Part shown: positions 1 to 64,000 of the stretch, in pieces
Numbering within the stretch: position 1 is the first letter of the stretch
Layout: the number at the start of each line of letters is the position of its first letter
NCBI RefSeq assembly: GCF_038396675.1
Contig: NC_088924.1
Span: forward strand, 21,906,001-21,970,000
DNA length: 64,000 nt
Direction of reading: 5' to 3'
Source of the DNA: Hydra vulgaris
Lineage: Eukaryota > Cnidaria > Hydrozoa > Anthoathecata > Hydridae
The notes under the pieces: model-generated
Told to the model about the DNA's origin: nothing
The model's database searches: none
What the model saw: the letters and a program-made list of their open reading frames with translations, nothing else
Program-made: the position numbers and the translations under genes

Positions 1-812
1 ATTGGTGAAGGTAGTTCAGCTAAAGTGTACAAGTCAGTTGTACAGAAGAAAATTGCAGCAGTTAAAGTTTTTAAAATCCAATTTTCAAAGAAACGTGTTT
101 GGACGGTTTCTGATCAATTAAGACAACTCCAGCATAAAAATATCGTTCAATTCTATGGGTTTAGTTTACGCCCTACAGCTCTTTGTTTTGAGATTTGCTG
201 TGTTCAACTTGACGATGTGATTGTACATTCCTTAAAAGATTTATTAAATATTCTAAATGACAATAATTATTTCAAATTAAGTGAAAGGGTTGACTATATA
301 ACTCAAGCATGCAAAGGAATAGATTATCTCCACCAAAAAAATATCATTCATCGGGATATCAAACCAAATAACATGCTAGTGAGTGGCACTTTAGAAAATC
401 TCATAGTAAAAATTTCAGACTTTGGAGATATGACAACAATAAAAAATACAACAACAAGTAACATAACAACTGCAAATGGATCAAAATTAGAGGGTTTAAC
501 AATAAGCTATGTAGCCCCAGAAATTGCTAAAAAAAATACGAGTTTTCTTTCTGTATGGACAGATATTTATGCTATTGCTGTTTCAAGCTTTGAAATTTTA
601 TCTAACCTTAGCTCACCTTGGGAAAATATACTGCCATTCTCGATGCAATTAAAAACAATGAAAGACCAGATGTCAGCATATTAAGAAATCTCTATCCTGA
701 AAATGAGAAGGAGATTTCTAAACTTATTCACCTAATAACATTAGGTTGGAAAACATTACCAGAAGAGAGATTACCACTGGCAGATGTAAAAAAAGTTTTT
801 TTAAATTACCAA
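1..812 (+). pseudogene. Protein kinase domain, 5' truncated by the window and frame-shifted
   Basis: A Ser/Thr-type (TKL-like) protein kinase domain is open from the first base. A glycine-rich loop (GEGSSAKVYK) is followed by the AVKVF lysine, the catalytic loop HRDIKPNN near 348-372, DFG near 418 and a VAPEIA motif near 510. The N-terminus lies upstream of the window. Between about 615 and 645 the frame changes: the C-lobe continues in another frame with AIKNNERPDV and a terminal segment that fits the kinase helix after subdomain XI. A GT after position 812 is a possible splice donor. Either this copy is frame-shifted or the assembly has an indel. It lies upstream of the SET exons on the same strand and may belong to the same gene. 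Confidence 0.72.
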
Positions 813-1003
813 GTATTTGTTTACTTTCATTTTCAAAAAAATATTTATTTTGATTTTATAGTTTCTCAGAGAATTGACTTTAGTAAGTAGTAAAAGATTG
901 GATGTAGAAAATGGAAATGTAAGTCACACTTTTTAACATTTTCTAGTATTTTACGACTCATCCTTAGGCTTAACAAAATGATAGTATACAAATCTCTCCT
1001 TAG

Positions 1004-1229
1004 AATGAACCAGAAGTCATTATTGAAAATGTTCCTGACTCGGTAAGTGGTAGCAACTTTTAGCATACAACTTATAACTTTATCTCCTACTTCTTACAGC
1101 ATATTATGTTTTGGAGCTAATAATCAATACATTTAATAGCTAATACTTTACAGTTTCATTTTTCAGCATGAAGACTCTTGTTTATCGAGAGAACCACATG
1201 TCACAACAATAACTGTTGAAAAAAAATCA
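1004..1229 (+). CDS. Two small coding exons between the kinase and SET domains
   Basis: Two exon-like segments with AG/GT borders occupy 1004-1042 and 1167-1229. Both encode short acidic, Ser-rich stretches (NEPEVIIENVPDS and a segment ending TVEKKS). They have no domain I recognise. Their support is the pyrimidine-rich acceptors and gtaagt/gtatgt donors and their position between kinase and SET exons. This is modest evidence without transcripts. Confidence 0.4.
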
Positions 1230-1360
1230 GTATGTAACTCCATTTCCTATTATTATTCCTTATATTGTTTTTTACACATAAGATATTTTAATATTAAAAT
1301 TTTTAAAAATATTTTAATACATTACCATAAAAAAAAGATTTTTTACAATTACCATTTTAG

Positions 1361-1968
1361 CGGCGTCTTCCTCCAACTGAAATAGCAAAAAATTATATAT
1401 CAATGATGACAGATCCTGATTTTATATACAAGAAATTTATTAACAAAACAAAAGGTCAGGAGATAACTTTAAGTTTGGAAAGGTAATATAAAAAGTATTT
1501 ACAAATATTGTAAACATAACTTTTTGGTTTACGTAGGATATGGAGTTTTTGCATGTAAAAACATTCAAAAAGGAGAATTTATAGTTCAGTACAGGGGGGA
1601 TTTATGCCTAAAGTGCGAAATGATAGAAAAAGAAAAAGTATACGAACAAACTAATGCTGGGAGTTATGTATATGACTTTATGCACAATAACATTGAATAC
1701 AGGTAATAAACTTATCTTGTTTATTTCTATTTTGATATTAAAGGCATTATATTAAATCTTTTTAAATTTTAGTATTGATGCCACTTCTCATGAGGAATAC
1801 TTGGCTCGGTATGTCAATGACTCTAAATACTTTCCGAATGCAGTAATGAAAAAAGTTTTAACTGAAGATCGAAATCCACATTTGTGTTTATTTGCATTAA
1901 AAGAAATCAAACCTAATGAAGAAATTGTATACTTTTATGGTGTTGATGGTTTAACATGGCATGCAGCG
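1361..1968 (+). CDS. SET-domain methyltransferase exons (SET8/KMT5A-like)
   Basis: Three exons join in phase: 1361-1454, 1537-1702 and 1773-1968. The product contains GYGVFACKNIQKGEF (SET-N), a YRGDL segment, IDATSHEEYLARYVNDS (the position of the usual N-H-S-C pseudoknot motif, here RYVNDS) and IKPNEEIVYFYG with the conserved tyrosine region. The arrangement resembles the H4K20 methyltransferase SET8 more than other SET families. The exact NHS motif is degraded (VNDS), so catalytic activity is uncertain. The first intron must use a gtcagg donor to stay in frame; the stronger gtaata donor at 1483 would break it. Exons downstream on the same strand continue the transcript. Confidence 0.68.
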
Positions 1969-2194
1969 GTAAGGTTTTTCAATTTGGCGATTGTAACGTA
2001 TAATAAAACCTATTTTTTAGTTTCGGTATTACTCATAAAAGAAAAGAAAATTTGTATAACAAGAAAAAAAAATTTTTAAATAGCAAAATTTTGTAACATT
2101 TGAAAACTCTAGAGATAGATTAAAATATTATATAAATATTGAATAAATATAAAGTATTTGAAACAGTTTTAAAGTTTTGTTTATATACTTTAAG

Positions 2195-3290
2195 GAGTTA
2201 GAAAGGAAACAAGAGCAAATTAAGGAGTCAAAGGTAAATGATATTTTTCTAATTATTTGAGAATCTGTCTGTTAGTGAGATCAATACCATATAAACGTTT
2301 ACTAAATATCAGCTACTAAAAAGTAACTGTATATGCACTAAGTAAAATTTGACTTAGTCGAGTATTATATATTATAGTATTATATAAATATTTTTTATAT
2401 TGTAGAGTAATAAATCAAAAAAAAAACAAAGCTGAAATAAAACTGGCACAGAAACAGTCGCAAACAAATCAAGAGTTAGAATTTAAACTTAGAAAAAATG
2501 TTGCAGAAAATCCTCTATTTTTAATTAGTGATAAAAATCAAGTATCTTTTTTTATTACTACTTCTAAAACTTTAGTGCATTTTCAAATTAAATGGAAAAC
2601 ACAAATACTATACACAACAAGAAAATGAAACAAAAAATAATCAGTAATCAACTTTATGTAAATGCAAAACAATATCCTTTCTGTTTTTTAGAATTTCTCA
2701 GACTCAGTGAAGAAAGACGCTTCTAATGATGTTAAAAATGAAGTGAGTTAGTTCTTTAGTAAAAACAAAAAAGTAATTAAAGTATCAACTCTTGCATTGA
2801 GCATCTAACACTATTTCAACTTAAGAATCCCCTTATATTGATAGAAACTTTAGAATAATATTTCATTTTTTTTATAATTCAGCTTGTAATATTCTGAGTA
2901 TGCTTACAGATGAATTTGTATGAATGATGAAACTTTTAATTTTGACTTTGTATTTGGTTCTTTTTAATGAAAGTTTAAGCCTAACTTTGACTTCAAGTAT
3001 TTAGTAGTTTTGTTGTTTTTTTTATAATAAAATGATGATTAATTGATAGATTACAAAAGCTATCACTTCTACTTGGATAAACAAGTCAAATGTAAGAAAA
3101 AATGTCTTTATTGTTTTCATTTTTTATATTGTTATCATATTAGTTTAAAAAGATGAAACACTGAGACACTAGGGTTGTATAAAATGCTAAATTATTATAA
3201 CTTATTCATTCTAATATTTATAGAACCATTGTGTACCAGTAAAGAATGATTATGTCAACCAAAATACAGAGAGTGTGAGTATTTTAAATA
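2195..3290 (+). CDS. Series of short exons downstream of the SET domain
   Basis: Short exon-like pieces with AG/GT borders lie near 2195-2234 (Glu/Lys-rich, ELERKQEQIKESK), 2692-2741 and 3050-3090, with another piece ending near 3274. They encode charged linker without a recognisable domain. Introns are AT-rich and a few hundred bases long. The borders were read by eye, and some of these pieces may not be used. Confidence 0.3.
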
Positions 3291-3574
3291 CAAAATAGTC
3301 TTGTTTTACACAAGATATTTTTGTATTTAAAAATTGGATCTATAAAACAAATTAAACTCTGAATAGATTAAAATTTTTAAAGACCACATTAATGACAATT
3401 CAAATAACAGAAAAATAAATGTGCTGAAGTTTTTTTGAGTTAATTAACAACTAAAAAAAAAAAGTTAATTATACTAAAAATATAATTGTCATTTTTAAGA
3501 TAACTTAATTCAAAAATATTGCACTCTAAGATTTATGTTGATATTGCACTCTAAAATTTATGTTGATGATTTAG

Positions 3575-5261
3575 AATGAAGCTAATTCATCAGAAAAAAT
3601 TTCATCAAACAAGATAGCTGTTGAAGGTAAGTACTAGCACATATGAAAAAGATGAACGAACAGACTTTAAAAATAAAACATTTGAATTATTTTTTTTAAA
3701 ATTTTTTAAAATTTAGAGTTGGAAGTAATTGACTTAAGTGCTTGCAGCACATTACAAAACTCACATTTAGTAGAGGTTAAATTAATTTTTACCTTTTTTA
3801 AGCAATATAAATAAAGTCAGGGAAATTCAATCGATACTAAAATATTTTTGTAGGCATTATTTTCTAATAACTTAACACTGCTTTATCTTAATATTAATAA
3901 TACAGAAAAGAAAAAAATATAATTTTTAAGAATATTTAATTGGAAAAACCCTGCTTTCTATCTAAATAGTATAAAAAAAATTTTTTATCATTAATAAAAT
4001 ATCCTTTTGATTCAGATTGGAGCTAATTCTTCAGAAAAAGATGAATTCTTATTGGACAAGTTTATTGGTAGAGGTAAGCTTGTTCATATAAGCTCTAAAA
4101 CTTATAGATATGTCGCAGAAAAAATTTTTGTAAAAAGATTAAACAAACAAGGTTTTTAAAATTTAGACTTAGAAGAAATTGATTTTAGTGTTCAAACCAT
4201 ATTACAAGACTCACATTTAGAAGAGGTTGAGATGATCTTTTTCCTAGTTTATAGGTTTTATTACTTACATTATTACATTTCTAGGTAATAGTTTAAATAT
4301 TAAAATTTTTTCCTTACTTTACAAAAAAAAAAAAAAAAAAAAAAAAAAGTTCATATTATCAAACAAAATGTTTCAGAGTCGTTTTTATTAATAAAGAACA
4401 ATAGTGCTAAGTAATAATTGACAGCAAATTAGCCCTAGTTAATTCTTAGTACAACTACCAAGAAAACCTTTTTGGAGCTATGAATATATACAAATGGTTG
4501 AGTAACTATGCAAAATTTCTTAAACAAAATGTTTACATTTTGTTTAAGAAAGATATTTGATTTTTAAGATTTTGATAAAAAACTTCTTCAATTCACTTGT
4601 TTCAAAAAATATATATTTTCTTTAGCCACAAACGAGATTTGTAAACATATTTCAAAATGAATTGAAGAATCCAAATTTAAATTATGAAATCAAAAAAAAA
4701 GGTGTGGTGCAATGGAGGGTTAAATCTTTAAAAGTTGTAACTATATAACAATGAATTTTAAATTTCAGACAAATTTTGAATAGTTGCTCTTCCCTTTGTA
4801 TATTCATACCTCCAAAGGGTTTTCTTGGAAAAAAGCTATAAACATTAAACTTGATTTTTACAGTCCACATTAATGAAAATTCAAATACCAAAAAAAAAAA
4901 ATGTGCTGAAGTTTTTTTGAGATATTTAACAATTAAAAAAAAAAAAAAAAAATTTATGTTTAATAAAAAAAAAAATGTCATTCTTAGGTTAATTTAATTA
5001 AAAAAAATTGCAATATATATTATTTTTTTTTCAATAAAAAAATTCCTGTTGATGATTTAGAATGAAGTTAATTCATCAGAAAAATTCTCATCAGACAAGA
5101 TAATTGTTGAAGGTAAGTACTAGCACATATGAAAAAGATATATGAACGGACTTTAAAAATAAAACATTTGAATCTTTTTTTTGTAAAATTTTTTAAATTT
5201 AGACTTAGAAGAAATTGACTTGAGTGCTTGTAGCACATTACAAAACTCACATTTAGTAGAG
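3575..5261 (+). CDS. Three tandem copies of a two-exon module
   Basis: A pair of exons occurs three times: 3575-3626 with 3717-3775, 4016-4073 with 4167-4225, and 5061-5112 with 5203-5261. The first exon encodes E-x-NSSEK plus a variable tail. The second encodes an LEEIDLS segment followed by LQNSHL. In copies one and three even the introns match (the same gtaagtactagcacatatg donor region and the same 5' flanking repeat near 3380 and 4860), so that duplication is recent. Copy two is more diverged. The module has no recognised function and is acidic linker-like. A run of about 26 A lies at 4322-4348. Confidence 0.5.
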
Positions 5262-5455
5262 GTTAAATTAATTTTTACCCTTTTTAAGTAATAAAATAAA
5301 TTCAAGGAAGTTCAATCAATACTGAAATATTTTTTTACAGGCATTACTTTGACATTTTATTTAAAACCAAATAAGAACATTTAATAAAAAAGAACATTAA
5401 AAATTACAGAAAATTATTTGAGACTATTTTAATTTATTTCTATCAAATTTTGTAG

Positions 5456-7074
5456 AAAAAAATACGCAGAAAACAACCTACCAGAGTTTGCCCATTTTGT
5501 GGTGAGCTACATACAAAATTGAATCGCCACATCTTAAAGAAGCATATAGATGAAAAGACATTAGAAAAAATCAACACAAAAAATAAAACAGAAAAAAAAA
5601 AGAATATTTCAACAACTTAGAAAAAATGGCATTTTGCAATATAATAGAAAACAATTATCTGAAAAAAATCCAACTTACCTAAGAGAGAGATACTCTCAAT
5701 TAGAAAATGATCCAGTAATGTGCACTGGATGTTTTGGGTTTTATGCTAGATCATTTTTTAGAAGACATGAGATGAAATGCACAAAAGATTCTTGTGCTTC
5801 AGCTTTGTGTATACCATTAAACACCATGGATTCTGCATCACTAGAAAGTTATAGTGATGATTTTAAATCTTTTATCATTGGCAAATTAAGAGATGATGAT
5901 ATTGGACTACTCATAAAAAGCGATCCAACAATTTTAATGATTGGTTCTCGTCTCTATGATAAAATAAAAAGAAAAAAAGATAAAAGAACAGAAGTAAGAA
6001 GGTCAGTTAGGGCTGATATGAGGAGATTGGGTCACCTCTACAAACATTTTAAATCATTAGATATTCAATCAGTATTTAACAATTCAACTGATATGTTTCT
6101 CCGTAAGAACTTTACCAATCTAACAAAAGCAATTAGTCTTTATACATCATTTGAAAACAATGAACAAAAAAAATCTGGACTAAAACAAGCTTTGTGTTAT
6201 CTTATTTTAAATGCAGCGGAAAAGCTAGTAGGAAACTTATTAGCTAATGATGATGATAGTGTTGCAGAAGATATTTCAAATTTTATTAAACTATATAATC
6301 TGGAAAAAGAAAATGTCTTTGGTGATGCCAGTTATAATCTTAATAATAGAAGAAATAAAAAACTTAAAAAACCAGCAAACTTACCAGTTGAAAGTGACAT
6401 TATTCTTCTAAGAAATTTTACTATAGAAACAATAGATAAACTAGTTAACGACAAGTTCATGATGTGGGATCTACATTCATTTGTTTTGTTAAGGAACTGT
6501 ACTTGTACAAGGTTAACTTTATTTAATGCCAGGAGAGGTGGTGAGCCAGCAAGGTTGCTTTTGACTGATTGGAAGGAAGCAGATGAAGGGGCATGGGTTG
6601 ATCAACAAAGAATTAAATCTTTTTGTGATGATTTTGAAGATAATCAGATGAAAATAACCTATCAGACTGGAAAAGGGAATAATCATCTTGTTCCAATTCT
6701 TTTTCCAGTTGATACAATAGCAGCAATGAAAATTTTGTCTGACATTAAAATTCGTAATGATGTTGGAATTAAAAACAATAATCCTTATGTGTTTGCAAGT
6801 GGAAAAAGTTCTGATAGCCATTGCTCTGGTTGGCATGCACTTACAAGCATATGTGAAAAATTACCTTTAATAAATAAAACTAGGTTAAATGCCACTACCA
6901 ACAGACATAGGCTGAGTACTCTTATTGCTTCACAATCAATGATAGAGAGTGAACGCAACCTTTTTTATGAGCACATGGGGCACAGTGAAGCAATTAATAG
7001 AAATATTTACCAAGCTCCGCCTGCCATCATGCAGCTCATCAAAACAGGAAAGCGATTGCAAACCATTGATGAAG
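5456..7074 (+). CDS. C2H2 finger plus Crypton-like tyrosine recombinase domain protein
   Basis: One large exon encodes a C2H2 finger (CPFCGELHTKLNRHILKKH) at 5489-5545, a second Cys/His cluster (CTGCFGFYARSFFRRHEMKC) near 5720, and then a tyrosine-recombinase fold at the C-terminus. The recombinase segments are an arginine box (NARRGGEPARLLL), NRHRLSTLIAS, HMGHS and the candidate nucleophile tyrosine in NRNIY. This architecture is known from Crypton-derived and domesticated animal proteins. The finger and the recombinase are in different frames; the switch falls in an A10 run at about 5591-5601, so either a 1-nt indel or an assembly error separates them. A gtaaaa donor ends the exon. It could be part of the kinase/SET gene or a separate gene. 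Confidence 0.65.
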
Positions 7075-7150
7075 GTAAAAATTAATCTAAGTTTTAACAA
7101 ATTTAAAATGTTTCTTCTTTTTAAAAATTTAAAAAAATACCTACAGTTTA

Positions 7151-7613
7151 AACAATATGACATTAGGTGAACAAAGCACAAGTAATGAACCACAGAAAAA
7201 AATACAAAAGACAAGTTTGATCAATCATCCTCCAGAAAATAATGGTAAATATGCAATTCTTATCAAACCAATAATTTTCTTAAAATTACACCCAGGAGTT
7301 TAACTTAAAACAAAACAAATATCTATACATAAACAAATTAACTATTTTAGTACTTTTTATCATATATGTAACGAAAGTCGTAACAAAGTCTCAGAGCTTC
7401 TACTTTGTTACGACTCAGACAACTTTGTTTAGTCTCAGACAAAAGAAATAAATAAACAGGAAATAACAAATATTTTATCACAGCATTTGTATTTAGAAAT
7501 TTGCCAATAATTGTTTGAATTATATTATATAAACTTTTTAATAGGTATTACCAGTTCCTGTAAAGAATTCCAATCTTGTTTAAGAAACATGACATTAAGT
7601 ATGATTTTTTATG

Positions 7614-7698
<85 letters not shown>

Positions 7699-9820
7699 TA
7701 TAGCATTGCTGTTTTAAAACATATTTCATAGTATTATGCATAGGAGTATGTATAATTCATGAATGAATGCATACACCATTCTTCAAAAGAGATTATAACA
7801 TAAAGTGGCATTAATGAGAAAAGCACAAGCATTTGCAGAATCTTATATATATATTTAAAAAAAGTATGTACCTTAAAAAATATCAGAAGCATCACAAAAA
7901 CACATCATTTATGAATATTCAAATAATTTGACAATAAACATTAAGAATTTGAATATGCACAAACAAGAAGACATTTATAAAATTAAAAGGTATACAACAC
8001 TAGTGACATATTTTCAAGTCAGCATATTATAATTCTCTCTAATATTTCCTTGCCTGTATTATTCACTATATAAAAAGCCTAAAGCTATTATTTACAATAA
8101 TTAATTAAATGTTTAATAATTAAGCAACTGCAATTTTCAGCATCACAAGTTGTTTTATTCGAAAAATTAGAAAATGTTACTTTCTTTTAAAACTTGATTT
8201 TTCAAAGAAACTCTAAGGTAAGTATGGGTATTAAGGCCCACCTAAAAAAATGAAAATGTAAAGAAATGCTGATTTTTTTTTGCTGCCAGTGATAAAACCA
8301 GATAACTCTAATATTTTAATGTCGAAAAAAAGTTTCACAATTTATTTTTTCCCTAAGTTTGGATTAGTGGGCCTTATTACCGCCGGGCCTTAATACCCAC
8401 ACTTACCTTATACTAGAACTTCATTGATATTCATAGTAAACAAAAACTTAAACACCACACTCATATGCATGATTCCTTGTAGCTCATCAGAATGTAAAAA
8501 AAGCTTCAGAAATTTGCCATCTTACCAAAATCTTGTAAATAGAATTACACAAAGTTGCTTAAGCAAAAGTTTACTTGCTGTTTTAATTACTCTATTTAAT
8601 TATTTAGGTACAAAGATTTTATAAAGAGAGAATACTAAACTTTTATTATTACTAGATAATGGTATTTTATTTTGAGAATGTCATGATCAAAAGCACTCAG
8701 TTCCTTATGATTCTTTGCAGGCTTGTGTTAAATGACTATCCAGTAGCAAAATTTTTGTTAAACTGTGTATATATATGCAATAAACATTTCAACTAATTTG
8801 GACTTAAAATGATGAAATTTATTTTGTTAATTATTACAGAGGGTGATTTAAAAACGCCACTTTTTGAAACAGATCCGAGTGATTCAGATGATTCAAAAAA
8901 TAAAATTCACAGAGAGAATGGTAACTATGTTTTTTTTTCTAAAACAAAATAGAGTAAAAAAAAAAAAAAAAAAAAAAAACAATATAAATTTCAAACTTTT
9001 CGCATCAAATAATATAATAATTTCAATTGCTATGCATGCCATTTTCATTACTAATTAAATTACTGGAAATAAGTCTTTCTCAAAAAATTGATTTCTTATG
9101 ATTTTTCTAAATCATTTGTCAAAAGTCTTACTTTGCATTCAACAATACGTATAAGCGACTATTATAATAATATTAAAATATATTTAACTATATCAATTTA
9201 ACTTTGTAAAAAATTATGCAAAATTATTTTCCCCAGTAATGCTTTTAATTTTAGAGAATAAAGCAATAAACAGAAACTATTGTCGTTGGACAGTTGAGTA
9301 TGAAGACCTGTTTTTTAAATGGTTTCAAAAATACTTGGACAAAAAAGCTGGTTGGCCAGGTATTAGTTTTAAATAGAATATTGTTAGTATCTTAAAATCA
9401 ATGAATTAGAAGTTTTAGCAAATTCACCTAAAAAACAATTATACCAATTTGGTGTTTATGTTACCTAGCAACAACTAGTTATAATGAAATCCTTCAATTA
9501 GGAGTAGTACAAATCATATTTCTATATTAAGTTAACTTGACTTTTATTGAAAAATCAGTTTTTAAACTTTAACAAATTAAAAAATGTAAAGCTATATTTT
9601 TATAAAATTTCTAACTAATGTACTTCTAAGAGTAAGCTAAATTTTATCAATAAACAAGCAATAAAAATGATATTTTTATTTAGAGCGTGATTACATAAAA
9701 AAATTTCAAGAACTCGTACCATACTCATACAAAACAATAAGAACAAAAGTAAACAACGAAAGAAAGAAAAGATGCAACTCAGTAACGCTTCGCAAAAAAA
9801 GTATGAACATCAGCGTGTGA
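7151..9820 (+). CDS. C-terminal exons following the recombinase exon
   Basis: Exon-like segments with good borders lie near 7151-7243 (Gln/Lys-rich), 8841-8920 (acidic, ETDPSDSDDS), 9256-9359 (WTVEYEDLFFKWFQKYL) and 9684 to a stop near 9820 (basic, KVNNERKKRCNSVTLRKKS). The last two resemble a small helical DNA-binding-type tail. Together they look like the 3' end of the recombinase-domain gene. Intron lengths run from about 320 to 1,600 bases. The 7,244-8,840 intron holds a TA microsatellite and a MITE-like element. Confidence 0.42.
7617..7697. repeat. (TA)n microsatellite
   Basis: About 80 bp of uninterrupted alternating T and A inside an intron of the recombinase-domain gene. Apparent open frames across it are artefacts of the repeat. 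Confidence 0.97.
8214..8410. mobile_element. Short MITE-like element with 26-bp inverted ends
   Basis: The ends are nearly perfect inverted copies: TAAGGTAAGTATGGGTATTA at 8214 and its complement ending at 8410, extending through AAGGCCC. The element is about 197 bp with no coding capacity and sits in an intron. The superfamily is not assigned. Confidence 0.7.
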
Positions 9821-10498
9821 AAATATCCTACTTCAGCATTTCTCTTTTTTTTCTTATGTTAAATATTTAACTAACAAACCCTTAACTTATATATATTAAT
9901 AGTATTCTTAAATATTTCGATTTTTAGCCTATTTTGTTTTATTCCTTAAAATTTTATCTTTAAGGAACTAAATAATGGAGCATATTGTCATTTCCGCATA
10001 TTAAAAGTTATGTACAAATGAAACTAAAAAGTTAATTTTATTTAAAAGTAACTCTCGTTGTAACATGTTATAATCACATCTTACAAATGTTTCTCAACTA
10101 ATTTTTTTTGTATTTTTATTCCCAAGATATGCATGTTTAACCCTTTAGCGCCCACCAGGGCTTAAAATTTTCAAAAAATTCCAAAAACTTCAAAAAGCAA
10201 TTGTTTTTTGATCTAGATTATGAATTAAAAAATAAAATTTTAAAATTTCACTAGCAAACCCAATTATGTCATTGTAGCATATCTGCTACAATGGGAATAC
10301 GAGGAAAAAAATAACAAAAGTTTTCTTAAAAAAAAGATTTTGTATTTAAGTATATAAAGAAATAAAGAAATTTGAAAATTGAAACTTTGCTATTGATTTC
10401 ATTTTACAAATTCTGTTCTTATTAAATAAAACACAATATATCTTATAAGACAGTTAACAACCATTTATACTATAAATATAAACAAATTTTAAATGCCA

Positions 10499-12320
10499 TT
10501 AATGGTAGTCATGATAACAATTTCTGTCCTTATTTAAGCATAACCAAACATTGCACTTTTTGCAACGAATATAAGAAAAACCAGTTTTGCATTTCTTACA
10601 CCGCTGCCGTTTGTCACTATAAGTTGGTAAGTGGTCAAATCCATCCAGACGGATATCTTTTGTAGGATTACTCTGAACAGCAGCAGCTCTTTTGGTTGGT
10701 ATAGGTATTGCATCAAGAGATGCTCTTCCAGCTTTTCTTTTTACAACAGTTACCAAGCTAGAAGCTACTGCAGCTTGAAAATTTTTTAGAGGCATGAATT
10801 TCTTGCTGGGGCAAATAATTTTTAAGTCCCGACGATACAAAAACCAGGCATTTGATAATGCAATAAGAAGGGTATGTGCCCATACATATATATACCATCT
10901 ATGGCATTTTAAATTTGGTTTGTAGAATGAGCACATCATATCCAGTTTGTCAACTCCACCCATATTTTTATTATAAAACTGGACTATATATGGTTGTTTT
11001 ACCATAATATGTTTGCAGGTTTTTCTATCATAACGCCTTACTGAGTTGATTGGTTCAATACTAGCAAAAGACGAAATTAAAGTAACTACCTTGTTATCTA
11101 TCCAAGAGACAGCTATGTTATTAGATTTGATGTCAGTACGATAGTCAAACGATCCACGCCCTTGATTTTTTAATTCTTTTTCAGAAGTGAATGGGCATTT
11201 GTTAAGGCGCTTAAGGCGAGCTGTTCCAACATACCATATTCTACGCTTTTTTAGCTCATCTAGCAAAGGCAATGAAGAAAAGTAATTGTCAGCAAATATT
11301 TTAAAATTATGATTTTCTGGCAAAGTTGAGGTCATTTTAATTACAACAGATGCCCCGACACCATGAGGAGAAACTTCATCTTTCTTTTTTATTTCTTTTC
11401 CTTGATATAAATCAAAGTCATACAAATACCCACTGACACCACATCTAGCCCAAAGTTTGAACCCCCATTTATTGGGTTTTTTTGGAAGGTATTGCTTCAA
11501 AAATGACCTTCCTTTGAAGGGAACCATTATCTCATCAACTAATTGATTTTCCTCAGGAGAAACTTAAGAAATTTTCTCGCAGTTTTTCCAACCAAGGTCT
11601 TAATTTCCAAGCCCGATCATTTTTCTTTACTTCATCTGTTACGTTTAGATTGTCAACAAAGTGTAAATAGCGGAGGATAGAAAGAAATCTATTCCTTGAT
11701 AATATTGAACTTACTCCATCATAATTCATAAAGGTTTCCCAATAAGATCTCACAGATGGTAGTTTTACAAGACCCATACGAAAAAAAACACCAATAAAAG
11801 ACTCTATTTCATTCGATGTGACAGAAATATTTGTACCTGATGACTGGCAACTATATAAACTAGATTGTTCAGCAATAATGTCTATAAGATTGTCATCAAC
11901 AAACATTTTAAAATATTCGTATGGAGTAGTAGTTTCGTCCGGAATAGGTTCAATAGGTACCTCTTGAAAAGCAATATCACCAATCAAATCATTATCTAGT
12001 GTAACCTTTTTCCAAAGTGGTAAACTTGCTTTTTTTTGTTTTTTGTTGTTGACTATTTTGGATTTTTTTGGGAGTGGGGCTGAAGAGTTGGAATAGAGCA
12101 TATCATCACGTGTACTACTTTCCTGGGTAAGAGACTCCGATATTGGAAAAATAATGTTGTCATTGTTGTCATCATGCACAACCTTAGTATTGCTTACAAC
12201 TGCAGTTGAAACATCAGATTCAAATTCAGAGTCTGACTCACTAAGATCCTCAAAATCACTTTCACCATCAAGAATAAATGCGAGAGCATCTTCAATATTT
12301 AATTTTTTATTTTTATTCAT
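10499..12320 (-). pseudogene. piggyBac transposase, single frameshift
   Basis: A DDE transposase of the piggyBac (DDE_Tnp_1_7) family is read in two frames. The N-terminal part (11553-12320) has an acidic region and the SNEIESFIGVFFRMG / SYWE segment. The C-terminal part (open to about 11559 and stopping at 10499) carries VDE-x-MVPFKGR with the first catalytic Asp, FADNYFSS with the second, and NMGGVDKLD with the third. It ends in a cysteine-rich C-terminal zinc domain (CKKCKTGF, CKKCNVWLC). The two halves abut around 11,553-11,565 and differ by one nucleotide. With intact TIRs this is a recently inactivated copy, or there is an indel in the assembly. Total length of about 600 aa is usual for the family. 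Confidence 0.9.
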
Positions 12321-12340
12321 CTAAAGAAGAACAATATATG

Positions 12341-12347
12341 TGCATAT

Positions 12348-12381
<34 letters not shown>

Positions 12382-12383
12382 AT

Positions 12384-12464
<81 letters not shown>
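12341..12464. repeat. (TA)n microsatellite
   Basis: About 120 bp of TA repeat with scattered CA/TG interruptions, inside the piggyBac element just upstream of its transposase start. Open frames on both strands here are spurious. Confidence 0.97.
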
Positions 12465-12468
<4 letters not shown>

Positions 12469-12883
12469 TAACAATGTATACTTAAAAAGTCCATAGTAGC
12501 ATATATGATACATATAAATTCAAATAGCATTTTGTGGTAGTTTCAAAAAGAGAAAACTCTCTTAAATACTTCTAAAACTTACATGTATTATTAATTTACA
12601 ATAAAATAAACAAATAAGCTTCAATATTCATAAAAAAAAAGGTAAAAACTTACTTTGAAAATACCTTGCCTGACAACAATCACCCGATTTTTAAAAAGAC
12701 GATTTTGATGTGTTTTTATGCCTTGATTATCCAATTATATTAACCTTGCTAAATCGGACCAACAAAAATATGTTGTAAATATGCTACAAAAGGTGTTTTT
12801 GAGATCACTGTGTTGACAGGGTGGCCATAAAAGGTTTCTGAAGTTATGTAGCAGATCTGCTACACGGGGCGCTAAAGGGTTAA

Positions 12884-14930
12884 GGATAAACTATTCGGGA
12901 ATGTTTCAGTTAAATATATAAGGAAATACATTTGTCTAAAGTAGCTAGTAACCATATTGTTACTCTGACCAATTAGTGTAGAACATATTTACGTTTTTTC
13001 GTAATAATTAATGAGTAAAATAAGCCAACATTTATTTTTTTTGTTTTATTACTTTAATTATGAAAAAATTTTACAAAACATTTTAATATTTTCATCCTGC
13101 ATTATGATAATAATTAAATATTAAATAAACTAAACTTTATGTATTACTTAGAACTTTTTGATAAATTTTTATTTTGACTTTGTTTAAAGACAATATTGTT
13201 TATTCTTAAGATGATGTTTATAAGCTTTAATTTACCAGATGAATGTACTTATACTTTTACTGCTATTGTGTTGTTTTTAGTATAATTTTATTTTGTGTTG
13301 TTCTATTGTTATACTTAAAAGTAACCTATTTAAGCATTGTTATCTATGTGTTCAAGTAAAGCCTACTATATTTCTATATTTTTATTTGTTATTTTTGTTT
13401 TAATTCAATTCACCTCCCCAAGGTCATTGCAATCAAGGAGGCTACTTTAGATATGGTTACAACCCTCTCTCAACTTTATAACTCCGAAACACAAACCTTG
13501 ACAAACAAGGCCGCTGCGCCGATAAACAAGTCGAGTGTGGTACTACTAGGGACATGGTGAGGATCGAACATCACAAAATAAAATTATTATAAAAACAACC
13601 AAGGAGTTATTAGAGACTGGAGGGAAAACGAAGTTAAAATACATCATTTCTCAAAAAACAGTCTTAGTTGTAACATAATATTCTAATAAATACTGCGTAA
13701 TTATCATAATTTAAAGTTAACTAATCACATTTTTTTTTTAAACAAAAATTATTCAATAATATTGTATCAAAACGTTATAAACAATTAATGCATTGCAAAT
13801 TAAAGATGGAAGTTTAAAAAAATTTGTAAACATTATTTAGAGTTTGTTTATTGATATTTTTTGCTGCGCTTTTTGAACAACTAATAATAAATTTTAAGAT
13901 AGGAATTTAATTAATAAATGTTTAGATAAGAATTGGTAGTATTTTTGCCGGATTTACGAAAAGAAATTTTATATTTCTACATTTAGAATATAGCAATTTG
14001 CTTTAAAATCCACCAAAAATACTCCGACACAAAATAAAATCTTGGAGGGATTTAATAAGTTCCTGGCCGAAATAACAGTTTTAAAAAACGTAACTAACCA
14101 GTAGCTGGACAGGCAAGCAAAAAATAAAGTTCAAATAGGTTGTAGAGATTTACTAAAACTTTGATATTTATACCTATAATTGAAGGAGGCAAATAACAAT
14201 TACTTCATCTTAATCGTGATTTTTGTTTTAATTAACTTCTTGATTGATCTTTTATTTTATTAATCCATTTCGACCACAGCTTTCAAAGCTTACTTATTAC
14301 GTTTTGAAATTTTCCATTTCTTTGCAAATTTTGACTTTGCGCCATTTTGACTCGCTTCTGGAATAATTATACTACAAAGTAACGCATTTTAAATTCATTT
14401 TCGGCTTTGTTCTCCCTCCAACTAAACCTATGTTCTCCCTCCAGCTACCTCCTTGAAAACAACTTAATTATTATTTAATTAATTATAAATAACATATGGT
14501 TGTTGTTTAGATATCTAAATTGCTATTAAATTAATAAAGAATTCTAAGTAAACTACTTATGATTGTACCATTTTCTCTTAAAAATTGAAATAAAAAGCAT
14601 TTCTCGAAAATTGAATCTATTTTTTGAAAGTTTTCTTTTCATAGTAAAAAAAACTAAAAAATGTATACTTTTAAAAAATGTATAGCTTTTCTAATATCTT
14701 TTAAAATAATGATTTGGCTCTGATTTGAGTCCAAGTTTTTGTTTACCGGTACTGATTCCATGCAAGATTACATGATTTAAAGTTGTATGGTTTTATATTT
14801 TCAATATTTCAATAATTAGTTAATTCATTGGTATCGGCATTGATATCAACCTTTTCCCATCCATCGGCAACAGTATCGGCCAAAAAAGTGCTATCAATAC
14901 ATCACTACCAAATATACCGGTATTCGCCAG
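12884..14930. other. Non-coding stretch with SINE-like and inverted-repeat remnants
   Basis: I see no supportable gene. Around 13,420-13,575 is a relatively GC-rich segment containing a tRNA B-box-like sequence on the minus strand (GTTCGATCC), suggesting a tRNA-derived SINE. Near 13,600 (CAAGGAG...CTGGAGGGA) and 14,415-14,457 (the complementary ...TCCCTCCAG...CTCCTTG) are imperfect inverted ends that could delimit a non-autonomous element of about 860 bp. Both calls are tentative. Confidence 0.35.
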
Positions 14931-15955
14931 TACAACCCCAAAAAACCAGTAAAATGGGGATTTAAAAACTTTGTACGTTCTGTGTCATCAGACATTATCA
15001 ATGTTTTTTTTTTTGTATTCTGGCTCCGTTGACAACCAAAAGTGCTCGGGTTCTTATGTGGTACGTAGATTAATCAAAACACTACCAAGAAACCCAAACT
15101 TTAAGCTTTAATTTGATAATTGGTTTGCTTCATTATCATTGTTTCTTTCATTGAAGGAAAAGGGATTTTTAGCAGCAGCCACCCTTCGGTCTGATCGAGC
15201 AAAAAGTTGTCCATTGCCAATGAAAGAGATCTTAAAAAAACCGGAAAAGGTAGCCACAGTTTTCAAGTTGATACTAAGAGTGGCTTAGCAATTACTAAGT
15301 GGTATGATAGTAAGTGCGTTTAAACGATTACTAACTATTGTGAACCACAATCAGTTGGCAAGGTAAAGCGATGGGATCATAACATAAGAATATACATATT
15401 ACATTAGGGATACATAAGAAGTTTGTTGAAATTAATTGCTGAACTGTTGTTTAGGAACATAATAAATTAATCGGTGGAGTCAATCTTTTTGATATGTTGA
15501 TAGCACTATACAGGAAATCAATCAAAACAAAACAATGGTATCTCAAGACCTTATTTCATTGCGTTGATATAGCAAAAGTAAATGCTTGGCTCACCTATCG
15601 ACGCCATTGTTATCAATTAAAAAGACCTAAAAAATGTCAACTTAGTCTATGACAGTTTACAGTTTCTATAGCATCTGTCCTTGTTAAAACAAACATCATA
15701 CAAAAATCTGTTGGTCGACTTTCTTAAAGGAAATCTAATGTTGAATTGCCAATTGAGCAAAGAAAACGCCCTATGCATTTACTAGCCGGCGATGCTCGGT
15801 TTGATAGCACTAGTCATTGGCCAGAACTTCGAAGCAAGAAGAACAAATGTTGTTTATGTAAAGGTAGAACAGGGAGAGTTTACTGCAAAAACTGCAACTT
15901 ATGTCTGTGTTTAAGCAACGCCAAAAATTATTTTTATAATTTTCAAAATAAATAA
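14931..15955 (+). mobile_element. Decayed piggyBac transposase relic
   Basis: Fragments in several frames match the order of a piggyBac transposase: a KNPVKWGFK-like start near 14,940, NLFDMLIALYRKS with the third-Asp region near 15,480, WYLKTLFHCVDIAKVNAWL after it, and an intact C-terminal cysteine-rich domain at 15,746-15,955 (CCLCKGRTGRVYCKNC). Many stops and frame changes show it is dead. It is more diverged than, and distinct from, the element at 10.1-12.9 kb. No TIRs were found. Confidence 0.72.
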
Positions 15956-16157
15956 AGTGTCATGCAAAATCGTAAAATAAAATCTGTTACGGTTAGAATG
16001 GGGGAGGCAGGGGAGTTATGCTATTAAGAGGTGACATTTAGAATATTTATAAACACATTTTTTTTTTTAATTTTTTTCCATAACTTGTAGTTTTATTTAA
16101 AGGAAGTTTATTTGTACTATTTACTTTTATTCCGTAAATGTTCAATGTAAACATATG

Positions 16158-18545
16158 GTTCACCGTTACAAAATTTTGAAAAAAATTCGCTTTTCCCGGA
16201 AAAACCCTTTGGAGGGATTAAAGTAGACACATTCCTGATTCCAAAAATGTTAAAACTGAAATTAACGAATTACGTCCAACAAAAAAAATTGCGATTAAAA
16301 TTTTATTCTATAAGCACATGACACAGAAATGACAGCACACATTTTTTTTTGCATTTTTACAACACATCTAATTTGAAAACTCTATAAAAATAAAAAAGTA
16401 ACGCTAAATCTTCTTATTTGACTAATAACTTATTCTGAAAACATATTGAAGTAAATGAATTCTGGTCTTTGTTGGTTTTACATGTGTTTGCTATTGTAGT
16501 CCACAATGCACGTCTTCAATTTGCTACCATAGTTAGTATTACTTGCGTCTTTTTTGTGTCTTTTCCAGTGTTCAGCAAATGAGATGTGAAGAGCTTCTGT
16601 TTGCTGCTCACTGTAAGGTCTAAGTGCATTGTGCTTCATTTCAATAATTCTTTGATGTGAAAAAAGACTGCATGTACCTTGGGCGTCACTGAAACATTTA
16701 ACAAGGCCAGAAATGAGGTTCGAATTGCATCAATTTTCACTGCATAGTGTGGATCAAGCTCTTGTCTAAAGCAGGCAATCACAACTGCTCTAAATTTTCA
16801 AAGGGCATCAATAACACCAATGACTTGGAATGCACAGTCAGTTTCTGCTAGTTTTTGAAGGAGATAAACATTCTTCAAAAGCTTGTGACATTCATTGCCA
16901 GAAAATTGACATCCATGATGGGGTTGTGGTTGAATGTTTAGGAGTCTTGGTCAATCATCAGCTTTGGGCCACAGATAATGTTTGCGACCTTCAAGTCACA
17001 AGAAATGAAGAAGTTTGTAGAGTTGATTTGAATCAATGAAAGCAATTGTCTGATGTTTTCATATGTTTCTGACATGTCTTCTGCATCTTTATGATGTGGT
17101 GCAGTGAGCGATTGCTTGCTTGGGGGAGAGTGACAGGTCATTGCAATGAACAACAGTTTTTGACTTTTTGGTGTTTGAAGCTTTTTCAGTTGACACATCA
17201 ATATCAGTTTGTGTGAAATGATCGGATAAATGTCTTCCTAAGGCACCAAACTTTGCATGAAAATTGCTTTCAATAACATTTGTTCTGCTGACTTGATTGA
17301 TTGTTAATGCAAGTTTTTTATCACCAGAGTTTGACAAATCAGTATTCACCTGAACAGTGACAAGGTCTTCACTGCCACGATTGGAGCATTGTCAAAAAGT
17401 TTTTCGGCACTGGAAGATCCTAAAATATAAAACAATTAGTCGAATAATGTAACAAAGCTTTACAAGATCTAAATTTCACTTAACCAATTTGACAATAAGT
17501 TTTAAATAATGTGGAGCTCTATTACTTTTATAGTCAATTTTATATCTTATTATAAATTAAAATGATAATAACAATTTACCTTTTGTGATGGGGAGAGGTC
17601 TTCCACTATGTTGTGCAACTCTGATTGTTCCATGTGGAGATGCATCTTTTGAAGAAATCACTGAAGATGTAATCTGTTCTGCCAATGTTTGGTCTTTTGT
17701 CACAAGGGTTTGCATATTTTTTCAAAATCTTGCCTAATTGCACTTATGAGGAAGGTCTCTGCCAACAAGAGCAAGACATTCTGAGCATCTTCTGTGCGTT
17801 TTTGCTGCTGCTGATGGCATCGGATCAGTACTTCACTCTGCAATTCTTACATATTCCATTTGGGACTCGAGTATCAGAGAAATCAATTGGTTTATCAAGT
17901 AGAGAATGAAGTTTTTCAATGATGAATGTTGTTACTTGTCTATCACACTTTTGAAAGCACAAGAAGCAGACAACCTTTTTATTGTTTTTTTGTGATCTTG
18001 CAGAATTTGGCCAAAAGCCGTTTTAAAATTCACCAAACTAAGCTTATGAGTTCTTTAATTTGAAGTAGCACTTTCCAGAACTATAGTTTGAGCACATTGT
18101 AGGATTGTGCTGTTAGTATTTGAGTCAAATATGCTTATGGTTTTAGATAGATATAATAAGTGAATTCTTTTACATAATTTTCAACAGAAAAACATGCAAA
18201 CTGGATTTCCTAATATACTGTAAAACTATTGCCTATATTTTGTCACAATCAATTTGATGCAATACTTTGCAATCTAATTTGGCGCTGTAATTAATTTAAA
18301 AGTCATCTTTTAGTTTTAATAACTTTTTTAATAACTGTAAAAATGCAAAAATATTGTTCACTGTCAATTCAGTAAGATCTGCTAATAGATAATAAATTTC
18401 AAACGCATTTTTTTTTCTCGGACGTAATTTGTTGATTTCAATTTTTACATTTTCGGAATCAGGAATGTGTGTACTTTCATGCCTCTAAAGGGTTTTTTCG
18501 GAAAAGCGGGTTGAACTTTTTGTAAATACTGATGGTAACGGTGGG
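16158..18545 (-). mobile_element. Decayed DNA transposon with ~120-bp inverted terminal regions
   Basis: About 120 bp at 16,158-16,279 recur inverted at 18,419-18,545 with roughly 80 percent identity by eye (shared blocks include ACACATTCCTGATTCC and AATTACGTCC). Between them the minus strand keeps broken coding: a CSECLALVGRDLPHKC-like zinc motif near 17,760, a segment at 17,089-17,349, and a DLKVANIICGP segment near 16,970 typical of DDE-like transposases of unclassified animal elements. There are many stops. I cannot assign the superfamily. Confidence 0.55.
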
Positions 18546-18566
18546 TTACCATCAGTATTTACAAAA
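18518..18566. repeat. Perfect 22-bp inverted repeat (hairpin)
   Basis: Arms at 18518-18539 and 18545-18566 are exact complements around a 5-base loop. The hairpin lies at the right border of the transposon at 16.2-18.5 kb and may be its true terminus or a separate small foldback insertion. Confidence 0.8.
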
Positions 18567-19780
18567 CTGCTAACGTATGCGCAAAAATTTTTTTAGATTT
18601 GAAATGAGTATCATAAATCATGAATTTGTGCCAAAAATTAATTTTTTACTCAATCCCAAGACATAGTGAGGGGTAATGGGTTAAGCCAATATCATTTGGC
18701 AGAATCTCCAACGGTTTACCTTTGCATGCGTTTTTAAAAACTAGATTTACGCTTTCGCAGAGCTGTTCAAAACAGCTTCGGAAAAGAAAAGTACAAAGTT
18801 TTTATTTACAAGGAAATAAAGCTCTTCTTTTGCAAGATGATAGATCTTGAACTTTGCTTAAAAAAATTACACAATTGATGCATGATAAACCAAAAGTCAC
18901 TTAACCATTTAAAAAGTAAAAAAAAATTTTCGTGCTCTTTGTTCCAACTCTTAAAAACGAGTTAAAATAAAGAGCACGAAAAAGTTTCCCACGGTTGGGA
19001 TCTTGATTAATATTCCCAAAAAAATGGTCTTTAAAAAATTTTGCAAAAACTTTAAAGCCTTCAATCAATGATAATATTAAGTGTTGATGACAAAAATGAC
19101 AAAAAACATCTACCCATCTGCATTTATGAGAAAGAAAAAGTAAAAAAAAAAATAATAATCTTAACTATGGTAGTAAGAAAAAGTTTCCAAATCACGACGG
19201 CACCCAATGAATTTTTCTTGCATATCGGAAAAAATGTAGTTTATTTAGCAAATTTTTTGTTTCTTATTCATTGAGGCAATTATTGCACAAAGTAACTAGA
19301 TTGGGAAAAGAAAGAGGGAAGTCATTACCTTTACCGGTTTTTGGAATATCCAATTTAGTTATACTAATCTTTTCCCACATTCAATACCTCACTCCCAAAT
19401 TCAATACCCAGTCAATTTGAGAAGATGACTGAAACTTAGGCCAACTTATTTTGGAGGGGGGGGGGGGGGAGGGCTCTGTGCTCGAAGGATTTTATAAAGA
19501 TGAAAGAGGGAATTTTTCAGGTCCCCACACATTTAAATACCAGTTTACGTTTTTTTTTTTTTTTGTTATTATTATTTTACTTTTTGTCTTTTTATGTGGG
19601 TTAAAAAAGTTAAAAGTGTTTTTTTTAATTTAAAAAGTGTTACACAATTTATCTATTTCGAAAAGTACACTGTAATCAACAAAAGCTTTATGAAAAAAAA
19701 AGCTAGCAAAAACGCTAAAAACAAAAGTAAAATCACAGCCCCCCGCCCCCGGGAGAGGATATTCATACTTTAAAAATGAA
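18567..19780. other. Non-coding stretch with a foldback and poly-G tract
   Basis: No gene is supported. A second imperfect foldback lies near 18,930-18,983 (TTTCGTGCTCTTT and its complement, with inner AACTC/GAGTT). A run of about 14 G occurs near 19,455-19,470 and a C-rich run near 19,738. The rest is AT-rich single-copy-looking sequence. Confidence 0.5.
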
Positions 19781-22617
19781 TGTAGAGAAAGTTTGTTTCA
19801 TGAAATATTATAATTTATCAGGAAATAATTATAACAACAGTTATAAAAAAAACTGACCTAAAAAACAAACTAAACTATATAATTAATGATTTAAACTTAA
19901 ATTGTTTTGAATACCACATCAAGTATACCACAAAAAAATTTAAAACTATTTATTTAAAAATGGAATGTTTCCATTAATACATAAATCAACTAGAATCGCC
20001 GAAAAAACAGCTTCGCTATTTGATAACATCATAACAAACGATATTTTTAATGAATCACTAAAAAAGGGTATTATTAAAAGCGACATCTCCGATCATTTCC
20101 CTATTTTTTCCTCTATAAATTTAGAATCAAATGAAATACCAATTAGCAAACAAATCTTTTTTAAACGCATTTACAACGAAGCAAATTTATCATGGTTTTG
20201 GGAGCAACTGTCATTGCTTCATGGGAAAAATATAAACACTTCATCTGACTTTAACTTAGCTTACGACCAATTCCTAAAATCTTTTTTATGAAATATATGA
20301 TGCTAACTTTCCAAAACGTAAAATATAATTAAAACCAAAAAATAAAAATTCGCCTTGGATTACAAACAGTTTCAAAAACTCTTCAAAAGTCAAACAAAAG
20401 TTATACATTAAATATTTAAAAGCTAAGACAATTAAAGATAAAACCATCTACAAGAATTATGCGAAAATTTTTGAAAGACTTAGAAAATATCTAAAAAGAA
20501 ATACTAATCTAATTTAATGAAGCAAAACGAGAACCATTCCAAACGCACATGGCAAATTCTAAGTGAAATTACTGGTAACACTAAATCTAAATCATGCTCT
20601 TTAAAAAATGACATTAAAAATAATGATGAAATCATATATTATTCTCATAAAATAGTAATTGAACTAAACAAATTTTTTGTCTCAGCTGAACCTAATTTAA
20701 CAAAAAAAATTCCAAACATAAAAAAAAAATTGATATCACGTCCTTAGCAACAACTAATCTTGATTCTTTCGAATTATCACATGCGGAATTTGAAACTGCT
20801 TTTAGTTTGCCATAACCAAACAACGCGAGAGGTTTTCATGATATAAATAGCAAGATAATTAAAAATTCAAACGAATTATTAAAGACATTCTTTATAAGAT
20901 TTTTTTTATAAGATCTTTAATAAGACAAGGAGTTTTCCTGATCAGTTTAAAATAGCAAAAGTTACACCGATATTTAAAGGAGGAGATCTGTTCTTCCAGT
21001 TTTTTCGGAAATTCTAGAAAGAATTATGTATAACAGAATTTACACACATCTTAATGAAAATCATTTGTTACATGACCATCAGTATGGATTTTAAAAAAAT
21101 AACTCTACAGAACACGCGATTCTCCAGTTAAGACGTTTATCACTGAATCGTTTGAAAAATCTGAGTATACCTTAGGCATCTCCATTGACTTATCCAAATC
21201 CTTTGATACTATAGACCAAGAAATATTTTTTAAAAAACTCAAACATTACGGAATAACTGGAAATGTTCTTAAATGGTTAAAAAGTTATTTAAATAGTCGC
21301 AAACAATTTGTATCCGTTGGCGCTCCTTCACCAATGAATTTGCTAAAGATTACCTGTTTCACAAGGATCAATTCTTTAACCTTTTCTTTTTCTCATATAT
21401 ATTAACGATCGTCATAAAGTATTGAGATTAAAGTATTGAGATTAATGTTTGCCGATGATACAAACCTATTTTTATTACTTAATAACATCCCTACACTGTT
21501 TCAACTTATGGATCTAGAATTAAACAAGATTTCTTATTAGTTTAAATCAAACAAATTATCGCTCAACGTTAAAAAAACTAATTGGAGTTACTTTTATCCA
21601 CTTTCTAAAAAAAAAAATTCCTAACAAAATGCCATCCCATTTCATTAATAATGTCGAAATAAACAAAGTAAATGTTTCAAAATTTTTAGATGTTTATATT
21701 CATGATGACCTTACATGGAAAATTCAAATTGAAAATTTATGCATCAAAACTTCAAAAAGTATAGGAATTTTATATAAGGTAAGAACTTTTTTGAATAAGA
21801 AAATTCTAACTTAATTATATTTCTCTTTTATTCACATCCATATTAACTATGCAAATGTTGCATGTACTAGTACTAACAAAAGCAAACATGAACCTCAACT
21901 TCATCTTATTCAGAAGCACATAGGACGATTAACAAATTTTAGTGAACGATTTACCCATGCAAAACCTCTATTAAGAAAAATTAATGCACTAAATATATAT
22001 CAACTTAATGTTTATAATGCATTATCTTTTATGTTTTTATGTAAAACCAATTTGAATTTTTCAAAAGATAAAAATAAACACATTCTACGAAATGATAATT
22101 TTATTAAGCAGCCATATTTTCAAACAAATTATAGTAAGTTTTGCATTACTTTTCGCGGACCATTTTTATGGAACAAAATAGTTTAAAAAAATTTTTCTGA
22201 AGTTTTTATTGAACAATGTAACTACAACTCATTTAAACGAAAACTTAAAGAATTAATTTTTACAATAGATGATTTAGTAATACACTTTTAATATATATGT
22301 ATTTATTGTGTATGTATGTACAAGTGTATGTAGGATTTAAATAATTTCAAGGAATTTTTCTGTAACGAAAAAATTTGTAATTATCTTGATTATGTTTTAC
22401 CAATATTACGAGAAATTATCACGTTTATGTTAGCGGTTCTCAACGACAAGACCTGACAGTCTTCTATGAGTCTCGCGTTCTTTTATTTTTTTTTATCTAT
22501 CTAACTTTGTAAATTTTTTATTGTCATTTACATATTATTTTTATCTTATAAACTTGTAAACTTTATATTTTATAACGACATGTTGTTTAAAATGTAATTA
22601 AAAAAAAAAAAAAAAAT
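19781..22617 (+). mobile_element. Decayed non-LTR retrotransposon (LINE, reverse transcriptase ORF)
   Basis: Plus-strand fragments follow the order of a LINE ORF2. An endonuclease C-terminal segment lies at 19,965-20,291 (DNIITN...SDHFPIF). RT motifs come next: ERIMYNRIYTHL with HQYGF near 21,030-21,090, SIDLSKSFDTIDQ near 21,180, and the catalytic FADDTN near 21,450. A C-terminal region lies at 21,629-22,290. Multiple stops and frame changes inactivate it. A poly-A run at about 22,599-22,615 marks a likely 3' end. The style suggests a CR1/Jockey-group element, but the clade is not certain. Confidence 0.78.
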
Positions 22618-22974
22618 TAACCTACTATCACAACTAAAAGATTATTTCTCGGAATAGCATTCTCTTCGTAAAGTTCTATTTACAAGATAACCTTGCGTTG
22701 TACGCAAAACTTAAAGTCTGTTTTAAGTTGACTTAGCGTCAAAATTTGCGTAAAACAGACTGGTAGTATAAACAATTTCGCTAAACGGACATCAAATTTT
22801 TTTTTTCATAATTGTAATTAATCTGCTTGTTAGGGAGTGAACACTTTATTATAACAACTAAATAATACATTTATTTAAGATTTTTAGCAAGTTATGTTGA
22901 GTTTGGCATAAGTTAAATAGTGTCCGCTTTAGGTGGACTTTTTTATGACCGTCCGCATTAGGTTGAAATAGTGT

Positions 22975-23511
<537 letters not shown>

Positions 23512-23518
23512 GATGATA

Positions 23519-23584
23519 TACTAAGTTACAATTCTTGTTGTAAGAGACCAGTACTAAGTTACAATTCTTGTAGTAAGAGACCAC
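23519..23584. repeat. Tandem 33-bp repeat at left edge of the element
   Basis: Two adjacent copies (23519-23551 and 23552-23584) of a unit starting TACTAAGTTACAATTCTTGT differ at only one or two positions. They are the first non-microsatellite sequence before viral genes and are a candidate part of the terminal repeat. Confidence 0.7.
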
Positions 23585-23684
23585 CCGTCCGAGTAAAAAT
23601 AAAAAACCGGTATACCGCAAAGTTTCAAGGAGTCCGAGGTAGAAGAGTGTTGAAGCGTTTTTTTCCCGGTCTCAAAGAAGGAGA

Positions 23685-23698
23685 CGCATGCGCATGCG
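23685..23698. other. GC-rich palindrome near the left end
   Basis: CGCATGCGCATGCG is a perfect 14-bp palindrome in an otherwise AT-rich end region. It lies about 170 bp inside the proposed border and 95 bp before the first gene. It could be a replication or protein-binding site; the function is unknown. Confidence 0.5.
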
Positions 23699-23739
23699 CG
23701 CATAAAAAAAAAGATCAGGTGATAAAAAATTTTTTAATA

Positions 23740-23776
23740 AAGCGTGACAAAAAAGTATATAAAGAGTATATAAAAT
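23740..23776 (+). promoter_or_regulatory. TATA promoter of first left-end gene
   Basis: AAGCGTGACAAAAAAGTATA followed by TATAAAGAG and a second TATATAAAA. The TATA box at 23756 is 37 nt before the ATG at 23793. The same AAGCGTGAC-(M)AAAAGTATATAAAG block recurs at 24011 before the next gene, so this is a duplicated promoter. Confidence 0.65.
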
Positions 23777-23792
23777 CGAAAAAACAAAAAAA

Positions 23793-23996
23793 ATGAGTAT
23801 TATTGATTATATTAGGTTGGTGATGGATTGTCTATATATTTTTTTTATCACATTAGTATGTTTTATTTATATTATAATAGTGGAAGGATTACCTTCGTTG
23901 TTTAATATAATACGGTTTGGAATACGTTTGTATTTTTTTATTGTATTTTATGCTATTGGTTCTATTATTGAAAATTTTAAAAATGAGAATGAATGA
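23793..23996 (+). CDS. Small hydrophobic membrane protein (67 aa)
   Basis: The product is almost entirely hydrophobic, with two likely membrane segments (about residues 10-30 and 40-58) and a short charged C-terminus. No family is recognised. It has its own TATA box and is the outermost gene at the left end. The neighbouring gene under a copy of the same promoter is also a membrane protein, suggesting a pair of terminal, possibly early, virion or host-modulating membrane proteins. That role is inference. Confidence 0.55.
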   Translation: MSIIDYIRLVMDCLYIFFITLVCFIYIIIVEGLPSLFNIIRFGIRLYFFIVFYAIGSIIENFKNENE

Positions 23997-24010
23997 AAAT
24001 GATTTTATTG

Positions 24011-24040
24011 AAGCGTGACCAAAAGTATATAAAGGGTGAA
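24011..24040 (+). promoter_or_regulatory. TATA promoter, shared TATA-GGGTG-A-run type
   Basis: AAGCGTGACCAAAAG followed by TATATAAAGGGTGAAAAAAA. The TATA/GGGTG/A-run core is identical to the one at 51495 and near-identical to a minus-strand copy at 50459-50479. Two very short upstream ATGs (24047, 24052) precede the gene start at 24067. Confidence 0.72.
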
Positions 24041-24066
24041 AAAAAAATGAAATGAGTTCATAACGA

Positions 24067-24213
24067 ATGGAATCAAAAAACAAACCGTTACAACAATTTC
24101 AAACTCCAACGACAGTAGCAGTAGTTCGACCTTATAAACAAGATCCTCCAATAGATAATGGTGGCACACACGACTCGCATGGGAATCATATTCGAAATTT
24201 TGAAGTGTATTAA
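24067..24213 (+). CDS. Short proline/threonine-containing protein (48 aa)
   Basis: A 48-codon frame starts at the third ATG after the TATA box. It is hydrophilic with a TPTT...VVRPYK segment and no membrane segment. It overlaps the next frame by 56 nt in another phase. No homologue is recognised. Its support is position under a strong promoter and a coding-like composition. Confidence 0.4.
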   Translation: MESKNKPLQQFQTPTTVAVVRPYKQDPPIDNGGTHDSHGNHIRNFEVY

Positions 24214-24370
24214 TAAAACGAAAATAGCAACGATATTAACACTTTCGAGCTTGTTTATTGTTATTGTAGTAGGAGGATATTTATTTGGAGCGTTATTAGG
24301 AGTTTTTATATTACTTGGAACCATGATGGGATTTTATATTTGTAATAAAATAATAAAAAACAAAGTGTAA
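24158..24370 (+). CDS. Small membrane protein (70 aa)
   Basis: Hydrophobic segments at about residues 22-45 and 46-62 with glycines (VVGGYLFGALLG) predict a two-pass or hairpin membrane protein with a basic C-terminal tail. It overlaps the preceding 48-aa frame. If both are real they are translated from one mRNA. No family is recognised. Confidence 0.45.
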   Translation: MVAHTTRMGIIFEILKCINKTKIATILTLSSLFIVIVVGGYLFGALLGVFILLGTMMGFYICNKIIKNKV

Positions 24371-24396
24371 ATTTATTGATATATATTATAATAATA

Positions 24397-24621
24397 TTAT
24401 TTTCCAATTCTATTAATTCCGTAAGAAATTCCACCAGAGATAGCTCCACCCAAAACAGCTTTACCAATGGTAGGTATAAGAGCGCTAGCAAATGCTGGTA
24501 TAATGGCTTTAGATGCCATTCCTAAAAGAGGTCCAAAAAGAAATTTACCACGCATACGTCTTGTTCTGTGTCTTTTATAATGTTTTTTATAATTTCTTTT
24601 TTTATGTCTTCTTTTCAACAT
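24397..24621 (-). CDS. Arg-rich / hydrophobic pX-VI-like minor capsid or core protein (74 aa)
   Basis: The N-terminal 30 residues are dense in Arg, Lys and His (KRRHKKRNYKKHYKRHRTRR). The rest is an Ala/Gly/Ile-rich amphipathic or membrane-active segment with GG doublets. This layout is typical of adenovirus/adintovirus core peptide pX and membrane-lytic pVI-type proteins, which condense DNA or disrupt membranes after protease cleavage. It is the last of four tandem minus-strand basic genes downstream of the major capsid gene. It shares RMRGKFL with the adjacent 54-aa protein. The match is by composition and position only. Confidence 0.62.
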   Translation of the reverse strand: MLKRRHKKRNYKKHYKRHRTRRMRGKFLFGPLLGMASKAIIPAFASALIPTIGKAVLGGAISGGISYGINRIGK

Positions 24622-24624
24622 TTT

Positions 24625-24789
24625 TTATCGTGGTATAAGTGATGATAATAAAGTGGGTGCTAAAACAGCGGCTAATAATGGAAGAAATTTACCACGCATG
24701 CGTTTTCTTAAATGTCTTTTTATTCGTTTTCTACCTGCGCCTTTTAACGGAGGTAAATAAACTCTTCCTCTTCCTCTTTTTCTATGCAT
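24625..24789 (-). CDS. Arg-rich core peptide (54 aa), paralogue of the 63-aa gene
   Basis: A short frame from the ATG at 24789 ends 3 nt before the next start. It has a basic N-terminal half containing RGRGRVYLPPLKGAG, shared word for word with the gene at 24882-25073, then MRGKFL and a hydrophobic tail. LKGA|G fits the adenain consensus (M/I/L)XGX|G, so the element's own protease could split it. The likely role is DNA condensation or capsid maturation, as for adenovirus mu/pX. Confidence 0.6.
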   Translation of the reverse strand: MHRKRGRGRVYLPPLKGAGRKRIKRHLRKRMRGKFLPLLAAVLAPTLLSSLIPR

Positions 24790-24881
24790 TACGAGGTGTT
24801 TGAGGGTTGTTAAAGTAAATATATATTGTAAAGTTATGTTTTTTTAACATGTTCAAATTAAGTTTTTTGCATTTCTTTTCT

Positions 24882-25073
24882 TCAAGCTTTATACCAAGGG
24901 TAAATTTTTAATTTTCTTAAAGTGTCTTGTATTTGATTACCACCTCGTAATTTTCTTTGTCTTCTAAATCGCTTTTTACCAGCTCCTTTTAAAGGAGGTA
25001 AATAAACTCTCCCTCTTCCTCTTTTTTTATATGATTTTATTTTACAAGCGGTGCAACACGCTATTTTACGCAT
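24882..25073 (-). CDS. Arg-rich core peptide (63 aa)
   Basis: It begins with a small cysteine cluster (CCTACK), followed by RGRGRVYLPPLKGAG and a basic stretch. It contains two adenain-type sites, LKGA|G and LRGG|N. Its start overlaps the end of the preceding gene by 8 nt. It is a paralogue of the 54-aa gene next to it, pointing to local duplication of a pX/mu-like gene. Confidence 0.6.
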   Translation of the reverse strand: MRKIACCTACKIKSYKKRGRGRVYLPPLKGAGKKRFRRQRKLRGGNQIQDTLRKLKIYPWYKA

Positions 25074-25233
25074 TGCGTTGTTTTTGAAGATAATCCAAAG
25101 CGTAACCCCCTACGTTTGATTTCAATAACCGTTTAGCAAAATTTTTCACTTTGGTAATAAATTTTCCTTTCCCTCTATGATGACGAGTTTTATGATGTCG
25201 ACGACGGTGACCTCTTGTACGCCTGCGAGCCAT
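25066..25233 (-). CDS. His/Arg-rich core peptide (55 aa)
   Basis: The N-terminal half is Arg/His/Lys-rich (MARRRTRGHRRRHHKTRHH). The C-terminal half has an amphipathic KVKNFAKRLLK segment and NVGG|Y, an adenain-like site. It is the first of the four-gene basic cluster, about 135 nt after the end of the major capsid gene. It is probably a nucleic-acid-binding virion core protein like adenovirus pVII/pX, inferred from composition, size and position. Confidence 0.6.
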   Translation of the reverse strand: MARRRTRGHRRRHHKTRHHRGKGKFITKVKNFAKRLLKSNVGGYALDYLQKQRNA

Positions 25234-25368
25234 GAACACAACAAATAAAAAAAAACTAGATTAATAATTTTTTTAAGATTTTTTTAGAAATAAATAGCCG
25301 TTTACTTATAAAATAATAAATACAAATAGGGTTTGTTTAATAAAATTAAAAATGTTTTTTATAACAAA

Positions 25369-26829
25369 TTAAGACGATTGAAATTTGGTAGGAATATAGT
25401 TGACTTCAGTGTCGGTTCCTGACCCTTGTTCAATAACTTGAGCTGGATATTGCATATATATAACAAGCACACCTTTTAATTGTTTTGTAAATTGCACATT
25501 GATTTGGAACGAATTATTTCCAGCAATAGTTGCAGGAGGTTTATCGTTGATAAATATATAATCACTAGTGGTATCGATGATTAAAGGTTCTGTAGTGTTA
25601 GTAGTACTAAAATAGAGTTTAGGATGTCTCAAAAAGCTATCATCGTCCGCATTATAAAAATCTGCAATATTGTTAATATTAAAAGTAGAGGGCGTATTTC
25701 CTTTACACCAGGAAACATAATGTTTCCAAAGGGTCAATTGATCGTCTTGCTTTGTCATATCGTATTCAGTAGTATCACCCGCTGAATTAACATATGTTCT
25801 TCTGTAATTATAAAGGGTGATTTTTTTAATCATGCTGCAAGCCATTTCAACCGGTGTAAAACAACCTTTGCTTAAATGATCGCTTTCTTTTTTTGAATTA
25901 ACAGAAAATATAATGTTGTGAGGTACAAGATCTGCTGTTTTTATACTTCCCAAATTGACAGTGACTTCTGACACATTTTCTACATTGGTGACAATTTGTT
26001 CGTAGTGAGCAATACGTAGTAAAGTATACATTTCGTCTTTTTTACTGTTGAGATATAAAGATTTTTCCAAGGATAAACTAGGTTTGAGTCTATACGTATT
26101 GCAATAAATCATTGGGTTTTTAATAGCTACTCCCACATTGGCAAGCGCTGTTACGTTTGCGTCTGAAATAGGTCTTACCCATTCTAATAGTTGATTCATA
26201 TCGTTTTCAATATAAAACTCAAATCTAACTTGTTTATTTTTTCCAAAATATTCTTTCATTTGAAAAATTTCACATATCAAACTCAAAGGCACTCTAAATT
26301 TACAACCTTTTTCTCCAGTCATGAAAGCATTATATCTATCTCTTAGCGTTGTTTGATAACCTGGAGGTACAGGATAAGGTGCAGCAGCTGTATTAAGAGG
26401 ACGAATGAGTCCATTAGGGTCTGCAGATTGTATAAGCGTTTTGGTTTCAGTATAAGTAATAGGGGTTGTATTTTCAGTTTCTTCTGTTAAACCTAAACTA
26501 GGATTAATCCACGACTCTCTAAAAGCTTTTATAAAACTTTTTTTCACTAGCATTGATTTAAATCGATCATAAGAACGATTAATAATAGCGTTGTTTGCGC
26601 AAGTAGTATTATTTTTTTGATAGTTGGGATAAAATTTGAAACATTTAAATAAGGCTTGAATAAAGTTGTTGCAAAGACATACTTTTGTTATCAACTCATC
26701 GTCTGTTGTAGGTGTAAATTTTGTTTGCGTGTTGACATTTTTATAAAGAAATAAATCAAAATCTATATAATAATCGGGTAGATATGTCCATTCGTTAAGT
26801 ATAGTGGTAAAAGAAATTAAATTAGCCAT
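25369..26829 (-). CDS. Major capsid protein candidate, double jelly-roll type (486 aa)
   Basis: Length and position suit a Polinton/adintovirus hexon-like major capsid protein. Residues 176-189 (CKFRVPLSLICEIF) followed by QVRFEFYIEND resemble the conserved strand between the two jelly rolls of that family. The C-terminus has another strand-rich segment (GVLVIYMQYP). It lies between the 68-aa gene and the basic peptide cluster. The frame upstream of this ATG is open for 18 codons and is separated by a single TAA from the 68-aa frame, so the two may once have been one protein, or the start may be as given. Structure prediction would be decisive. The alternative candidate is the 1,017-aa protein. 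Confidence 0.6.
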   Translation of the reverse strand: MANLISFTTILNEWTYLPDYYIDFDLFLYKNVNTQTKFTPTTDDELITKVCLCNNFIQALFKCFKFYPNYQKNNTTCANNAIINRSYDRFKSMLVKKSFIKAFRESWINPSLGLTEETENTTPITYTETKTLIQSADPNGLIRPLNTAAAPYPVPPGYQTTLRDRYNAFMTGEKGCKFRVPLSLICEIFQMKEYFGKNKQVRFEFYIENDMNQLLEWVRPISDANVTALANVGVAIKNPMIYCNTYRLKPSLSLEKSLYLNSKKDEMYTLLRIAHYEQIVTNVENVSEVTVNLGSIKTADLVPHNIIFSVNSKKESDHLSKGCFTPVEMACSMIKKITLYNYRRTYVNSAGDTTEYDMTKQDDQLTLWKHYVSWCKGNTPSTFNINNIADFYNADDDSFLRHPKLYFSTTNTTEPLIIDTTSDYIFINDKPPATIAGNNSFQINVQFTKQLKGVLVIYMQYPAQVIEQGSGTDTEVNYIPTKFQSS

Positions 26830-26883
26830 ATCAGAAGTAAGATCGTAAGAAAATTTTTGATTGTTAACAGCAATGACTTCATC

Positions 26884-27090
26884 TTAAGCTTGAGCTGTTT
26901 GAAAACCAGGATATTTTTCATTTAATACCGCTTTATATTCTGCGCTAATATTACCACTTGTTGCTTCTTGCAATAAACGGTTTTCGTGGTCTGCTTGTGC
27001 CAAAACATCTTCAATAGTAACATGACCATTTGTATTGGGTGTATAGCGATTACTATCGCCGTCTCTCATATATTTAGCTAACGAACCCAT
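26884..27090 (-). CDS. 68-aa protein in frame with the capsid gene
   Basis: A small acidic protein starts MGSLAKYMRDGDSNRY and ends in FQTAQA. Its stop is followed in the same frame by 18 sense codons and then the capsid ATG. An MGS start could be myristoylated, but nothing proves it. It could be a small minor capsid protein or an N-terminal segment cut off by a stop. No homologue is recognised. Confidence 0.5.
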   Translation of the reverse strand: MGSLAKYMRDGDSNRYTPNTNGHVTIEDVLAQADHENRLLQEATSGNISAEYKAVLNEKYPGFQTAQA

Positions 27091-27126
27091 TTTTTTAAAA
27101 AAAGAAAAAAAACAATTTTTTTCTAT

Positions 27127-27747
27127 TTATTCATCTTCTGATTCTGAAGTAGTTTTTTTAAATGGTAATTTTTTATTTTTAACGTCTTTTAAAGCTCGAG
27201 TGTAACCAAGTTCAATTAGACTTTTTTTGTTTAATTTTTTTTTCTTTTTTCGTTGTTATTCTGCATGAGTGAACTCGATAAAATGGCTCTTTGTTGAATA
27301 ATGCAGTTTTTACATAAACCGTTTATTTTGTCGACAGCATTGACTTCTTGAAAGCATTGTGAACAAATGTGTAAAGGACTAGATTTTATTTTAGTTTTTT
27401 TTTCAACAAGTTCTTCTTCTTCTGAACTTTCGGTTTCAGTTTCTGAATATTTTCGTTTTTTAGGTTTGGATTTGATTTGTTCTTTTTTTCTTTTGTTCTT
27501 GGGAGGTTTTTCTTCTAGTATTTTTTTCTTTTTTATTTTTGATTTTTTTAATTTCATCCAATTCGGATTTCATGTTTTGCAATTCAGATTTAGTAGAATA
27601 TTGAGTCAGTTGATTCTGTAATTGTTGCATGTGATTTTTAATTTGATTGAATTGTTCTTTAGGATTGATTTTTGTTTCTTGCATCATATTTTCTTCTAAA
27701 TTGACTAAATTTTTATGATATCTTCCTTTGGCACAAAAGAGACTCAT
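27127..27747 (-). CDS. Coiled-coil, Lys-rich zinc-ribbon protein with two frame switches (~206 aa)
   Basis: The coding signal runs from the ATG at 27747 through a coiled coil (QLQNQLTQYSTKSELQNMK) into a Lys-rich basic region. The frame then changes near 27,535-27,557 to an acidic SETETESSEEEE tract and a C4 zinc ribbon (CSQC...CKNC). It changes back in a T/A run near 27,234-27,250 for an acidic tail ending SESEDE. Start and end frames are the same, so two compensating indels or assembly errors in homopolymers are likely. Its position next to structural genes suggests a virion-associated or scaffold protein; the function is unknown. Confidence 0.5.
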
Positions 27748-27855
27748 TTTTTTTGTAAATAAATAAGAGAAAAAAATAACAACTTTTTTTTTCTTTTTAT
27801 ATTTTCTTAAACATAATAAAAAATAATAGACATTATTTTATACTAAACAAACTAT

Positions 27856-30800
27856 TTAATTGTAAAACGGAACCATTTGAATCTTTAGCGTAGGATTAAA
27901 AAAAACAGTAGAACTAAGATTATTAAAGGTAAGCGGTTCATATTTTGAATTGAGAAACGACCATCTTGTTTGTTTCCAATCGTCTACATCGTTGATATCA
28001 AAGGTGGATAATTGTCCTTGAATAGAAGGATTACGATTTTTTGTAAAATCAATATTGGTGGTTATTTGAGTAGAATTGGTGTAGTCTAATAAATTGAAAA
28101 AAGCAACAATACCGGGAACATAAATTTTGTTCATATACATTCCACAATTTACAGCTTGATCGCATTTGATAAAAATGTAAGCGTCTGTAGTTGAAGGAAA
28201 GTTGGAAACAGTGTTATTAAAATTACTAATTTGAACAAGAGCACATCTTAAGAAAGCGAGTCTTTTTTTTTGAATTTTAAAATCTAACGATATGGCGTTG
28301 GTCATATTTTGATCCACTTGCATAACAAAGGGATTGATTTGTTGAGTTAAACTGTATTGATCTCTTTGTAAAAGTAAAGTATAAGGTATAGGATTGTTCC
28401 CAACAGGTTGATACATTTTTAAAATGATATTTTTTAAAGGTAAACTGTCTGTCCAAGTTTGTATAATCGTACCATCACTCTTTTTTTGATAAATGAATTG
28501 TCCATTAAGAGAAGTGCAATAAAATATTAATTCTGTTGGGTTATTTCCTTGTAATATAGCTTTGACACTATTTAACCATGTTTTATGACTCGGTGTAGTC
28601 GCTCTTTCTAAACTACTTGTTGTGACAAGAGGTACTTTGATGGTAATTGAAAAAATAGGTTTGCTTTGTTCGCAATATAACAAAATTTCAATAAATGTTT
28701 CCGCGTTGTATTTAGCTATTAAACTAAAATCTGCTGAAATTAATTTATAAATATCGTCAGGTAATTTGGATGGTAAAGTTTGAAAAGTAATAGGTGCTCC
28801 AAATTGTTGATGATATGGAGAAATTTCATTTGATTTCATTTCAAAATACAGAGAGTTATTTGAATTAATTAAGGCTTTACTTATTTGTATCGGTGATGAT
28901 AATTGTCTTTCAAAAGACGGCAAACACCAAAAAGTGTAATAATTATTTAAACCGTCTTTAGGAATGCAAGAAGCGATTTGATATTCTTGACTTGTTATTA
29001 GTTTGTTGTAAGTATAACGATAAGATCCATCATAGACAAAATCTGAAAAAGTAATATTGTTTAAATTTAATTTGAGTAAATTGTTAGGTAGTTGATAGTT
29101 TATACTTTCAGTAAAAACGTCTAACATTTTTAATTCTCGTTCGGGCCATATGATTTGTTCTACGTTAAAAAAAGGTATTGGTAAAGATGATAATGGTACG
29201 TTTTTTAATGTAAAACGATAATATTTTCTTTGACTTGTATTTGGAAAAAATATTTGGTAAAAACTTGTAAGGATTTCCGTCGGTTCAACACCTATACCTG
29301 TTCCTTGAATGTAAAGAAATTTTGTTGCTATATTTCCAATGGCGAGTCTAAAAATTTCTATAAAACCTTCTAAGGTCATTTTTTCTTGTGTGTAGTTTCC
29401 GTTAGTGTCTTTAACATTGACATGATCGTTCCAAATTTTCCATAAAGCGTTAATTTTGATAGGAATATCAACGAGTTCAGTTTCTATATTATATATATTA
29501 CCTTCGGATTTTATTGTGTTTGAGTTGGTCATTATTTTTAATAAAAAAAAAGCAATTTGCCATGGCACAACATGTTTCATTTTGCTTGTTTTAACGCTTT
29601 CTGTAGTAGGTAAAAGATTATTAATATAAACATCTAAATCAACGCTTAAAATATTAGCATCACGTGTGTCTGGAACAATAGGACTTGTTGAAGAGTTTTG
29701 AACAAATGTTCCTCCATATTTTGGTGTTACCATGACATGAATAAAAGGTCGTACAAAAGTTTCTTCTACATTGTTTAAAATGATTTGTCTTTGAGGTGTT
29801 AGATTTGCTATATCACCTGGAGCTACTTCTGGATGATTGATGTAAAGGAGAAAATTTTTACTAGTTCGAGTTGATAAAGAAAAGTTATATAAATTATCAT
29901 ATCTCGATTTGTAAGAAAGATAATCATATTGCAGTAAGGATGTAAAATCTTGAGCAGTGTGTTGATTTGCGGTTGTTCTGTTTGAAAAAAAACCAAAATA
30001 GGATAGTCCTCTTTCATTCGTTTTGCTTCCAATACTCGATCTTATAGGGTAAAGATAAGAAGGGTTATTAATAAATTCATTTGTTTTTGGTTTATAATAC
30101 CAAAAAAAATTATAATTAGGAACGGTAATGTAAGAATAGGCTTGTATATATTGTTTGATGTTCATGTTTGAATCTATATTTAATTTTGAAATGATAGTAT
30201 TTTCGTTGTTAGTTACATAACGGAAGTGTGTATTTGAATCGAATAAATATTTCAAATTTAAATATTTTTGATTGGATATAGCATTAATTTTATTTTGATA
30301 ATTTGGAAAAAAGTCAGTAAAATAAAGTTTTCTATTTAAAGAAGTATTAAAAAGTTCTAAACGTCTAATTAAAAAATCGTCTTGATAAGGACTTGGACTA
30401 GCATTACCAAACATTTTTGCGTAATTTAATTGAGTTGCTATTGCTTCTTGATGAAACGATGACATTTTTTCCATATCCAAAATATCAAAATTTAAAAATG
30501 TGTCACCTGGTAAGGTTTGAAAATTGGTAAATAAAACAACATTTTTTGTTATGAGATAAAATGGAATTTTTCTAGTGGGATTGCTAATGATATCATTTTG
30601 AATGTCTGTTATCATTTGTTTGATAGAAGGTTTGGATTCCATTCTTAAACCATAATTGTTTTCTAAGAAGGATAGGTTTTCATCTACTCGAGTTAAATTA
30701 GTAGGTACGTCCATACTGGCTAAATGTAAAATGGTGTTATTTTTAAATGTGGGTTTGTCGATATCGTTAGGAGTCAAGGGCAAACTAAAATCGTTCAACA

Positions 30801-30909
30801 CATTATAATGCTCGCTAGCTTTATTTTTATTTTTAATTTCACTAAAATAATACGTGCTACAATCATATTTATTTACATCTAAAACATCGTCAAACGTTAA
30901 ATTGTTCAT
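27856..30909 (-). CDS. Large structural-protein candidate (1,017 aa)
   Basis: A fully open, Asn/Thr/Phe-rich protein without transmembrane segments, with many alternating hydrophobic strands and no catalytic motif. Its ATG overlaps the integrase stop by 4 nt (ATGA), so it is co-transcribed. It sits where adenoviruses place penton base relative to IIIa and hexon, and its size suits a large virion shell or vertex protein. I do not recognise the family. A divergent major capsid, penton-fibre fusion or adinto-like minor capsid are all possible. Confidence 0.5.
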   Translation of the reverse strand: MNNLTFDDVLDVNKYDCSTYYFSEIKNKNKASEHYNVLNDFSLPLTPNDIDKPTFKNNTILHLASMDVPTNLTRVDENLSFLENNYGLRMESKPSIKQMITDIQNDIISNPTRKIPFYLITKNVVLFTNFQTLPGDTFLNFDILDMEKMSSFHQEAIATQLNYAKMFGNASPSPYQDDFLIRRLELFNTSLNRKLYFTDFFPNYQNKINAISNQKYLNLKYLFDSNTHFRYVTNNENTIISKLNIDSNMNIKQYIQAYSYITVPNYNFFWYYKPKTNEFINNPSYLYPIRSSIGSKTNERGLSYFGFFSNRTTANQHTAQDFTSLLQYDYLSYKSRYDNLYNFSLSTRTSKNFLLYINHPEVAPGDIANLTPQRQIILNNVEETFVRPFIHVMVTPKYGGTFVQNSSTSPIVPDTRDANILSVDLDVYINNLLPTTESVKTSKMKHVVPWQIAFFLLKIMTNSNTIKSEGNIYNIETELVDIPIKINALWKIWNDHVNVKDTNGNYTQEKMTLEGFIEIFRLAIGNIATKFLYIQGTGIGVEPTEILTSFYQIFFPNTSQRKYYRFTLKNVPLSSLPIPFFNVEQIIWPERELKMLDVFTESINYQLPNNLLKLNLNNITFSDFVYDGSYRYTYNKLITSQEYQIASCIPKDGLNNYYTFWCLPSFERQLSSPIQISKALINSNNSLYFEMKSNEISPYHQQFGAPITFQTLPSKLPDDIYKLISADFSLIAKYNAETFIEILLYCEQSKPIFSITIKVPLVTTSSLERATTPSHKTWLNSVKAILQGNNPTELIFYCTSLNGQFIYQKKSDGTIIQTWTDSLPLKNIILKMYQPVGNNPIPYTLLLQRDQYSLTQQINPFVMQVDQNMTNAISLDFKIQKKRLAFLRCALVQISNFNNTVSNFPSTTDAYIFIKCDQAVNCGMYMNKIYVPGIVAFFNLLDYTNSTQITTNIDFTKNRNPSIQGQLSTFDINDVDDWKQTRWSFLNSKYEPLTFNNLSSTVFFNPTLKIQMVPFYN

Positions 30910-32201
30910 TTTTTCTTTTTTGCTTGCAGTTTTTTCTTCAAAGGTTTTAAAAAAGTGTTAACATATTCGTTAAAGTTTTTATAATAAATGTCTTTGTCTT
31001 CTTCGTTAACAGGTAACAAATCTTCTCGCTTTAATTTAAATGTTGTATTTAAATCGCCCACTATTCCCACTTTATAAATATAAACGGGTAAATAACCTTC
31101 GACTGAAGGGTTAGTACGCTTAAAGACTTTGATAATAATCACTTTTTTGGTAGTGTCCCAATACGGTTGATCGCGAGTAGTCGATTTGCTAAATGTGTCT
31201 TTGGGATCTATTTTATATTTTTTCAAATAACATTCGGTTCCAACGGAGAGAGGTTTGTATATTTTTAATTTTTCGTTTTTGTATTCTTTTTCTACTCGAT
31301 GTAACATGTTGGAAGAAAAATGATGTCCTCGTCTTTTGCCGTCTCGGTATTGATCGACTAAACGAAGAGCTTTACCTTTGGCATCGTCAGCATCCAATTC
31401 ATTAGGAGCGATTCCACTCGTGACTCGTTCTTTTTCGTTGAGTTTTTGTTCAATGTCCTCGATATAAAAACTCCAATTCTTTTTTTGAAGTTCGCCTTGT
31501 TTTCTTAATTTTTGATAAAGTTGTTTTAATCGTCCTATAGTTGATTCGGCCAAGTAAGCTTTTCCATAATTTTTAGAACTAAAATGAACAATGTTTTGTT
31601 CGTAACACCATTCTTCCATTTTGTTATTAAAAAATTCACCACCTTGATCCGTTTGCAAGTAGATAAAAGTTTTATCGTCTCTTTTAATGTCTTCAAAAAT
31701 ATGTTTAAAACTGCTCAGCACTTTGTCGGCTGTTTTTTTACTGGTGACCCTCAAATAGACTTTTTTAGATACTCCATCAACTAAAACTAAACAAAATTCG
31801 GGTCGATGAGGAGCAAAATTTAAATTAAAACTGTTCATGTCGGCCAAATTAGCTTGAAAATATTGCCGAGGTCTATCGTACGAATATTGATGTGTTTCGT
31901 AAACATAAGGTTTGCGAGGGGCTTGTTTTTTAACGTTGACATCTGTTGTTTTTTTAAAAAGCAAAGTAACGTGTGACCAAGCGGTAATGAGACCGTTCCA
32001 TTTTGCGTAAATGGAATTTTCTAAAAGCGCTCTGAGTTGATCATAAAATTTCAAATCGGCTGGATTTTTTTTTAAAGTGTCCAATTGTAGTAATACTTTT
32101 TTAATTTTGGGTACATCTGTCAACGCAAAGAAACGACTCGATAATTTAGACAGTTGATTTTCTACAAGGTTGTCAATAGCATCTCTCAAAACATTGTCCA
32201 T
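30906..32201 (-). CDS. Retroviral-type (rve) integrase, Polinton class (431 aa)
   Basis: The DDE triad is visible: D121 in QANLADM, D185 in LQTDQGGEF and E219 in YLAESTIGRL, with 33 residues between the second Asp and the Glu. The strand and helix pattern is that of retrovirus/Maverick integrases. The N-terminal 90 residues are helical. After the core is a C-terminal SH3-like segment (VGTECYLKKYK...) and a Lys-rich tail. It would insert the linear viral genome into host DNA. The gene is intact, with flanking structural genes in the same direction and a 4-nt overlap downstream. Confidence 0.9.
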   Translation of the reverse strand: MDNVLRDAIDNLVENQLSKLSSRFFALTDVPKIKKVLLQLDTLKKNPADLKFYDQLRALLENSIYAKWNGLITAWSHVTLLFKKTTDVNVKKQAPRKPYVYETHQYSYDRPRQYFQANLADMNSFNLNFAPHRPEFCLVLVDGVSKKVYLRVTSKKTADKVLSSFKHIFEDIKRDDKTFIYLQTDQGGEFFNNKMEEWCYEQNIVHFSSKNYGKAYLAESTIGRLKQLYQKLRKQGELQKKNWSFYIEDIEQKLNEKERVTSGIAPNELDADDAKGKALRLVDQYRDGKRRGHHFSSNMLHRVEKEYKNEKLKIYKPLSVGTECYLKKYKIDPKDTFSKSTTRDQPYWDTTKKVIIIKVFKRTNPSVEGYLPVYIYKVGIVGDLNTTFKLKREDLLPVNEEDKDIYYKNFNEYVNTFLKPLKKKLQAKKKK

Positions 32202-32228
32202 TTGTTAAAAAAAAGTCGGAATATTTTG

Positions 32229-34250
32229 TTAGAGTGCTTTTTTCCTCGATCTTGTTTCTATTGGTTTTCTTCTTAATTCTAAACGAGCTTTTGTGCTTAA
32301 TATTGGAGTTTCACTAGTTTCAGTTGAAGCACTAGCTTCATCGGGTAAAGAAGTGCTAACTGTTTCAGGTAAAGAAGTAGCTCCTAATAATGTAGGATCA
32401 GTTTCAGGTTCTGTAGGTGTAGTTGTAGGTTCTTCTTCTTTTTTAGGTTCTATCGGACCTGAATGTGGATCGCTTGCTCGTGTTCGTGGTTCTTTTATGG
32501 GTGTAGGAATTTCTAATAAAGAAGCCTTTGTTAACGGGTGAGTGAATAAATTTCTTGTTTTAAAATGAGTAAGTAGTTTTAAAGCGTTGGCAAAATTTAC
32601 AATATTATTAGAATCCATTTCAAAACATTTTTTATAAGATATTAAAAGCGAATTTAAACGAGCAAGTTGAGAATTATACATTGCACCCATTATCATCAAC
32701 ATTTCGAGTAAACTTTTTTCTTTGATTGTATTTTCTGTACTGTAAAATTGATTTGAATTGGATTTAATATGTTGCAATATTCCCGACATACCTCCTTTAG
32801 CACAAGTTTGTTCTACTTGTTCTTTTAATAGGGTCACATCTGTTACGTCTCTAAAAGGTAAAGAAGGCACAGTGTTGAAAAAAGTTTTGAACGTTAAATA
32901 GACCATCGTTTCTCCAATGGCTCTGCTGGCTAACGCGTTTTCGTTAGAGTTGTTTAACATTTGAACAAAAATATCTTTATTAGGTAGTAAATAACTGTTG
33001 ATTTGAATGTATTCTCTTAATATTTCAAATTTATCACCTCGAAACATTTCACCATATTGTATACATCTTTGTTGAATAATGTCTTTTGTTTGTGTTAATA
33101 TTTCAAACGCTTTACTTCCACCAAAACTTTTATCGCTGAGAGATTCGCTTTCTATAAAACTAGAAGTCATAACAGTGTAAGGATCTCGAATTAGAGCGCT
33201 AGCATATAGACCTTCGGAGGTTAATTTAGTTTCGTTTCGGAAGGGTATGTTGTATTTTTTAATAAAACTCCATAATTTGGCAAAAGTGAGTTGTCTTATT
33301 TGGTAATAATCGGCTACTATTCTCATGTTTGTTACAGAATGAGAAGAAGTGAGTAAAGTTAAAAATTCGTTAGCATAATAGGAATATTGTTTCGGATCGT
33401 TTATTTTTTCAAAGGCAAAGTTGCTGACATTGTTAATAATACTAGCTATAGATTCTTCTACATCTACGACGTTGGCTAGGTATAAAATATAAATTTTTAA
33501 ATTGCTTAAAGTGGCTTTTTCATTTCTCGGTTTGTAAACGCGTAAAGAAATTTGATGTGATCCAAAACGATAATTAACTTGATTCTTACACATGTCTATC
33601 AGATATTTAGGTAAGTTGGGAATTTTTTTTATAGATTCGTTTTGATAAAGCTGTTCTAGAATTTCACTTGCATTGGCTGTTTCGTGAAAAATTAAAAATT
33701 TATTAAGAGGTGTCAAAGTGTAAATTTTTTTATTAGCTGATGGAATAGTGTTTAAAGTAGTAGAACGTGGTAAAGTGTTTAATGTAGATTGAATAGATGT
33801 GGGTGGTGTGATAGTAAGAGAGTTGTCTTGAATAGGAAATCTTTTTAAATTTCTCATCATTCTTAAAGAATCGCTAATGTTTCTTTGATCGATTTGATCA
33901 TTGAATTCGCTTTGTTTATTCAGATTTAAAATGGATTTAAAAGCGTAAGCATCACCTCCTACGTTGAGATAGGTTTTCCATTTTTCTTGATCACTGATTA
34001 AACTTGTAGCTATATCACTATCGAGCATAGTGTCTAGAGGTAACAAAGCATTTAAACTTTGTTGAAAGCTCACTTCGCCAGCAATTTGATTTTCGAGATT
34101 GATGGGATCAGCATAATTGAGAGAAGAAGGTAAATCGTATCTCTGGATAAGCTCAGAGACATTGGATGTGTTTGTTTCTCCAGATTCTAGGTTAGCTTGT
34201 TCGTTTTCTTGTTCGTCGATTTGTAATATTTTTTTGTTAAAAACATCCAT
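32229..34250 (-). CDS. Large capsid-associated protein in the IIIa position (673 aa)
   Basis: A helix-rich protein begins with an acidic N-terminus, has a long alpha-helical central region, and ends with a low-complexity Pro/Thr/Ser/Glu tail and basic RKPIETRSRKKAL. No catalytic motif is visible. Its size, helical character and place immediately downstream of a 52K-position gene and the packaging ATPase are those of adenovirus IIIa, the cement protein under the vertex. This is a positional inference; sequence similarity cannot be shown by eye. The gene lies 70 nt after the stop of the preceding gene and 28 nt before the integrase start. Confidence 0.45.
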   Translation of the reverse strand: MDVFNKKILQIDEQENEQANLESGETNTSNVSELIQRYDLPSSLNYADPINLENQIAGEVSFQQSLNALLPLDTMLDSDIATSLISDQEKWKTYLNVGGDAYAFKSILNLNKQSEFNDQIDQRNISDSLRMMRNLKRFPIQDNSLTITPPTSIQSTLNTLPRSTTLNTIPSANKKIYTLTPLNKFLIFHETANASEILEQLYQNESIKKIPNLPKYLIDMCKNQVNYRFGSHQISLRVYKPRNEKATLSNLKIYILYLANVVDVEESIASIINNVSNFAFEKINDPKQYSYYANEFLTLLTSSHSVTNMRIVADYYQIRQLTFAKLWSFIKKYNIPFRNETKLTSEGLYASALIRDPYTVMTSSFIESESLSDKSFGGSKAFEILTQTKDIIQQRCIQYGEMFRGDKFEILREYIQINSYLLPNKDIFVQMLNNSNENALASRAIGETMVYLTFKTFFNTVPSLPFRDVTDVTLLKEQVEQTCAKGGMSGILQHIKSNSNQFYSTENTIKEKSLLEMLMIMGAMYNSQLARLNSLLISYKKCFEMDSNNIVNFANALKLLTHFKTRNLFTHPLTKASLLEIPTPIKEPRTRASDPHSGPIEPKKEEEPTTTPTEPETDPTLLGATSLPETVSTSLPDEASASTETSETPILSTKARLELRRKPIETRSRKKAL

Positions 34251-34320
34251 GTTGTAGGCATTTTTGGCTAATACCTTACGTAAAGTTAATAAGGAGACTC
34301 GTGATAAGGTCTATATCTAT

Positions 34321-35013
34321 TCATGTTTCATAAAAATACAAATTATTTTGAAAATACAATTCTTTTTGACAATAATCAACGTCAAACTGTTGTCTTAATA
34401 AATCGATTACAGTTTTTGTAGGTTGTATAGTGTCGAATGAGATTAATTTATTGGCATAATAATTTATAATTTCGTGATAAAGTTTAAAACGAGTAGAGTT
34501 GAAATATTCTTTTAAAACGTCGTAATTGTGATAAACATAGTCTGATATAGCTTGATTTTTATCTTTCATTTTTTCTTTTTTCATGATGACTTTTCCGTTT
34601 TCATTAAATTTTGGATACGGATACAAATATTCTTTGACAAAAAGTTTAATTTCTATACAAACGTATTCTTGAAAAGCGTTTTTTATCTGTTGTCGTTCGT
34701 GATCCGATAAAAGTTCATATTTTAACATTTTTACAGCATTAAAACGCGTTAAAATTTCTTTCATCCATATTTTAATTTCGTTTTCGTCAATGTCTTTTCT
34801 TCTATTCATTTTGGGAATAAAAATTTGTCCTCGAACAGCCAACTTTTGTCTCATGGCTTGACGTTTGCTTGCTTTGTTGGAAGGATTGCAACATTCGTAA
34901 TCGTTTTGTAAAATTCGTAAAAATTCTTCGCTTTCCCAATCATTCAGAATCAGAACCGGGTCCACCGTCTGAAGATTCGTCTGTAGATTCGTCTGAAGAT
35001 TCGCACAATCCAT
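34321..35013 (-). CDS. Helical protein overlapping the ATPase 3' end (230 aa)
   Basis: I chose the ATG at 35013 (MDCANLQTNLQ). The upstream GTG is not expected in a eukaryote. The first 74 nt overlap the ATPase gene in another frame, in a repeated segment that reads LQTNLQTNLQ here and SSDESTDESSD there. The remainder is charged and helical with KRQAMRQKL near the N-terminus. Its position between packaging ATPase and IIIa-like gene parallels adenovirus 52/55K, a packaging scaffold. A true start further downstream is possible. No family is recognised. Confidence 0.5.
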   Translation of the reverse strand: MDCANLQTNLQTNLQTVDPVLILNDWESEEFLRILQNDYECCNPSNKASKRQAMRQKLAVRGQIFIPKMNRRKDIDENEIKIWMKEILTRFNAVKMLKYELLSDHERQQIKNAFQEYVCIEIKLFVKEYLYPYPKFNENGKVIMKKEKMKDKNQAISDYVYHNYDVLKEYFNSTRFKLYHEIINYYANKLISFDTIQPTKTVIDLLRQQFDVDYCQKELYFQNNLYFYET

Positions 35014-36202
35014 ATCGTTTTTGTCTTTTAATTTCTTCGAGTAGCTGTGTTGCTCTCTCGCTTTCACTCCATTTTCTTTTTTTTATCGGATTTTCTTTTT
35101 CCTTATTTATATCGATTTTATCTTCTTCGCCGGGTTTATTCTCCTTCTCTTGATTATAGTTATTGTGATGCGATTTGAGATAATAATGATTTTTTAGATT
35201 AGGCGCTTTTACATAGGGAAAAGATTGAAAACTAACAATTTTTTTGTTTACGCTCATGTCTTTATAATCAAAGTCCAATTTACCTTGAGCGTCTACTGGA
35301 ATAAATACTTTTTGTTCTTTACTCGTAATCTGAGTTCTTAAGCGTGCAACAGAAGAGTTTCTTTTAAATAAAGCCAAATGACCGTGTTGATTAGAAGTTT
35401 CTTTATTTAACAAGTCGCTTATAACGTGATGATGCATTTTGCCGGTTGAAGGAAAATCATTTTTAAATATTTTTTCAATTTCGCTGTTGTTATCAAAAGA
35501 AATAATGCATTTGTAATGAGACAGTAAATTGTTCCAACACTGACTGGATTTAGAAGGTACAGAATGAAAAATAGTAATGGTACCTACTCCATGATGAGAT
35601 CCGCTAGAACATGCGCTAGTATATTGTTGACTTTTTAAGCAAAAAGCACTAATATCATCAAATAAAAGCAATGTTTTTAATAAACGGTGATCGCTATTTT
35701 GAATACCGTATTTATCTTTTGAAAAACCAATGGCTCTCTGTATTACAGAATCTAAATTTTCTGGACTGTTAACTGTTATAATATGATACGCTTCTAAATT
35801 ATTTTTAGAAGATTCAATAATATTTTTCCATGTTTTGTGTTGACAATCGCTAGGTTCTCTCATTTGTATCACAAATAACATTTCGGCATCGGGAAATTTT
35901 CCACAATGTAATAAATCTCTAGCCATAGTTGATTTTCCGCTGTTTGTAGGTCCTGTAATAATTGTATTTTCAGGATAAACATCTTGAGTAGGTTTAAAAA
36001 TATTAAATTTCACTTGTGAATGGGATTCTTCGTCTAAGAGTTCAGTTTCTTTTGATGTTGCTTTTAAATAGAAATCATGAAAACCTTTTTCGTTTAATAT
36101 TTCGGTGATAGTTCTAGCATCTTTTTTTTCTAAAGGTTTTTCTATAGTTTGTTCTACGCTCTCTATTTTTTGTTCGAGAGGTTTTTCTTCTTTTTCTTCC
36201 AT
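34940..36202 (-). CDS. Genome-packaging ATPase, Polinton/IVa2-like (420 aa)
   Basis: Walker A GPTNSGKS at residues 84-91 and Walker B LLLFDD at 178-183 lie in a compact P-loop core, followed by a HGVGTITIFHS sensor-like strand. This matches the FtsK/HerA-type and IVa2-like packaging ATPases of Polintons, adintoviruses and adenoviruses, which drive DNA into capsids. There is an acidic, low-complexity N-terminus (Glu-rich) and a C-terminal nuclear-localisation-like KKRKWSESERA with a Ser/Asp/Glu tail. It is preceded by TTTTTTTATTCGTAG about 10 nt before the ATG. Confidence 0.82.
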   Translation of the reverse strand: MEEKEEKPLEQKIESVEQTIEKPLEKKDARTITEILNEKGFHDFYLKATSKETELLDEESHSQVKFNIFKPTQDVYPENTIITGPTNSGKSTMARDLLHCGKFPDAEMLFVIQMREPSDCQHKTWKNIIESSKNNLEAYHIITVNSPENLDSVIQRAIGFSKDKYGIQNSDHRLLKTLLLFDDISAFCLKSQQYTSACSSGSHHGVGTITIFHSVPSKSSQCWNNLLSHYKCIISFDNNSEIEKIFKNDFPSTGKMHHHVISDLLNKETSNQHGHLALFKRNSSVARLRTQITSKEQKVFIPVDAQGKLDFDYKDMSVNKKIVSFQSFPYVKAPNLKNHYYLKSHHNNYNQEKENKPGEEDKIDINKEKENPIKKRKWSESERATQLLEEIKRQKRYGLCESSDESTDESSDGGPGSDSE

Positions 36203-36270
36203 TTTTTTTAACTACGAATAAAAAAACAACAACCTATTTTTTAATTTATATTTTTTTATCAAAAAAAATT

Positions 36271-36519
36271 TTACAAAAAACGGTCCAAAATAATTTTTTT
36301 AATGTCCATTCTTGGTATGTTGTTCATTGCGTAAGGTAATTGTTCTTTAGCACCATTACGATTCCATATTTTTAACATTTCAAAAGCTTTATCTTCAATA
36401 TATCTGAAATCTGCATCAATAAGATCCAGTTCCTGTTCACTTACTTTCAAATATCTTCCACACGTTTTCCAATCTCGATTTAATCGTTTTGCCACCTCTG
36501 TTAATATTATATTATTCAT
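36271..36519 (-). CDS. Death-domain protein (82 aa)
   Basis: The whole protein is a single Death domain: VAKRLNRDWKTCGRYL, a central LDLIDADF and AFEMLKIWNRNG, and a last helix with IPRMDIKKIIL. These hydrophobic and Trp positions are those of animal Death domains (FADD, MyD88, TNFR types). Such a stand-alone domain would be expected to bind host adaptors and block or redirect apoptosis or NF-kB signalling. That is inference from family knowledge. It overlaps the upstream gene by 8 nt and lies between polymerase and packaging ATPase. Confidence 0.75.
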   Translation of the reverse strand: MNNIILTEVAKRLNRDWKTCGRYLKVSEQELDLIDADFRYIEDKAFEMLKIWNRNGAKEQLPYAMNNIPRMDIKKIILDRFL

Positions 36520-36868
36520 CTTTTTTATTTTCTAAAAGACAATTGCAATTATAATGAACTCTATTAAAATTTTCACAATGAACACAATCTTCTTCATAAC
36601 ATCCCACGTGACAAGCAAAACGTAAATAATCAATCAAACAATCGAGACAACAACTTAAAAATTCTTCAGGAATTAAATCACGACCGTTTAGAGTAATGAG
36701 AATCAAACGCGAAGTATAAGAATCGTTTTTTTTAAAATAATGAATTTCGTTTTCTGTATTTTCTACTAAATAAAAATTTTTAAAACCAATTTCTTTTAAT
36801 TTGTTTTCAAGTTGTTGCGCTGTTAACTTTTGTTCTAAAAAATAAAACACCATTTTTTTTATATTCAT
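36512..36868 (-). CDS. Cys-rich small protein (118 aa)
   Basis: The N-terminal region is helical (LTAQQLENKLKEIGFKNF). The C-terminal half is rich in Cys and His (CCLDCLIDYLRFACHVGCYEEDC is read across 36,595-36,665; then CENF and CNC), suggesting zinc binding. Translation may start at the second ATG, 36853, which has the AATAAAAAAATGG context common in this element. It ends inside the Death-domain gene's start. No family is recognised. Confidence 0.5.
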   Translation of the reverse strand: MNIKKMVFYFLEQKLTAQQLENKLKEIGFKNFYLVENTENEIHYFKKNDSYTSRLILITLNGRDLIPEEFLSCCLDCLIDYLRFACHVGCYEEDCVHCENFNRVHYNCNCLLENKKDE

Positions 36869-36875
36869 AAAAAGT

Positions 36876-39800
36876 TTACAAATTTATATTTTTTTTAAGA
36901 TCGTATAATAAAGGGATCAAAACTTTTCGATTAAACATGGCCATTGTTTGATAACGTTCTGATTGTTTTATAATATTTTTTTCAATTTCAAGTAACTTTT
37001 GAATGTGTTCATCGCTACAAAATTTTTCTATATTGGGTAATACTTTTAAATTGGCTTCTCGTATCGGTTGCAAAAGATAATGATCACGAATTTCGGTCAT
37101 GACTCCGTCGTCAAAAACATAATTTTTTTGTGTAAATCTTTTTAAAAAATCGATAGTGTGCGTTTGTATTTTCACTTGTTTGTAATTGACACTCATTCTA
37201 TTTTGTTCGATAGGTTGATTTTCTTTTATTATTGCAAAAGGAACTTGTCTACACAATCTTTTGCCAGCAAAGGTATCGAATCCGTTGACATAATTTGAAA
37301 ATAAAAGTTTAGAATTGGGTACTCCTTTAGCTCTATTTTTATAATGATTTTTTTCTTCGTCTCCGTTGACGCTATGAACACTATAACATTTAGGTCCCAT
37401 AGCAAAAGCTTGAGCAATGTAATAAGGAGGAGGTATTTCGTTTTGAAAATGATCTGTTTCTTTGGCGTATAAAGTGGAATAAAAAGGATGAGTCGTTTTA
37501 TAATTGGAATAATCCATCCAACGATTGCCAAAGTTTGAAAAATAAATCCATTCTTCTACCTTTTCTCGAAACGTTGTAGAAAGCATTTTGTGTTTCTTTT
37601 GCGTAATAAAAAAACAACCAGAATCAGTATCTGTTACTACCAAATGTTTTTCGGCTCCATGATTTCTTAATACTTGTCCCAATTCCCAACTAAAACGTCC
37701 TACATTAAGTTTGGCATAAGATAAAATTTGTGAAGCTACAATACGTAAAGAGCTGTTAACGAGTTTGCATTTTTCGCTAGTTGTTAAAATGAGAGCGTTT
37801 TTATGATCTTTTGATTTTAAAAGTTCAAAGGCGTCTTTCATTTCATGATGATTGTCTTGATCGTGAAATAAAATACTTTTGGTTTTAACATCTGTCATCA
37901 AACCAAACAAAGTTTCTTTAAAATAATCATCATAACTAAAATCACTCGTCTCGTATTCATCTAAACATACTTTTTTTTCAAAAACGTCCAATTTATATCT
38001 TTCAGGTTCAACACCGATGAATTGTGATCCGTTATATAACAAATTTTGAAAATGAAAAGGGAATAACTTTTTAATGTTTTCATCGGTTTGACCTTCTTGA
38101 ATTAAAACACGACGAATGTTTTGAAAATTTTCAATACTATTTTGAAATGCTTTTTCTTCGTGGTTCATAAAAGTAGTATTTAGTTTTTGTGCAATTTGTT
38201 GACTCAAGGTTCCGTAATGACCGTTAATTTGCAATTTGCAAGAAGCATCCACTACCTTGTCACCCTTTTTAATAGCTTCTTTTCTTTTTTCCATATTTCG
38301 TTTTACCATTTTTTGAGCTAAAGGATAACGCCATAGAGGAAGCACTTTGTAAATTTTTTCAACAACGCATCCACAGCACGTAGTCAACCATATTAAAGTG
38401 TCTAAAAATTCACAAGTCTCATGCGAACTTAATTTCATGACCAATTTAATAGTTTTGTCTTTTTCTATACCGTAGGTTCCATTGTTTTTGAGATATCGTT
38501 TAGATACAATTTCAGTGGGAGAATAATCTTGAAAGGATATAATTTCTTTTTCTACCATAGGTGAAAAACCTCCTACTCGATCTTGATACTCTGGTTTCAT
38601 AGTAATTTGACAATGCACTAAAGCACTCGTCGAGAAACCGTTTAAATTAACGCGATGATATTTTCGAAATACATCGTCTAAAGTAATACATTCCAAATCA
38701 AAAGAATATTTCATGTGAAAAGGTAAAGGTTTTAATTGAGCTCCTCCGTATTGGCCGTTTTCGTCCATAAAAATTAAACAACCTCTCAATTCGCTGTTTA
38801 ATTTGAGTTCTTTTATTTTAGGTTCAAAGTAATCTGTATCAATGGCAAACTTTTGCGTACCGTTGGTGGACATACCGCCTCGAATACTTTTTTCAATCAT
38901 TTTTTGATGTTCGTTGGTCGGAGGAAATTGAACAGGAATTAAACTTGTTGCAGAATTTAATTTACTTGTATAACTAAAAATACTCACATGATTAAGAATA
39001 TGAAACTTTGTAAATTCAAATGTTCTTTCGTCAAAGTCAATCATAACAGAACCTAATACGACCGTATCGAGTACAGTATAGATATGCAATAAGGATTTTA
39101 AAGTTTTTAAATTCAAAAAGTTCCACAATTTTTTAACACCTTCGTAAGCTTCTTTCAATTTTTTAATTTCTTCTTGTAAGTTTTTAGACTTCATTAAATC
39201 ATTTTGAGCAAATAATTCAATAGGTGGAAATGTTTTATATTCAATGTTTAAGAGTTCGTCTGTTATTTGCGAGTAAGGAAATAATGTTTTTTTAATAAAA
39301 CAGTTTTTAAACTCTGGATTGTCGGTTAAATCATTTACTTCGGGATGAAAAGGTCGTAAATAATGCAACATGGTGTTGACAATTTGATGTTGAGCTTTTC
39401 GTGACAACATACTACTGGCTTGTTCTAAAGAACAGTTTAAAATTTTCAAACTATCTACAATTTTAATATGTTTACCGATGCAAATAATATTGACTTTGCT
39501 CACATTTTTAGATCTAACAAATACATCTTCCATGTTGCTATATTTTATAAAAGCGTTAAAAGGTGTAGTTTCAGATTCTGCCAAATGTCCATATAACGGA
39601 ATATCCAACATTTTTTTTAAACCTTCAACAATCATAATGCGATTATCAAAAGAAGCATTGTGAGCAAAAATAGGACAAGACAAATGCAGACTATATCTAC
39701 CTAAATTTTTGTTGCAATAATCGTGAGCTAATCCATACACTTGTCCTGAAAAATGATCGTGATCAATAACAAGATAATCTTCAAAAGCGTTAAGAAAAAA

Positions 39801-42512
39801 TTGACATTTATTTAAAACTTTTTCTCGATTTTTTTCATCTAGAATAAAATCAGATAAACTAAACTTTGTTTCAAATTGTTTATTAAAAGCAACCAACATG
39901 GTGTGATACCATAATTCGTAGACGGGTTGCTTCAATTTTCTCATTAGAAACAAAAAATGAAGGTTGTCTGTATATTGTTCACCACTCTCATTAATACATT
40001 TCCGAAAGATTTTGATTAAAAAGTAGGGATCTTCTAACAATTCTATATCTTCTTGATTAAAATAGTTTTCAAATTGGTGTTCGGTCATGATAAGCAAAGA
40101 CAATTGTTTCATATAATCTACAAGTTCAGCAGTGGTGATTCTCACATAATCACTCAATAAACCGTTAGTGGCAGGTAGGTATTGAAATTTTTCCCACCAT
40201 CTACAACAAATGTAATACAAAGTGGAGACTCGAAATAAATCTTGTTTAATTTTTTCAGCATCGTTGTCGATTAAATAATTTTGAACGTGACAAGGTAACA
40301 TGAACAATTCTAATCGTCCTACTCTTTGAAACACCATGTTTACAACTTGAATTCGTTTATCGTTATAAATTCGAAATTCGTTATGATTTAATCTTTCAAT
40401 TTCTTGAAGAGTCATGTGAGAAAATTTATTTTTATAAACATCAGATTGACGTATTTTATCTACGGGAGTTCTACAAATAGAACAACAAGGATTTTCTTCT
40501 TGCCATATTAAATCTCTTTCTTCACTTGATATATTTAAATTTTCAAAACGCGGTAAACATATTTCATAAGTAAAACGAACCAAAGTATCTGCTAAAGCAA
40601 TGATATCGTAAACTCTCAATTCCATTTTTAATTTTTCATTATTTTCACAATTTAGCTTTTCCCACAAGATACGTCTGTGTGTCTTGTGAAGTAAAGAAAC
40701 TCCTGGTTGAAAATAGTCTGGTAGACAAGTTAAAGGATTTCTTTCTAAACTTTCAACCGTATTTTCATAATAAAAAATCCATTGAGTAATGACTTGACCT
40801 TGTTCGTCCAAACCAAAACATTCTCTTGCTAATTTTTCATGAATGCATTGAATCACAATGGAATGACAATAATAATTCAACTCAGATAAAGGTTTGACTT
40901 TGGAAGTAGCATTTTCTTCAGACTTTGTAATACTCGTTTCGCAATCGAATGTCATTAAAAAAGGAAACAAGTTTCTACTTGTACACATGAACGAATTTTG
41001 TAATCGATAGTGAGTAATGCAATCACCGTATGTAAATTTGTCCGGTTTATAATAACCTTCGCATTTGTGTTTCTCTGTGGTAAATTTTTGTCCACAATCA
41101 GAACATTGAAACAAAACACGTGAGTTGTTAGAACATAAATACTTTGTAGAAAATTTTTCATTCAACATGCTTATAGCGTGAAAAGAATTATTTTTTTGAA
41201 AAATACAAATTTTGATCGTGTTGATTGTTTTTTTCCGCTCATTGGCTTTATTTCTTTCTTCGTCGTTAATAAATACTCTTTGAGAATCTTGATCGTCTTT
41301 GGTAATGTTTGCGCTTTCGTAAACTACTTTTAACAATTCTGCAAGAGAACTTTTATATTGTGATTTTAATTTCGAATGCAACAAACGAATTTTGGTGTTT
41401 TTTTTGTTAACGGCAAAAATTTTAATGTTAATACGATCAAAAGTATTTTCGTAAGCAAAACAATGACACAAGTCAATTAAAGTTTGAAATGACATATTTT
41501 TAGTTTTTTCTTTTAATTGTTGTAAAATGTCTTTCCATGCTAAAATATTTTGCTCTTCTTGATCTTGAAAAAGAAGTTGAAAAATATTTTCTTCAGAATA
41601 TAAATCAGTAGCATTTTTTTCCAACACTTTTCTATTCCATTCTTCAATGTCGCTCACATCCCATTGACGAATTAACAAAGAGACGAGAAACGCAGAATAA
41701 AAATATAATTCTGGTTCAAACAAAATACTATAATCTAAAAACATTTTCTTTTTTTGTTGATAAGACAGAATAGTATAAGAACTACTTTTTAGTGTTTTTT
41801 CCCATTGTGTTATAGAATGAGGTCTATACCATTCGCCAAACCATTCGTCTATTTCTTTCTTATTTTGTTGTTTTTTTTCGTAACATGTTTGCTTCCGTCG
41901 TTTTAGTATTTTTTTATTTTTTTCATAATAGGTTTTGTTATGTTTTTTCTTTTTTTCAATTTGTCCATCTGTCATAAGCATTTTTCTTTTAAAACCAGAC
42001 AATTCAAAATCTCGTAGTTTCATCATGGATCTTTCTGTTAAATTGGATAAAGTTTTAATTTTAATATTACATACTCGTATTATCTTCCATCCGCTATCGT
42101 TTTCTAAAACATTAAAAACAGCTCGCACATTGGCATCTTGAATAAAACGTAAATTTGTCGGTCCTTCTAAAGGTTTAATAAAATAAACAGGGGAATTGTA
42201 ACAACGTTTCATTATTTTACAATAACCATTTTCAATAGATTTGCAACACAAAGTAACAATATTATAACCTAATAAGAAATTTTGAAACAAGTCTGCAAAA
42301 AGAATACTGTTTTTCATTTGTGTTTCAAAACCTTCCATTGTTTTTTGTTCAACATGATAAACAATTTCATCGGGACTTTGAGTTTCAGAATAAAGTTCTG
42401 ATTCTTCTACAATGTCTTCATCTTTATAATCATCTTTAATGTAAAAAAAATGTTCAGTATATATACTATTATTACTAAAGCGAGTTTCCTCAGTTTGATA
42501 TTCAAATTTCAT
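36876..42512 (-). CDS. polB: Protein-primed-type family B DNA polymerase (1,878 aa)
   Basis: Replicates the viral genome. An N-terminal extension of about 500 residues includes a Lys-rich block at 187-220 and a zinc-finger-like CSDC...C near 470-484. Exonuclease motif I is FDCET (522-526). Next come a CSIC pair (677-680) and DHDHFSGQVYGLAHDYCN (917-934), the endonuclease-VII-like zinc insertion seen in Polinton polymerases. Exo II is HNASFDNR (951-958) and Exo III YTVLD (1145-1149). Polymerase motif A is MDENGQYG (1249-1256), motif B KLQINGHYG (1426-1434) and motif C TDTDS (1627-1631). Polinton polymerases are usually about 1,000-1,300 aa, so this is unusually long; a terminal-protein function could lie in the extension. 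A TTTTTTTTAG lies 11 nt before the ATG. Confidence 0.93.
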   Translation of the reverse strand: MKFEYQTEETRFSNNSIYTEHFFYIKDDYKDEDIVEESELYSETQSPDEIVYHVEQKTMEGFETQMKNSILFADLFQNFLLGYNIVTLCCKSIENGYCKIMKRCYNSPVYFIKPLEGPTNLRFIQDANVRAVFNVLENDSGWKIIRVCNIKIKTLSNLTERSMMKLRDFELSGFKRKMLMTDGQIEKKKKHNKTYYEKNKKILKRRKQTCYEKKQQNKKEIDEWFGEWYRPHSITQWEKTLKSSSYTILSYQQKKKMFLDYSILFEPELYFYSAFLVSLLIRQWDVSDIEEWNRKVLEKNATDLYSEENIFQLLFQDQEEQNILAWKDILQQLKEKTKNMSFQTLIDLCHCFAYENTFDRINIKIFAVNKKNTKIRLLHSKLKSQYKSSLAELLKVVYESANITKDDQDSQRVFINDEERNKANERKKTINTIKICIFQKNNSFHAISMLNEKFSTKYLCSNNSRVLFQCSDCGQKFTTEKHKCEGYYKPDKFTYGDCITHYRLQNSFMCTSRNLFPFLMTFDCETSITKSEENATSKVKPLSELNYYCHSIVIQCIHEKLARECFGLDEQGQVITQWIFYYENTVESLERNPLTCLPDYFQPGVSLLHKTHRRILWEKLNCENNEKLKMELRVYDIIALADTLVRFTYEICLPRFENLNISSEERDLIWQEENPCCSICRTPVDKIRQSDVYKNKFSHMTLQEIERLNHNEFRIYNDKRIQVVNMVFQRVGRLELFMLPCHVQNYLIDNDAEKIKQDLFRVSTLYYICCRWWEKFQYLPATNGLLSDYVRITTAELVDYMKQLSLLIMTEHQFENYFNQEDIELLEDPYFLIKIFRKCINESGEQYTDNLHFLFLMRKLKQPVYELWYHTMLVAFNKQFETKFSLSDFILDEKNREKVLNKCQFFLNAFEDYLVIDHDHFSGQVYGLAHDYCNKNLGRYSLHLSCPIFAHNASFDNRIMIVEGLKKMLDIPLYGHLAESETTPFNAFIKYSNMEDVFVRSKNVSKVNIICIGKHIKIVDSLKILNCSLEQASSMLSRKAQHQIVNTMLHYLRPFHPEVNDLTDNPEFKNCFIKKTLFPYSQITDELLNIEYKTFPPIELFAQNDLMKSKNLQEEIKKLKEAYEGVKKLWNFLNLKTLKSLLHIYTVLDTVVLGSVMIDFDERTFEFTKFHILNHVSIFSYTSKLNSATSLIPVQFPPTNEHQKMIEKSIRGGMSTNGTQKFAIDTDYFEPKIKELKLNSELRGCLIFMDENGQYGGAQLKPLPFHMKYSFDLECITLDDVFRKYHRVNLNGFSTSALVHCQITMKPEYQDRVGGFSPMVEKEIISFQDYSPTEIVSKRYLKNNGTYGIEKDKTIKLVMKLSSHETCEFLDTLIWLTTCCGCVVEKIYKVLPLWRYPLAQKMVKRNMEKRKEAIKKGDKVVDASCKLQINGHYGTLSQQIAQKLNTTFMNHEEKAFQNSIENFQNIRRVLIQEGQTDENIKKLFPFHFQNLLYNGSQFIGVEPERYKLDVFEKKVCLDEYETSDFSYDDYFKETLFGLMTDVKTKSILFHDQDNHHEMKDAFELLKSKDHKNALILTTSEKCKLVNSSLRIVASQILSYAKLNVGRFSWELGQVLRNHGAEKHLVVTDTDSGCFFITQKKHKMLSTTFREKVEEWIYFSNFGNRWMDYSNYKTTHPFYSTLYAKETDHFQNEIPPPYYIAQAFAMGPKCYSVHSVNGDEEKNHYKNRAKGVPNSKLLFSNYVNGFDTFAGKRLCRQVPFAIIKENQPIEQNRMSVNYKQVKIQTHTIDFLKRFTQKNYVFDDGVMTEIRDHYLLQPIREANLKVLPNIEKFCSDEHIQKLLEIEKNIIKQSERYQTMAMFNRKVLIPLLYDLKKNINL

Positions 42513-42531
42513 TTTTTTAATCTAAAAAAAA

Positions 42532-43763
42532 TTACATGTATTTTTTATAAAATTCCAAAACATCACAATCAACAGTAATACTTTTAAATAGTGTTCGTAA
42601 ATCAAATTTGTTATTAATAATTATAAATATATCGTTAATATTACAAACTCGTGATAAAGAAACATAATAAAGACTGTTAATAAAAGCCTTCGAATTAAAT
42701 TGAACAACGGCTTTATTCATGGTACTTCCTTGTGTTTATGAACTGTAAAAGAAAATGCTAATTTTAAAGGCAAACCAAATCTTGAGCCTACGACAACATG
42801 GGAGCAATCTAAAATTTCTTCTTTGACACATTCAATTTTGACTTCTTTTTTATTCATCATCACCCAAACTGCATTATTTTCTATTAAAATCACGGTGCCA
42901 ATAGTACCATTACACAAACCTTCTTCCACATTAATATTTCTTACAAGCATAACAATAGCACCTATTTTAAGATAAACAGCTGCTGGAATTTGAAACGCAC
43001 ATGGAATGTTTCGATTTTTAATAACGTCTTTAGCATAAAACCAATACCCTTCTTGTTTGATAGTCTCCATTTTTTGATTGTTATTAACATCCACTTCAAT
43101 GTTTCTAAAAAATAATCTTGTATATTTAGAGTTTAAATTTTCATCTTTTTCAAAACAACGCGTCATAAAATAATCAATAGTTTGATCTGAAACTTGACCA
43201 AAACGTATTTCGTTTAAAGCACCAAAAAATTGTTCATCGTCTTTTTGTCTAAAGCATTGAGTTAAAATCAACACTTCTACCATGTAATGTTGCCATATTT
43301 GTGATTTAAAAACAAATTGTCCTGTGACAGGTGGCAACTGAAAAAAATCACCACAAGCAATCACTTGAACACCACCAAATAATTCATCGTAACATTGTCT
43401 AATTTCACAAGCTATTAAATGTAATAAATCAAATGTTTGAGCGTTAATCATTGAAATTTCATCAATAATTAAAACATCAGTTTCCAACCACGTTTTTTTA
43501 ATGTCTGGATGCATATGACGTTTATAATAATCGACACTTTTAACACCAGTTTCTATACCAGCAAAAGCATGTATTGTGACACCATTGATTAAATAAGCTG
43601 CTTTTCCAGTACTCGCAGTAATATGTATTGTTTTATAAATTTGTTCACTTTGAGCAATTTGGTTGACAATATAACTTTTTCCACATCCAGCGCCACCAGT
43701 AATAAAAAAATTCTTTCCTTCATCAAGCCATTGAAGTGCTTTTTGTTGTTGTAAAGATAACAT
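42532..43763 (-). pseudogene. PIF1/RecD-like helicase, broken by a frameshift near the C-terminus
   Basis: Walker A GGAGCGKS (23-30), Walker B DEIS (101-104), GDFFQLPP (138-145) and FRNIEVDVNN assign it to the PIF1 superfamily-1 helicases that many large DNA viruses and Polinton-like viruses carry. The main frame stops at 42717 just after the FTVHK motif. The remaining C-terminal motif, with YYVSLSRV, continues in another frame at 42532-42720. The 1-nt break lies near 42,735 and not in a homopolymer, so it looks like real decay of this copy, although an assembly error is not excluded. TTTTTTTTAG lies about 15 nt upstream of the ATG. Confidence 0.85.
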
Positions 43764-43800
43764 TTTTTTATTAATTGCTAAAAAAAATTTTTTTTTTTAT

Positions 43801-44046
43801 TTACTGAAAAAAATACATATAAGTATATTTGATAAAAAAGAATAACAAAATTAGTTTAACATTTAAATTGGCTCGTATTTTAAATAAAAAGTCACTATCG
43901 TTTTCATCTAACAAAAATTTCAAAGATGCCATTTCTTCGTCAGTTAAAGTTTCTGTCTCCTCATCAGTTACACGATTTTCTTTCAACAAAGAATTCATAT
44001 TTTTAATTTTCTCCAACATTTTTTTATTTTCATTTATATTATTCAT
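43801..44046 (-). CDS. Small C-terminally anchored membrane protein (81 aa)
   Basis: Charged, Glu-rich helical N-terminus (DEETETLTDEEMASL) and a C-terminal hydrophobic segment of about 20 residues ending FFIKYTYMYFFQ. It is a paralogue of the next gene, sharing KKMLE, the LLDE segment and FFIKY at the same spacing. The tail-anchor layout suggests insertion into an internal host membrane. The function is unknown. Confidence 0.55.
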   Translation of the reverse strand: MNNINENKKMLEKIKNMNSLLKENRVTDEETETLTDEEMASLKFLLDENDSDFLFKIRANLNVKLILLFFFIKYTYMYFFQ

Positions 44047-44071
44047 TTAAAAAAAAGAAAAAAATTTGTTT

Positions 44072-44281
44072 TTATTTTGAATATAAATATATTACAGCAT
44101 ATTTTATGAAAAACATCATATATATAATGTTCTGTTCGACAAGTCTTTCCACCTTGCAATATAAATCATTTGGTTCATCTAACAAAATATTCGCAAGTAT
44201 CATTTCGTTTGCAGGCAATAGGTTTTGTTTAATTATCATCTCCAACATTTTTTTGTTATGTTTTTCTCTTATTTTATTCAT
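44072..44281 (-). CDS. Small C-terminally anchored membrane protein (69 aa), paralogue
   Basis: Same plan as the 81-aa protein: KKMLEMI near the N-terminus, ILLDEPND in the middle and a hydrophobic tail containing MMFFIKYAVIYLY. TTTATTTTTAAG directly precedes the ATG. The pair arose by tandem duplication; the function is unknown. Confidence 0.55.
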   Translation of the reverse strand: MNKIREKHNKKMLEMIIKQNLLPANEMILANILLDEPNDLYCKVERLVEQNIIYMMFFIKYAVIYLYSK

Positions 44282-44293
44282 CTTAAAAATAAA

Positions 44294-44750
44294 TTAATAT
44301 TCAGAATTAAAACATTTTTCACAATATATAAATGAACAATTCTTTCCATCAGAATATCTATTTTCATCACACTCTTCACATTCGTTTAAAAAATGTTTAC
44401 AATTTTCAATTTCTACACATTTTTTTTTTTACATGATTTAATATATCTTCTTTAGATTTTAATTTAAAAAATTCATAAAAATATTCAAAATTTAAATTCA
44501 AATAAACATGATAATGTATTTTAATAAATTGAAAGACCATCAAAATCAATATATGAGGTAATCTTTTCATTTCTTCATTGAAAAATTCATTCCACTTGTA
44601 ATTCAAATCATTCCATTTACAACGATTACATAAAATTTGTTTTGAAGTAATCGCATGCATTCGAATATCTTCCAAAGTAGCTGGCTGAGCTTGATTGAAC
44701 TGGTATATTTTTTCCATCAAAAAATCCAAATCATTTTCTGTTAGTTGCAT
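44294..44750 (-). CDS. Cys-rich zinc-binding protein with homopolymer frameshift
   Basis: The N-terminal 105 residues are helical with CNRCKW near residue 42. In an A-run at about 44,424-44,434 the first frame ends. The shifted frame continues with a Cys-rich tail (KCVEIENC, NECEECDEN, CEKC) to a stop at 44294. The tail is clearly coding-like, so the original gene probably included it; slippage or an assembly error in the A-run explains the break. The leader contains TTTTTTAGATTACATAATAA before the ATG. Confidence 0.5.
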
Positions 44751-44808
44751 TTTTTTATTATGTAATCTAAAAAATAAAAGAAAAATAAAAGAAAAAACAG
44801 TTGATTTA

Positions 44809-45189
44809 TTATAAAATTACAAAATCAAATTCCCATTGACATAACAAATATTTTTTAAATTGACAATCATCACACAAACGTTCCAAAATACAATTACAAC
44901 TAGCTAAATCACGTATTACATATTTATGAATATGAAAAATTTTGTTTAATAAATTTCTCGTTAAACCGAGTTTGTTAGAAGCTTTTACTATCATATTGTA
45001 AAATTCTTTCACCGTATCCACAGAATAATCACAACTCAAACAAAGAAAACGATATTCGTCGTATTCTTGACATTGACATTCGGCCAAAAAATCGATCCTT
45101 TTTTTTTGATTTTCATAAATTTCCAAAAGTTGTTCTTTAGTCAAATCCATTTTTTTTGAAGCTTTCAATATAATGTCATCTTGTTCCAT
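44809..45189 (-). CDS. Tandem CxC/CxxC repeat protein (126 aa)
   Basis: Two copies of a repeat are present: a helical KASKKMDLTKEQLLEIY-type segment followed by LAECQC...CLSC, then KASNKLGLTRNLL...LASCNC...CDDC. The cysteine pattern CxC-x(6-8)-CxxC suggests a small zinc-binding fold. It belongs to a five-gene tandem family reaching 47,065, all with the same TTTTTTTAG-TTACATAATAAAAAAATGG leader. I know no named family. Confidence 0.6.
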   Translation of the reverse strand: MEQDDIILKASKKMDLTKEQLLEIYENQKKRIDFLAECQCQEYDEYRFLCLSCDYSVDTVKEFYNMIVKASNKLGLTRNLLNKIFHIHKYVIRDLASCNCILERLCDDCQFKKYLLCQWEFDFVIL

Positions 45190-45240
45190 TTTTTTTATTA
45201 TGTAATCTAAAAAAATAAGAATTTTTAAAAAATAGTAACA

Positions 45241-45762
45241 TTAACAAATCCATTGATAAATCAAAAATTTTTTAAAATCACAATCATGACATATTTGTTC
45301 TAAATCACAATTACAATTAGCTAAATCACGTATTTCGAATTTATGAATATTAAAAGTGTCGTTTAATAAAACCGTTGATAAACCAAGTTTGTTAGAAGCT
45401 TTTACTATTGAAATGTAAAATTCTTTCACTGTATCCACACAATAACTACAACACAAACAAAGAAAATGATATTCGTATTCCTGACATTGACATTCGGCCA
45501 AAAATTTAATCTTTTTTTTTTGATTAATATAAATTTCCAAGAGTTGTTCTTTAGTTAAATCCATATTTTTTGAAGCTATATCCACACAAGAATTACAACA
45601 CAAACAAAGAAATGATGGTTCGTATTCATCACATTGACATTCGGTCAAAATTTTATTTTGTTTTTTATAAACTTCCAAGAGTTGTTTTTTAGATAAATCC
45701 ATTTTTTTTGAAGCTTTTAATATAATAGAATAGTTACACCACGATATGTCATCTTGTTCCAT
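45241..45762 (-). CDS. Tandem CxC/CxxC repeat protein (173 aa)
   Basis: Three copies of the helix plus CxC...CxxC repeat: LTECQC...CLCC, LAECQC...CLCC and LANCNC...CHDC. The first two are near-duplicates. It differs from the 126-aa neighbour mainly by one extra unit, so unequal crossing-over is the likely origin. It starts MEQDD like its neighbour. No named family. Confidence 0.6.
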   Translation of the reverse strand: MEQDDISWCNYSIILKASKKMDLSKKQLLEVYKKQNKILTECQCDEYEPSFLCLCCNSCVDIASKNMDLTKEQLLEIYINQKKKIKFLAECQCQEYEYHFLCLCCSYCVDTVKEFYISIVKASNKLGLSTVLLNDTFNIHKFEIRDLANCNCDLEQICHDCDFKKFLIYQWIC

Positions 45763-45813
45763 TTTTTTTATTATGTAATCTAAAAAAATACAAAAAAATG
45801 TATATAAAATTCA

Positions 45814-46008
45814 TTACAATTTATCAATCGCATATAAAAAATGTTTGAATATTGTTTCATAATCAATATTTTCTTCTCTCGTTTTCAAAGCTATTTTTTT
45901 ACAAACTTCACACATATCGTTTAAATGACAATCACAAAAAGCCAAATAATTAAGATTTTTCTTTGTTATTTCTGATAGTTGATTTGAAGACATTATATTA
46001 TTTTCCAT
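45814..46008 (-). CDS. Single-repeat CxC/CxxC protein (64 aa)
   Basis: One unit only: NQLSEITKKNLNYLAFCDC followed by CEVCKK. It is the smallest of the tandem Cys-rich family. TTTTTTTTAGATTACATAAA precedes the ATG. Confidence 0.55.
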   Translation of the reverse strand: MENNIMSSNQLSEITKKNLNYLAFCDCHLNDMCEVCKKIALKTREENIDYETIFKHFLYAIDKL

Positions 46009-46177
46009 TTTTTATGTAATCTAAAAAAAATACAAAAAATATATAAAAGTTTAAACGAAATTCAATATAAAAAATATGTATACAAAAATTCAATATAAAA
46101 AAATTCATTATAAAAATATAATTATTTATTCATATATAAAAAATAGAAAAAAAACTCAATACAAAAATATAATCATT

Positions 46178-46399
46178 TCATGCTATATTTGAAAAAAAAA
46201 TAGTTTTTTCATAATTATTATTTTCTGAAAATAATATTTCCATCACAATCTTTTTACATTTCTGACAGATATTATCCGTGTCACAAACGCACGAAGCCAA
46301 ACTATTAATATCATCTTTACGATAACGAAAAGTCTTTTTCATTAATACTTCTGACAAACCCAATTTTTGTAAAGCCAGCATATTATTATTAGTTTCCAT
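46178..46399 (-). CDS. Single-repeat CxC/CxxC protein (73 aa)
   Basis: One unit: LQKLGLSEVLMKKTFRYRK, then LASCVC...CQKCKK. A TTTTTTATAG acceptor-like leader precedes the ATG. About 130 bp of simple AT sequence separate it from the 64-aa gene. Confidence 0.55.
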   Translation of the reverse strand: METNNNMLALQKLGLSEVLMKKTFRYRKDDINSLASCVCDTDNICQKCKKIVMEILFSENNNYEKTIFFSNIA

Positions 46400-46459
46400 T
46401 TTTAATTATGAAATCTATAAAAAATATAAAAATGCGAAGAAAATTTAAAACAAAAAAAT

Positions 46460-47065
46460 TCAATAAAAACCATGTTTGTAATTTTTTTTATAGTCAATCG
46501 ATTCCAAAATTAAAATATGCCATTTGATCTCTTGACATTTTGCACACATATCATTTGGATCACAAGGACACGAACACAAATACTTAATTTCTTCGTAATA
46601 TGAAATTTTCTTTTTTATTTCTTCATATTCTGAAAATTTCATTTTTAAGAATACTTCAGCTAATCCTAGTTTTTTCGAAGCCAACTTTATATTGTTTTCC
46701 ATTTTTTTATTATGAACTTTTTCACACATTTCAAAATCTTTTTCACTTAGTTCTTTTTTAAAATTTTTTTCTTCTGAATATTTGATTTTAGGTTTAATTT
46801 TTCTCACTTGTTTTACAAATTCATCAAATTCTTCTTGTGTCATTTCTTCTTGAAACAATTCTTTAAGATGATAATCTTCCAAACAATCTTCTTGAAACAA
46901 TTCTTTAAGATGATATTCATTTATAGAATTCAAATAAGTTTGTGTTATACAATCTAGAAGAACATTTCTGTAACACAGAAAGTCGTTGTCACGGACAATA
47001 TCATTGGTAAGACCAAAGCTTCCATCTTTGTTTTTAACAATTTCAAATACACAAACCACATCCAT
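46460..47065 (-). CDS. CxC/CxxC protein with N-terminal extension (201 aa)
   Basis: The C-terminal 75 residues carry one family unit (SKKLGLAEVFLKMKFSEYEE, LCSCPC...CAKCQE). The N-terminal 120 residues are different, acidic and helical, with an internal duplication of YHLKELFQE. This looks like a fusion of a family unit onto another gene. The leader has TTTTTTTAGGTTACATAATA. Confidence 0.55.
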   Translation of the reverse strand: MDVVCVFEIVKNKDGSFGLTNDIVRDNDFLCYRNVLLDCITQTYLNSINEYHLKELFQEDCLEDYHLKELFQEEMTQEEFDEFVKQVRKIKPKIKYSEEKNFKKELSEKDFEMCEKVHNKKMENNIKLASKKLGLAEVFLKMKFSEYEEIKKKISYYEEIKYLCSCPCDPNDMCAKCQEIKWHILILESIDYKKNYKHGFY

Positions 47066-47159
47066 TTTTTTATTATGTAACCTAAAAAAATTATAATAAA
47101 AAATTAATTGAATACGATAAAAAATATAAAATTAATTTTAAATTAACATTTAAAATTTC

Positions 47160-47318
47160 TCAAACAATTTTCTTTGACTTCATTTGTTCGCGTAATGCTT
47201 TGTTCATTGCATAAACAATTTTAACTTTTTGTGAATTTCCACTTGTTAGTATATAACGAGATAAGGTTTCAACAGGTGACATTAAACTATTAGTTGGTCG
47301 TACTGTTAAATTTGGCAT
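47160..47318 (-). CDS. VRPTNS-family micro-protein (52 aa)
   Basis: It starts MPNLTVRPTNSLM, contains KIVYAMN and ends with a basic tail. It is clearly paralogous to the 54-aa gene at 47473-47637, which shares VRPTNS and VYAMN at the same positions. The leader ends CTTTAGATTACATAATAAAA. The function is unknown. Confidence 0.55.
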   Translation of the reverse strand: MPNLTVRPTNSLMSPVETLSRYILTSGNSQKVKIVYAMNKALREQMKSKKIV

Positions 47319-47472
47319 TTTTTATTATGTAATCTAAAGAAAAATACAATAAAAATTATAAAAAATCACAATAAAAATTAACACAATAAAAAATTATCAC
47401 AATAAAAAATCACAATAAAAATTGATGTAAAAATTTTTTTCGACAATAATTATTACTAATTTACAATAAAAA

Positions 47473-47637
47473 TTATCTAAAAATAATATTATTGATGTAA
47501 AATTTTTTTTCGGCATTCATTGCATAAACAAGTTTAGTCTTTTGACATTCTTTGTGATAACACAATTCTATGTATTGACAAATTGTTGGTGTTGTTGCCA
47601 TAATGCTGTTTGTTGGTCGAACTATTAATTTTACCAT
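47473..47637 (-). CDS. VRPTNS-family micro-protein (54 aa)
   Basis: It starts MVKLIVRPTNSIM, with CQYIELCYHKEC (possible metal ligands) and KLVYAMN. I use the ATG at 47637, which has the common acceptor-like leader; the longer frame upstream has no such leader. It is a paralogue of the 52-aa gene. Confidence 0.55.
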   Translation of the reverse strand: MVKLIVRPTNSIMATTPTICQYIELCYHKECQKTKLVYAMNAEKKFYINNIIFR

Positions 47638-47671
47638 TTTTTTTATTATGTAATCTAAAGAGAAAAAAAAT

Positions 47672-48201
47672 TTAATCAAAAAAGGTACTCAAATATTCCA
47701 TTGTTTTTAAAAATGATCGTTGTAATTCTTCGCGAATACGTATTATTTTTTCAGTCTTATTGTCAAAAAAAAATGATTCATTATTTCTTTGTGAAATTCA
47801 GGAACATTTTTTTCAATATAATCAAACATAGCCATATCTCTTTCTTTTTGTTTTTCTTTATCTACTTCTATTTCTCTTATAAGCCATTCAATATTTTTTT
47901 GATTTGTCGTAAATACTTTGTACATAGATTGCATATACAGTTGCAAAGTTTTTAATCTGTTTATAAAATCATCTTTCTCAGCATCTTCTCGTATTAATTT
48001 ATTCAATTTGTCTATTGCTTCGTTTAAAATGTCGTCATGAAAATTTTTAACAAAAAATTGAAAATCTTCACCATATTTAACAAAACATTTTACTATTTTA
48101 TATTCGTCAGCAATATCTGCATTAAGTTTATCCAACTTTCTGAATTTGTGAGAGATATATTTTCCACTTTTGTAATTTTTTATTAGTTCTAAAAATTCCA
48201 T
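47672..48201 (-). CDS. Helical acidic accessory protein with homopolymer frameshift
   Basis: The first frame (152 codons) stops at 47743 just after a T9/A9 run. Immediately beyond it another frame continues coding-like sequence (IIRIREELQRSFLKTMEYL) to a stop at 47672. The product is charged, helical and of unknown family. It sits beside two genes of similar size and composition (48287 and 48829), possibly distant paralogues. Confidence 0.5.
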
Positions 48202-48286
48202 TTTTTATTAGTTTACCTAAAAATACAAAGTTTTTAAAGTATAGAAAATACAAAGTATTTTAAAGTAAAATTAAATTAAAGTAAAG

Positions 48287-48784
48287 TCACTCATTAAAAA
48301 TATCTATAAAAGTATTCATAAAATAATTTTTAATTGTTTTTTTTAACAATAATCTTTCTTCGTGTTTTGATATATAATGAAATTTTTTCATGTCCACATT
48401 TGAATTCATATAAGACAACATAACTTCATCTCTTCTTGCAAATTCTTCCTTTTCTTTTGTTACAATAAATTCGTCTTCTTCAATTGTAGCATTGCAAACG
48501 ATAATCATAAAATTAACCATCTCCATTAAAAAATGTCGTATATCGAGATATTTTTTTATTAGCTCTTTATTTTTTTTTATAATTTCTGTTATTTTTTCAA
48601 ACTCTCCCAATATTCCATCTTGATGATCATCAATGGTTAAAAATTCTTTAACAATAACAAAATGAAAATAAAAAACAGGTGATAATTCTTCCAAAAATTT
48701 CCACAATTCTCGTTCAGAATGATGTAATTTGTAAAATTTTGTAATCCATTCGATGCGAATTTCGGACCATTTTTCATTATCCAT
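48287..48784 (-). CDS. Helical accessory protein (165 aa)
   Basis: Starts MDNEKWSEIRIEWITKFYKL. It is predominantly helical, with LWKFLEELSPVFYF and an acidic EEDEF stretch. No domain is recognised. The leader TTTTTTAGTTAACTAATTAA lies before the ATG. Confidence 0.5.
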   Translation of the reverse strand: MDNEKWSEIRIEWITKFYKLHHSERELWKFLEELSPVFYFHFVIVKEFLTIDDHQDGILGEFEKITEIIKKNKELIKKYLDIRHFLMEMVNFMIIVCNATIEEDEFIVTKEKEEFARRDEVMLSYMNSNVDMKKFHYISKHEERLLLKKTIKNYFMNTFIDIFNE

Positions 48785-48828
48785 GTTTTTTAATTAGTTA
48801 ACTAAAAAATAAAAAAAGTATAAAAAAA

Positions 48829-49251
48829 CTATACAAGTAAATGATTAAATTGATACACTAGATTTTGATTACAATTAATATGTTTATTAGTAAAAGTTAT
48901 TAGTTCAAAAAAAGTGTTTTCAATAAATTCCATTTCTAATAAATAATTTTCTCCAACATATTCGTCATGATCTACTATTATACACATTTTTTTTATATTT
49001 TGACATCTTTCATAAATATCTTTAAAAACAATCAAATATAAATTTGATAAATTAGTTTGACGAATAATTTCAATCGAACGATAAAAGTTCGTCTTCATTT
49101 CATTCATATTATTAACTACTTCACCAAATGAAATAGCTTGACTGTTTCTTACATACAATGATATCTTTTGTAAACGAGTATATTGTTCAACATCTAATTG
49201 TCTAATGTCGTTCCAAGCGTCCAAAAGAAGGAATTTTTTATCTTCTTCCAT
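48829..49251 (-). CDS. Helical accessory protein (140 aa)
   Basis: Helical, with ILRQTNL-like and KKMCIIVDHDEY segments. No domain is recognised. The TTTTTTAGTTAACTAATTAA leader is the same as that of the 165-aa gene, consistent with duplication of gene plus leader. Confidence 0.5.
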   Translation of the reverse strand: MEEDKKFLLLDAWNDIRQLDVEQYTRLQKISLYVRNSQAISFGEVVNNMNEMKTNFYRSIEIIRQTNLSNLYLIVFKDIYERCQNIKKMCIIVDHDEYVGENYLLEMEFIENTFFELITFTNKHINCNQNLVYQFNHLLV

Positions 49252-49303
49252 TTTTTTAATTAGTTAACTAAAAAAAATAAAAAAATTATACAGTGAAAAA
49301 AAA

Positions 49304-49840
49304 TTACTTAATTTTACATTTAATATACAAATTATTTTCAATCAAATAATCGTCAATTTCTGCTGTTTTTATAAAATTACAATATCCATATCCAACATTT
49401 TCTTGATCTTTGATTGGTCGTTGAAAAGACGCATTATTTTCAGACGAAAAACTTTTTTTTATTTGTTTACCGTTAGGACCACATATTTTAAAAGTAATAA
49501 CACGATTAATAAAAGGCCATTTTAATACTGCATCATAAGGTGTAGATCGCATCATTATATATAAACCAATTTCTTCTTCTTCATGTTTATCACATTTCAT
49601 ATTGATACTCAATTTCATTAAAAATTTATAATTTTTATAATAAAAAGGAACACTATAATAAGCCTTGCTTTCATCTTTTAACTGCTCTTTAAAATTTTCA
49701 AAAATCCATATTTTGGTGCCTTGAACATGATGTTGCATTTCTTCCAACATGGATAAACGAAAATCTAAATTTTTTATTTTGTCAACACATAATCCATTGA
49801 AGAAAAAACTCGGATTGTTGGTGTAAATAAATGATTCCAT
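49304..49840 (-). CDS. MATH (TRAF-C) domain protein (178 aa)
   Basis: A stand-alone MATH domain: KIWIFENFKEQL at residues 43-54, YYSVPFYYKNYKFLMKLSIN at 61-80, and the signature PYDAVLKWPF at 101-110 followed by INRVITFKI. TRAF-C/MATH domains bind receptor tails or adaptors, and a MATH-only protein could act as a competitive inhibitor of TRAF signalling. That role is inferred. The ATG at 49840 is preferred over an upstream frame because of its TTTTTTAGATTAGTAAAAAT leader. It is related to the C-terminus of the protein at 61793. Confidence 0.78.
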   Translation of the reverse strand: MESFIYTNNPSFFFNGLCVDKIKNLDFRLSMLEEMQHHVQGTKIWIFENFKEQLKDESKAYYSVPFYYKNYKFLMKLSINMKCDKHEEEEIGLYIMMRSTPYDAVLKWPFINRVITFKICGPNGKQIKKSFSSENNASFQRPIKDQENVGYGYCNFIKTAEIDDYLIENNLYIKCKIK

Positions 49841-49921
49841 AATTTTTACTAATCTAAAAAAATAAAAAAAAATTTTACAAAAATATAACAAAATATAAGA
49901 AAAAAATATTTTTACAAAAAA

Positions 49922-50374
49922 TTATTTTCCAGTGGAACCAAAACCGCCCTTTCTTTCTACATTTTTATTCATTGGTATTGCTACTTGACGAGCAAAACAA
50001 CCATCTATTTCTATTACATCTTTTATAGCTTTATACATTTTCACAAAACCCATTTGAGCAACAGCATCACCACGTTTAATAACATAATCTTCTTCAGAAT
50101 GATTCATCAATAGAACTTTAATTTCGCCTTTATAATCAGCATCTATTATGCCTGGAGCATTGAACACTGCAACACCATGTTTGAAAGCAATACCTGATTT
50201 TGAATACACATGTCCTGCTAAATTTGAATCTATTTGTTCAATATAGACTCCAGTACTTATTAAAATACGTTGATGTGCTTGAAGTATAACATCCTTTATG
50301 CTTCTTAGATCAAAACATGCGCTCTCTTTTGTTTCATAAAAGGACTTTTCTAGATTATCTCTTATTTTAATCAT
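49922..50374 (-). CDS. dut: dUTPase, trimeric type (150 aa)
   Basis: Hydrolyses dUTP to dUMP and pyrophosphate, supplying dTMP precursor and limiting uracil in viral DNA. Length is normal for the homotrimeric family. Motif 1 is ACFDLRS, motif 2 YSKSGIAFKHGV, motif 3 GIIDADYKGEIKV, motif 4 RGDAVAQM, and the C-terminal P-loop-like motif 5 RKGGFGSTGK is intact. It is the first gene of the leftward array and has a TATA/GTGAAAAAAA promoter 85-105 nt upstream. Confidence 0.93.
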   Translation of the reverse strand: MIKIRDNLEKSFYETKESACFDLRSIKDVILQAHQRILISTGVYIEQIDSNLAGHVYSKSGIAFKHGVAVFNAPGIIDADYKGEIKVLLMNHSEEDYVIKRGDAVAQMGFVKMYKAIKDVIEIDGCFARQVAIPMNKNVERKGGFGSTGK

Positions 50375-50458
50375 TTAAAAAATTTAAAATAAAACAAAAC
50401 AAATATTTTTTTTTAAATCTTACTGTCTTGACCAGAAGATGTTGTTGATTTGAACAAG

Positions 50459-50479
50459 TTTTTTTTCACTCTTTTTATA
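50459..50479 (-). promoter_or_regulatory. Leftward TATA promoter of the dUTPase unit
   Basis: On the minus strand the site reads TATAAAAAGAGTGAAAAAAA, matching the plus-strand sites at 24026 and 51495 (TATATAAAGGGTGAAAAAAA). Confidence 0.7.
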
Positions 50480-50535
50480 CAAAATAGTAGTCATAACAAC
50501 ATTAAAACAGAATTAAAAGTATAAAGTACAAAGTT

Positions 50536-50563
50536 TAAAGTTCATCGTACCACATTGAACTTT
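50536..50563. promoter_or_regulatory. Dyad in the divergent promoter region
   Basis: TAAAGTTCA and TGAACTTTA are inverted around a 10-base spacer between the leftward and rightward TATA boxes. A further AAAGTTCA copy lies near 50,675. It is a candidate binding site for a regulator of the divergent pair. Confidence 0.4.
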
Positions 50564-50646
50564 AGACTCTTGATTAAGGGATTAACATTTTTTTTAAAAA
50601 CTTGTTTAGTACTTGTTTTTTTAATCTCTCTTTTCAACTGAAACAG

Positions 50647-50658
50647 TATAAAAAGAGT
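50647..50658 (+). promoter_or_regulatory. Rightward TATA box
   Basis: TATAAAAAGAG is followed 58 nt later by the ATG of the 233-aa gene. It lacks the A-run that follows the other TATA sites of this element. Confidence 0.6.
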
Positions 50659-50704
50659 TCATTTCCATTTCAAAGTTCATTCACAACAAAACGAACAACA
50701 AAAA

Positions 50705-51406
50705 ATGGCAGAGTTTGAAACTGTGTACTGCAACGATAACACCTATGTTAAATTTGCAGATTTAGCAGCTTCAACTTTATGGCTTATTGAATTTAAAGAA
50801 GAAAAAAACATTAAAGATAAACAATATTCGACTGTTCCTCTCAAACCATTAGCTCAATTTATTTATCATAAAAGAGAATTGGTTTACAAACAAAAAAATG
50901 AGGGCTGTGAAATTTTGTTACCATGGAAATATAGAGAAATGTGCGATCTCAACAAAACAAATTATTTGTTTAGATCTGAACTAAAATTAACAAAAGATGA
51001 CAACACATTTAAAATGTCCAAAGGCGAAGTAACAAATAATGTGGTTTTTAAATTTAATCATAACAAAATGACCAAAAAAGTTTTGCAAAGTTTAATGTCA
51101 ACTATGGAAGAAGCTCAAAACAAAGCTTTTGTAACAGTGGCTTATCCTAAAACTAAAATCCTAAAAAAGGCTGATTTTAGTAATTTCGATATACGCTTGG
51201 CAAAAGAAGAAGATGAGATTCACGTCACAGAATACGCAAGACTAATGGCTATAGAACCGTCTTTTCACAATTTGTTAATTAAAAATGGTGTTTCACGAAA
51301 TTTGAATCAAAATTTAAAAAGAGCTTGTGTTGAGCTTGCTGATAACGAAACAAAAAAAACTAAACTCGAACCAGAAGTACCAGAAATACCAGAAGACGAA
51401 GAATAA
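50705..51406 (+). CDS. Unknown protein with acidic C-terminal tail (233 aa)
   Basis: Mixed alpha/beta composition; the last 15 residues are acidic (PEVPEIPEDEE). An acidic tail and early-type promoter occur in viral single-stranded DNA-binding proteins, which replication by a protein-primed polymerase would need, but no OB-fold signature is identifiable by eye. It is divergently arranged with dUTPase. The function is therefore not assigned. Confidence 0.55.
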   Translation: MAEFETVYCNDNTYVKFADLAASTLWLIEFKEEKNIKDKQYSTVPLKPLAQFIYHKRELVYKQKNEGCEILLPWKYREMCDLNKTNYLFRSELKLTKDDNTFKMSKGEVTNNVVFKFNHNKMTKKVLQSLMSTMEEAQNKAFVTVAYPKTKILKKADFSNFDIRLAKEEDEIHVTEYARLMAIEPSFHNLLIKNGVSRNLNQNLKRACVELADNETKKTKLEPEVPEIPEDEE

Positions 51407-51494
51407 TTTTTTTTTAACATTTTTGTAATTTTTTTGAATTTAAAAAAAACCTGTTTTAACAATAAAAAAACTTGTTTTTCTGTTCTCTATTTCC

Positions 51495-51514
51495 TATATA
51501 AAGGGTGAAAAAAA
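51495..51514 (+). promoter_or_regulatory. TATA promoter identical to that at 24026
   Basis: TATATAAAGGGTGAAAAAAA lies 50 nt before the ATG at 51545. The 20-base identity with the left-end promoter, 27 kb away, marks a shared transcription class. Confidence 0.75.
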
Positions 51515-51544
51515 GTAAATGCTAGTTCATTTTTGAAAAAGAAA

Positions 51545-52492
51545 ATGACTAGCAAACAACTTGACGAAAATCTCATTAAAGCTGTTCAACTTTTTTATCC
51601 AGATAATGAATTACATCCTATGTTGTATGAATTTCACCATTTAAGTAACACCTATGAAGAATGGCAAGACATTATCTTTACGTATTTAAAAAATTTTAAC
51701 TTGGAATTGAATTTGGAAGAAGAAAAATACAAAGATTTATATTATATTTTTATAATTAAAGACTATGAAAATAAACTTCGTTTATTTGCAAAACCTTTTC
51801 GTTGTGATATGAATTTCGAAGAACAATCACCATCATGGCGAACAAGTATGTTTAAAGTGTGTCGCATGATAAACGAAGATTATATAAATATAACCAAAAC
51901 AACAGTAGAAAAACATCACGAAGAATTAAAAAAACAACTCGAAGACTTTATTAAAATCTATAAACTTTACTTCAAATCAAAAAACTTGGAAATAAAATGC
52001 ACTTCATGGAAAAGCAAACTTAAACCAACTTTAAAATATTATTTTTTGTTTCCTTATCTATCTAACAAATGGGAGTATGATCAAATGAAGAAAAATTGCA
52101 AAATATTAAATCACGTTTATCCAGATTGCATGGAGCAACGACCTTGCTTTTCATTTGAGGATAAAGTTTTTCATAATGGATATTACACCCTATATACACC
52201 CGCTCCTATTTATAAATATTTTATATTCGAAAAAGTTCGTATAGAAGAAGATAAAGTATACATTTATAAAGCTTTCGATCGCTGTAATTTTCACGAAAAA
52301 AGTTTGATAGAAATGTTTCCTTCAGCTCAATGGTTTTATTTCTTTAAAAGAAATTTTAACATTTCAAAGATTTTATACAGAAAAGAGGACGAAGTTTATA
52401 ATTATGAAAACGATAAAATAGTATCGAAACAACCTATTCATGCAAACATTCATTACACCAAATATTATATGTCTGCAAAAGAGGGATTATAA
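51545..52492 (+). CDS. Unknown protein (315 aa)
   Basis: Start chosen at the first ATG after the TATA box. Lys/Tyr/Phe-rich and globular-looking, with no transmembrane segment or recognised motif. It converges with the 244-aa gene on the opposite strand; their stops are about 20 nt apart. Expected to be expressed with the promoter class of the left-end gene. Confidence 0.55.
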   Translation: MTSKQLDENLIKAVQLFYPDNELHPMLYEFHHLSNTYEEWQDIIFTYLKNFNLELNLEEEKYKDLYYIFIIKDYENKLRLFAKPFRCDMNFEEQSPSWRTSMFKVCRMINEDYINITKTTVEKHHEELKKQLEDFIKIYKLYFKSKNLEIKCTSWKSKLKPTLKYYFLFPYLSNKWEYDQMKKNCKILNHVYPDCMEQRPCFSFEDKVFHNGYYTLYTPAPIYKYFIFEKVRIEEDKVYIYKAFDRCNFHEKSLIEMFPSAQWFYFFKRNFNISKILYRKEDEVYNYENDKIVSKQPIHANIHYTKYYMSAKEGL

Positions 52493-52511
52493 ACAAGACA
52501 TTTTTTTTTTA

Positions 52512-53246
52512 TTATTTTTTTTCCATTTCAAAAAGTTGATATACAAATTTGTTTATACGAAATATATTATCAAAACATTCGCAAGTGTCTTTTTTTAATA
52601 TGTAAATACATTGTATATTTTCTTTTATAAATTTGATAAAACTAAAGAATTCATGATCATAAAATTCTGTGTATTGTTGAACGTCGCCATTTTTTGTAAA
52701 TCCGTTTACAAAATCTTCCAAATACAAGGAAAACATATATGTTTCGTATCGAGGACAGTGATGCAAACAATTTGTTTTATCTTTAAAATTTGAAAAATGT
52801 TCCAAACATTCATTTTCGTTATTGACATAATCAGGTAAGAGAGAAATTTTTGGAAAAAATAACTGATTTAAATCATACGAGACTATTTGTACACCATTTA
52901 TCGCGTTTAATACATCTTTTTCCATACATCCACCTTTATAAAATACAAAGTTTCGTTCATATTTTGAAAACTTTTCTTTTAAACAATCGATAACAGATGC
53001 ACAAAATATAATTTCACTTGTATATTTAAAGGTAGGATAATATTCTAATCCGTGTATGTTATTACGACAATAACAAAATACTTTTTTGTATTTATCATCT
53101 AATATATTAAAACTAACACACGGAATAACTTGAGTGTGAAAAAACTTCTTATCGCTGATCGATCGTAAACATAACTCTCTTATACAGTTTCTACCCCATT
53201 TGTGAATCTCTTTATTGGTAACAAATTCAAAATCTAACAACCACAT
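52512..53246 (-). CDS. Possible DEDD-type exonuclease-like protein (244 aa)
   Basis: The N-terminal WLLDFEFV has the D-x-E of exonuclease motif I on a predicted strand. FVFYKGGCMEKDVLNAI in the middle, and a C-terminal CLHHCPRYETYMFSLYLEDF, resemble an RNase T/DnaQ-like domain that recurs in animal mobile-element proteins. The further catalytic Asp residues are not certain, so activity is doubtful. TTTTTTTTCTAG ends directly at the ATG. Treat the exonuclease call as tentative. Confidence 0.4.
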   Translation of the reverse strand: MWLLDFEFVTNKEIHKWGRNCIRELCLRSISDKKFFHTQVIPCVSFNILDDKYKKVFCYCRNNIHGLEYYPTFKYTSEIIFCASVIDCLKEKFSKYERNFVFYKGGCMEKDVLNAINGVQIVSYDLNQLFFPKISLLPDYVNNENECLEHFSNFKDKTNCLHHCPRYETYMFSLYLEDFVNGFTKNGDVQQYTEFYDHEFFSFIKFIKENIQCIYILKKDTCECFDNIFRINKFVYQLFEMEKK

Positions 53247-53364
53247 CTAGAAAAAAAATGCTTTTTTTATTAAAAAACAAACGTATTCTTTTAATAAAAT
53301 GAATAAAAAAGTATAAAAAATCAAATTTTATAAAAATATTTTTTAACATTTTTTAATTTAAAAA

Positions 53365-54006
53365 ATGAATCGCGTTGATAGCATCATTAAAAAAATTCAC
53401 AACAATTGCGCAGTGTGCGCGCTAGATGAAGTATCTAAAAGATATAAACATTATGCACACGAATCTGGAAATTCTTCACCTTCATCTGATCGCGTAGAAG
53501 AAGAACATTTTACAGATAAAAATTCATTTGAATTTTTACAAAATGTACTCAATTCTAAAAGGATAACATTAAATTCTTACAATATTGCTAAATGTTTTAA
53601 AAACAGCGAATTTAATAATTTACTCGAAAATCCTCAACTTTGTTCTATTCATCTTAATTGGTTTGACAATTTGAAAGAAACATACGGTGATAATTATGTA
53701 ATAGAACTCTATAAATCCAAGCTCACTCTTTTGCTGTTAGAAAGAAAAATCGAACCGACTATGGTTCTAACAGAAAACGATCAAACTGACGGTTTTGTGG
53801 ATACGTTTACTTCAAAAGTAATACCTACCGTCTTTTCTTTGATAGAAAAACTAGATGGTGGTTTAAAAAAGAAATCTGTTAAAAGAAACATTGAAGGAAT
53901 TATAAAGGAAGGAACCAGCGATAAAAAAACTTTATTTGTAAATATATTACACGCTATTGTAACACTATTTATTGCGAGTTTTTTTAATTTAGAAAAAGAA
54001 GAATAA
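53365..54006 (+). CDS. Unknown protein with C-terminal hydrophobic anchor (213 aa)
   Basis: The N-terminus has Cys and His residues (CAVCALDEVSKRYKHYAH). A central CFKNSEFNNLL segment echoes the FFKNSEFKNYF at the start of the protease that follows, and the C-terminus has a hydrophobic segment (VNILHAIVTLFIASFF) and a short charged end. LDGG|L near residue 165 fits an adenain site. It ends 4 nt before the protease gene, so they are co-transcribed and it could be a virion protein cut by that protease. No family recognised. Confidence 0.5.
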   Translation: MNRVDSIIKKIHNNCAVCALDEVSKRYKHYAHESGNSSPSSDRVEEEHFTDKNSFEFLQNVLNSKRITLNSYNIAKCFKNSEFNNLLENPQLCSIHLNWFDNLKETYGDNYVIELYKSKLTLLLLERKIEPTMVLTENDQTDGFVDTFTSKVIPTVFSLIEKLDGGLKKKSVKRNIEGIIKEGTSDKKTLFVNILHAIVTLFIASFFNLEKEE

Positions 54007-54010
54007 AAAA

Positions 54011-55174
54011 ATGGCTACTGATGAATCTTTGTCTCGTTTTTTTAAAAATTCAGAATTTAAAAATTATTTTATAGGAGTCTATGCTTTTGACGAACTAAGT
54101 CAAACAAAAACACATATTCATATTATTCAACAAATGAAAAAAAATGGCTCCTTTATCGTTTACAACAATGAAACTTCGAAAGAAGCAGGTCAACATTGGA
54201 GAGTATTAATGAAAATAGACAAGGGTCATTTCTTTTGTTTTGATAGTTTAGGTGAAGAAAGTGTATTACAACAAATTCCAAATCATTTAAGATTTAATAA
54301 AAATTTGTTTGAAGCTGTAGAAGAAGTCAATAGTAATATACAAATCAACACGATTAACATTAACTACAACGAAATTGAAATTAATTCTTATATACGACAA
54401 ACCAATCATTTTCCTACAGAATGGACTGCAGAAAATCGTGAATTTTATTGGTTTACCAAATTTATTTTAAAATATAGCGAAATCACAGGCAATCAAAATG
54501 TATTTTTTTCATACAATAAATTTCCTTTTCAATGGAATGATAGTAGTTTATGTGGAGCATTTGCCGCTTATTTTGTAGCTCTAGTTTTTCGCAGCGAAAA
54601 TGTATTATATACAGATCAAATATATTTACCTTCGTTGTGCAGACTGATAAACCATTTTTTTTATGAGGTAACAACGCTTCATGCCTCTTCACTAATTCAG
54701 ATAAATCTGTATTCATTTTTTCAATTTATTAAACACGAACTTTTTCCTCACCTTGATAACACTGCTAAACAACTGTTTGAAAAAGACATGCAGTTGCATT
54801 TTTATATGAAAAAACAGGAAAATCTAGAACGTGATCTATTGTCTATGAAAACAAAACAAATTCCTTTGCATTATGATATTTATGAAAAACAAATATTGGC
54901 TCAAAATGTCCTTAAAAGATTTTTAAAAGATGCAGGATTCTTAAGAACAAATTATGAAGCTACGTGGGATAAATTATCCCTATTGGATATTCAAGCCATT
55001 CCATCTGTGATGAATGAAGAAAATATTTATTACATGATTCAAAATGAAATGGATAGAATATATGCAAACAATTATACACGATTAAAGACTGCCAATCAAT
55101 TTTTAGATGTACCTATCAATGATGTCATGACTAAAAGAGAAATAAAAAGGCAGATTGCTCTGAATATAATATAA
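54011..55174 (+). CDS. Adenain-type maturation cysteine protease (387 aa)
   Basis: Cleaves virion precursor proteins during maturation. The N-terminus (FKNSEFKNYFIGVYAFDEL) aligns with the adenovirus protease start. The catalytic set is H62 in GQHW, D78 in CFDSLGE, the oxyanion Gln in FQWNDS (Q174) and C181 in SSLCGAF. The core is about 230 residues; the 150-residue helical C-terminal extension is longer than in adenoviruses. Candidate substrates with L-x-G-G or L-x-G-x-G sites are encoded at both basic-peptide clusters. It is in the opposite orientation to the capsid block. Confidence 0.85.
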   Translation: MATDESLSRFFKNSEFKNYFIGVYAFDELSQTKTHIHIIQQMKKNGSFIVYNNETSKEAGQHWRVLMKIDKGHFFCFDSLGEESVLQQIPNHLRFNKNLFEAVEEVNSNIQINTININYNEIEINSYIRQTNHFPTEWTAENREFYWFTKFILKYSEITGNQNVFFSYNKFPFQWNDSSLCGAFAAYFVALVFRSENVLYTDQIYLPSLCRLINHFFYEVTTLHASSLIQINLYSFFQFIKHELFPHLDNTAKQLFEKDMQLHFYMKKQENLERDLLSMKTKQIPLHYDIYEKQILAQNVLKRFLKDAGFLRTNYEATWDKLSLLDIQAIPSVMNEENIYYMIQNEMDRIYANNYTRLKTANQFLDVPINDVMTKREIKRQIALNII

Positions 55175-55182
55175 ACACAATC

Positions 55183-55502
55183 ATGAAGAGATCAACATAC
55201 ACACTAATAGAAGAAATTGTAGAAAAAAATGCAGTACTTGTAATGGTTATGGAGAACTTTATTTTCTTGTCTTTAGAGAAAAGAAAAATATAGATTTATT
55301 AAAAAATTACACTATTCACGTATTAAATAACGAAATATGGATAATTAACAGCATTACGAAAAAAGCAAACAAAATACATCTTCACAAGACGCAGTGTTTA
55401 ACTTGCAATGGGAAAAAAACGTTAACCATCAAACGAAACAAAAAAAAAAAAGAGAAGAAGAAAAAACAAACAATTTTTTATTTGTACATGTTTATTCTTT
55501 AA
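55183..55502 (+). CDS. Zinc-ribbon-like open segment (CxxCNG twice), start unclear
   Basis: From about 55,209 one frame encodes CRKKCSTCNGYGEL and, about 55 residues later, CLTCNGKKTL, then a Lys-rich tail to a stop at 55502. Paired CxxCxG motifs are like a DnaJ-type zinc ribbon. No ATG is in frame. An ATG at 55183 leads into it only if the frame changes in an A7 run at 55,222-55,228. It could be a frame-shifted gene or a downstream exon. Confidence 0.4.
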
Positions 55503-55537
55503 ATGAAATAATATAATATTTTCTTTACAACTGTTTT

Positions 55538-55798
55538 TTAATATACTTCAAACACTTTATCCGGAGGCATATAAGGGTTGACAGGTTTTGTAACAACAGG
55601 AACAGGACTCGTTTTTGTTTTTTTTTTGCCTTTCCACGCTTTTTTTATACTGTATAACAGTGAACCCACTTGCAATGCGTTGGTTACATTTTTAGGCGTG
55701 ATAAAATCGGCTAATCCTCTTCCTCTTCTGCGTATTCTCTTTCTATGACTTTTACGTTTTTTTGATCTAAAATTTCGTCTTTTTTGCTTAAAAGCCAT
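55538..55798 (-). CDS. Basic core/minor capsid peptide (86 aa)
   Basis: Starts MAFKQKRRNFRSKKRKSHRK, a Lys/Arg-rich block ending in RRRGRGLADFI, then a short amphipathic helix, a second KKTKTS block and a Pro-rich end (PVPVVTKPVNPYMPP). Like the left cluster, it fits a pX/pVII-type DNA-binding virion protein. Its first 88 nt overlap the end of the 115-aa gene in another frame. Confidence 0.55.
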   Translation of the reverse strand: MAFKQKRRNFRSKKRKSHRKRIRRRGRGLADFITPKNVTNALQVGSLLYSIKKAWKGKKKTKTSPVPVVTKPVNPYMPPDKVFEVY

Positions 55799-56058
55799 TT
55801 TTGTTGACAATGCTCAACATAAACTAAAAAATGTTTCAAAGGAACTTTAAAGGTTTCAAAAGGAACTTCTTCATATATAAACTCAATAATAAGTTCATCA
55901 TTGAAACGTGTTACTTTAATAATTATTCCCCGTTTGTAATGATGCGTCAATGAAAAATCACCCTTAGCTTTACTATTTGTTTTAAACAGTGAAATATAAA
56001 AATCTTGTAATTTTGAAAACGGACAATAACTCTCTAAATAATCGATAAAATGTTTCAT
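55711..56058 (-). CDS. Small protein of a three-member paralogous family (115 aa)
   Basis: Start at the ATG 56058, which overlaps the previous gene's stop as ATGA. A KGDFSLTHHYKRGIIIKVTR segment followed by LIIEF and WLLSKKDE is matched in the 96-aa neighbour, and less closely in the 142-aa gene (FGDYILTYEYENGVVEII). Beta-rich core, acidic C-terminus. Function unknown. Confidence 0.5.
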   Translation of the reverse strand: MKHFIDYLESYCPFSKLQDFYISLFKTNSKAKGDFSLTHHYKRGIIIKVTRFNDELIIEFIYEEVPFETFKVPLKHFLVYVEHCQQKWLLSKKDEILDQKNVKVIEREYAEEEED

Positions 56059-56345
56059 TCTTTTATGTCTGCTTCTTCGAGTAACCAAATATTAAATGTC
56101 TCTTTAATAACATCGACAAAGTCTTCATATAGCATTTCAAATTCGTGTTTGTTTACATCAAAAGTAAAATCAATATGGGCTTTATTATTAACACGAGTTA
56201 CTTTGATTTGTTTACTTCCATCCAGACGAAAAAATAATTTAAAATTACCCTGCACTTGTTTTAAACTATCATCCGTTGTAAAAGATGAAGTTTCTAAATT
56301 ATTAATCGTTTTATAAAATTCGTTTAAACAAGTTTTAAACTCCAT
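56055..56345 (-). CDS. Small paralogous protein (96 aa)
   Basis: GNFKLFFRLDGSKQIKVTRV, then HIDFTFD and NIWLLEEAD, align with the 115-aa neighbour. Acidic, no membrane segment. It overlaps the next gene by 4 nt (ATGA), implying a common mRNA. Function unknown. Confidence 0.5.
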   Translation of the reverse strand: MEFKTCLNEFYKTINNLETSSFTTDDSLKQVQGNFKLFFRLDGSKQIKVTRVNNKAHIDFTFDVNKHEFEMLYEDFVDVIKETFNIWLLEEADIKE

Positions 56346-56467
56346 TTTTTTTGTTTATTTCAAATAAATTTTTTTTCTTCAAATGAAATTATTTATTTCA
56401 AAAAAACTGAATTTATAGTACTTTTTTTAATAAAAACCGAAAAAAACACTATTAAATATTTTTTTTA

Positions 56468-56896
56468 TCAATATATTTTTGGTATTTTATTACCAATATA
56501 AAAAACTCCCTCGTTAATATGAGAAAAACAATATAATTTATTTATAATGTCAAAATCTAATATAAATCCTCCCCAAAAAGTAGATATTTTCAAGTGTCCA
56601 TTTTCTTTATTACCACTAATAATTTCCACAACACCATTTTCGTATTCATACGTAAGGATATAATCTCCAAACGCGCTCGTATCCGTTCTTAAATTTTTGA
56701 GCTTTTGACTTTGTTTTTCTTTATCTTTTAATAACCAAAGACAATCTTCTATATTTTCTCGAACATATTGACGAAATTTTTTTACAAAACATCGTTTGCA
56801 ATACTTTTTATGTGCGATTTTCTTCTTGTGTGTTTGCATATTTTTGAATTCATTTTTGTAAGTAAACGTTTTACAAAGTTGAGCTTTTTTATACAT
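56468..56896 (-). CDS. Basic-N-terminal member of the paralogous trio (142 aa)
   Basis: Lys/Cys-rich N-terminus (HKKKIAHKKYCKRCFVKKF) followed by WLLKDKEK and the family core FGDYILTYEYENGVVEII, and a C-terminal strand-rich part. The order of WLL and core is reversed compared with the two neighbours, suggesting a circularly shifted duplication or coincidence. Function unknown. Confidence 0.45.
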   Translation of the reverse strand: MYKKAQLCKTFTYKNEFKNMQTHKKKIAHKKYCKRCFVKKFRQYVRENIEDCLWLLKDKEKQSQKLKNLRTDTSAFGDYILTYEYENGVVEIISGNKENGHLKISTFWGGFILDFDIINKLYCFSHINEGVFYIGNKIPKIY

Positions 56897-56909
56897 GTTT
56901 TTAATCCGA

Positions 56910-57113
56910 TTAAACTATAGTTTTAAACAAATCACCAATTAAAGGAATACCTCCTAATAGGTTACCAAGGATACCTTTACCACGTTTTCTAAGTATACGT
57001 TTTCGTCCTTTACCAACTAAAGAATGATGAGGTCTAGGATGAGCTCTCGAATTTCGATGAACAAAAATATATCTTTTAGCATTTGTATGACCTCTATGTC
57101 TTCTATGTCTCAT
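56910..57113 (-). CDS. His/Arg-rich pX-like peptide with hydrophobic tail (67 aa)
   Basis: The first 50 residues are Arg/His/Lys-rich. The last 17 form an amphipathic segment (LGNLLGGIPLIGDLFKTIV). LVGK|G and LLGG|I fit the adenain consensus, so cleavage could release a membrane-active tail. This is the same architecture as the 74-aa gene at the left cluster. Its ATG overlaps the stop of the preceding gene (ATGA). Confidence 0.6.
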   Translation of the reverse strand: MRHRRHRGHTNAKRYIFVHRNSRAHPRPHHSLVGKGRKRILRKRGKGILGNLLGGIPLIGDLFKTIV

Positions 57114-57541
57114 TTTTTTTTAAAAATATTTCTGTGTTTATTGCGATCTACTTTTGTTAAAACAAAACGATATATCGGTTTTCCGACTCGATTCATTTCA
57201 CGATTTGATTTATTATTTATATACTTGCTTTTTGTTTTTCGATAACACATCAGTGCTTTTCTACAATATTGACGCTTTATTTTTTTCAAGTTTTTCTTAA
57301 CTCTTCTGCGTCTTAGAGTTCTTAGTTCTGTATTATTAGGATCAGTTAACTCGTTTTCATCAAAAGAGGTCCTATCAAAAAATTCAAAAAAAGCATCCCT
57401 ATGATGAGGCCATTTTCCATCTACTGTATATTTAGGTAATTTAGATGTATATTTAGGTCTCAAATTGCTTTTATTTGAAGGTGTTGAAAATAAATTTCGT
57501 CTTACAATCATACGGGAAAAATCAACATCATCTGCAGCCAT
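57110..57541 (-). CDS. Basic virion-type protein, RVGK family (143 aa)
   Basis: Acidic-neutral N-terminus, then an Arg-rich block (LRRRRVKKNLKKIKRQYCRK) and YINNKSNREMNRVGKPIYRF. The last segment is shared with the 113-aa gene at 58862-59203 (YKDNKTNRNLGRVGKRIKRW), so the two are paralogues. It is likely a DNA-binding core protein (pVII/V-like), by composition and by co-transcription with the pX-like peptide. Immediately upstream are four GACTT-containing repeats. Confidence 0.55.
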   Translation of the reverse strand: MAADDVDFSRMIVRRNLFSTPSNKSNLRPKYTSKLPKYTVDGKWPHHRDAFFEFFDRTSFDENELTDPNNTELRTLRRRRVKKNLKKIKRQYCRKALMCYRKTKSKYINNKSNREMNRVGKPIYRFVLTKVDRNKHRNIFKKK

Positions 57542-57630
57542 TTTTGACTTTAACTTTTTTTTTTTTGACTTTACCTTTTTTTTTGACTTTAACTTTTTTT
57601 TTGACTTGTATTTTTTTTATATCTTTTTTT
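57542..57630 (-). promoter_or_regulatory. 5' leader with four AAAGTC/A-run repeats and a TATA-like box
   Basis: On the minus strand, four units of GTTAAAGTCAAAAAAAAA-type sequence precede the ATG of the 143-aa gene, and GATATAAAAAAAAT lies just upstream near 57,614-57,628. A-run leaders of this kind recall poxvirus-like slippage leaders, but here they may simply be repeats. Confidence 0.45.
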
Positions 57631-57659
57631 TACAAGATAAAAAAACATAGTATCACCCT

Positions 57660-57847
57660 GACACAACCTGACTTATTCTATCTTTACTTTATCTTAGTAG
57701 GCCTACTTACTTATGTTTTTTCTTACACTCTTTATATTTTATACGGCCGTATTTTTTTCTTACTTACTTACTTAGTCCTTACTTATCTTACTTAATCCTG
57801 CCTTAGCCCTTAGCCTGCTTACTCACACACTCGTGCGCTCACTCCAC
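57660..57847. other. Purine-poor, CTTA-repeat tract
   Basis: About 190 bp on the plus strand rich in pyrimidines, with repeated CTTA/CTTAC words and a CGGCCG site. Its composition differs sharply from the A-rich surroundings. It forms part of a ~900-bp intergenic region between divergent genes. Confidence 0.5.
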
Positions 57848-58079
57848 ATACACTACCAAGTCAACTTTCGTCGGCTTGATATTTTTAACATATAACTAAC
57901 TAGACATACATTACCAAGTCTACTTTCGTCGGCTTGATATTTTTAACATATAACTATCTAGACATACATTACCAAGTCTACTTTCGTCGGCTTGATATTT
58001 TTAACATATAACTATCTAAACATACATTACCAAGTCTACTTTCGTCGGCTTGATATTTTTAACATATAACTAACTAAAC
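57848..58079. repeat. Four 58-bp tandem repeats
   Basis: Four head-to-tail units of about 58 bp, each containing TACCAAGTC, CTTTCGTCGGCTTGATATTT and AACATATAACTA, nearly identical, with the first unit the most diverged. They sit in the largest intergenic gap of the element, between divergent transcription units. They are a candidate origin, enhancer or packaging sequence. Confidence 0.85.
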
Positions 58080-58089
58080 TTTCTACTAC

Positions 58090-58175
58090 TTTTACCGAGA
58101 ATCGAACCCTCAACGGTCTAATGTCATGGCGTTAGAAACATAGTGCGGCGAGCGAATGCACTATGCTACGTCGAC
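58090..58175 (-). ncRNA. tRNA-like sequence with Pol III A and B boxes
   Basis: On the minus strand TAGCATAGTGCA (58157-58168) resembles an A box and GGTTCGATTC (58099-58108) matches the B-box consensus, at tRNA-like spacing. I could not fold a canonical tRNA, and there is no immediate T4 terminator. It could be a tRNA-derived SINE fragment picked up from the host, or a small Pol III transcript comparable in position to adenovirus VA RNA. Confidence 0.45.
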
Positions 58176-58457
58176 GTGATGGTTCATGGAGTTTTGAATT
58201 CATTTAACATGTTATTTTAACACTTTACGCAGAGTTTTTTTTTCGCAGTGTTTTTAAAAAGTTGTTTACTCCGTATTTTAATCTTTTTAATCTTGTTCAT
58301 AAAAGCACTATTAAAAGTTTCTAATTTTAACTAGCATGACACAGCATTTTCTTTTCATTGCATAAAGTTACATCACTTTAGCTATTATTTCGCGTTAATC
58401 TGTAGAGATTAAATTTTATACATAAAAAGCGTGTTTTTTGTTAACAAAATCAAAAAA

Positions 58458-58773
58458 ATGATGAGCCAGATGGTAATAGTCATCGAAGACGAGCCAGAAT
58501 ATGAATTTACAGATTTGAATATTTTCAACGGCAACCCCGATGAAATCGATTTTGTGCTCAAAACCCCAGACGAAAAAAAAACAAAAGAAACAAACCCAGA
58601 CGAAACATTAGATTTCACAGAAGAACCACTAAGAACCGTTAACAAGAGTATAAAAAAAGTAAGCCATTTTTAAACACTTTTTTATATTAAACATGTTTTT
58701 TTTTTTTTAACAAACATTTTTTTGTTTTTTAGAAAAAAAAAAAAAAGCCGATCAAACAAAAGAAGTGATTTAA
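58458..58773 (+). CDS. Spliced acidic protein with Lys-rich tail (~80 aa)
   Basis: Exon 1, 58458-58658, encodes an acidic protein (IEDEPEYEFTDLNIF; FVLKTPDEKKTKE). A gtaagc donor and a TTTTTTAG acceptor remove 73 bp in phase. Exon 2 (58732-58773) adds a five-Lys run and ADQTKEVI. Unspliced translation stops at 58673. The acidic N-terminus with a basic nuclear-localisation-type tail suits a small transcription regulator, which is inference only. Confidence 0.5.
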
Positions 58774-58861
58774 AAAAAACTATAAAAAGACTATTTTTTT
58801 CACCTACTATTTATTCTTATCAATAATTTTTTTGTATATAAATTTTCTTTTTGTAAATATA

Positions 58862-59203
58862 TTATTTTTGTCTATTTTTTCGTCGTATGTTTGCTTCTTT
58901 TAATTGATGTTTAATATCGACATAAGATTCTCTAGTATGAACCCAGCGTTTTATTCTTTTACCAACTCTTCCAAGATTACGATTTGTTTTATTATCTTTA
59001 TATCTGTTATTTGTTCTTCGTAAACACGATAATATTCTTTTACAATTGCTCGGTAAATACTGATTTTCAGTCTGTGTTGATGTTGAACTTTGTTTTGTAC
59101 TTGTTTGTGTTTGAACTGCTTTTTTTGTTCTAGGAACTGTTGTTTTTGTACGTGCCATATTGACAGTGTTTAATGATCTAGGAGTATACCTTGTTTTAGG
59201 CAT
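58862..59203 (-). CDS. Basic protein, RVGK family (113 aa)
   Basis: Thr/Gln/Ser-rich basic N-terminus (ARTKTTVPRTKKA resembles a histone H3 tail start), then CKRILSCLRRTNNRYKDNKT and LGRVGKRIKRWV shared with the 143-aa gene at 57110. It is likely a DNA-condensing core protein. The ARTKT-like tail is intriguing, but it starts at an internal methionine (residue 16). Confidence 0.55.
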   Translation of the reverse strand: MPKTRYTPRSLNTVNMARTKTTVPRTKKAVQTQTSTKQSSTSTQTENQYLPSNCKRILSCLRRTNNRYKDNKTNRNLGRVGKRIKRWVHTRESYVDIKHQLKEANIRRKNRQK

Positions 59204-59357
59204 TTTTATAAAAATGATATTTTTTTATATTTATAACTATTTTATTTATTACAAAAAAAAATTAACATGTTATTTTTATATAAAAACAACTATTTTTTAG
59301 TAAAAAAAAATAATCATCAATAATCTTTTATCAATTTCTTTTTCATCAATTTTTTAG

Positions 59358-59784
59358 TAAAAAAAAATAATCATCAAAATAATCATCAATAAAATAAAAT
59401 ATGAAGTCTTTCACGATGGGTTTTTTAAAAACCACTATATTATTCAAAATGGAAAAAAAACACCATTTCAACACGTACAACCACACTCACCTGCATTAGG
59501 TAATTTTTTATATTATTTTTTATAAAAATAATCAATTCTTTTTTTATAAAAAAACTTTTTTTTATTATAGATAAAAATATGGAAAGACTCACACTATTCA
59601 TAGAGCGCGTGCGAGAACGGCATGAAATATCAAGAGAAGTCGGACCATCACACTGGGACTACTCTCCTCGTAAGTCGAACTTGATCTTTTTTTATTTATA
59701 ATTATAAATCATTTTTTTAAATATTCTTTTTTTCTTTTTTTAGAAAGTCCAGAACCAGAATACCAAGAGAGTGATATTTTATAA
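59358..59784 (+). CDS. Spliced small protein, 2 or 3 exons
   Basis: Exons 59579-59669 and 59744-59784 join in phase (gtaagt donor, TTTTTTTAG acceptor) to give 43 residues from the ATG at 59579 (MERLTLFIERVRERHEIS...). A further upstream segment, about 59,361-59,509, is open and joins in phase at a gtaatt donor to 59571 (FHDGFFKNHYIIQNGKK...). It has no ATG of its own, so it would need an upstream or trans-spliced start. No family recognised. Confidence 0.42.
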
Positions 59785-60106
59785 AATTTATTAATATTTT
59801 TTTTGTATTTTATATGTATTGTATTGTGTCATAAGACGAACTGTTGTATTAAAATTAGATTTTTTTTGTATATTTTTTTAGAAAAAATTTTTGTTATATT
59901 TATTGTTTTTGTTATATTTATTGTTATTTATATTAACTTTTTTTTAATGGAATAAAAAATGTTTAAACAAATTAATAAAAAATAAAATAAATTTTTTTCG
60001 ATAAAAAAAGTTTTTTTGTATATTTTTTGTAGTCTTTTTTTATTATATTATTTTTTGTTTGTATTTTTTAAAAAAATTTTATATTAACTTTTTTTAATAG
60101 AAAAAA

Positions 60107-60397
60107 ATGTTTAATCAAGTTATTATGGATTTAACGAGAGAAATAAATCACCAATGGAAACCTTTGTCAATCTAACTAGGTTATAAAAGAGAGCATATTA
60201 AGTCCATCGACGATAATTATATTAAAAACTCAGATAAAATGAGAAAAATTTTAATTCTTTACATAAAGAAAGACCATAAAAGAGCGATCAAACATTTATA
60301 CTCGATTTTATCACACTGGCAAAAAAACAATAATAATCAAGAACTTATTTTTAAATTAGAACGTTGTAAATTAATTATTTTGAATTATTTATATTAA
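60107..60397 (+). pseudogene. Death-domain-like gene with in-frame stop
   Basis: From the ATG at 60107 the frame reads a Death-domain-like segment with a TAA at 60173-60175, then continues (LGYKREHIKSIDDNY ...) to 60397. The spacing of W, LGY and I-x-x-I matches the intact gene at 60472, so it is a broken paralogue. TTTTTTTAATAG precedes the ATG. A short N-terminal peptide or reinitiation product is possible but unlikely to be functional. Confidence 0.62.
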
Positions 60398-60471
60398 ATT
60401 TTTTATATTTTTTTACCATTTTGTATAAACTTTTTTTAATAATTTTTTATATTTTTTTAGCAAATAAAATA

Positions 60472-60801
60472 ATGAATTATACACAATTAAAACTAAAAAT
60501 AACAGCACAATTGCAACCATGGCAAATGGCAGAACGATGGCAAACTTTAGCAGCTTATCTTGGTTATGAAAAGCGTGAAATAGAATGTATACAACATGAT
60601 TACCCCAACAGTAATGAAAGAATGATGAGACTTTTAAACTTAATTTATCAAAGAAAAGGTACCGAACTCGAAGCAGCTCGCGCTATATATGAAGCTTTAT
60701 GGGATTGGTCTATCGATGTTTTAACATATGAAATTAATAATACACTTTTAGATCATATAAAAAAGACTATGGAAATTGTAAAAATTTTTATAATGCAATA
60801 A
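60472..60801 (+). CDS. Death-domain protein (109 aa)
   Basis: Residues about 15-95 form a Death domain: MAERWQTLAAYLGYEKREIECI, NSNERMMRLLNLIYQRKG and ARAIYEALWDW, with the conserved Trp and LA..LGY. It has no other domain. By family knowledge it could bind host Death-domain adaptors and inhibit apoptosis or innate signalling; this is not shown here. The TTTTTTTAG leader ends 9 nt before the ATG. Confidence 0.75.
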   Translation: MNYTQLKLKITAQLQPWQMAERWQTLAAYLGYEKREIECIQHDYPNSNERMMRLLNLIYQRKGTELEAARAIYEALWDWSIDVLTYEINNTLLDHIKKTMEIVKIFIMQ

Positions 60802-60864
60802 TTTTTATTTTTTTAAGTGTTTTTGTAATTTTTTTATTTTTTAGCAACCTAATATATTAAAATA

Positions 60865-61311
60865 ATGAAACAATATATTGAAAATCGATATAACAAAAAC
60901 TGTGGATGGTAAGCCTATACACTTTTTTTCTTTTTTATACATTTTTATATTTTTTATACATTTTTATTTTTTTCTCTTTGTTATGGAGAAAATATCAATG
61001 AAGAAACTATATGTTATCACGACTTGATATTAACAAAAGAAGAAGAACAAGATTTGGAACAAATTATGGAAATGGAAGAATTAACAGAGGAAGATTATGA
61101 AAAATATTTAGAACAGTTAATACAAGAAATGGAAGAAGAAGAATCAGATTACATTGAAGAACTAAAATTACAAATGTTAGAAGAAGAAATGGAAAAGGAA
61201 GTGGAAGAAACAGAAAAAGAAATTCACGAAATCTTTGAAGAAATGGATTGGGAGCACTATATTTTAGACGTTATTAATAAAATGGACAATTTACCAGAGC
61301 TTTATTTATAA
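60865..61311 (+). CDS. Glu-rich acidic protein, gene structure uncertain
   Basis: The clear coding part, 61024-61311, is extremely Glu-rich and helical (TEEDYEKYLEQLIQEMEEEE), probably a coiled coil. It is open upstream to about 60,991 but the first in-frame ATG is near 61,066. An ATG at 60865 with a TTTTTTAG leader and a gtaagc donor at 60909 suggests an intron, but joining to the AG at 60987-60988 is out of phase. Either another acceptor is used or there is an indel. Confidence 0.45.
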
Positions 61312-61494
61312 TTTTTTTTATTTGTAAATATATCTTTTATTTGTAAATAATAACATTCATCACTTTTTAAATAATAAACTCGACAATAAGAACACATGGT
61401 TTTGAAGCCATCATATTGCAACATAAGACGAACAGTTGTGATAAAATAAGATCACTTTATTTTGTAATTTTTTCTTTTTTTAGTCAACTAAAAA

Positions 61495-61746
61495 ATGAAT
61501 AATAATGACGATTTTGAAGATATGTTTGATGGGTTTGGTGATATTTTAAACGAAGTAGAAAATTTTGAAGATATGTTTGATGGGTTTGGTGATAATTTAA
61601 ACGAAGTAGAAAATATAACTTTTAACAATATGTTCGAAGAACAAGAAACAAACATTAAAACGAACATTGAAACGGACTTTATTTATATTTTTATTCTTGT
61701 ATTTTTTTATTTATTAATTTATTTATTTATTTCATTTATTTTATAG
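61495..61746 (+). CDS. Repeat-containing tail-anchored protein (83 aa)
   Basis: Two near-identical 20-residue units (FEDMFDGFGDILNEVEN and its copy) are followed by a linker and a C-terminal hydrophobic segment of about 22 residues. This suggests a tail-anchored membrane protein displaying a duplicated acidic peptide. The FxDMFxxF spacing resembles short binding motifs, but the partner is unknown. The leader has TTTTTTTAGTCAACTAAAAA. Confidence 0.6.
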   Translation: MNNNDDFEDMFDGFGDILNEVENFEDMFDGFGDNLNEVENITFNNMFEEQETNIKTNIETDFIYIFILVFFYLLIYLFISFIL

Positions 61747-61792
61747 TATTATTTTATATAAATGTTGTTTTTTTTCAGCAACTAATAAAAAA

Positions 61793-62872
61793 ATGTCAGC
61801 CAACATATATCCTTGCTGTTTTTGCGATAAAGAATTTAGTTCAAAAGATCTTTTACATCATCAAACAGAATGTTCTACAGAGCAATACTCACACCATTGT
61901 TTTACATGTAAAAAAAAGGTACAAGATTTGTTAAACCATGAATGCAATTACGAATTTCTAGACATAGAAAAATTATGCTCTTTTTGTAGTATCAAAGTCG
62001 ATGAACAAGTTTATTATGAACACTCTGTCGTCTGCTTTCTAGATTATAAAGAACAACAAAATCGTTATTGGAATCAAATCATTCAAGAAGAAAAGAAAAA
62101 TGTAAATTATTTGAATCTTTCTATTAATCAAATCATGAATAGAATGAAGAGTCTTCAAGAAATTTCAACTAAACAATTAGTCGACTCTAAAGAAAAAGAC
62201 CAAGAAATTAAAAAACTAAAAGAAGAAAACGACAAAGTTCATCAAACCCTAACAGAAACAAACAAAGAAATGGCAGAATTAAAAAGTCTCTTTTTCGACA
62301 ACATGATGGTTTTAGCAAATCAACAAGATACAAATCAACTGAAACAAGAAATAACAAAACTTTATCATATTACAGAAGAAAATAGCACAGAATTTTTAGC
62401 ATTAAAAAAATCCATTCAACAACCTAAAGAAGTAAAAGTGATACAACACATTTTTAAAAACACACAAATTATCAAACTCGATCAAATGAATCTCAGACTA
62501 TTATCAGATGAACCATTTTATACAAAACCCGTGTACACAACAGAAGGTTATCGTTTTCGTATAAAAGTTTATACTCGAAGTACTGACATCAACAAACTAG
62601 CCATTTACTTTCAACTCTTACAAGGTGACCTAGACGATGCTTTACAATGGCCTTTTACCAAAAAAATCATTTGTGCCTTAAAAAATAAAGATAAATTTTT
62701 TGCTCACACTATTACGAGTAATAATTATCTTCAAAGTTCAGACACTAGTTCTTTTGATAAACCTAACGAAGAATATAATGTAGCTGTTGGTTTTCATAAT
62801 TTTATTTCTCACGAAGAACTAAAACAATTTATTATTAACAATAATTTATTTATCACGATTACTATTGAATAA
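61793..62872 (+). CDS. TRAF-like protein: zinc fingers, coiled coil, MATH (359 aa)
   Basis: The N-terminal 85 residues hold three Cys/His fingers (CCFCDKEF...HH...C; CFTCKKK...H..C; CSFC...H...C) like TRAF-type zinc fingers. A long coiled coil covers about 90-225. A C-terminal MATH/TRAF-C domain has GYRFRIKVY and DDALQWPF around residue 280. No RING precedes the fingers, so it should trimerise and bind TRAF partners without ubiquitin-ligase activity, fitting a decoy. That is inference; a captured host TRAF is the likely source. The leader is TTTTTTCAGCAACTAATAAA. Confidence 0.82.
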   Translation: MSANIYPCCFCDKEFSSKDLLHHQTECSTEQYSHHCFTCKKKVQDLLNHECNYEFLDIEKLCSFCSIKVDEQVYYEHSVVCFLDYKEQQNRYWNQIIQEEKKNVNYLNLSINQIMNRMKSLQEISTKQLVDSKEKDQEIKKLKEENDKVHQTLTETNKEMAELKSLFFDNMMVLANQQDTNQLKQEITKLYHITEENSTEFLALKKSIQQPKEVKVIQHIFKNTQIIKLDQMNLRLLSDEPFYTKPVYTTEGYRFRIKVYTRSTDINKLAIYFQLLQGDLDDALQWPFTKKIICALKNKDKFFAHTITSNNYLQSSDTSSFDKPNEEYNVAVGFHNFISHEELKQFIINNNLFITITIE

Positions 62873-62990
62873 TATATTTTATGTAAAAAATGTATTTGTT
62901 CTATCATTGCTATTTTTTTATATGTTTTTTTTGTACTTTATCTAACAATATTAAACCATTATTATTTTTTTTAGATTAACTAATAAAAAA

Positions 62991-63440
62991 ATGAATGCGA
63001 TGGAAATTTTTAGACAAATAACTGATGAACTCACGTTCGAAAACGTTAGAAGTATTAGATTTATGTTAATAATTCCACATGGTATCAAACAAAAATTAAA
63101 AAACGCATACGATCTTGTAGAGTATATCAAAGATAATACCATAGAAGATTATAATGGAAATATTCATGAAAGCTTAGAAAGTAAATTGGAATTTTTACTC
63201 AACATGTGCAAAGTAATTCATCGAAATGATATTTTTAACAAATACAAAAATAAAATACCACGACTTCCTACTTATGAAGAAAGCGTTGTTAAAAATCTAC
63301 CACCTGTATATTCACCACCAAACGCAGTATATCCAAGTGCAGTTGTAGAAGCTAAACAAGAAGAACTAATTTATTTTTATAATCCTATACCAGAACCAGC
63401 TGAAGCACCTGAATGTTCACAAGAACCAGAATTCATTTAA
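62991..63440 (+). CDS. DED-like protein with PPxY motif (149 aa)
   Basis: Residues 4-88 fit a Death-effector domain: FRQITDELTFENVRSIRFML, AYDLVEYI and a KLEFLLNMCKVIHRNDIF segment with the R-x-D near 78-80. The C-terminal 60 residues are Pro-rich with PPVY (104-107) and PTYEES, a possible Nedd4-type WW-binding or late-domain motif. A DED could engage caspase-8/FADD-like host proteins, as viral FLIPs do. The DED call is by pattern and needs a profile search. Confidence 0.6.
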   Translation: MNAMEIFRQITDELTFENVRSIRFMLIIPHGIKQKLKNAYDLVEYIKDNTIEDYNGNIHESLESKLEFLLNMCKVIHRNDIFNKYKNKIPRLPTYEESVVKNLPPVYSPPNAVYPSAVVEAKQEELIYFYNPIPEPAEAPECSQEPEFI

Positions 63441-63509
63441 ATTTTTTTAATTTTTTTATTGTATTAACTCAATTTGTAAACTTTTTTTTTTAGTCAACTA
63501 ATTAAAAAA

Positions 63510-64000
63510 ATGGGAAGCAACTGGGGTAATATTGGAAGAATACTTCATAAAGAAGAAGCTACACTTCGCCACTTTTTACAAAGACTTCATAAACAAATGG
63601 GAATAGAAAAAAAATTTATAGAAATAGAGAAAGAAACCAGAAAAGCTAGTCGATATTTAGAAAACATTTATTCTTACATTAAAAACTTTGAATATCATAC
63701 ACTCATTTGGTTTAGCTCAGAAGAACGACATTATTCTTATTATCTTTTAGACTTTGATGATTTAACATTGGATTGCTCGAACAAATTTACCCATGAAAAT
63801 CAATCTCAACTTACCTTGAAAGATTTATGTAAAAGAACTTTGGCATATCATCGAATTCGTTTAGAATTTAAACACTTGCAAAAGAAAATTGTTTCTTTAT
63901 TTAATAAAACCAAACTATCACTTAGCAAATGGAAAAATAAAGATAATATTAGTTTGTTTTTTTACAATTTTCATTCTTTTGTTGATTTTGAATTTGATTC
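63510..64000 (+). CDS. Accessory protein, truncated by window end
   Basis: Open from the ATG at 63510 through 163 codons to the window edge. Helical N-terminal half (EATLRHFLQRLHKQMG). LTLKDLCKRTLAYHRIRL near residue 108 has the S/T-L-x-x-L-C-R/K pattern of a SOCS box start, but the rest is not convincing. TTTTTTTTTAGTCAACTAAT precedes the ATG, as for its neighbours. Confidence 0.5.
   Translation, partial: MGSNWGNIGRILHKEEATLRHFLQRLHKQMGIEKKFIEIEKETRKASRYLENIYSYIKNFEYHTLIWFSSEERHYSYYLLDFDDLTLDCSNKFTHENQSQLTLKDLCKRTLAYHRIRLEFKHLQKKIVSLFNKTKLSLSKWKNKDNISLFFYNFHSFVDFEFD

Follow-up and report, generated by a model that had tools for sequence, protein, structure and literature searches.

A 42-50 kb Polinton/Maverick-type endogenous virus of Hydra vulgaris with putatively trans-spliced gene arrays and death-fold genes

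Our analysis showed that the block running from base 23,511 to the right edge of the window (the whole stretch of 64,000 nucleotides of Hydra vulgaris DNA analysed here) is a single endogenous virus of the Polinton/Maverick type. The element family has terminal inverted repeats (TIRs) and 6-bp target duplications, carries as a single unit genes for a helicase, a dUTPase, an integrase-like and a capsid-type protein, and is represented in the genome by at least 88 capsid loci, with near-identical copies among them. The explanation that best accounts for all of these observations jointly, and which we consider probable, is a virus of 42-50 kb with gene arrays resolved by spliced-leader (SL) trans-splicing and with decoys of host death signalling.

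The left terminus, placed at 23,519 in a preliminary description of this DNA, is base 23,511:

23511-23800, plus strand: left TIR, beginning TGATGATA..., with partner repeats in the eight sibling pairs examined

The terminus is preceded by TGTATA, within a TA microsatellite, as expected of a 6-bp target copy, and the left flank carries kinase-like and transposon ORFs (read by eye only). The window covers the left TIR of this copy, and the evidence on the right end comes from sibling elements in the same genome, where all eight pairs examined have TIRs. Seven of these pairs bound full elements of 42.4-49.9 kb (42,432, 42,433, 42,433, 42,436, 42,981, 44,991 and 49,904 bp), each flanked by equal 6-bp target duplications, three of which sit in TA-rich sites; the eighth bounds a 13-kb derivative without such a duplication. 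The preliminary description had proposed a giant Polinton-like virus of more than 40 kb, to be abandoned for a mosaic of several insertions if a right-hand TIR were absent. Because seven of the eight sibling TIR pairs bound full elements with target duplications, more than 40 kb is a true length and not that of a mosaic. Its figure of at least 30 accessory genes is also fair as an ORF count, 51 ORFs being called in the block, most of them without known function.

The genome match lists for capsid, TRAF and death effector domain (DED) genes are lower bounds, only the best candidates having been scored. Among the at least 88 major capsid protein (MCP) loci, 47 are accompanied by an oppositely oriented TRAF/MATH gene on the expected side, 21-47 kb away (median 36.7 kb; 36.4 kb in the window), seven have one placed otherwise, and 41 are without a listed TRAF partner in place, both lists being lower bounds. 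Since the siblings have TIRs and target duplications and this spacing recurs, the block is a unit beyond chance. Twelve MCP copies have one common score; the left-end stretches of five of them are 100% identical over 1,609-1,634 bp in six of the ten pairs and 99.76-99.94% identical in the other four, whose alignments extend into the flanks. Some copies are nearly identical and their insertion is therefore recent: the virus was probably multiplying until very recently, and may be multiplying still.

The structural, replication, integration and packaging genes are as follows:

24397-24621, minus strand: small basic/hydrophobic protein, candidate core or membrane-active peptide (composition only)
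24882-25073, minus strand: small basic protein (composition only)
25369-27090, minus strand: major capsid protein candidate (double jelly-roll)
27856-30909, minus strand: probable structural protein of 1017 aa, one relative in the protein search
30906-32201, minus strand: rve/DDE integrase (Pfam rve E 4.7e-6, under the curated cut-off)
32229-34250, minus strand: 673-aa protein, no Pfam match
34940-36202, minus strand: A32-like packaging ATPase (Pfam Pox_A32 E 7.7e-4, under the curated cut-off)
36876-42512, minus strand: protein-primed-type PolB of 1878 aa with an HNH/EndoVII-like insert (motifs by eye and two relatives)
42717-43763, minus strand: PIF1 helicase (Pfam E 1.9e-36)
54011-55174, plus strand: adenain/Ulp1-like cysteine protease candidate (motif by eye)
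55538-59203, minus strand: cluster with small basic proteins, including two paralogues (57110-57541 and 58862-59203)

The 486-aa ORF, the capsid candidate, likely encodes a double-jelly-roll protein. In the window, one in-frame stop splits the capsid gene into its first 68 codons (26884-27090) and the rest (25369-26829), and intact copies of the gene exist elsewhere in the Hydra genome. Its AlphaFold model is poor (pLDDT 40) and a Foldseek search of the PDB gave no match reaching E 0.001, with double-jelly-roll capsids at the top of the sub-threshold ranking; as a limited control, the model of the 1017-aa ORF (pLDDT 28) returned a senseless list containing no double-jelly-roll capsids. A protein search with the capsid candidate returned two proteins only, one of them from Hydra vulgaris, and a PDB sequence search with the capsid profile gave chance matches only. 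Read by eye, the ORF at 54011-55174 shows His...Asp...Gln...Cys-Gly, which we take to be the pattern of an adenain-type protease; Pfam and PDB searches of it found no match. The adenovirus-like structural set of the preliminary description thus stands in part, with a likely double-jelly-roll capsid and a protease candidate by motif; no penton or minor capsid protein was identified, the model of the 1017-aa candidate being uninformative. Small basic or hydrophobic proteins occur both at 24.4-25.1 and at 55.5-59.2 kb.

As is usual for Polintons/Mavericks, the element encodes a retroviral-type (rve) integrase, although its E of 4.7e-6 lies under the curated cut-off; a further search matched this protein weakly to retroviral integrases (E 0.054 and 0.059). 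The 36876-42512 ORF is a putative PolB by motifs read by eye and by residues that two relatives have in common with it. Pfam and the PDB gave no polymerase match for this ORF and a PDB profile search only chance matches, and Pfam searches with the two relatives found nothing better than Endonuclease_7. The absence of PF03175 in a genome search is uninformative, as 14 of 14 control genomes also gave none. The HMM check of the hallmark genes divides them: PIF1 and dUTPase pass the Pfam cut-offs, as do two MATH and two death-domain genes, the integrase and ATPase fall below, PolB has no polymerase match and the protease has none at all. Scans of viral contigs with the ATPase, PolB, integrase and capsid alignment found no relatives.

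The remaining map comprises promoter-like boxes, the gene arrays and the death-fold and TRAF/MATH genes:

23756-23767, plus strand: promoter-like box, exact TATA[AT]AAAG[AG]GT
24026-24037 (plus), 50468-50479 (minus), 50647-50658 (plus) and 51495-51506 (plus): further exact TATA boxes
36271-36519, minus strand: stand-alone death domain protein (Pfam 37.3 bits, cut-off 22.6)
44406-49840, minus strand: left operon-like array of small genes, most preceded by a T-tract and AG 12-17 nt before the ATG
49304-49840, minus strand: MATH (TRAF-type) protein (Pfam E 2.2e-19)
49922-50374, minus strand: dUTPase, first gene of the left unit, with TATA box, without acceptor
50705-51406, plus strand: protein with TATA box, without acceptor
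51545-52492, plus strand: protein with TATA box, without acceptor
59579-59784, plus strand: small gene in which the frame predicts a cis intron of 74 nt (59670-59743)
60472-60801, plus strand: death domain protein with acceptor (Pfam)
61793-62872, plus strand: TRAF-like protein with acceptor (Cys/His-rich N-terminus, coiled coil by eye, MATH)
62991-63440, plus strand: death effector domain-like protein with acceptor (Pfam DED E 6e-6, 26.9 bits, below the curated 35.9)
63510-64000, plus strand: ORF with acceptor, running off the window

All five exact TATA[AT]AAAG[AG]GT sites lie inside the element, against 0.05 expected in block shuffles; with one mismatch allowed, eight sites are found against 4.55 expected in the window. 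The box before the dUTPase gene is missing in copy L016, and no exact box lies upstream of the right array in the window. Transcription would begin at the TATA boxes ahead of the first genes, such as dUTPase, and the downstream non-structural genes (PolB, PIF1 and accessory) would be expressed from arrays in head-to-tail order, in which most genes have a 3' splice acceptor-like site just ahead of the ATG. Host SL trans-splicing would then cut the long array RNA into separate capped messages, while the structural genes would be expressed by another route.

In the left array, 15 of the 19 genes have an acceptor-like site just before the start codon, where shuffled sequence gave 1.42 on average and at most 5; in the right array 5 of the 7 genes have one, where shuffling gave 0.50 on average and at most 3. 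Such a site precedes none of the 11 structural genes and two of the 14 middle genes, and was also seen at three of 53 ORFs in the host part and at five of the block's 43 non-called ORFs. Both the acceptor rule and the lists of genes were fixed after viewing the window, and the element copies elsewhere provide the independent test: of 43 homologous starts there (34-96% amino acid identity), 39 have kept the acceptor, as against none of five control starts. This count leaves out starts without an ATG within four codons (in an equivalent listing, dUTPase three times, DD60 once and o610 once) and alignments beginning after residue 6; L015 and L017, two of the three stretches first taken for the test, were dropped because no query genes lay inside. 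All four misses still have an AG, one of them as AAG and one behind an interrupted tract. A matrix trained on 11 left-array sites ranks the right-array sites 62974, 61483, 60460 and 60844 above every host-part site; it misses the 61793 site (outside the top 60), scores 63493 at 11.8, under three host-part sites (12.3-13.4), and yields false matches in the block, for example 48211 (plus strand, 16.7) and 58732 (plus strand, 15.8). Gaps between left-array genes measure 44-169 nt in 12 of 18 cases and -8 to 37 nt in the other six.

We infer that the arrays are operons resolved by Hydra SL trans-splicing, with cis-splicing possible, above all in the right array. The exact SL-B1 sequence has 231 matches in the Hydra genome and its reversed control none, and PMC3273482 describes a Hydra operon resolved via trans-splicing at a T-rich AG site. 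PMC12220107 reports Maverick among the putatively active Hydra transposons, its expression ranking below the top fifth of the types.

Alternatively, the same element could express each array by cis-splicing a single leader exon to one or another of its acceptors, in the manner of adenovirus transcription units. Such splicing could serve in the right array because donor-like GATG/GTAAG sites occur there in four of five copies examined (the window, L035, L036 and L038; not L037), and the predicted intron at 59670-59743 points the same way. In the left array, however, the stretch from the TATA box to the first acceptor has a single donor-like site (50,423), and it is not conserved, L034 and L039 having GC in its place; spliced leaders are also reported on 30.9% of AEP transposon Iso-Seq reads (PMC12220107). 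We consider this reading unlikely. In a generic donor scan, sense donors were not in excess of antisense ones in either array. The small exon 60865-60908 was tried as the first exon of the 61066 gene and rejected, as none of the AGs tested gives an in-frame join. It is distinctly less probable that the T-tract/AG/AACTAAT motif acts at the level of DNA, as a promoter or some other signal, and that the accessory genes are transcribed one by one. Conservation does extend past the AG up to the start codon (AACTAATAAAAATG), which a splice acceptor does not need, but the deviations obey splice rules (T 34 times and C 5 times before the AG of the 39 kept acceptors, under a counting rule that itself demands a pyrimidine there), the tract varies in length around a constant AG, and the motif is absent from genes with a TATA box close upstream.

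On the nature of the element itself, the duplication of some genes (MATH, death domain, basic proteins) and the lack of a known function for most accessory genes would suit a standard 15-25 kb Polinton with abutting neighbour insertions. Target duplications at seven of eight TIR pairs, 42-50 kb apart, the recurrent MCP-TRAF spacing and the signals common to both arrays refute this for the element family and make it extremely improbable overall. A pure transposon, spreading only inside cells with its capsid genes as relics, is a minor but real possibility: the in-frame stop in the window's capsid gene and internal stops in 33 of 90 capsid rows speak for it, whereas 57 of the 90 rows are free of them and the pairs measured show purifying selection on the death-fold/TRAF genes. 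Among intact pairs, dN/dS was 0.34-0.56 for DD60 (three pairs), 0.26-0.40 for MATH61 (four), 0.13-0.35 for DED62 (four) and 0.23 for MATH49 (one), and exceeded 1 in one pair each for o444 and o614; six of the 29 gene pairs, broken or cut, were omitted.

The presence of death-domain, death-effector-like and TRAF/MATH genes, which show this selection where it was measured, suggests that the virus interferes with host death signalling. The closest solved structures to the 36271-36519 death domain are RIPK1 (E 9.1e-6) and FADD (E 2.7e-5); the death effector domain-like protein found no match in the PDB. These proteins could serve as decoys or as adaptors within the receptor-FADD-caspase and TRAF pathways of the polyp, and would thereby delay cell death while the virus replicates. 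The full proposition, an animal DNA virus that is still multiplying, expresses its early and accessory genes as trans-spliced operons and directs death-domain, death-effector and TRAF mimics against the ancient FADD-caspase/TRAF pathway, seems to us evenly balanced.

In the literature searched, we found no published account of trans-spliced or 40-kb Hydra Polintons; general SL use by Hydra transposons is already in print (PMC12220107). What is new here is the acceptor-like sites before non-structural genes and the death-fold/TRAF gene set. The element is cleanly bounded at two to three times the length usual for animal Polintons, and its near-identical copies reside in a laboratory animal, so Polinton movement and particle formation in animals are directly testable. 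If the splice reading is true, this would be a DNA virus whose organisation centres on trans-splicing, in an animal whose operons can form that way. The death-fold genes, for their part, would offer a natural tool for probing how cell death is signalled in an early-branching animal lineage.

With Polintons/Mavericks, including those of Hydra, the element has in common its TIRs, its 6-bp target duplication and an rve-type integrase, together with a putative PolB-type replication gene, a putative A32-like ATPase and candidates for a double-jelly-roll capsid and a protease; it differs in its 42-50 kb (Mavericks, Polintons and adintoviruses are given as 15-20 kb in PMC10120064), its operon-like accessory arrays and its death-fold and TRAF genes. 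Adintoviruses share the plan of PolB, retrovirus-type integrase and adenovirus-like capsid, and the Hydra element is likened to them by gene plan only. Their definition in PMC11071296 requires that the capsid be recognised in BLASTP searches against adintovirus hexons and that PolB carry an OTU-like domain at its N-terminus; the same source reports anti-apoptotic gene homologues in most mammal-associated adintoviruses, and Bellas et al. (PMC10120064) place cnidarian capsid genes outside the Maverick/adintovirus cluster. Protist Polinton-like viruses (14-40 kb) are, according to PMC10120064, likewise integrated, multi-copy, often TIR-bounded and sometimes large, whereas the Hydra element has an animal host, a larger size and TRAF/death-fold genes. 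The Hydra RFC140-flp operon also carries a foreign gene behind a T-rich tract and AG acceptor with SL addition, which is predicted here; in the account of PMC3273482 it has two genes and an acceptor 417 nt past the upstream stop codon, unlike the viral array. Finally, a dinoflagellate RNA virus with a 5' dinoSL (PMC10235124) offers a parallel for a host spliced leader on virus RNA, again predicted here, but it is an RNA virus, whose leader that source speculates to be molecular mimicry and not a means of operon resolution.

Our search of the Hydra vulgaris genome (911.5 Mb in 15 contigs, with the window on C5:21,906,001-21,970,000) placed the left terminus of the Polinton/Maverick-type element at 23,511 (TGATGATATAC...), by comparison with its siblings elsewhere in the genome and directly downstream of a TA microsatellite. 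The closest proteins that carry a name come from H. vulgaris. The left terminal 290 bases gave 46 matches, the window's own included, several of which form inverted pairs on one contig. The length of the element and its right ends were taken from other copies by means of short end pieces of eight pairs of terminal inverted repeats (TIRs). Full elements are enclosed by seven of them, with lengths of 42,432, 42,433, 42,433, 42,436, 42,981, 44,991 and 49,904 bp, and all seven are bordered by equal 6-bp flanks (AATGCG, TATATA, TATATA, TGTATA, GTTACC, GTTGAT and TGTGTT), the three TA-rich flanks being weaker evidence because they are sited in repeats. The eighth pair encloses 13.1 kb, without a target duplication. 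Identity between TIR arms is 95.6-97.8% in the last three full pairs listed (alignments of 113-237 bp). Four copies (the window's and those of stretches L012, L013 and L014), out of 11 whose left ends were seen, are inserted at TA-rich sites, hinting at a preference of the integrase for such targets. To the left of the element, two further sequences were recognized by eye: an intronless ORF pair at 10499-12320 resembling a piggyBac-type transposase, and an ORF at 5565-7085 resembling a Crypton-type tyrosine recombinase.

The family is abundant and includes young members. The capsid candidate (MCP; 25369..27090, - strand) has at least 88 loci, represented by 90 matches with 72-91% identity to the window's own; among the matches listed, 33 of the 90 have an internal stop and 57 have none. 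Twelve matches share one common score, and the left-end stretches of five of these copies are 100% identical over 1,609-1,634 bp in 6 of 10 pairwise comparisons and 99.76-99.94% identical in the other four, where the alignments extend into the flanks; their insertion is therefore recent. The TRAF/MATH gene was found at 113 or more loci and the DED gene in at least 150 scored matches. Among the matches listed, TRAF/MATH lies on the opposite strand and the expected side at 47 of the 88 MCP loci, 21-47 kb away (median 36.7 kb; 36.4 kb in the window); it is placed otherwise at 7 and not listed in place at 41.

Most genes in two arrays of the element are preceded by a potential splice acceptor.

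44406..49840 (-), left array of small genes
right array (+), with DD60, MATH61 and DED62 among its genes
60472, death domain gene (DD60)
61793, TRAF/MATH gene (MATH61)
62991, DED-like gene (DED62)
49304, MATH gene (MATH49)

Their upstream sequences consist of a T-tract, then AG, then an A/T-rich stretch (often AACTAAT) and the ATG. Under a rule of at least 7 pyrimidines in the 8 bases before AG, the last one included, and no more than 40 bases to the ATG, an acceptor precedes 15/19 genes of the left array and 5/7 of the right (AG 9-22 bases 5' of ATG), counts reached in none of 500 dinucleotide shuffles per upstream stretch. Elsewhere in the block it precedes 0/11 structural and 2/14 middle genes, and in the controls 3/53 ORFs (≥40 aa) of the host part and 5/43 other ORFs inside the block. 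In a weight matrix built from 11 sites of the left array, four right-array sites, 62974 (19.8), 61483 (16.3), 60460 (15.5) and 60844 (13.7), outscored every site of the host part (maximum 13.4); site 63493 scored 11.8, with three host-part sites higher, the 61793 site was absent from the top 60, and the matrix also gives false hits inside the block. In seven stretches of other copies, the acceptor is kept at 39 of 43 homologous starts (T before the AG in 34, C in 5; tract length and flanks variable) and is found at 0/5 control starts. The 18 intergenic gaps of the left array measure 44-169 bases in 12 cases and -8 to 37 in 6.

The exact pattern TATA[AT]AAAG[AG]GT occurs at five sites, all within the element (0.05 expected), four of them 37-105 bases 5' of called genes without acceptors (23793, 49922, 50705 and 51545) and the fifth 132 bases 5' of 24158. 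With one mismatch, the window holds 8 boxes versus 4.55 expected, which is not unusual, and the search for the exact pattern found none upstream of the right array. The dUTPase box is present in stretches L034 and L039 of other copies and absent in L016. Conservation within the TIR is strongest at positions 152-265 of the left-terminus query, and this part contains GCATGCGCATGCGCGC (23686-23701), which resembles an NRF-1 type binding site. A TATA box lies close by, and the TIR may also serve as a promoter.

The acceptors could be used in trans or in cis. In the left array, a single donor-like site lies between the TATA box and the first acceptor, and L034 and L039 lack it, as would be expected for trans-splicing. 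Four of the five copies examined carry a donor-like GATG|GTAAG in the right array, and pattern matching recovers the order acceptor-ATG-donor in the window and L036, and not in L035, L037 or L038. A short ORF at 60865-60908, also seen in L036, has its own acceptor and ends 3' at this conserved site; none of its joins to the next gene keeps that gene's frame. One cis intron is predicted in the element. Both modes of splicing may be in use. The spliced leader (SL) SL-B1 has 231 exact matches in the Hydra genome searched. In H. vulgaris an SL is added to at least one third of genes (PMC7986045), and the species has a tested operon in which the AG used for resolution follows a T-rich tract (PMC3273482).

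Several accessory genes encode death-fold or TRAF proteins. The nearest solved structures are RIPK1 (E 9.1e-6) and FADD (E 2.7e-5) for the 36271 death domain, and TRAF5 and TRAF3 for the 61793 protein. Relative to the window copy, and with 6 of 29 pairs excluded as broken or cut, dN/dS is 0.34-0.56 for DD60 (3 pairs), 0.26-0.40 for MATH61 (4 pairs), 0.13-0.35 for DED62 (4 pairs) and 0.23 for MATH49 (1 pair); it reaches 4.7 and 1.3 in the accessory ORFs o444 and o614 (one pair each). We infer that the death-fold and TRAF proteins act as decoys in death-receptor and TRAF signalling. A second, degenerate death-domain-like stretch, interrupted by a stop, lies at 60140-60319, just 5' of intact DD60, and is likely the product of tandem duplication. 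At 44809-46399, small Cys-rich genes that are paralogues of one another, two sharing 75% amino acid identity, form a young tandem array, an expanding accessory family.

The activity of Mavericks as a class in Hydra and the presence of SLs on Hydra transposon RNAs have already been published: putatively active transposons make up 334 Mb (36.6%) of the AEP genome, SL is found on 30.9% of AEP transposon Iso-Seq reads, and Maverick is expressed in AEP, outside the top fifth of transposon types by expression (PMC12220107). In the parts of the literature covered by our search, we found no published account of the element's size, proposed operons or death-fold genes. Published sizes are 15-20 kb for Mavericks, Polintons and adintoviruses and 14-40 kb for their protist relatives (PMC10120064), with Preplasmiviricota given as below 50 kb (PMC11071308).
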